Source: a virus. Taken from it: DNA of 23,731 nt. The position numbers and the translations under genes are program-made. Location of the stretch: the IMG/VR virus record IMGVR_UViG_3300009691_000210, positions 1 to 23,731 of that record, one strand, 5' to 3'. Below are positions 1 to 23,731 of this stretch, piece by piece (the first letter of the stretch is position 1; every line of letters starts with the position of its first letter). The notes under the pieces were generated by a model. The model was not told where the DNA came from. It saw only the letters and a list, made by a program, of their open reading frames with translations, and did not search any database.

Positions 1-3
1 GGT

Positions 4-35
4 TGGACCAGTAGGGTCCAGGGGGCCCCGGGGCC
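4..35. repeat. Two GC-rich inverted repeats ahead of the first gene
   Basis: TGGACC (4-9) pairs with GGTCCA (15-20) around a five-base loop, and GGCCCCGGGGCC (24-35) is a perfect 12-base palindrome. They end three bases before the GGAG at 39-42 that precedes the ATG at 43. There is no T-tract, so a rho-independent terminator is not supported. They may be a leader structure of the packaging operon or part of an upstream boundary outside the window. Confidence 0.5.
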
Positions 36-42
36 ATCGGAG

Positions 43-432
43 ATGAAAAAAAAACGTGATCCCGGTAGCAAGCGAGCGCGCGACAAGGTGCGCGCACAGC
101 GCGCCGCGTCGCTGATTCGTCCAGTCACCTACTCCAGGCGCTGGTTGAAGCGGTATCGCGCGCTCGGTCCCGCTCCACAGGGCAATGCGGAACGAGGGCA
201 CCAGTGGCTCGCTGACCTGGCGCTGCTCGCGCTCGAGGAGGCCGCTCGCGATCCGGGGGTTCCTCCCGAACAGCGCCGCGAGCAGATCGGGCGCCTCGCC
301 GGCCAGGCGGCGAAGGTGCTCGACCCCGCGAAGCTCGCCGAGCGGATTGCGCAGCTAGAGCGGGCGCTGGAGCAATTGATGGAACGCACGGATGCCTCAT
401 ATCTCCCGTCGAGAGAGACTGGCACGGCTTGA
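43..432 (+). CDS. Probable terminase small subunit or packaging accessory protein
   Basis: This 129-residue basic protein lies directly before the large terminase and overlaps it by 41 bases, the place of the small terminase in Mu-like phages, where that subunit recognises DNA and recruits the motor. The N-terminus is very Lys/Arg-rich (residues 2-35), consistent with nucleic-acid contact. The rest is helical, with a likely coiled coil at about 95-118 (PAKLAERIAQLERALEQL), which suits oligomerisation. No clear helix-turn-helix is visible. The ATG at 43 has a GGAG immediately before it with almost no spacer, so initiation may be weak, but no later start is better. The role is inferred mainly from position, size and charge. 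It could instead be an unrelated small packaging-region protein. Confidence 0.55.
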   Translation: MKKKRDPGSKRARDKVRAQRAASLIRPVTYSRRWLKRYRALGPAPQGNAERGHQWLADLALLALEEAARDPGVPPEQRREQIGRLAGQAAKVLDPAKLAERIAQLERALEQLMERTDASYLPSRETGTA

Positions 433-2107
433 ACGGGTCCTTCTCTCGTCCGAGCGATTCGTCGATGCGCTCCTCGAGGTGCGAGCCCCGGACGGCGAGG
501 TGCTGCTGCGCACCGGGGGGGTTTGGGATCGCACGCTGCGACGATACGTCCCTCCTCCGCCAGATCGCACCGTCAGGATTCATTCCATCGCGCTGAAGCT
601 CTCGCAGGTCGACGCCGGACGCGCGCTCGCTCGGTGGTTCTCCGCCTCGCGTCAGGGCGATCGAAGCAAGCCGATCGTGATGATGCTCGCCGGCGATCGG
701 GGCTCGGGAAAGACGTGGTTCCTTGCCGGCGTGGCGGTCATCGCCGTCGGCCTGGAGTGGCCGAGCGAGTATCAGTTCTGCGTCAACATCACGACGCCGC
801 AGCGACGGGAGTGTATTGAGTCGATGCAGGAAGTGGTCGCTCCAGGATGGATTACCGAGCACAAGGAGGATTTTCGGGATCCGTGGACGACCCTGATCAC
901 GGGCTCCAAGATCGGTTGGTTCTCGTCGAGGAACCCGAAGCGTCTTCGCCAGGCGAAGCTCCGGATCCGTCACGTGTTCATCAACGAGGGGCAGGACCAA
1001 CCGGAGCGTGTCTACTTCAACGCCGTCGGTGCCACACGCAACGTCGACGGACTGACGACGATCGCCACCAATCGCCCGCAGGAGGAGGCGGGTGATTGGG
1101 TTGCTGTCGTCGCGTCGGCGATCGACGCAGGAGAGATTGACGGGGAGCTGCACCTACTCGACCCGAAGCTCAACGACGCGGTCGACCCGATCTCTCTCGA
1201 TAAACGGGCGAAAGCGATCCGCGCCGTCTCTCGTGAGGCGGCGGATGCGGACGCGGGTGGTGGCGGGATGCGCGTCTCCGGTCCGCTCGCGTACCCCGCG
1301 TTCCGGCCGATCCCGATCCTGCGCGGCGGCCACCTCGGCGATCCACCGCCGACGCCCGACATCGGCCGGCCGCTCTGGCGCGACGTGACGCGCGAGGTGA
1401 CGGCGCAGTCCGTGCCCGAGAGCGCCGGGTGGGATTACGTCGTAGGCGTGGATTTCCAGCGTAGGCCGGGAATCATTGGCATCGCGCACAAGCTCTACCG
1501 CGTCGAGCGGGTCTGGGATCTCCTCTCGCTCGCGGTGGGGACGCTGGTCCTCTGGTGCTGTGACTATATCGGCACCCCGGGCGAGGAGGAGGCGTTCTCG
1601 TCGGCGCTTGAGCGGCGCGGCTACACGCCGAAGGGCTACACTCCTGAGGGCGCACCCGCACCCTCGGCACTGCTCGTCGGTGACGGTACGGGCGCGCGCC
1701 AGAATGCCGCGCACCGCTGGGAGCTGCCGCCGAGTTATGTGCCCCTGAGAGCGGACGGCTGGACGGTGTTGCCGCCGTGGAAGACGCGACGGGGCAAGCC
1801 GGACAACCCCCCGGTGAAAGAATCTCGAGCCCAGATGCACGCGCTCTTCTTTTCGCGTCAGGTATTGATATCGCCGCGGCTCAAAGAGCCCGACCCGGGA
1901 TTCCCTTCGCTGAGCGAGAGCTTTACGCGCGCGAAGGTCACGGTGCGCGGACAGCTCATGGAGAGGGGCGGATGGCAGCACGGTCCCGATGGCGTGCGCT
2001 ATGTGGCATTCCGATTCATGCCCCGCCCACAGCCACCGCGCGCACCGAACACGCTGGACCATGAGACCTTCGACGCATTGAGCAAGATTCGACTCACGCA
2101 TGGCTGA
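392..2107 (+). CDS. terL: Terminase large subunit (ATPase-nuclease packaging motor)
   Basis: This 571-residue protein pumps DNA into the prohead and cuts it. The Walker A loop GDRGSGKT is at residues 101-108 in an N-terminal ATPase domain. The Walker B-like strand is VFINE (195-199), with Asn where Asp is usual. A likely coupling motif TTIATNRP follows at 222-229. The C-terminal RNase H-like nuclease shows the expected acidic triad: D353 in VVGVDFQRRPG, D431 in LLVGDGTGAR, and D556 or D561 in the last 20 residues (DHETFDAL). Length and domain order match Mu gp28-type terminases. It starts inside the upstream gene, and its stop overlaps the portal start by eight bases, so the three genes are probably translated together. 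An in-frame GTG at 479 is a possible later start, but it would remove only a non-catalytic leader. Confidence 0.93.
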   Translation: MPHISRRERLARLERVLLSSERFVDALLEVRAPDGEVLLRTGGVWDRTLRRYVPPPPDRTVRIHSIALKLSQVDAGRALARWFSASRQGDRSKPIVMMLAGDRGSGKTWFLAGVAVIAVGLEWPSEYQFCVNITTPQRRECIESMQEVVAPGWITEHKEDFRDPWTTLITGSKIGWFSSRNPKRLRQAKLRIRHVFINEGQDQPERVYFNAVGATRNVDGLTTIATNRPQEEAGDWVAVVASAIDAGEIDGELHLLDPKLNDAVDPISLDKRAKAIRAVSREAADADAGGGGMRVSGPLAYPAFRPIPILRGGHLGDPPPTPDIGRPLWRDVTREVTAQSVPESAGWDYVVGVDFQRRPGIIGIAHKLYRVERVWDLLSLAVGTLVLWCCDYIGTPGEEEAFSSALERRGYTPKGYTPEGAPAPSALLVGDGTGARQNAAHRWELPPSYVPLRADGWTVLPPWKTRRGKPDNPPVKESRAQMHALFFSRQVLISPRLKEPDPGFPSLSESFTRAKVTVRGQLMERGGWQHGPDGVRYVAFRFMPRPQPPRAPNTLDHETFDALSKIRLTHG

Positions 2108-3635
2108 CATCCCATCGGTGATTCACGTCGAGCTACCGCTGCCGACTCCGTCGGAGATCACGACCGTCGCCGCGGTGCGGTCGCTGATCCATCAGCTCGA
2201 CCAGGGCGATCTCTACAAGCCAGCGCTTCTGGTCGAGCGGATGCTTTGGAACCCGCGGCTGCGCGCCGTCCTAGGAACACGCCTCGCGGGTCTTGTTTCG
2301 ACGGAGATCCGATGGGAGCCCATCCGGAACAGTAGCGATGCTCGACGCGCGGCCGAGGAGTTTCGGGAGGATTGGCCGATCATGTCCCCGTCGCCGCAGC
2401 GACGGCAATTTCACAAATGGGGACTTCTCCTCGGCGTGAGCTTCGCGCAGCGCGTACCGCTGGATTCTCCGACCTCCGGACGGACGCTGTTCCGTCTCCG
2501 GACGTACTGGCCCGGCTGGGCGCACTGGAACTGGATGTTGGACATCTATCGTGTTCAAACGCGCGACCGCGGCTTGGTCGATGTCCCGTCTCCGTCGATG
2601 ATGCTTTCGCTGCTCCCGCCGTCGGACAGTCCGTGGATTGTTCATGAACCTTTCGGAGAGAAGTCTTTCCGAGAAGGTCTCGTACATGGACTTTCGCATC
2701 CGTGGTTTGGACACGATCGCACCTTCGCGGCGCTGTATCGCGCCGCGGAGAAATATGGGATCGGCCTTCTCAAGGCCCTCTATCCCAGGGGCGAGGGCGA
2801 CAAGTACAAGGTCGATCTCGGGAAGTTTGTCGACGCGATCCGCAAGATTAGTTACGACGGTGTGATCCCCTGCGAGCAGCGCGAGGAACCCGAAAAAGGG
2901 TACGACGTCCAGCCACTCGAGTTCGCGGGTGGAACCGGCTTCGAGGTCATCGACCGCGCCCTCAACGCGGCGGCGATTTCCATCGCGATTCTTCTCCTCG
3001 GCCACAACCTCACGACGGAGGTCAAGGGCGGGAGCTATGCGGCGGCGGGGGTGGGCGAGTACATCCGGAGCGACATCAAATCCTCCGACGCGCAGGACGA
3101 GTGGGCCACGCTCGGGCCGCAGCTTGCTGCCCCGTGGGCGCTCGTCAACTACGGCGATCCCGAGCTTGCGCCGCGGGCGGTGTATGTCACCGATCCGCCG
3201 GCGGTGAATGAGTCGACGGCGCGGACCTACCAGGCGCTGGGACAGGCCATCCGAGAGTTAAAGAACATACTGCCTTCCCTCGACGAGGAGGCGCTGGCAG
3301 AACGGTTCCGGCTACCGCTGCGCGAGCGGAACAAGGCGCAGGAGCAGGCGCTGCCGCTCCCCGGGGTAGCGAGCACTCCGGTAGCATCTGATGTCGCCGC
3401 CTCCGAATCCGAGATAAAAGCGAAGGTGACGTTGGCGCTCACACCGACCGATTTGGCCACCATTGTACGTGTCGACGAGGGGCGCGAGTCCGTGGGGCTC
3501 TCCGTCGAGGGCGGCGATGTGGGCAAGCGGTGGGTGGCTGAGCACGCGGCGCTCTTGCGCCAAGATCTGCCTCAGCAAGAGCCCACGGCCGCCGGTGTTG
3601 TTATTCCCTCTCCGTCCGACGAGGAACAGTCGTGA
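2100..3635 (+). CDS. Portal protein, Mu gp29-like (DUF935 type)
   Basis: This 511-residue protein should form the dodecameric portal at one capsid vertex, through which DNA enters and leaves and to which the tail attaches. Supporting features are its place between the large terminase and the head protease, its length, an alpha/beta core with ERMLWNPRLRAVLGTRLAGL at 46-65, and the region GHNLTTEVKGGSYAAAGVGE at 301-320, which resembles the family segment around the tunnel loop and C-terminal crown. The C-terminal 100 residues are Ala/Pro/Glu-rich and probably flexible. It overlaps the terminase by eight bases and the protease gene by four (GTGA). No separate Mu gpF/gp30-like minor head protein follows it, unlike in Mu itself. 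Confidence 0.88.
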   Translation: MADIPSVIHVELPLPTPSEITTVAAVRSLIHQLDQGDLYKPALLVERMLWNPRLRAVLGTRLAGLVSTEIRWEPIRNSSDARRAAEEFREDWPIMSPSPQRRQFHKWGLLLGVSFAQRVPLDSPTSGRTLFRLRTYWPGWAHWNWMLDIYRVQTRDRGLVDVPSPSMMLSLLPPSDSPWIVHEPFGEKSFREGLVHGLSHPWFGHDRTFAALYRAAEKYGIGLLKALYPRGEGDKYKVDLGKFVDAIRKISYDGVIPCEQREEPEKGYDVQPLEFAGGTGFEVIDRALNAAAISIAILLLGHNLTTEVKGGSYAAAGVGEYIRSDIKSSDAQDEWATLGPQLAAPWALVNYGDPELAPRAVYVTDPPAVNESTARTYQALGQAIRELKNILPSLDEEALAERFRLPLRERNKAQEQALPLPGVASTPVASDVAASESEIKAKVTLALTPTDLATIVRVDEGRESVGLSVEGGDVGKRWVAEHAALLRQDLPQQEPTAAGVVIPSPSDEEQS

Positions 3636-5188
3636 ATCCGCTCGCCCTTCAGCTGTGGGCGATGACGCCGGAGGCGCATCGACTGCTGCTGGACATCGCG
3701 GCGCGGGAGATGACTCCGGTTCGCCTCGAGGCGCTGGAGCGGGCCCTCTCGGCGCGCGCAGGGCAGCCGCTCGAGAACAGCTACGAAGTGGCTGTGCGGG
3801 ACGGTGTAGCGATTTTGCCGATGTACGGGCCGCTTTTCCGGCACGCGAACCTGCTGACATCCGTCAGCGGCGCGACGAGCTATCAGTTTCTGGCGCGTGA
3901 TTTCACCGCGGCGCTCGACGATCCGACGGTGCGATCCATCGTTCTCGACGTGGATAGTCCCGGTGGGGAGGTGAACGGCTGCGCCGAGCTGGCAGGGCTG
4001 ATCTATCAAGCGCGTGGCCGAAAGCCCATCGCCGCATATATCGGCGGAGCGGGAACCTCGGGAGCCTACTGGATCGCGAGCGCGGCTGACGAGATTGTGT
4101 GCGCTCAAACGGCGCTCCTCGGCAGCCTGGGCGTGGTCTCTGTTTACGTCGACGAGGCCAAGGCCGAGGAGATGGCGGGTCTAAAGACGATCGAGATCGT
4201 CTCGTCACAGAGCCCGTACAAGCGTCTCGAGCCGACGACTGACGATGGGCGGGCGCGCCTGCAGCGTCGGGTGGATGCGCTGGCTGACGTGTTCCTGCGC
4301 GACGTGGCGCGCCATCGGGGCGTCGCGCTCGAAGTGGTAGCGGAGCAGTACGGACGCGGCGATATCCTGGTGGGCCAGGCGGCGGTAGCGGCGGGGCTTG
4401 CGGATCGCCTCGGCACGCTCGAGCAGCTTCTCGCCGGACGCTTCGCCCGGCGCTCATCCATTCCCGTGCCCGGTGTCGTCACCGCGGCACCGACGGAGAT
4501 CGATATGGGAAAATGCAGTGACTGCGGGATCGAGATGGGTCCAGATGATTCGAGTTATTGTTCGGCGTGCAAGGGCGGCGCGAGTACGGCGTCGGCGCTC
4601 GGCCTGCCGGCCGGCGCGTCGGTCGAGCAGATGACCGCTCGCGCGACGGCGCTGGCGGGCTTGGAGGCCCGCATCTTCGCGCTCACCGGAACGACCTCCG
4701 CCGAGGAGGCGATCGGGCGGATCGCGGCCGGGGCCGAAGCGCTGCGCGACAGCCAGGCGCTCCGCCAGGATCTGGCGAAGGTGCAGGCGGCCGAGCGCCG
4801 GCGGGAGCTGCGCGCCGTACTGGAGAGGGGGCTGGGGGAGCGGCGGCTGTCGCTCGGGGCCATCCAGATGACCATCCCGCTCTTCGTGCTCGACGAGGGC
4901 AAGCAGGGCGCGATGAGAGCCGCCTTCCAGTCGCTGTCCACAGTGACGCGGGAGGCGGTGCTGGACGCGGCGTGCAGCATCGACCTCGACGAGGCGAGCC
5001 TGCGGGCGATCTCGGCCTACGCGCGCACCGCTCCGCCGACGGTGGCGGAGCCGTTCCGTGAAGCGGCCCGCTCAGCCAACATGGAAAGCGCCGACCTCGA
5101 CGCGCAGTCGGAGCGGGTGATCGCGGCCGCTCGTGAGGCGCGCGAGATCCTCGACCGCAACAAGCCCGCGGCGACCGCCGCGAAGTAA
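3632..5188 (+). CDS. Head maturation protease (S49/SppA-like) fused to scaffold
   Basis: This 518-residue protein has a serine protease domain (about 50-265) followed by a helical scaffold-like region (about 330-518), the arrangement of Mu gpI and lambda gpC. In the protease, DSPGG (108-112) fits the oxyanion strand, S143 in GTSGAYW fits the nucleophile, and K197 in SQSPYKR fits the general base; the 54-residue Ser-Lys spacing is normal for SppA-like enzymes. It should cleave scaffold and itself during prohead maturation. At the junction is a Cys4 motif (C295, C298, C310, C313) that looks like a zinc ribbon and is unusual here. The GTG start overlaps the portal stop and has GAGGAA upstream. 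An internal start at 4505 probably yields free scaffold. The C-terminus is rich in Ala, Arg and Glu, as expected of scaffolds. Confidence 0.9.
   Translation: MNPLALQLWAMTPEAHRLLLDIAAREMTPVRLEALERALSARAGQPLENSYEVAVRDGVAILPMYGPLFRHANLLTSVSGATSYQFLARDFTAALDDPTVRSIVLDVDSPGGEVNGCAELAGLIYQARGRKPIAAYIGGAGTSGAYWIASAADEIVCAQTALLGSLGVVSVYVDEAKAEEMAGLKTIEIVSSQSPYKRLEPTTDDGRARLQRRVDALADVFLRDVARHRGVALEVVAEQYGRGDILVGQAAVAAGLADRLGTLEQLLAGRFARRSSIPVPGVVTAAPTEIDMGKCSDCGIEMGPDDSSYCSACKGGASTASALGLPAGASVEQMTARATALAGLEARIFALTGTTSAEEAIGRIAAGAEALRDSQALRQDLAKVQAAERRRELRAVLERGLGERRLSLGAIQMTIPLFVLDEGKQGAMRAAFQSLSTVTREAVLDAACSIDLDEASLRAISAYARTAPPTVAEPFREAARSANMESADLDAQSERVIAAAREAREILDRNKPAATAAK
4493..4507 (+). promoter_or_regulatory. 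Internal ribosome site and ATG for nested scaffold
   Basis: ACGGAGA (4493-4499) lies five bases before an in-frame ATG (4505-4507) inside the protease gene. The same heptamer precedes the decoration gene (5201-5207) and the major head gene (6376-6382), each seven bases from its ATG. The repeated heptamer at three head-gene starts is what argues that this internal site is used. Confidence 0.6.
4505..5188 (+). CDS. Nested in-frame capsid scaffold starting at the zinc-ribbon motif
   Basis: Translation from the internal ATG gives a 227-residue protein identical to residues 292-518 of the protease-scaffold. It begins with MGKCSDCGIEM and a second CxxC pair, so the putative zinc ribbon would be at its very N-terminus. 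An alanine-rich, highly charged, mostly helical tail follows. Nested scaffolds sharing the protease C-terminus are well known in lambda (C/Nu3) and Mu (I/Z). The scaffold would guide assembly of the Mu T-like head protein and then be degraded. Direct evidence is the well-placed ACGGAGA ribosome site and the domain boundary falling exactly at the start; expression itself is inferred. Confidence 0.6.
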   Translation: MGKCSDCGIEMGPDDSSYCSACKGGASTASALGLPAGASVEQMTARATALAGLEARIFALTGTTSAEEAIGRIAAGAEALRDSQALRQDLAKVQAAERRRELRAVLERGLGERRLSLGAIQMTIPLFVLDEGKQGAMRAAFQSLSTVTREAVLDAACSIDLDEASLRAISAYARTAPPTVAEPFREAARSANMESADLDAQSERVIAAAREAREILDRNKPAATAAK

Positions 5189-5214
5189 CCACAACCACCG
5201 ACGGAGAACCAAAC

Positions 5215-6294
5215 ATGGCGGCACTCACCGAAGGGCGCGTCAAAACCTCGCGCGTGCTCCAGAGCGCGACGCAGACCTCGGGCCAGAAGGGCTCGACGAC
5301 GATCTATCAGGGCGGCATCGTGATGCTCGACAGCTCGGGCTACGCCCGTCCGGGCGCGACGGCCACCGGCATGATCGGCGCCGGCGTGGCCTTGAGCAAC
5401 GGGGGCCTCGACCGCTGGGCGAACACCGGCGCCGACGGCGCCAGCGATGTGAACTACGACGAGGGGATCTTTGGTCCCTTCATCAACTCCGGCGGTGGCG
5501 ATGCGCTCGCCGCAGGCGACGAGGGAAAGCCCTGCTACATCGTCGACGATCAGACCGTCGCGAAGACCGACAATGCGGGAGCCCGCTCTCCGGCGGGTCG
5601 GGTCCACTCCGTCACGACCGACGGGGTGTACATCGAGATGTCTCGGAACACCGGACGCCAGATCGCCGAGGAGCAAGTACTCTCGACGGGCCAGGCGTAT
5701 ACCCAGACGTACTCGACGGCCAATCGCACGGTCGCCAATCCGACGGCGGCGACGATGACGGACAACTCGACGGGCGCCGCCAGTACGACCGTTGCCGCCG
5801 GCGTCGGGATGGAGACGATCGTGCTCCCGGTCGATTTGGCGAGCATTACCGGTGCGGCGGACGTGCTCACCAACTACACGCCCCTGTACAAGTTCAAGAT
5901 TCTCAGCGTGTCTTTCGCCGTCTCCAAGCCGGTCACCACCGGCGGGAAGGCGGCTGACCTCAACCTCGAGATCGGTACCACCAATGTGACGGGGGGCGTC
6001 GTCAGTTTGACCTCCGCCAACTGCACGCCGCTCGGCGCGCTCGTCGCCGGTACGGCGATCACGGCGGCGAACACGGGCAGTGCGTCCGATACGATCTCCG
6101 TCGAGGCAGCCAACGTCACCGCGTTCGTCGAGGGGCAGGGGTACCTCCTTGTCCGCACCCAGAACATGGACACCGCCGACGCGGCGGCCTCTATCGTGGA
6201 TCAGGTCAACAAGCTCGTCGCGGATGACCTGGACAACCGGCAGACGATCACGGCGCTCATCGACGATCTCCAGACCGCGGACATCGTCGACTAA
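5215..6294 (+). CDS. Capsid decoration / head fiber protein (composite)
   Basis: This 359-residue protein sits between scaffold and major head gene, where Mu-like and HK97-fold phages encode decoration proteins. Residues 1-145 form a compact beta domain (TTIYQGGIVMLDSSGYARPG at 28-47, then CYIVDD and SPAGRVHSVTTDGVYIEM), resembling head-stabilising decoration proteins. A Thr/Asn/Ser-rich linker (about 146-200) leads to a second beta domain (about 200-325) of a type also seen in phage fibers, ending in a short helix (DNRQTITALIDDLQ). The first domain probably binds capsid while the second projects outward. The start has ACGGAGA seven bases upstream. Its size exceeds simple decoration proteins (about 110-130 residues), which supports an added fiber-like module. 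Attachment and oligomeric state are inferred. Confidence 0.7.
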   Translation: MAALTEGRVKTSRVLQSATQTSGQKGSTTIYQGGIVMLDSSGYARPGATATGMIGAGVALSNGGLDRWANTGADGASDVNYDEGIFGPFINSGGGDALAAGDEGKPCYIVDDQTVAKTDNAGARSPAGRVHSVTTDGVYIEMSRNTGRQIAEEQVLSTGQAYTQTYSTANRTVANPTAATMTDNSTGAASTTVAAGVGMETIVLPVDLASITGAADVLTNYTPLYKFKILSVSFAVSKPVTTGGKAADLNLEIGTTNVTGGVVSLTSANCTPLGALVAGTAITAANTGSASDTISVEAANVTAFVEGQGYLLVRTQNMDTADAAASIVDQVNKLVADDLDNRQTITALIDDLQTADIVD

Positions 6295-6305
6295 AAAACC
6301 GTAGT

Positions 6306-6390
6306 AACCGGGGCTCCGCCCCGTCGAGAACCATCGCCGCGCATTCGCGTGGGCGCAACGGGGGCGTTTGCCCCGACGGAGAGACCATCA
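6306..6390 (+). repeat. Duplicated hairpin leader before the major head gene
   Basis: Two similar units lie in tandem. Unit 1 has CGGGGC/GCCCCG (6309-6323, three-base loop) followed by CGAGAACCATC. Unit 2 has GGGGC/GCCCC (6361-6374, four-base loop) followed by ACGGAGAGACCATC and the ATG at 6390. Both begin with AAC and end in CCATC, suggesting that a hairpin-plus-ribosome-site leader was duplicated and the first copy decayed. The hairpins lack T-tracts, so they look more like mRNA stability or translation elements than terminators. Confidence 0.6.
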
Positions 6391-7328
6391 TGGCAGTCAA
6401 GATCCCCGCGGCTGCAAACCGCGTGTTCCAGGAGTTCCGCACCGATTTCCTCAAATCCAGCCAAGAGGCGGAGACGTTCTGGCGGGAGTATGCAATGGAG
6501 GTTCCGTCGCGCTCCCGCTCGACGATGCATGCTTGGCTCGCGAATCAGGCGACGGTTCGCGAGTGGAAGGGACCCCGCCAGGCAAAATCGATGTCCGGTC
6601 GGACGTGGGAGGTGGTGAACAGGAAGTGGGAACTGACCTATGAGTTCGAGCGCGATCAGCTCGACGACGATCTCGAGGGTCTCGTCGTCTCCTCGGTTAT
6701 GGAGGCCAGGAACAGCGGACAGAAGTTCGCGCGACACGAGGACAAACTCGTCGCGGACACACTCGAACTGGGCATCTCCACGAACTGCTGGGATGGCCAG
6801 TTCTTCTTCGACACCGATCACCCGGTCGATATCGACGGCGTCGTGTCGGGCACGTTCGACAACGACCTCGCCCTCGCGCTCACGCACGCCAATTTTCAGA
6901 CCGCCGTCGAGAAGATGATGAGGTTCAAGAACGAGGACGGATCTCCGAAGGTGATGCCCGGGGGACTCATGCTGATGGTGCCGCCCGAGCTGGAGCTGAC
7001 GGGCAAGCAGATCGTAGAGATCGATCTACTCACTCCCGGCGCGGCCTACGGCCTCTTCGGCACGGCGGGTGTGAGCAAGAATCCTCTCATCGGGAAGGCC
7101 CGCCTGTTCATGAATCCCTACCTCACCGATTCGGCGCGGTGGTATCTCATGGCCACGGGCGGCATGATCAAGCCGCTCATGCTGCAGCGCCGCCGGCCCC
7201 TCGAGACCTCGGAGGAGGGAGAGGATTCCACCCTCTACTTCGAGGAGGAGAAGTTCCGCATCGGCGGAAGCGCTCGTTATGCGGCGAGCTACACGCTGCC
7301 CGAACTGGCGATCACGTCCAAGCCATAA
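6390..7328 (+). CDS. Major head (capsid) protein, Mu gpT-like
   Basis: This 312-residue protein should be the main shell subunit. The family resemblance to Mu T is strong: an N-terminal helical stretch, the conserved segment NCWDGQFFFDTDHP (132-145), the region MLMVPPELE, and a C-terminal part with KPLMLQRRRPLE followed by an acidic FEEEKFRIGGSARYAASYTLPEL strand. There is no obvious N-terminal scaffold extension, consistent with the separate scaffold encoded upstream. It follows a structured leader with the optimal ribosome site ACGGAGA seven bases from the ATG, which suits the highest expression in the operon. The next gene follows after a 55-base gap. Confidence 0.92.
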   Translation: MAVKIPAAANRVFQEFRTDFLKSSQEAETFWREYAMEVPSRSRSTMHAWLANQATVREWKGPRQAKSMSGRTWEVVNRKWELTYEFERDQLDDDLEGLVVSSVMEARNSGQKFARHEDKLVADTLELGISTNCWDGQFFFDTDHPVDIDGVVSGTFDNDLALALTHANFQTAVEKMMRFKNEDGSPKVMPGGLMLMVPPELELTGKQIVEIDLLTPGAAYGLFGTAGVSKNPLIGKARLFMNPYLTDSARWYLMATGGMIKPLMLQRRRPLETSEEGEDSTLYFEEEKFRIGGSARYAASYTLPELAITSKP

Positions 7329-7341
7329 CGTCAACCCTGTT

Positions 7342-7370
7342 CGGCGCGGCGTTCTCATCAGACAGCGCCG
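7342..7370 (+). other. GC-rich hairpin in gp35-like leader
   Basis: CGGCGC (7342-7347) can pair with GCGCCG (7365-7370); an alternative 6-bp pairing, GCGGCG (7346-7351) with CGCCGC (7366-7371), is equally possible. The hairpin ends five bases before GAGGT (7376-7380) and the ATG at 7384. No T-tract follows. Confidence 0.4.
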
Positions 7371-7383
7371 CCGTCGAGGTTCC

Positions 7384-7803
7384 ATGGAAAAACCGATCCA
7401 GGTTCAGGTCCGCGCCATGCCGGCGCCGGGACACGAATACCGTCGCCGCGCCGGCCGTGCTTGGAGCAGGGCGCCGGTCACCGTCAAGGTGGTCGATCAC
7501 CCGATCTCGGCCGACGAGATCAGCCCTGCGCAGTACGCGGCGCTGCAGGCCGATCCCCACATCGCCGCGATGCCACTCGGGGGCGGCGACGACGGCGCGC
7601 TCGTCGAGGTCAAGGCAGATCTTCTCAAGGCGCAGAGCGAGGTGGAGCAGCTGCGCAAGCAGCTCGCCGAGGCGGCCGAGATCGCCGAAGAACAGAAGCG
7701 CGTCGCGGCCTCCGAGATCGAGACGGCAGGACAGCGCATCCGCCAGCTCGAGGCCGAGCTGGAGCTTCTGCGCGAGAAGCTCGCCAAGCGGGTGAGCCGA
7801 TAG
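7384..7803 (+). CDS. Mu gp35-like protein with C-terminal coiled coil
   Basis: This 139-residue protein lies directly after the major head gene, the place of Mu gp35 and the HI1506 family. The N-terminal part contains GHEYRRRAGRAWSRAP, then VTVKVVDHPISADEISPAQYAALQADPH, matching the small folded domain of that family. A Gly/Asp linker follows, and residues from about 78 to the end form a long, strongly charged coiled coil (SEVEQLRKQLAE... ELELLREKLAKR). The ATG at 7384 is preferred over an in-frame ATG at 7279 because the latter would lie inside the head gene and add an Arg-rich non-conserved leader. The function of gp35 proteins is not settled. The coiled coil suggests an oligomeric capsid or connector-associated role. 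Confidence 0.65.
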   Translation: MEKPIQVQVRAMPAPGHEYRRRAGRAWSRAPVTVKVVDHPISADEISPAQYAALQADPHIAAMPLGGGDDGALVEVKADLLKAQSEVEQLRKQLAEAAEIAEEQKRVAASEIETAGQRIRQLEAELELLREKLAKRVSR

Positions 7804-7806
7804 CCA

Positions 7807-8487
7807 ATGGCCCACGCCTACCTCATCCCCGTCGCGGAATTGCCGCAGTACATCCCCGGGAGCTTCCTGGAGCAATTCCGCGTCCGCCCCGTCGAGGTCA
7901 AGATCTCGACGGCCGGAGCGCTCGGGATCATGGCCTTCGTCTGGCGTCCGCTCGGGGAGGCGAACTACAGCGCGCCGATCACGTCGAGCCCGCTCTCCTC
8001 GTGGACCTATGACCTGGAGGGCGCCTTCGCGATCATCATCTTCGGCGTCGGCACCTACGTGCTCAATTCGGTTTACACAATCGACGAGCAGGGCGCCGTG
8101 ACCCGGACGGGTGGGGCGATCGACACGGTCACTTCCACGCGCTACGACCTTCGCGAGAAGAAGGGCCAGGCGGCCACCGACATGTGCCTCGGGTGGATGG
8201 AGCCCGCTGTCAGGCCCCCGCTCACGTCGTGGGGCGCCGACGTGAAGGAGCACTACGCGGCGGTGCTCCACTACCTGCTCAAGAGCCACGTCGGGATGGC
8301 GCCGACGGAGGCCGCGGTGGGCGATGCCAACCTGCGCTTGCGCTTCGAGGACGCGCGCGAGTGGTTCCAGCGCATCGGCAAGGACCGAGGCGAGGCGCAA
8401 GACCTGGTGGACAGCAGCACCGATCTGCGTGTCGGTGACACGCTACTGCTCCCGGTGAGCAGCGCAGAGCCGGTGGGGTGGATCTGA
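7807..8487 (+). CDS. Head-tail connector, Mu gp36-like (DUF1320 type), with inserted beta domain
   Basis: This 226-residue protein matches the position of Mu gp36. Family-like sequence occurs in two parts: an N-terminal segment YLIPVAELPQYI (residues 5-16) and a helical C-terminal part (about 112-226) including WMEPAVRPPLTSWGADVKEH and HYLLKSHVG, as in adaptor proteins that sit beneath the portal. Between them, residues 28-110 hold a beta-rich insertion ending in GTYVLNSVYTIDEQG that also occurs in the sheath of this phage. Usual gp36 proteins are about 140 residues, so the insertion accounts for the extra length. The ATG starts three bases after the gp35-like stop. The stop overlaps the next start as TGATG. 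The connector role is inferred from family and order. Confidence 0.72.
   Translation: MAHAYLIPVAELPQYIPGSFLEQFRVRPVEVKISTAGALGIMAFVWRPLGEANYSAPITSSPLSSWTYDLEGAFAIIIFGVGTYVLNSVYTIDEQGAVTRTGGAIDTVTSTRYDLREKKGQAATDMCLGWMEPAVRPPLTSWGADVKEHYAAVLHYLLKSHVGMAPTEAAVGDANLRLRFEDAREWFQRIGKDRGEAQDLVDSSTDLRVGDTLLLPVSSAEPVGWI
7888..8136 (+). other. Recurrent virion beta domain, copy A (in gp36-like protein)
   Basis: Residues 28-110 run from VEVKISTAGALGIMAF to GGAIDTVTS. They align with copy B1 in the sheath (IKIKITNAGAIATMKF ... GTYVLNSTYDIG ... GGGINTVTQ), sharing the string GTYVLNS-Y and the trailing GG.I.TVT hairpin. This copy lacks the leading GTGTGTVT strand seen in copies B1 and C. Confidence 0.7.
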
Positions 8488-9050
8488 TGCCGCTCTCCGG
8501 CGACTTCGCCCGCCTGCGCCAGGTTGAGCGTGGTCTGCAGGATCTGACACGCACCAACGGTCGCGCGCAGCGCACGATCGGCCAGGCGGTTGGACGTGAG
8601 GTGCAGGGATTGCTCCGCGAGCAGCACGCTCGCGGCATCGCCCCGGAGGGCACGCCCTGGCCGGCGACGGCGCGTGGGAAGCCCGCGCTCCTCAGCCGCA
8701 AGATCCCGGGCTCGTTCAGCCGCAGCATCGCCGCCGGCGCTGTCGCGTTCCGATCGGAGATCGACTGGCTCTCGGCACATCACGAGGGCCACGTGTTCCC
8801 GCCGCGCGCTGTCGCCGACCGGGCGGTCATCCTGCGGTTCAACCGCAAGGGCCGGCTCGTGTCCGAGCGGCGATTCAAGCGCCTCAAGCGCGGCGTGGCG
8901 GTATTCGCGCGGGCGCATGCGATCCGGCAGCGCGTGCTGCCGCCACGCCCCATCTATCCGACGGGATCGATTCCGTCGCGGTGGGCCACAGCAATCAACC
9001 GCGGCGCCCTTGAGGGGATGCAGCGCTGGTATCAGCGTGCGACGAGGTGA
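8487..9050 (+). CDS. Virion morphogenesis / tail completion protein (P2 gpS, Mu gpG-like)
   Basis: The 187-residue product has the hallmarks of the phage virion morphogenesis family: an N-terminal helix-rich segment (RLRQVERGLQDLTRTNGRAQ), a central APEGTPWPATARGKPALL (residues about 50-67) like the family's 'PDG.P(W/Y)..R' signature, and a C-terminal RPIYPTG motif. These proteins act in head completion or head-tail joining. It is basic and likely cytoplasmic until assembled. The ATG at 8487 overlaps the upstream stop (TGATG). A GTG at 8478 would add three residues, but the overlapping ATG is the more usual arrangement here. Its exact assembly step is inferred from homologues. Confidence 0.75.
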   Translation: MPLSGDFARLRQVERGLQDLTRTNGRAQRTIGQAVGREVQGLLREQHARGIAPEGTPWPATARGKPALLSRKIPGSFSRSIAAGAVAFRSEIDWLSAHHEGHVFPPRAVADRAVILRFNRKGRLVSERRFKRLKRGVAVFARAHAIRQRVLPPRPIYPTGSIPSRWATAINRGALEGMQRWYQRATR

Positions 9051-9053
9051 CGG

Positions 9054-9509
9054 ATGCATACTGCTCCGACCTCGCCGCTGACGACGCTCGCCGTCGCCCT
9101 CCGCGAGGCGTCGACGCTGAAGGGTGCGGCGCAGGTGCTCGCGGGCGCCGACAAGCTCGCCGTGCAGGGGGCGCCGCCGCGCATCGTTCTGTTCCCGCTC
9201 CAGGGTCAGTACGAGAGCGCGACTGACAACTCCGCGCTTCGGGATCTGGAGCTACAGATCGCGGCTCGCATCTGGGCTCGGGACATCGACGGAGCTTGGG
9301 ATTTGCAAGTGCGCCTCCTCCAGGCGCTCGAGGAGCAGGGCGCGGCGGCGGGGCTCTATTGGCGACTTGGCTCTTGTGCGTGGGACACCGAACCGGACAC
9401 CACGCGACAGGGCCAGGAGCTCGAGGTGATCTTCACGGTGCGGCTCGCCGTCGACCGCGTGGCGACGCCGACCGGAAAGATCGATGCGGTTCAATACACG
9501 AAGGTCTGA
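9054..9509 (+). CDS. Probable tail terminator, Mu gp37-like
   Basis: This 151-residue protein stands between the morphogenesis protein and the sheath gene, where Mu encodes gp37. It has the alpha/beta pattern of small tail-terminator proteins: an N-terminal helix, a strand with PPRIVLFPLQGQYE (about 41-54), a central helix LQVRLLQALEEQGAAAGLYW (about 84-103), and a final strand LEVIFTVRLAVDRV. Such proteins cap the tube and sheath at the head-proximal end. The ATG lies three bases after the previous stop and is preceded by GACGAGG. No diagnostic motif allows certainty; order, length and fold pattern support the call. Confidence 0.55.
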   Translation: MHTAPTSPLTTLAVALREASTLKGAAQVLAGADKLAVQGAPPRIVLFPLQGQYESATDNSALRDLELQIAARIWARDIDGAWDLQVRLLQALEEQGAAAGLYWRLGSCAWDTEPDTTRQGQELEVIFTVRLAVDRVATPTGKIDAVQYTKV

Positions 9510-9510
9510 C

Positions 9511-9675
9511 ATGCCCGAAGAGAAGATTTCCCTCGAGGAATGGATCCTCCTCGAGCGGGTACCGCCCGCCCATGCCCGGGCCGCGCTTGCGGCCAGGGGA
9601 TGGGACGAGAGCGAGCCACGAGCGGCCGAGGAGTTTCGAGCCGCCCTCGACGACTTCTTGAACCGGAGGCTGTAA
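9511..9675 (+). CDS. Small acidic protein upstream of sheath (gp38 position)
   Basis: This 54-residue, strongly acidic helical protein (MPEEKISLEEWILLERVPPA...) lies directly after the tail terminator and four bases before the sheath start. Mu has a similarly small gene (gp38) in this place. The ATG at 9511 has AAGGT six to ten bases upstream and follows the upstream stop by one base, so it is preferred over an in-frame ATG at 9484 inside the preceding gene. The repeated charged helices suggest a helper or adaptor for the sheath, but no family was recognised and no function can be assigned. Confidence 0.6.
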   Translation: MPEEKISLEEWILLERVPPAHARAALAARGWDESEPRAAEEFRAALDDFLNRRL

Positions 9676-9678
9676 TCC

Positions 9679-11445
9679 ATGGCGCTCGGCGAAGCGACGT
9701 TTGAGATCCTCACCGGCGGAGGGCAGCAGCGCACCAGCGCGGCCGTGTCCGCCAAAACGATCGTTCAGCTCGGCGTCTCGCCGGGCGGCGACGAGGCCAA
9801 GCTTTACAAGTTCAGCGACCTCTCGGCGATCACGGCGACGCTCGATACCGGCCCGCTCGCCGAGGCGTGTGCCCTGCGGCATCGGACGGGACTCACCACC
9901 TACGCCGTCCCAACCAAGCCGAGCCAGGCCGGCGCGGTCGGAACGGTGACTCAGAAGGGGACCGGAACCGGCACCGTCACCGTCGGTACAGCGCCGCACA
10001 AGGCGATCAAGATCAAGATCACCAACGCGGGCGCCATCGCGACCATGAAGTTTCGCGTTTCCTACGATGGCGGTACGACCTATCAGCCCGAGGTGACCTC
10101 CGCCGACTCCGGCGGTGGCAGCTTCGTCTATCGCGTGCCCGGGACATTCTGCACACTCACCTTTGCTGCTGGCACGTATGTGCTCAATAGCACGTATGAT
10201 ATCGGTGTCGATGGGACCGTTACGATCGGTGGAGGCGGCATCAATACCGTCACCCAGGCGAGCGATCCGATCGACAATTACGACGTGGTCGTGAAGGTGG
10301 CGAAGGGCGGCGCGCTCGGCGTGGCCATCTTGCGCGTGAGCCTCGACGGCGAGAAGAGCACGCTGCCCGACATGCTCATTCCGTCCGGCGGAAAGGTGGT
10401 GGTGTCCGGAACAGGTCTCGTGCTCACCTGTGCGAACACCTTCGTCGTCGACGAGACCTACAGCTTTCTCGCCGCTCCGCCGGGGTTTTCGACGACCGAT
10501 CTCCAGAACGCCATGGTAGCGCTCCGAGGCGATGCATCAGCGCCACCGGTGGCCCTGGTTCACGTCATCGGTCTACCGTCGAGCGCCGCGAATGCGTTCA
10601 GCGCGGGCTCGACGCTCGATACCCAGATCGATACCGCCTTCAGTACCAACAACTTCGACTGGCAGGGGCTCGCCGAGTGCCCCTATAAGGACGATACGAT
10701 CGTCTCGGGCGGGGCGGCCATCGCCGACACGGCGGACACCGACGCCGCGATCACCTCAGCACGCGTCGGGTCGACGTTCGATCGCGTGGCCATCTGTGTG
10801 GGAACGCACCGGATGACCTCGCCGATCACCGGGCACAAGCTCAAGCGCCCACTCGGGTGGGCCCTCGCCGCCCGGTATGCGGACACGGAACCGCGTCAGG
10901 ATGTCTCCGCCGTCGCCGGCGGTGCTCTCCCGATCGTCGCGATCGGACGCGACGAGCGAACTGCAGCGACGACGCTGCACGACGTACAACTCAACGTCGC
11001 CCGGAGCTACATCGGTCGCTCCGGGGCGTTCCTGGCGATCGAATCTGGCGGGTTCGGCTGGCGCAACCTCACGACCGACGCAAGCTATCAGGATGCGGGG
11101 GGGGTCCGTGTGCTCGACGTGGCAGTGGCAGCGCTGCGCGTGGCCGGCCAGCGTTACCTGGGCGATCGGCCCGCGACCAACCCCGACGGCACGATCGAGG
11201 AGAAGGCGGCGCGTGCGAGAGAGACCGATCTCGACGGCGCGATCAAGCGTGCGACGGGGCTCCTCCGCGGTGGGGATTTCGATGCGCCACAAGCTTCGAT
11301 CGCCTCCGCCACTGTGCTGCGTACCTCGCAGCTCGGACAGTCGCCGCGTCGGCTCGACGTGCAGTACACGCTGCAACCGCTCGGATTCGTGTCGTCGGTG
11401 GCGGGCAAGGTCAGGTTTTCAGGTGTCATCTCGCTGGAGGCATAA
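9679..11445 (+). CDS. Contractile tail sheath protein (DUF2586 type) with two inserted beta domains
   Basis: This 588-residue protein should polymerise around the tail tube and contract on infection. The C-terminal half is family-like: TTLHDVQLNVARSYIGRSG (431-449), GVRVLDVAVAALRVAGQRYLG (475-495), GTIEEKAARARETDLDGAI and a final beta strand region (LGFVSSVAGKVRFSGVISLEA). Residues 94-192 and 195-268 are two tandem beta domains inserted before the first conserved sheath domain. Copy B1 resembles the insertion in the gp36-like protein, and copy B2 (VVVKVAKGGALGVAILRVSLDG) is a more diverged relative. The insertions probably face outward on the tail. The gene ends flush with the tube gene (stop then ATG at 11446), the usual sheath-tube order. 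Confidence 0.85.
   Translation: MALGEATFEILTGGGQQRTSAAVSAKTIVQLGVSPGGDEAKLYKFSDLSAITATLDTGPLAEACALRHRTGLTTYAVPTKPSQAGAVGTVTQKGTGTGTVTVGTAPHKAIKIKITNAGAIATMKFRVSYDGGTTYQPEVTSADSGGGSFVYRVPGTFCTLTFAAGTYVLNSTYDIGVDGTVTIGGGGINTVTQASDPIDNYDVVVKVAKGGALGVAILRVSLDGEKSTLPDMLIPSGGKVVVSGTGLVLTCANTFVVDETYSFLAAPPGFSTTDLQNAMVALRGDASAPPVALVHVIGLPSSAANAFSAGSTLDTQIDTAFSTNNFDWQGLAECPYKDDTIVSGGAAIADTADTDAAITSARVGSTFDRVAICVGTHRMTSPITGHKLKRPLGWALAARYADTEPRQDVSAVAGGALPIVAIGRDERTAATTLHDVQLNVARSYIGRSGAFLAIESGGFGWRNLTTDASYQDAGGVRVLDVAVAALRVAGQRYLGDRPATNPDGTIEEKAARARETDLDGAIKRATGLLRGGDFDAPQASIASATVLRTSQLGQSPRRLDVQYTLQPLGFVSSVAGKVRFSGVISLEA
9958..10257 (+). other. Recurrent virion beta domain, copy B1 (sheath)
   Basis: Sheath residues 94-193. 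It starts with GTGTGTVTV, continues KIKITNAGAIATMKFRVSYDGG, and ends FAAGTYVLNSTYDIG and GGGGINTVTQ. At DNA level, CCGGAACCGGCACCGT (9962-9977) is identical to 17272-17287 in the baseplate J copy. Confidence 0.75.
10261..10482 (+). other. Recurrent virion beta domain, copy B2 (sheath)
   Basis: Sheath residues 195-268, directly after copy B1. It shows the same strand order: VVVKVAKGGALGVAILRVSL, then SGTGLVLTCANTFVVDETYSF. It lacks the leading GTGTGTVT and the trailing GG.I.TVT hairpin, so it belongs to a shorter subtype. Confidence 0.65.
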
Positions 11446-11907
11446 ATGGCCACGATCAAAGGACAGGAATTCCAGCACGCGACGATTGATCTGCAAGTCG
11501 CGGGCGATATGGGATCCGTCACGATTCGGACCTTCGGCAGGCTCGAGTATAAGATCGGCGCCGAGAAGAAACCGGTCTATCGCGCCGACGGGAAAACGGT
11601 CGGTTACACGATCGACAACGAGAAGCTGTCCGGGAGCATCAGCATGCTGCAGAGCGAGTGGAAGGCCCTCAAGGAGAGGGTCGCCACCGCCTATCCGACG
11701 CTCGGCATCGGACAGATCGAGTTCGATTGGACCGTCACCTACGGCAACAACATCGCCACGCTCATGACCGACAAGTTACGCGGCGTGATGTTCAACGAGG
11801 AGCCGCGCTCGTCGCAGAGCAACCAGGATGCATTGATGGTCGACATCCCGTTGTTCATCTCCGAGGTCGAGCCGCACGGCGGGGCGTTCATCAAGTACGC
11901 CTCATAA
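11446..11907 (+). CDS. Tail tube protein (DUF2597 / Mu gpM-like)
   Basis: This 153-residue protein follows the sheath without a gap and should form the inner tail tube through which DNA passes. Its length, beta-rich pattern (ATIDLQVAGDMGSVTIRTFGRLEYK; KPVYRADGKTVGYTIDNEKLSGSI; IEFDWTVTYG) and order match DUF2597-type tube proteins that accompany DUF2586 sheaths. A long amphipathic helix (MLQSEWKALKERVATAYP) fits the tube-subunit helix on the outer wall. No signal or membrane segment is present. The chaperone gene begins nine bases after the stop with AAAGG as ribosome site. Confidence 0.85.
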   Translation: MATIKGQEFQHATIDLQVAGDMGSVTIRTFGRLEYKIGAEKKPVYRADGKTVGYTIDNEKLSGSISMLQSEWKALKERVATAYPTLGIGQIEFDWTVTYGNNIATLMTDKLRGVMFNEEPRSSQSNQDALMVDIPLFISEVEPHGGAFIKYAS

Positions 11908-11916
11908 AGGAATCTC

Positions 11917-12636
11917 ATGCAGGTCAAAGCACCCTCCCCCGAGGAGTTGGCTGCGCTCCTCGAGCAGCATCCGCACCGCCATCCGGAGAAGGCCACGATC
12001 ACTGTCATCGGCGACGGTGGCCGGGCGGTCCGTCTCCCGGTGCTCTTGGGAAATCCGTCGGGGGCGTGTCGCATGCCATCCGATAAGCCATCGTCGCCCG
12101 TCTGGGGGTCGCTCCTCGGAGCGGGTCTCCGCGTCCGGTCCGAGCCAACGGACATCGGCGAGCAGCTCGCGATCGATTGCGTGCTCTGTCCCGAGCGGTG
12201 TATCTGGACGCAGTGGGTGGGGCGGTGGCCGGGACTGCCACGCAAGGTAGCGGACCTGCTGCTGCAGAAGATCCGATCGCTCCCCGGAACCGTCGAGGTG
12301 CCGTGGGAGGGCGACGAGATCCCGGAGCCGATCGCCTCCGCTCTCGCCGCCCATCCGCGGGCGGTATGGCGTCGCCTGCGCGTGCCTGGCGATCCCGTCA
12401 TCGTGATCGATCCACCTCCGGCACCGGTCTGGCGGATCTTCCAGGATGCCATCGAGCGACCTCACGCCGATCTGTGGACCGCCGTGCGCGAACTGGCCGA
12501 GGGGCGCGTCATCGCGAGCGCACCAACCGCCATCGGTGAAGCCATCGACCGATGGCCGGGGATCGCCGTCCTTCTTGTCGGAGAAATCAACCGGCTCGTC
12601 GGGGCCGCGGCGGAGGTCGAGTTGGGGGAGTGGTGA
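11917..12636 (+). CDS. Putative tail assembly chaperone
   Basis: This 239-residue protein is placed between tube and tape measure, where contractile-tailed phages encode a chaperone that coats the tape measure during tail assembly. It is not recognised by motif. The N-terminal 60 residues are a charged helix and strand (SPEELAALLEQHP), and a cysteine cluster CVLCPERC (C88, C91, C95) follows. The second half contains several short helices, consistent with helical chaperones. AAAGG lies six bases before the ATG. The next gene overlaps its stop in the -1 frame, the usual arrangement for two-part tail chaperones made by frameshifting or coupling. It is longer than a typical gpG-like chaperone (about 140 residues), so the role is inferred from position. 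Confidence 0.5.
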   Translation: MQVKAPSPEELAALLEQHPHRHPEKATITVIGDGGRAVRLPVLLGNPSGACRMPSDKPSSPVWGSLLGAGLRVRSEPTDIGEQLAIDCVLCPERCIWTQWVGRWPGLPRKVADLLLQKIRSLPGTVEVPWEGDEIPEPIASALAAHPRAVWRRLRVPGDPVIVIDPPPAPVWRIFQDAIERPHADLWTAVRELAEGRVIASAPTAIGEAIDRWPGIAVLLVGEINRLVGAAAEVELGEW

Positions 12637-12791
12637 CGCGGTGGCGAGCCGCGCGGGATGACCCATGGCTCGCCGCCGAGGCGCTGCTGGCGCTGATGGG
12701 GGTGACAGCGCCGACGCAGAACCAGCAAGTGGGTGCGCTCCTCGTTTCGGAATTCGGTCTCCGTGTGATCCATGCGCTCGAGAGAAAATGA
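12633..12791 (+). CDS. Small -1 frame partner of the tail assembly chaperone
   Basis: The 52-residue product (MTRWRAARDDPWLAAEALLA ... VIHALERK) starts at a GTG that overlaps the previous stop as GTGA, and ends three bases before the tape measure ATG. The reading frame is -1 relative to the upstream gene and stays open back to a stop at 12537-12539, giving a 97-base overlap. This matches the G/GT arrangement of tail chaperones, where the second frame is reached by -1 slippage. A possible slip site is TTG GGG GAG at 12622-12630. GGGGGAG also lies two bases before the GTG, so ordinary reinitiation is equally plausible. Helical composition fits a chaperone tail that binds the tape measure. Confidence 0.5.
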   Translation: MTRWRAARDDPWLAAEALLALMGVTAPTQNQQVGALLVSEFGLRVIHALERK

Positions 12792-12794
12792 CCG

Positions 12795-14444
12795 ATGCCG
12801 CCGCTTCAATTCCAGCTCGCGCTGACGGGGAACTTCGCCGCCGCACTCGGTCCTGTCAATCGCACCCTCGGCGAGACGGACCGAAATCTCGAGAAGGCCC
12901 GTCGGAATGTTCGCGCCTTCGAGTCGCAACTGGGCGGGTTGCAGGCGGGGGCAGGTGGGTTCGGATTCAATCTCAGCGCGCTCTTCCAAGGCGGCTCGCT
13001 GTTCACGCTCGACTTGGCGCAGGCCGTCCATCTGGCCGTCGACGCGGTCAAGGCGCTCGTCGGCGCCATGGCCGAACTGGGGAAGGAGATCGTCAAGACG
13101 GCTGCCGAGGCGCAGGATCTCAACCTCGCCGTCCAACTCGACGTGGGCGAGCGCGGCGCGGGCGCAGTTCAGCAGCTGGCCGACAGTTTTGCGAACACCC
13201 GCTTCGACGATGATGAGATCCGACGATCGCTTCTGCCGCTCCTCGAGCAGGGGGTCACGGACACCGCACTGCTCGACGATCTGGCGACGGCCGCCGCTGA
13301 CGTGGCGGCGCGTCGTGGCCAAGGCGCCGAGGGGCTGCGCTCGGCGCTCGGCGCGTTCCAGCGCATCGCGCTGAAGGGCGAGGTCGACGGCCGCGCCCTG
13401 CGCGAATTGGCGATCGGGGAGGCCGCATTCTTTCAGGATCTTGGACAGCTCCTCGGCGTTTCGACGAAGCGCGCCGAGGAGTTGTCCAAAGCCGGCAAGG
13501 TCAAATCCGAAACCCTTCTCTCCGTCGCACTCAACCAGGTCGCGCAGCGGGAGGGCGGCACCCTCGGTACCGCCTCCCTGGCCGCCGGCCGCACCCTCGG
13601 TGCGACGCTCGAGCGCCTCTCCAACCTCCCCGGCAACCTCCTCAAGCAGCTCGCCGACACGCCCGGCCTCCATCGCCTGCAGAATGTTCTGGACAATTTC
13701 ATCGAAGTCCTCTCCGGCCCAGAGGGCGAGCGCGTGATGCGGGAGATCGGCAACCTCCTCGCCTTCGTCGCGGAGTCGCTGTTTTCGCTCGTGTCCGGCG
13801 AGGGTGGACTGCAGAGGATCACCTTCGTGGTGAGGTCGATCGCCGCTGGCGTGAGAACATTCTGGGAGGTGATGCAGGCGGGATCGAATGCGACCCTGGC
13901 CATCGTCGACGGGATCTCCGACGCTTACCACGCCGTAGCCCGTGCTATCGATAACGTCGTCGATGCGATCGGTCGGTCCATCGATCGGACGAAGGATCTG
14001 TTCTCCGGGACGCTCGACCGCGTCCGCGGTTTGTTCGTCGGAGACGCTGTCGAGGAAGCGCGGGAAGCGGGGCGGGCGCTCGGCGAGGCGCTACCGGAGG
14101 GAGCGCAGGAAGGACTCGACGCGCGAAGTCCCTCGCGCAAGATGATGCTGCTCGGCGCGGGTGCCTCGGAGGGCTTCGCGCTCGGTGTCGAGTCCGGCGC
14201 CGGCGGGGTGCGCTCGGCGACTCGACGCGCCATCGTCGATACGGCCCTCGGCGCGAGCGGAGAGGGCCGTCTTCTCGCCGCCCCGGCGGCAGCGACGACG
14301 CTCTCAGTGCCCGTCGAGGTCAACGTGTACGCGAGCGGTCGCGACGTAGAAGACCTGGCCCAGACCGTCGAGCAGGGGGTGCGCGTGGCGCTGCGTCGCG
14401 CGTTCGACGAGATCGGCTATGGACTCGGCGCGCAGGGGGTCTGA
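12795..14444 (+). CDS. Tail tape measure protein
   Basis: This 549-residue, almost wholly helical protein should set tail length and be packed inside the tube. Features are an N-terminal coiled coil (NRTLGETDRNLEKARRNVRA, 22-41), a hydrophobic or amphipathic stretch (71-100), the common tape-measure middle domain with RALRELAIGEAAFFQDLGQL (200-219) and KVKSETLLSVALNQ, a second hydrophobic region (about 320-375), and the C-terminal signature LDARSPSRKMMLLGAGASEG (441-460) with FALGV. At about 0.15 nm per helical residue the tail would be roughly 80 nm, a rough estimate. It starts three bases after the small chaperone and ends TGATG with the next gene. No peptidase or lysozyme domain is visible. 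Confidence 0.88.
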   Translation: MPPLQFQLALTGNFAAALGPVNRTLGETDRNLEKARRNVRAFESQLGGLQAGAGGFGFNLSALFQGGSLFTLDLAQAVHLAVDAVKALVGAMAELGKEIVKTAAEAQDLNLAVQLDVGERGAGAVQQLADSFANTRFDDDEIRRSLLPLLEQGVTDTALLDDLATAAADVAARRGQGAEGLRSALGAFQRIALKGEVDGRALRELAIGEAAFFQDLGQLLGVSTKRAEELSKAGKVKSETLLSVALNQVAQREGGTLGTASLAAGRTLGATLERLSNLPGNLLKQLADTPGLHRLQNVLDNFIEVLSGPEGERVMREIGNLLAFVAESLFSLVSGEGGLQRITFVVRSIAAGVRTFWEVMQAGSNATLAIVDGISDAYHAVARAIDNVVDAIGRSIDRTKDLFSGTLDRVRGLFVGDAVEEAREAGRALGEALPEGAQEGLDARSPSRKMMLLGAGASEGFALGVESGAGGVRSATRRAIVDTALGASGEGRLLAAPAAATTLSVPVEVNVYASGRDVEDLAQTVEQGVRVALRRAFDEIGYGLGAQGV

Positions 14445-15040
14445 TGCCACTCGTCCTCAGTCGCAGTTTTCCCGCGTTGGCGCCGACGGGAGGCGCAGCC
14501 GGACCTGTATATCTTACTGGCTGGGATCTGGGTGTACTTGGCGGAGATCGGATCGCGGGTAAGACCCGCATCGTCCGCGGGGGCTTCCGTCTCAAGATTG
14601 ACCCAAAGCAGCGAGCGGGGGCGAATGGATCACGACCTACGATCCACGGGCTCGAGCCGCAAGAGTTTGAGATCGAAATTACCGCTTGGACCGAAAAGCA
14701 GCGTGAGCAGATTCTTGTTCTAGTCGATCGCTATGGTCCAAATTCCAATCGATTATCGGAGCCCGTGGAATTTCGCCATCCGCAGATAGGCACATCAGGA
14801 TCAGTTAACGTCATCGTATATGATTGTCGTATTATCGAGAGAGATGGATTGATAACGAAGCATAGAATGCAATTATTGCACTGGCTTCCGCCTGCCGCCA
14901 AGGGCGGCAAAAAGGCAGTCACCACGACGCCGGTCCGTGCTGTCCGGAACGTGCGGCGGGAGGATGCCGAGCGGCGCGCCGCGGACGCCGGAGAGACGCC
15001 CCAGGCGCCGAGCACGACGCCCAGCACCTTCGCCCCCTGA
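14444..15040 (+). CDS. Baseplate / tail hub-associated protein
   Basis: This 198-residue protein lies between the tape measure and the hub-like gene, where Mu encodes its DNA-circulation protein gpN, but it does not resemble gpN. Residues 20-55 contain VYLTGWDLGVLGGDRIAGKT, and residues 66-150 hold a beta/alpha core with TIHGLEPQEFEIEITAWTE and HPQIGTSGSVNVIVYDC. The last 45 residues are basic, then Ala/Thr/Pro-rich, and likely disordered. The DNA from about 14690 to 14885 is much more AT-rich than its neighbours (about 35% G+C over 14821-14880 by hand count), with rarer A/T-ending codons. This suggests recent replacement of the core. The start overlaps the tape measure stop. The precise role is unknown. 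Confidence 0.5.
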   Translation: MPLVLSRSFPALAPTGGAAGPVYLTGWDLGVLGGDRIAGKTRIVRGGFRLKIDPKQRAGANGSRPTIHGLEPQEFEIEITAWTEKQREQILVLVDRYGPNSNRLSEPVEFRHPQIGTSGSVNVIVYDCRIIERDGLITKHRMQLLHWLPPAAKGGKKAVTTTPVRAVRNVRREDAERRAADAGETPQAPSTTPSTFAP

Positions 15041-15044
15041 GACT

Positions 15045-15713
15045 ATGGCCCTCGCAACCTGCGCCAATCTGGACGTGCTCCAGGGCTCGATCCGGCTCCC
15101 GCTCCGGGGCGTCTGGTCCGCCGACCTGGTGCTGGACGGTGCCACCGTCCCGAGCGGAGCCGTCACGCTCGCGGCGAAGGGCGGGCTTTCGCTGCGCGGC
15201 ACGGTGGTCCGCGGGGGTGTATTTCTCGACGCAGCACACGTGCGCGTCGTGGGTGGTGCTGGGGGCCTCGCGCGCGAGGTGGCGGGCGCATACCAGAGCG
15301 CCCAGCTCCGCGATCCGCTCGACGCGATCCTACGCGCCAGCGGGGAGACGCTCTCCTCGACGGTCACGACCGAGGTGCTCACCGTGTCGCTGTCGCTGTG
15401 GACGCTCGGCCGTCATCGGGCCGCCCGCGCTCTCGACGAACTGGCGCACGTGGCCTCCCTCGCGCTCGCGAAGGCGATCGGCTGGCGGCTGCTGCCAGTC
15501 GGCAGCCTCTGGATTGGGGCCGAATCCTGGAGTGCAGCGACGCTCCCCGCCGGTGCGGACGTGCTTGAGCGGTGCCCCGCCGAGCAGCGCTTGGTGATCG
15601 GGGCGGAGACGCCTGCGCTTCTCCCGGGCGTCGATTTGCCGGACGTGGGGAAGGTGGTTGCCGTCGAGCACTGGCTCACCGCCGATCGAGTGAGAACGTG
15701 GGCATGGACCTGA
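15045..15713 (+). CDS. Probable baseplate hub protein
   Basis: This 222-residue protein sits between the tape-measure region and the gpV-like spike, the usual place for the hub (gp27/gpD/Mu gpP-like). The N-terminal half is a set of short beta strands (IRLPLRGVWSADLVLDGATV, GGLSLRGTVVRGGVFLDAAH), resembling the barrel of hub proteins. A middle helical region (REVAGAYQSAQLRDPLDAIL) and a C-terminal strand segment (LPDVGKVVAVEHWLTADRVR) follow. It is smaller than typical hubs (350-400 residues), so part of the hub may be provided by the previous gene. The ATG at 15045 is four bases after the upstream stop. The last residues overlap the next gene by ten bases. The call rests on order and fold pattern. 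Confidence 0.5.
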   Translation: MALATCANLDVLQGSIRLPLRGVWSADLVLDGATVPSGAVTLAAKGGLSLRGTVVRGGVFLDAAHVRVVGGAGGLAREVAGAYQSAQLRDPLDAILRASGETLSSTVTTEVLTVSLSLWTLGRHRAARALDELAHVASLALAKAIGWRLLPVGSLWIGAESWSAATLPAGADVLERCPAEQRLVIGAETPALLPGVDLPDVGKVVAVEHWLTADRVRTWAWT

Positions 15714-16258
15714 CCGCGCGGTTTCGGGAATTGGTGCGCACGGCGCTCGGCCTCGAGGCAGATCCGGGTCGTCCGCCCGCGCTTGACCGCCTCGCGCTCT
15801 ACCCCGCCGAGGTGAAGAGCGCCACATCGGACGGTCTCTACCTCGATGTGCAGCCGATCGATCCGCGCGTCGAGGGACATCAGCGGGTGCCCGTGCGCGT
15901 CGGCGTGCCCGGCGAGGTCGCGGTGGTCCAGGCCGGTGCCGTGGTGCTCCTCGGGTGGGAGCGGGGCGACCCGAGTAAACCCTACTGCGTCCCGTCGTGG
16001 AACGCGGGGGCGACGGTGACAAAATTGGTATTCAAAGCATCGGCGGTTCATCTCGCAGATGAAAGTGGTTCCGAGGAAGTGATCACGAAGACGGACTTCC
16101 TGACATTCTTGAAATCTTGGCAGGATGCTGCCGTCGGCGGCAGCGACGGCGGGGCGCTCATGCGCACGAACACGATCGCGGCGCTGACGGCCGCGGGATG
16201 GTCCGTCGGAGCTTCGCTCGCCGGGCTCGGCTCCTCGAGGGTCAAGGCGGTGCGCTGA
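15704..16258 (+). CDS. Baseplate spike / assembly protein V (Mu gp45-like)
   Basis: The 184-residue product has an N-terminal OB-fold-like region and the segment VVLLGWERGDPSKPYCVPSW (79-98), typical of gp45/gpV spikes, where each strand leads into a triple-stranded beta helix. The following residues (ATVTKLVFKASAVHLADESG) would start that helix, and the C-terminal 60 residues, rich in Ala and Gly, are likely an accessory tip. The spike punctures the outer membrane at contraction. A metal-binding HxH tip motif is not seen, so membrane piercing may rely on a separate tip protein. The ATG at 15704 lies in the preceding gene; a GTG at 15698 is an alternative. The stop overlaps the next start. 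Confidence 0.75.
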   Translation: MDLTARFRELVRTALGLEADPGRPPALDRLALYPAEVKSATSDGLYLDVQPIDPRVEGHQRVPVRVGVPGEVAVVQAGAVVLLGWERGDPSKPYCVPSWNAGATVTKLVFKASAVHLADESGSEEVITKTDFLTFLKSWQDAAVGGSDGGALMRTNTIAALTAAGWSVGASLAGLGSSRVKAVR

Positions 16259-16653
16259 TGGCGATCGACTACGGCACGGACATCGCGGCGCTCGACGATC
16301 TCCCAGACCCGGAGGTACTGGTCTCCGGGGAGAGGAATGCGGCTTACGCGCAGGGGCGGCGCCTGCTTACCCCGACGGGTGCGCTGGAAGCGATCGGCGA
16401 TGCCGCGCCCTACGACTCGATCGACCTCCGCGAGCAACTCGGCGCGCGCATGAGCGAGCAGGATCTCCTTGACCTGCAGGCGCAGGTGCACCAGGTCCTC
16501 TCGCAGGATGAGCGCGTGATCCGCGTCGAGGCACAGCTCACCGATACCGGTCGAGCGCTGCAGGTCGAGGCGCGCCACGAGGGAACCGCGGGACCGTTCG
16601 ACCTGGTGATCTCCATCGACTCCGTCACGACCACGTTGCTGAAGGCATCCTGA
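16258..16653 (+). CDS. Baseplate wedge protein, Mu gp46 / gp25-like
   Basis: This 131-residue protein fits the gp46/gpW-type wedge, which builds the sheath-initiating ring of the baseplate. The N-terminal part has DYGTDIAALDDLPDP (4-18) and GRRLLTPTGALEAIGD, like the family's aspartate-rich start and 'R.L.TP.G' element. A helix (SEQDLLDLQAQVHQVLSQDE) and a strand-rich C-terminus (RVIRVEAQLTDTGRALQVEA) follow. Both ends overlap neighbouring genes as TGATG. The protein comes before baseplate J, as in Mu and P2. Family assignment is good. Confidence 0.78.
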   Translation: MAIDYGTDIAALDDLPDPEVLVSGERNAAYAQGRRLLTPTGALEAIGDAAPYDSIDLREQLGARMSEQDLLDLQAQVHQVLSQDERVIRVEAQLTDTGRALQVEARHEGTAGPFDLVISIDSVTTTLLKAS

Positions 16654-18188
16654 TGGCACTCCCAACCCTCGACGATCTGCTCAAGATCCCAACGCAGGAT
16701 GAGGTGCTGGATCAAGAGGTCTTCCCCGAGCTGCGTACGCGCGGCGCGCGGGTGACGGATTGGATCGTGGGCGGTGTGTATCGAACCATGGCCTACGTCG
16801 TGGCACTGCTCCGCCTCGACGTGCGCAAGTCCATCGCTGCCTTTGCCGCCGCCGGTTTCGAGGATTACGTTTTCGGCCTCGCCGCCGCTCCTGCCGGGAT
16901 CGATGTGACCGCGTGGGCCGCGCTCGTCGCGAAGCAGCGCTATGGTGTCGATCGCATCGCGGCGACGTACACGAATCGCACGATCCGACTCACGAACTCG
17001 ACGGGAACGCCCTACGGCCCGGTGTCCGCCGGCGGGATCATTTTGCAGTTCACGGCGACGGGGAACCGTTACATCCTCGACGGAACCGTGACGATCCCGG
17101 CCAGTAGTTTCGTCGATGCCACGTTCCGCTCAGAGTTTGTGGTCGACTCCGCGGCGGGCCGGACCTACAACGACAGCGCGAGCGCGACGATCGTGCTCGT
17201 CACGGCGAACTATCCGGGCGTGACAGCGACGAATCCTGCGCCGACCTACAGCTCGGTATCGCAGGCCGGCGCCGGAACCGGCACCGTGACGCCCAGCGGA
17301 TCCCCGTCGGGGAATCATTCCGTCGCCGTGCGCATCGATGCCTCTGGCCAGGTTACCGCGGCGACCTGGTCGACTTCTCTCGACGGGGCCGCGTGGGTAT
17401 CGCAGGGCGCTGCTGGCAGCGTGACCAACCTCGGTGGGTTCGGGATCAACATCACGCTCGCCAATGGAGCGAGTGGGAATCCATCCTTCATCGCCGGTAC
17501 CTACTACTACTTTTCGACGCCAGGATCGGATGTGACGCAGGTCGGGCGCGACCAAGAGACGCCGACGGAACTGGGGGCGCGCGTCCGCGGCCTCTGGCCG
17601 TCGCTGGCCTTCGTGAAAGACAGCGCCGGCAATTGGATCTGGACCTCACCGACGGTGAATGCCTACGAAACGCTGGCCAAGAGTGCCAGCGACCAGGTCA
17701 AGATCGCCTTCGCGAAGACCGATGCGACGGTCAATAACAAAGTCAAGATCTATATCGCTGCACAGGGAGATCTGGTTCCGTCGGGCGTACTCTCGACGGT
17801 GAGCGCCTTCTTCAATTCACGATCGATGCTGACCGATCTCCCCGAAGTACTCTCACCGACGAAGCGCACGATCACGCTCGCCGCGGTCACGGTGACCGTG
17901 AAGCAGGGTCAGCTCGCAACCGCACAGGGAGCACTGCAAACGGCGCTCAAAAACTATCTTGGCGGGGTAGACCCGAAGGTGGTGTTGGGCATCAATGGTC
18001 GCGTCGACCGGGCCTACATCCTCTCGCTCATTCGAAACACCACGGGGGTGGTGAAGGTCAGCGACGTGACGTTGACGATCAACGGGGTCGCCGCCGATCT
18101 CCAGCTACCCGTTACGGCAGGCGCGTTTGAACTGGCTGTCTGGACGCAGGCAGTAGCCTCTGATTTCACGTGGGTCACGGAGGCATGA
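16653..18188 (+). CDS. Baseplate J-like protein (Mu gp47) with inserted beta domain
   Basis: This 511-residue protein is a J-like wedge that links baseplate ring and fibers. The N-terminal ~130 residues (TLDDLLKIPTQDEVLDQEVF; IAATYTNRTIRLTNSTGTPY) and the motif GRDQETPTELGARVRGLWPS (298-317), equivalent to the family's 'GaDaEsdeelR.R', support the call. The C-terminal domain (ITLAAVTVTVKQGQLATAQG; YLGGVDPKVVLGINGRVDRA; VVKVSDVTLTING) is also typical. Immediately before the GRDQETP motif, residues 205-292 hold a beta insertion that begins GAGTGTVTPSGSPSG and ends AGTYYYFSTPG; it also occurs in the sheath and tailspike. J proteins are usually about 350-400 residues, so the insertion explains most of the extra length. 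TGATG and ATGATG overlaps join it to both neighbours. Confidence 0.85.
   Translation: MALPTLDDLLKIPTQDEVLDQEVFPELRTRGARVTDWIVGGVYRTMAYVVALLRLDVRKSIAAFAAAGFEDYVFGLAAAPAGIDVTAWAALVAKQRYGVDRIAATYTNRTIRLTNSTGTPYGPVSAGGIILQFTATGNRYILDGTVTIPASSFVDATFRSEFVVDSAAGRTYNDSASATIVLVTANYPGVTATNPAPTYSSVSQAGAGTGTVTPSGSPSGNHSVAVRIDASGQVTAATWSTSLDGAAWVSQGAAGSVTNLGGFGINITLANGASGNPSFIAGTYYYFSTPGSDVTQVGRDQETPTELGARVRGLWPSLAFVKDSAGNWIWTSPTVNAYETLAKSASDQVKIAFAKTDATVNNKVKIYIAAQGDLVPSGVLSTVSAFFNSRSMLTDLPEVLSPTKRTITLAAVTVTVKQGQLATAQGALQTALKNYLGGVDPKVVLGINGRVDRAYILSLIRNTTGVVKVSDVTLTINGVAADLQLPVTAGAFELAVWTQAVASDFTWVTEA
17265..17528 (+). other. Recurrent virion beta domain, copy C (baseplate J)
   Basis: J residues 205-292: GAGTGTVTPSGSPSG, VAVRIDASGQVTAATWSTSL and FIAGTYYYFSTPGSD. 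It lies between the first beta domain and the conserved GRDQETP motif. A 16-base string at 17272-17287 is identical to sheath copy B1 (9962-9977). Confidence 0.75.
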
Positions 18189-18955
18189 TGGCGACGTACG
18201 AGGAGTGGATCACGTCGCAGCGTCTCCCGTGGCTTGGCACGAAGGGGCGTGCGATCGTCGGCGCCTTCGCCGCCGTGCTCGGCGACCGCGCCCTCGAGTG
18301 GGCGAAGCAGGCGTTCCTCGAGCATCTCCCCGAGAAGGCGACCGCCGCCAGCAACGCGCTTACCGCGAGCGAGCGACAGATCGAGCCCGGCCCGACGGAA
18401 GCGAATGCCGCGCTCGCTACCCGCCTGGTGCGCGCCGTCGCGCAGTGGCGCCTCGCCGGTGCGCCGCTCGGGCTGCTGCTCGCGCTCTACTACGCCGAGT
18501 TCGCCGAGGCGGTCATCGTCCAACAGAACGGGCGAGGCTACAACCTCAGCGGAACGTCCAATCTCGACGACATCGCCGACCTCACGACGCAACCAGCATG
18601 GTACATCGTCACCACGCTGGGGCTCAATCCCGCGATCCCAGCGAGCGCCGACGGTCGGCCGGCCATCGCCTCGGGAACGGTGCCCTGGTGGACCTTCGAC
18701 GTGAGCCACATGGACACCGCCGGGAATCAGTTCACGAGTCGGTTTGCGATCCTATTCCCCGTCGGGAACACGGTCGATCTATCGGTGCAGGCGAACCTCG
18801 ATCGCATCCGTCGGGTGATTCAGCGGTGGCGTCCGGCGAAAGCGACGTGCGTCACGATCATCGATGTCCTGTCGGGAGCGGTGTGGGGTTGGCCCGCCTC
18901 GCAGAATTGGGGTGGATTCAGCTGGGGTGGGTCCATCGCGACCTATAGCCCCTGA
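18188..18955 (+). CDS. Baseplate / tail fiber attachment protein (Mu gp48-like)
   Basis: This 255-residue protein follows J and precedes the fibers, as Mu gp48 and P2 gpI do, and should join fibers to the baseplate. It begins with a helical part (YEEWITSQRLPWLGTKGRAI; LATRLVRAVAQWRLAGAPLG) and ends with RRVIQRWRPAKATCVTIIDV followed by WGWPASQNWGGFSWGG, a segment seen in many wedge proteins of this type. Two ATGs overlap the J stop (18185 and 18188). The second is preferred because GGAGG (18179-18183) is then four bases away instead of one. The fiber gene starts 13 bases after the stop. Confidence 0.72.
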   Translation: MATYEEWITSQRLPWLGTKGRAIVGAFAAVLGDRALEWAKQAFLEHLPEKATAASNALTASERQIEPGPTEANAALATRLVRAVAQWRLAGAPLGLLLALYYAEFAEAVIVQQNGRGYNLSGTSNLDDIADLTTQPAWYIVTTLGLNPAIPASADGRPAIASGTVPWWTFDVSHMDTAGNQFTSRFAILFPVGNTVDLSVQANLDRIRRVIQRWRPAKATCVTIIDVLSGAVWGWPASQNWGGFSWGGSIATYSP

Positions 18956-18967
18956 GGAAAAGAACCG

Positions 18968-19909
18968 ATGCCCTCCGATTATACCTCATCTCCGAGCGCG
19001 ACGCAGGCGCCCTCGCCGACGCCGGCGCAGGATGCGCTTCCGATCGCTCGCCTCCCCGTCGATGGGGAGGCGGCCAACGTCGCGAGCATTACCCAGATCG
19101 TCAAGATGCTCGCCGATGGCCTCGGCTGGAGCTGGGCGAACGCTGTCCACAAGGCCGCAGCTCGTACCATCACCGCGATTCTGACCTTCGCCGAGAAGGC
19201 GATTTTGAACGGTCAGAGCGGTGACACCAACCCTGCCGTCGAGACCACGTCGCCGCCGGCGGCGAGGAAGCTGCTCTGGAAGATCAGCCTCGGAGGCGTA
19301 GTCTATCTGCGATGGTACTCATCGCTGACCGAAAGCGGTTCTGAGTGGGTGGTCAACGCCCACTGGGATGGCACCAATTGGCAGTTTGACGGAGCGGGAG
19401 CAGCCATCCGGCTGCGATTGTTCGCGTTTGGAACAAACGGATTCTCATTGCAATACAATAGCAGCGGTGCGGCCTTCGCCGAGGGGGCGTGGGTCAATGC
19501 CCTCACGCTGGCGAACAGCGATAGTTCTCTGGCGGCCAAGGGGGATGTGAAGGCGAAACGCTATCGGTCGAGTGGTACGGCGCTGGTCGCTGGGGATTTC
19601 ACGCTCGGCGCCGGATGGGGCGACACTGCGACCGTTGCTGTGATCAGCGGAGATGACACTGCCGGAACTTGTACCGTGACGGCTGGGGGGGTAGGAATGG
19701 CTCAGAATCCGACTCTGACTCTCACGTTCAAGGACGGAACCTATACGGCTGCGCCGAGCGTAATTGTGACACTGGCGAATGCCTCATCTGATGCTGCAAC
19801 GAGAAACATCAAGTGGGTCGTAACCGCGACGGATTTTACCGTCACATGGCTCGGTGGGCCGGGGAACGGGGATACGTTTATTTTCCGCTGGCAGGTGACT
19901 GGGCATTAA
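18968..19909 (+). CDS. Tail fiber protein 1
   Basis: This 313-residue protein opens the fiber region. Residues 1-65 are a Ser/Pro/Ala-rich leader and a short helix, probably the baseplate anchor. The middle (about 65-205) holds repeating beta strands with LRWYSSLTESGSEWVVNAHW and LANSDSSLAAKGDVKAKRYR, like fiber shafts. The C-terminal domain (about 210-313) starts GAGWGDTATVAVISGDDTAG and ends NGDTFIFRWQVTGH, a fiber-tip type also found in the 21071-22072 protein, and probably the receptor-contact or trimerisation domain. GAGGA overlaps the previous stop and serves as ribosome site. The TAA stop overlaps the stop of the minus-strand lipoprotein gene (TTAA). Confidence 0.75.
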   Translation: MPSDYTSSPSATQAPSPTPAQDALPIARLPVDGEAANVASITQIVKMLADGLGWSWANAVHKAAARTITAILTFAEKAILNGQSGDTNPAVETTSPPAARKLLWKISLGGVVYLRWYSSLTESGSEWVVNAHWDGTNWQFDGAGAAIRLRLFAFGTNGFSLQYNSSGAAFAEGAWVNALTLANSDSSLAAKGDVKAKRYRSSGTALVAGDFTLGAGWGDTATVAVISGDDTAGTCTVTAGGVGMAQNPTLTLTFKDGTYTAAPSVIVTLANASSDAATRNIKWVVTATDFTVTWLGGPGNGDTFIFRWQVTGH

Positions 19910-20487
19910 CGAAGTTCAATTGACACTTCTCTAGCATAGAACCATTGTGAATACACACCTGTATCCACAAATCTGTGGTTGCCGCCGAGGTCCAGTCCAT
20001 CAAGGTTTTTACATTTGGGTGGGAAGGTTGTTCCTCCGACCAGCGATGAGATCGTCATGAACGGCGGCACATGGTTTGAGGGATCTGGTACTTTGAGGAG
20101 CGTCCGATGAGGACCGATCGCCGCAACATTTGGATCCGACATCCCAATCGTTCCTTCTCCGGCACAATCCCGTGCCTGAAAGTCGATATTAATTGACCCT
20201 TTAGAGTCAACCACGGCGCCAATGTCAGGACGGAATGCTTTCAATGTGTCGACGAAGAATCCCAGATCCTCTCCGCCCGGTCCAATGAGGTGAGGCACCT
20301 CCGTGGCCGTCCCTGACGGCCCTGTTTCACCCTTCGGGCCCGCAGGGCCAGGGATGCCTGGCCGCTGTTGCAGCTCGGCCAGGCGGGCTTCCAGGGCCGC
20401 TGCATGGGCCTCGAGGGCGTCGAGCCGTCGGTTGTCGTCTTGGCAAGCAGAAACAGTGACGATCGAAACGAGCAACAGGGTACGCAT
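19906..20487 (-). CDS. Collagen-repeat lipoprotein (cargo/moron gene)
   Basis: This 193-residue protein is transcribed against the virion operon. Residues 1-15 form a lipoprotein signal with lipobox VSAC (12-15), so C15 should be acylated and the protein anchored in the envelope. Gln at +2 favours the outer membrane by the usual Gram-negative rule. A coiled coil follows (LDALEAHAAALEARLAELQQ, 22-41), then a short collagen segment of Gly-X-Y triplets (44-59), which together suggest a trimer. The rest is a beta-rich globular domain with two cysteines (C108, C159) that may form a disulfide. The ATG at 20487 has GGAGGT six bases upstream; an upstream in-frame ATG at 20592 would bury the signal. 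It has its own promoter. Possible roles are superinfection exclusion or surface change in lysogens; both are inference. Confidence 0.78.
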   Translation of the reverse strand: MRTLLLVSIVTVSACQDDNRRLDALEAHAAALEARLAELQQRPGIPGPAGPKGETGPSGTATEVPHLIGPGGEDLGFFVDTLKAFRPDIGAVVDSKGSINIDFQARDCAGEGTIGMSDPNVAAIGPHRTLLKVPDPSNHVPPFMTISSLVGGTTFPPKCKNLDGLDLGGNHRFVDTGVYSQWFYAREVSIELR

Positions 20488-20501
20488 GTTGAGACCTCCA
20501 T

Positions 20502-20518
20502 GCCCCGCTGAGCGGGGC
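20502..20518 (-). promoter_or_regulatory. 5'-UTR hairpin of the lipoprotein gene
   Basis: GCCCCGC (20502-20508) pairs with GCGGGGC (20512-20518) around a three-base loop. On the minus strand it lies just after the predicted transcription start and two bases before the GGAGGT ribosome site (20494-20499). A strong hairpin near the 5' end can stabilise mRNA, and no T-tract follows. Confidence 0.55.
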
Positions 20519-20537
20519 GTGCGCCGGGATGGCGATG

Positions 20538-20566
20538 AGTATAGCGATCGTTCACCGGCCCGGCAA
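20538..20566 (-). promoter_or_regulatory. Sigma70-like promoter for the lipoprotein
   Basis: Read on the minus strand, TTGCCG (20561-20566, -35) is followed after exactly 17 bases by TATACT (20538-20543, -10). Agreement with consensus is 4/6 and 5/6. The start point would be near 20530, giving a leader of about 43 bases before the ATG at 20487. Own promoters are a hallmark of moron genes expressed in lysogens. Caution: promoter consensus differs in some high-GC hosts. Confidence 0.6.
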
Positions 20567-20596
20567 GCTGAACCGATTTGCAGGTATTTCATGATT

Positions 20597-20646
20597 CGCC
20601 GCCTCGTCGGGCGAGCGCCGGGATGCGAGCGCTCGAGGGGGCGGCG
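20597..20646 (+). other. Two-tier GC hairpin before the second fiber operon
   Basis: Outer stem CGCCGCC (20597-20603) with GGCGGCG (20640-20646), and inner stem CGAGCGC (20612-20618) with GCGCTCG (20629-20635) with a ten-base loop. It ends five bases before the GAGGAGA ribosome site (20652-20658) of the gene at 20661. There is no T-tract. Confidence 0.55.
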
Positions 20647-20660
20647 AGCACGAGGAGAAC

Positions 20661-21074
20661 ATGAGCACCTACCACGGCCCCCCTCAGAGTCTGGGCCAGC
20701 GCCTCGCCCTCGCGGGCGCGACCCTTACTACCAGTTACACCGGCGGCGATAGCCTTGGTCTCAAGGGCACGGCAGCGACGGGCGCGAGCCTGCGTGCCGT
20801 CTTCGCCGCTGGCTCGACCCTCACGTCGATCGAATTCCGCTGGGAGGTCAGCGACGACGGAACGACGTGGGAACCGGTAGCCGGAGTGCGCGGGAGCGAT
20901 GGCGTCGTGCTCAACGAGCTGAGCCTGGCCAAGGTCGACGGCTCGACGGTAAGAGAGGTCTTCTCGACGGAGAGTCACACCGATCGCCCGTACGTGCGAC
21001 TCGTCGCGAAGCACACCGGCGGAGCCGCGGCGGCCGGCGACAAAGCGCAGGCCGACGTGAGGTTTGTGCCATGA
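20661..21074 (+). CDS. Small beta-rich fiber-region protein
   Basis: This 137-residue protein resumes plus-strand transcription after the lipoprotein interruption. It reads as a single beta-sandwich-like domain: LAGATLTTSYTGGDSLGLKG, then LRAVFAAGSTLTSIEFRWEV, SDDGTTWEPVAGVRGSDG and a final PYVRLVAKHTGG. No catalytic motif or signal peptide is seen. It overlaps the signal-peptide fiber gene by four bases (ATGA), so the two are probably translated together and their products may work together, for example as a fiber adaptor or chaperone. The GAGGAGA ribosome site is very good. No family was recognised with confidence. Confidence 0.6.
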   Translation: MSTYHGPPQSLGQRLALAGATLTTSYTGGDSLGLKGTAATGASLRAVFAAGSTLTSIEFRWEVSDDGTTWEPVAGVRGSDGVVLNELSLAKVDGSTVREVFSTESHTDRPYVRLVAKHTGGAAAAGDKAQADVRFVP

Positions 21075-22072
21075 AGCGTCTCCTCCTTCTCCTCGCCCTC
21101 GCCCTCCTCGCCACTCCAGCGACGGCGCAGCGACGGACCGGGTTTCCCACCACGAGTCCCGGTCCGCGATGGGAGGTCGCCGGCGCGCAGCAGAACGGTG
21201 TCGGAGCCGTCAACTTCTCGACGGGGATGAGCGTCTCACTCTCGGCCGGCAAGCTCACGGTGTCGATTCTCGGCGGTATTCCCGTCCCCGCGACGCGCAC
21301 GGTCGCGACCACAGCGCCCCTGGGAGGCGGCGGGACGCTGGCCAGCGACCTCACCCTTACCTGTGCCACGTGCGTCACCGCTGTCACCGCAAGCGGCGTG
21401 CTCTCGTCGAGCGGCGGCACGACGCCAAACCTCACCTTGACGGGCGTGATCCCGATCGCGAATGGCGGCACCGCGGCAGCGACGGCAAGCGCAAACCGGG
21501 TGTTCGCCGGGCCGACTTCGGGTGGGGCAGCGGCACCGGGGTTCCGCGCCCTCGTCGCCGCCGACATTCCGTCGGCCGCCGGGGACGTGACCGGCGACTA
21601 TTCAGCGGTCGTCGTCGGGAAGCTCCAGGGACGCACCGTCACCTCGACGGCGCCGAGTGATGGTCATGTGCTCGGCTGGAACGCAGGCTCCTCGCAGTGG
21701 GAGCCGGGGGTGCGGCTGAGGGGCTACGGCACCGCGCCGACGTGCACCGTCGGCGTCGGGGCAGGGACAGGAGCTACGTGCGCCGTCGCCGGAAATCGGT
21801 ACGCGTTCCTGCTGACCGTCACCACAGGAACAGGACCGCTGTTAAATAGTCGTTTTGTGCAGCTGACGTGGGCAGTTGCATTTCCTGCAGTACCAATTCT
21901 GATGACCGTGCCCGCTGATTACAACAGCAAGTCCACGCGCAGCGTTTCTGTCCATAGCGAGCTGGATGCTGTCGATCCAGCGACGACAACGGATATATTT
22001 CTTTTTTCCGACGGTGATACACCGACCGCAAGCGTTGTGTACCGATTTAATTGTATTGTTACAGAGAGATAA
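21071..22072 (+). CDS. Fiber-like protein with Sec signal peptide
   Basis: This 333-residue protein begins with a classic signal peptide: MKR, a leucine-rich core (residues 4-13) and ATPATA|Q, with probable cleavage after A19. The mature part looks like a phage fiber: TGVIPIANGGTAAATASANR (124-143), SAAGDVTGDYSAVVVGKLQG (168-187), DGHVLGWNAGSSQWEPG (197-213), then a tip domain (about 219-333) related to that of the first fiber (GAGTGATC...; ...VVYRFNCIV). Five cysteines (98, 101, 225, 237, 328) fit an exported protein. A signal peptide is odd for a cytoplasmically assembled tail part. The ATG overlaps the upstream stop, so this start is well supported; the next in-frame ATG is at 21227. DNA from about 21840 is AT-richer, suggesting tip exchange. 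Confidence 0.7.
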   Translation: MKRLLLLLALALLATPATAQRRTGFPTTSPGPRWEVAGAQQNGVGAVNFSTGMSVSLSAGKLTVSILGGIPVPATRTVATTAPLGGGGTLASDLTLTCATCVTAVTASGVLSSSGGTTPNLTLTGVIPIANGGTAAATASANRVFAGPTSGGAAAPGFRALVAADIPSAAGDVTGDYSAVVVGKLQGRTVTSTAPSDGHVLGWNAGSSQWEPGVRLRGYGTAPTCTVGVGAGTGATCAVAGNRYAFLLTVTTGTGPLLNSRFVQLTWAVAFPAVPILMTVPADYNSKSTRSVSVHSELDAVDPATTTDIFLFSDGDTPTASVVYRFNCIVTER

Positions 22073-22079
22073 AGAGATA

Positions 22080-23450
22080 ATGCGTCGTTTCGATTTAGTT
22101 GCTGACGGTGGTGCCATCCCTGATGATGACGCGCACGACAGCAGCTCCGCGCTGCAGGCCGCGCTCGATGCGGCACGGAGCGACGCGGTCGTGATTGTGA
22201 CCGCTCCGCCGGGGAGCTATGTGCTCCGAACCCCCGTCGAGGCCCGATTCGGCACGCTGGCGCCGCGCCTCGACGTGTCGCTGCCGGGGGTGGTCTTCCG
22301 ACCGCGCGTCGGTCCAGATCACGACGCGATCGCTCTCTCGGCGACGGCGGCGACGGCGGCCTTCCGCTTCGCGGACTTCACGTTCCTTGGCGATGGCGGG
22401 TCACCACCGTCCTGCCGTCGGGCGCTCTACGTCGACGGCTCCGACTACGCGGCCCACCGCCTCGAGCGCCTTTGGTGTGTCCAGGTGGCGGCCCGGGAGT
22501 CGGTACTGGCGTTCGGGACCGGCTCGGCTCTCATCGCTGACGGACTGCGTTTCATCGCGTGCTCGGTTGTCGAGGGGAAGAGGGCCCTCCTCGACGCGGA
22601 CTACGTTTTTGCGTTGACAGTGCGTGACTTCCACGCCGTCGGTGCGGGCGCTTTCGGCGAAATCCACTACACCGGGGGCTGGGCCGCCGCCGGCATCCGG
22701 ACGCGGCGCCACGAAGTGCCGATCGGCTACTACCGACGGAGCCAACTCCTCGTCGAGGGCGGCCACATCGACGGATGCGACAGCGGAATCAAAATTTTGA
22801 ACTCCAACGGTTTGCCCAACGGCCCGTTCGGTACGCTGCGCCGAGACCGAGTCCGCGGCACTGGCCAATTGCTACTCGCCGGCGCCCCGACAGGGGTTCT
22901 TCCCTCGACGCTGGAGCTGCGGATCGATGTCGGGGGCAGCGCGGGTAAGGCAACTTGGTCGTGGCGACACGAGCCAGCGGGGTGGGGGCGGGGTTGGACC
23001 GAGTGGGCGTCCGCTGGCGCCGCCGTGTCAGCGATGCTAGGCACGACGGGGATCGTCGCGACTCTTAGCGGAGGGCAGTACGCGGCAGGGGACGTGTACC
23101 TCTGCTACGTGACGGGGATGATGCGATTCGGCGACGTGCAAATTCGCAGCGTCGGCGTGCAGCTGACGGGCGTCGGCGACACCGCCGCGTTCCACTTGGC
23201 CGAGGTAGACCGCGTCCACCTCGACGGCTGCTACGCGAGTGGTCCCGTCAACCAGGACGGGGTTCAGTTGTGGGACTGCGGTTCGACAACGATCGAGCGC
23301 TGTTGTTTTGACAACGGTGCGTCGAAAATCACGGGACGCTCGGGCTACGGTTTCTTGGCGCCGCGCTACGTGCGCGTCGTCGATAGCGTGTGCGGCTCGA
23401 TCGCGATGCCTTCGACGACGGAGCTTCACGTCGAGCGAACGAACGAATGA
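22080..23450 (+). CDS. Right-handed beta-helix tailspike protein
   Basis: This 456-residue protein begins with FDLVADGGAIPDDDAHDSSS (4-23), the pectate-lyase-like tailspike start, followed by ALQAALDAARSDAVVIVTAP and many short strands with turns (LERLWCVQVAARES; GLRFIACSVVEGKR; LLVEGGHIDGCDSGIKILNS; VDRVHLDGCYASGPVNQDGV), as in a parallel beta-helix. Such spikes bind or degrade surface polysaccharide. Acidic residues are present, but no catalytic pair can be assigned by eye. Residues 258-345 interrupt the helix with a beta domain (GTGQLLLAGAPTG ... GGQYAAGDVYLCYV) shared with baseplate J and sheath. The ATG at 22080 is chosen because it gives the intact family start; an upstream in-frame ATG at 21966 lies in the fiber gene. 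The ribosome site is weak. Confidence 0.8.
   Translation: MRRFDLVADGGAIPDDDAHDSSSALQAALDAARSDAVVIVTAPPGSYVLRTPVEARFGTLAPRLDVSLPGVVFRPRVGPDHDAIALSATAATAAFRFADFTFLGDGGSPPSCRRALYVDGSDYAAHRLERLWCVQVAARESVLAFGTGSALIADGLRFIACSVVEGKRALLDADYVFALTVRDFHAVGAGAFGEIHYTGGWAAAGIRTRRHEVPIGYYRRSQLLVEGGHIDGCDSGIKILNSNGLPNGPFGTLRRDRVRGTGQLLLAGAPTGVLPSTLELRIDVGGSAGKATWSWRHEPAGWGRGWTEWASAGAAVSAMLGTTGIVATLSGGQYAAGDVYLCYVTGMMRFGDVQIRSVGVQLTGVGDTAAFHLAEVDRVHLDGCYASGPVNQDGVQLWDCGSTTIERCCFDNGASKITGRSGYGFLAPRYVRVVDSVCGSIAMPSTTELHVERTNE
22851..23114 (+). other. Recurrent virion beta domain, copy E (tailspike)
   Basis: Tailspike residues 258-345: GTGQLLLAGAPTG, LELRIDVGGSAGKATWSW, GWTEW, then GTTGIVATLSGGQYAAGDVY. Strand order matches copies B2 and C, with the Trp-containing strand and the final '(A)GxY' strand best preserved. 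It divides the beta-helix between the HIDGCDSGIKIL rung and the DVQIRSVGVQLTG rung. Confidence 0.68.
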
Positions 23451-23452
23451 CA

Positions 23453-23464
23453 TGTAGATCTACA
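23453..23464. repeat. Perfect 12-base palindrome between convergent genes
   Basis: TGTAGATCTACA lies two bases after the tailspike stop and 18 bases before the minus-strand stop at 23482. It could be a small protein-binding site or a weak convergent-end structure. It is too short, and has no T-tract, to call a terminator. Confidence 0.35.
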
Positions 23465-23481
23465 ACTCGTGGAGGAACTTG

Positions 23482-23731
23482 CTACTCCTGACTACGAGCC
23501 AGGTGCAGCAATAACGCCGCACTTAGATCGACGGCACCTTCAGCAGCGCCTGCCTTCCGGGCATCGGCGAGCAGGGTGCGGACCTGGGCCAGCGCCGCCT
23601 GAAGGTCGTCAGTTTTGTTAATCTCACCAGCTGAGCGCGCGCCGGACCCGTCCGCGCCCGGGCCGTACGGCGCCCCGGCCACTGCTCGCCCGTGCAGTGC
23701 CCCGATCGGAGGCGGGGCTGACCCCTGAACA
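23482..23731 (-). CDS. Partial minus-strand gene of unknown function, open to the window edge
   Basis: The reading frame ends at a TAG (23482-23484, read in reverse) and stays open to the right edge. It may begin at the GTG at 23682 (66 residues) or be the C-terminus of a longer protein. The visible part has a Gly/Pro/Ala-rich stretch (AGAPYGPGADGSGARSAG) followed by a helix (DDLQAALAQVRTLLADARKA ... LLLHLARSQE). Codon third positions are GC-rich, as in real genes of this window. Its convergent orientation with the tailspike suggests the virion operon ends here. Function is not recognisable. It could be a phage gene of another module or a host gene. Confidence 0.5.
   Translation of the reverse strand, partial: VQGSAPPPIGALHGRAVAGAPYGPGADGSGARSAGEINKTDDLQAALAQVRTLLADARKAGAAEGAVDLSAALLLHLARSQE

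Follow-up and report, generated by a model that had tools for sequence, protein, structure and literature searches.

How does one small domain come to stand in the neck, the sheath, the baseplate and the spike of a single virus particle, and what might it be doing in all of those places? The question is raised by the window (the whole stretch of DNA analysed here, 23,731 nucleotides of the IMG/VR viral record IMGVR_UViG_3300009691_000210), in which a beta-strand module of ~85 residues occurs five times in proteins that otherwise have little to do with one another. Here, we ask whether the five segments are truly one family, whether they were inserted into their host proteins, where they came from and what use they may have been.

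The Phage and the Proteins That Carry the Domain

The gene order of this 23.7-kb record is that of a Mu-like head followed by a contractile tail, read from the plus strand. Among the relatives found, the nearest are the contigs L003 and L004, whose sheaths are 46–51% identical to that of the window; further off by sheath lie Thermus phage Riverbug, Meiothermus phages MMP7 and MMP17 and Myxococcus phage Mx4. As single-protein queries against viral or genome contigs, sheath and baseplate J brought back two sheath relatives only.

Four proteins of the window carry the domain. The gp36-like head–tail connector (7807–8487, +) matches no Pfam or PHROG model and was named by alignment to the annotated gp36 proteins of MMP7 (L007), Riverbug and Mx4. 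The tail sheath protein (9679–11445, +) was identified by tblastn and alignment to annotated sheaths, and its model finds solved sheaths in Foldseek. The baseplate J-like protein (16653–18188, +) matches Pfam PF04865 (E 3.6e-5) and aligns with MMP7 bpJ, and the tailspike, a pectate-lyase-like beta-helix (22080–23450, +, from a putative start codon), matches PHROG 2234, tail spike (E 6e-4), and, below the cut-off, Pfam PF12708 (E 0.006).

Three other genes of the window deserve a word. The head maturation protease (3632–5188) has a four-cysteine, zinc-ribbon-like stretch (CSDCG...CSAC) between its protease and scaffold-like parts. Within the tail-fibre region, an ORF on the opposite strand (19906–20592, −) combines a lipoprotein-like signal, LLLVSIVTVSAC, with a collagen-like stretch, GPAGPKGETGPSG, and is possibly a cargo or lysogenic-conversion gene. 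A small protein at 20661–21074, related to an ORF of L004, has an Asp-box-like hairpin, FRWEVSDDGTTWEPV, and weak matches to PHROG 5707 and F5/8 type C; it is not a member of the domain family.

Five Copies of One Domain

Copy A lies within the N-terminal part of gp36 (7888–8136, +) and ends in a trailing hairpin; its profile match (7891–8097) covers profile positions 19–85 only, and strand 1 is thus lacking. The sheath holds copies B1 (9958–10257, +; profile match 9958–10218) and B2 (10234–10482, +, matched by the profile throughout). Copy C (17265–17528, +; profile match 17268–17528) stands in baseplate J directly ahead of its GRDQETP motif, and copy D, the most divergent (22851–23117, +; profile match 22854–23117), stands inside the tailspike. 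These are essentially the places at which a preliminary description of this DNA, made from its letters, had put five segments of a single family.

When the window’s own proteins are compared by pairwise BLAST, A matches B1 (41% identity, E 9e-16), C matches D (8e-8), and B1 matches both B2 (1e-6) and C (9e-6). Since these E-values come from a small database and were calculated without composition correction, homology was tested in three further ways. The alignment scores of A–B1, D–C, B1–B2, B1–C and B2–C were higher than those of all 400 shuffles. Hidden Markov models built without the copies of the host protein family being tested, and run against 12,992 ORFs, recovered sheath B1 (5e-15) and B2 (1e-12), gp36 A (2.5e-7) and tailspike D (2e-6) and, among the matches listed, copies that other phages have in baseplate, capsid and fibre proteins. 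Finally, the full profile found 134 domains at E < 1e-3 among the ORFs as they are, but not one once the ORFs had been reversed or shuffled. All of these comparisons of sequence agree that one homologous family, with common descent of its copies, occupies the neck connector, the sheath (twice), baseplate J and the tailspike.

Two finer likenesses had been remarked on before. That A and B1 share GTYVLNS-Y and a trailing GG.I.TVT is real in the alignments. A 16-base string identical in B1 and C (at 9962 and 17272) also exists, but its value as evidence is another matter: a repeated 16-mer occurs in 35% of order-1 random sequences of the window’s length, and the window contains two longer 17-mers common to unrelated genes. 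We have therefore discarded it as a mark of recent transfer.

Does the window hold still more copies? Profile–profile comparison found none in the fibre, gp48, the decoration-like protein, p20661, p20867, the major capsid protein (MCP), the tube, gp37 or the hub. The decoration protein had looked like a sixth copy by BLAST (E 0.028), an appearance that this comparison did not confirm.

What Kind of Domain Is It?

No model in Pfam, PHROGs or NCBIfam describes the domain, the open-access literature searched holds no description of it, and the family is previously undescribed. AlphaFold2, given copy C with 94 aligned copies, predicts seven strands with high confidence (pLDDT 93.6, pTM 0.84); in a model of the full sheath, B1 (pLDDT about 87–97 per 10-residue block) and B2 (about 94–97) appear as high-confidence beta domains with a like order of strands. 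With the copy C model as query, Foldseek returned no match in the Protein Data Bank (PDB) below E 0.001, the top one being Xanthomonas FlgL (5zj0; E 0.81, prob 0.66, TMq 0.50), which is not significant. A viral library gave one significant match only, to a protein of 472 residues (E 2e-5, TMq 0.79) that we infer to be the MMP17 sheath, for which PMC9230969 lists the same length.

The Asp-box hairpin S-x-D-x-G-x-x-W/Y occurs, by a relaxed pattern, in 75 of 113 copies (A, B2 and D of the window are without it), and 24 of 94 copies match PF02012 weakly. Glycines and apparent core residues make up most of the conserved columns, among which no ligand site is evident, and no solved carbohydrate-binding module was matched significantly by Foldseek in the PDB.

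Empty Sites and Occupied Ones

If the domain is an insert, then relatives should exist in which the site is empty. In the gp36 proteins of MMP7, Riverbug and Mx4, copy A is wholly absent and both of its flanks align. Copy C follows the equivalent of residue 173 of MMP7 bpJ, with no MMP7 residues inside its span. Set against relatives without them, then, A in gp36 and C in baseplate J are by alignment clean insertions. Baseplate J has exactly two such sites, after MMP7 residues 22 and 173, and copies stand at both in L054, in L073 and, as judged from residue position, in L078; an insertion site in the major capsid protein is common to L033, L046 and L085.

The sheath tells a different story. 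The sheaths of MMP7, Riverbug, Mx4 and Mushu have a single copy, equivalent to B2, and copies of the B2 type are present in phages of Meiothermus, Thermus, Myxococcus and Faecalibacterium. Judged by this distribution, B2 is ancestral to its sheath clade, a normal part of that sheath subfamily, and B1 is a copy added to it by tandem duplication. Inserted B2 probably is as well, although only in comparison with the wider DUF2586 family: residues 24–278 of the sheath of L085, a more distant phage, align to 161 positions of PF10758 (DUF2586) in a match just under the curated cut-off, and the excess of about 94 residues fits one domain copy. For the tailspike, we found no relatives in the viral contigs or phages searched, and D therefore has no empty site with which to be compared.

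Clean insertion in each host, which the preliminary description had named as support for its claim, describes A and C, with B1 an extra tandem copy, and does not describe B2, which is standard in its sheath subfamily. One might still suppose that glycine- and threonine-rich beta segments have been aligned by composition alone, as such segments can be, or that each belongs to the ordinary core fold of its host family, as B2 in its subfamily partly does. We regard this as very improbable. The copies are recovered by profiles that had not seen their host family and nothing is recovered from reversed or shuffled ORFs, which speaks against it, and relatives lack A, B1 and C outright; for those three the reading is refuted.

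Other insertions occur in these proteins. The baseplate J protein of L004 (16892–18937) has a second, different one (GTILIDSEQITYTSV...GLGRGANGTTAATHA) after a GNRY segment, a motif known from other phage proteins. The gp48-like tail protein of L003 (14674–15690) and L004 (19380–20438) has an insertion of roughly 60–80 residues that is missing from gp48 of the window (18170–18955); considered as a further copy of the domain, it was rejected on profile comparison (E 0.012, probability 3.5%).

The Family Beyond the Window

Viral contigs gathered with a sheath-derived profile and the pattern GTGTVTPSG were added to the loci already collected, and the profile search traced the family well outside the window, to 115 ORFs at 90 loci. 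With the domain masked, BLAST assigned the host proteins to sheath (84), baseplate J (19), gp36 (3), major capsid (3), fibre (1) and tailspike (1); the remaining four ORFs received no class in this way, one of them being the L085 sheath, named by Pfam DUF2586. The scan was based on the sheath and so biased toward sheath copies, and 84 of 115 is not a fair frequency. Most sheaths have a single copy, and no partner protein was seen with one.

Scanned as whole records, the window has five copies, and G001–G007 and G016 have four. In L085 (record G003, 23,070 bases), copies occur in the major capsid protein and the adjoining ORF, in the sheath and in a further ORF that lies between the sheath and gp36; gp36 itself is without the domain. 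It is the best single genome that we found for placement in the head. A tail-fibre protein with the domain, related to the window’s fibre protein, occurs in G004 and G016, and unnamed ORFs in the structural regions of L085 and L056 carry it too. By these matches, the same family is present in other virion proteins of related phages: the major capsid protein, the tail fibre and ORFs of the structural region.

How Did the Copies Spread?

A tree of the domain (113 rows, 89 columns and many weak forks) places the gp36 and fibre copies within the group of sheath copy 1 (SH-aLRT 94) and the tailspike copy, on a long branch, within the group from the middle site of baseplate J (SH-aLRT 96). The capsid and neighbouring copies of L085, 53% identical to each other, join that phage’s own sheath copy (SH-aLRT 91). 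Copy A of the window scores 148 with its own B1, as against 134 with the B1 of L003 and 106 with that of L004, and A of L003 is most like the B1 of its own genome, whereas A of L004 resembles its own B1 no more than it does the others. This pattern suggests copying within genomes. The sheath tandem copy would have given rise to the gp36 and fibre copies, the baseplate copy to that of the tailspike, and the sheath lineage of L085 to the copies in its capsid protein and the ORF beside it; spread with these donors and recipients is supported by the tree but not proven.

Copy A may even record how it was cut. Its trailing GG.I.TVT is the link that, in the sheath, leads from B1 into B2, and the simplest reading is that A was excised out of register from the sheath tandem, such that the first strand of the next copy replaces its own strand 1; if so, the sheath was the donor.

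What Might the Domain Be For?

The explanation that we prefer, and consider probable as a whole, is that a mobile module has been copied and pasted into loops at the outer face of each host protein, where it would work as an accessory surface, most likely for adhesion: many weak contacts with the envelope of the host cell, or with its glycans, made ahead of engagement by the tailspike. To choose adhesion over structural reinforcement is the weakest step, and we give adhesion roughly an even chance. The precedents favour weak multivalent binding at the surface. The additional domains of sheaths lie away from the tube (PMC9230969), the Ig-like domains of phages serve as accessories at the surface (PMC9022992), and 936 phages have BppA-like modules, in the Dit protein, the tail extension and the neck, that bind host cells (PMC6669499). 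Across the window, L003 and L004, domain identity (0.31–0.66) is much that of the host cores (0.33–0.57); the domains are as conserved as the proteins that carry them and thus neither decaying nor hypervariable. The want of hypervariability counts against adhesion, as do the want of an evident ligand site and that of a significant match to a solved carbohydrate-binding module, and adhesion would be less obvious for gp36 and for the L085 ORF between gp36 and the sheath, as neck proteins present in few copies.

Could the copies instead touch neighbouring subunits and so stiffen, or key together, the neck, sheath and baseplate? We hold this, the main rival, to be possible, if doubtful. The only suggestive match to a solved structure is FlgL, the D2 domain of which is an inserted, outward-facing beta-sandwich common to FlgK, with reinforcement by D2 and D2–D2 contacts both proposed (PMC6155364), and in the window and L003 it is the B1 of the same genome that A resembles most. 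That match is not significant, however, the copies in tailspike and fibre do not lie next to the sheath, and most sheaths have one copy, with no partner protein seen to have another. A bolder form, in which copies in neck, sheath and baseplate dock with one another so that one surface keys unrelated proteins, as proposed for the D2 domains of FlgL and FlgK, strikes us as improbable; were it true, copying within the genome would extend a docking code to new proteins. We also think it unlikely that the module has no function and is a self-folding passenger, spread by illegitimate or short-homology recombination and merely tolerated in exposed loops. The many insertion sites and hosts, the absence of copies at the same sites in relatives and the variable copy number among related phages would suit such a passenger. 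Against it, the same sites are kept in the window, L003 and L004 at roughly 35–55% protein identity, no decayed copies were seen, domain identity matches that of the host cores, and the sheath copy is retained across phages of very different hosts.

Whatever its use, the accessory module would be an unusually clear case of copying around a single virion, with empty sites, likely donors and recipients and repeated independent events that can be identified. Comparison of a single module in five settings, namely capsid, neck, sheath, baseplate and spike, makes the role of an accessory domain directly testable. It matters for annotation too, because the domain can make unrelated proteins match in similarity searches: our search with the sheath brought up the gp36 connector by way of it.

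Comparison with Known Systems

The preliminary description had called such placement across one virion much less usual than that of Ig-like domains, a judgment softened by the BppA-type modules that decorate 936 lactococcal phages (PMC6669499), the nearest precedent. There, too, one type of module is spread over several virion proteins of one phage group, as an internal insertion in Dit, an extension of a tail protein and a part of the neck passage structure, with host binding by the tail and neck modules. The differences are that the 936 phages are siphophages with another type of tail, that no relationship between the modules is detectable (BppA is absent among the Foldseek matches listed and in a profile search of PDB sequences) and that the module here sits in sheath, baseplate J, gp36, capsid, fibre and tailspike.

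Phage Ig-like domains are likewise small beta modules, with an accessory role, that have joined proteins of the capsid, tail, baseplate and fibre (PMC9022992), and our module, like them, occurs in several classes of virion protein. By the account of Fraser et al. (2006) given in that review, some functional classes are limited to one particular Ig-like family, whereas here a single family crosses many classes in one genome. Big_1, Big_2, I-set and FN3 are all missing from the 25 Pfam families listed for 94 members, the nearest bacterial Ig-like match being Big_5 (E 0.095) in one member. The sheath copy is an additional sheath domain of the sort described, as beta-sandwiches, in PMC9230969, where MMP17 and Mushu have two-domain sheaths; the passages of that paper in which sheath proteins are compared do not place the domain in any other virion protein. 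D2 of FlgL and FlgK (PMC6155364, 5zj0) would offer a likeness of arrangement, an inserted beta-sandwich facing outward from the core of a tubular assembly and common to neighbouring proteins, but FlgL is absent from the profile search of PDB sequences, and D2 was matched significantly by neither structure nor sequence. Many copies share S-x-D-x-G-x-x-W/Y with the Asp-box or BNR repeat (PF02012), in the form of one short hairpin per 85-residue domain and not as the repeats of a BNR beta-propeller.

The module would thus seem to be of a kind already known, the virion-decorating modules of which the 936 phages provide the example. What is new, set against the open-access precedents, is a domain family that belongs to phages with contractile tails, that is spread over a larger number of host proteins and whose empty sites are clearer.
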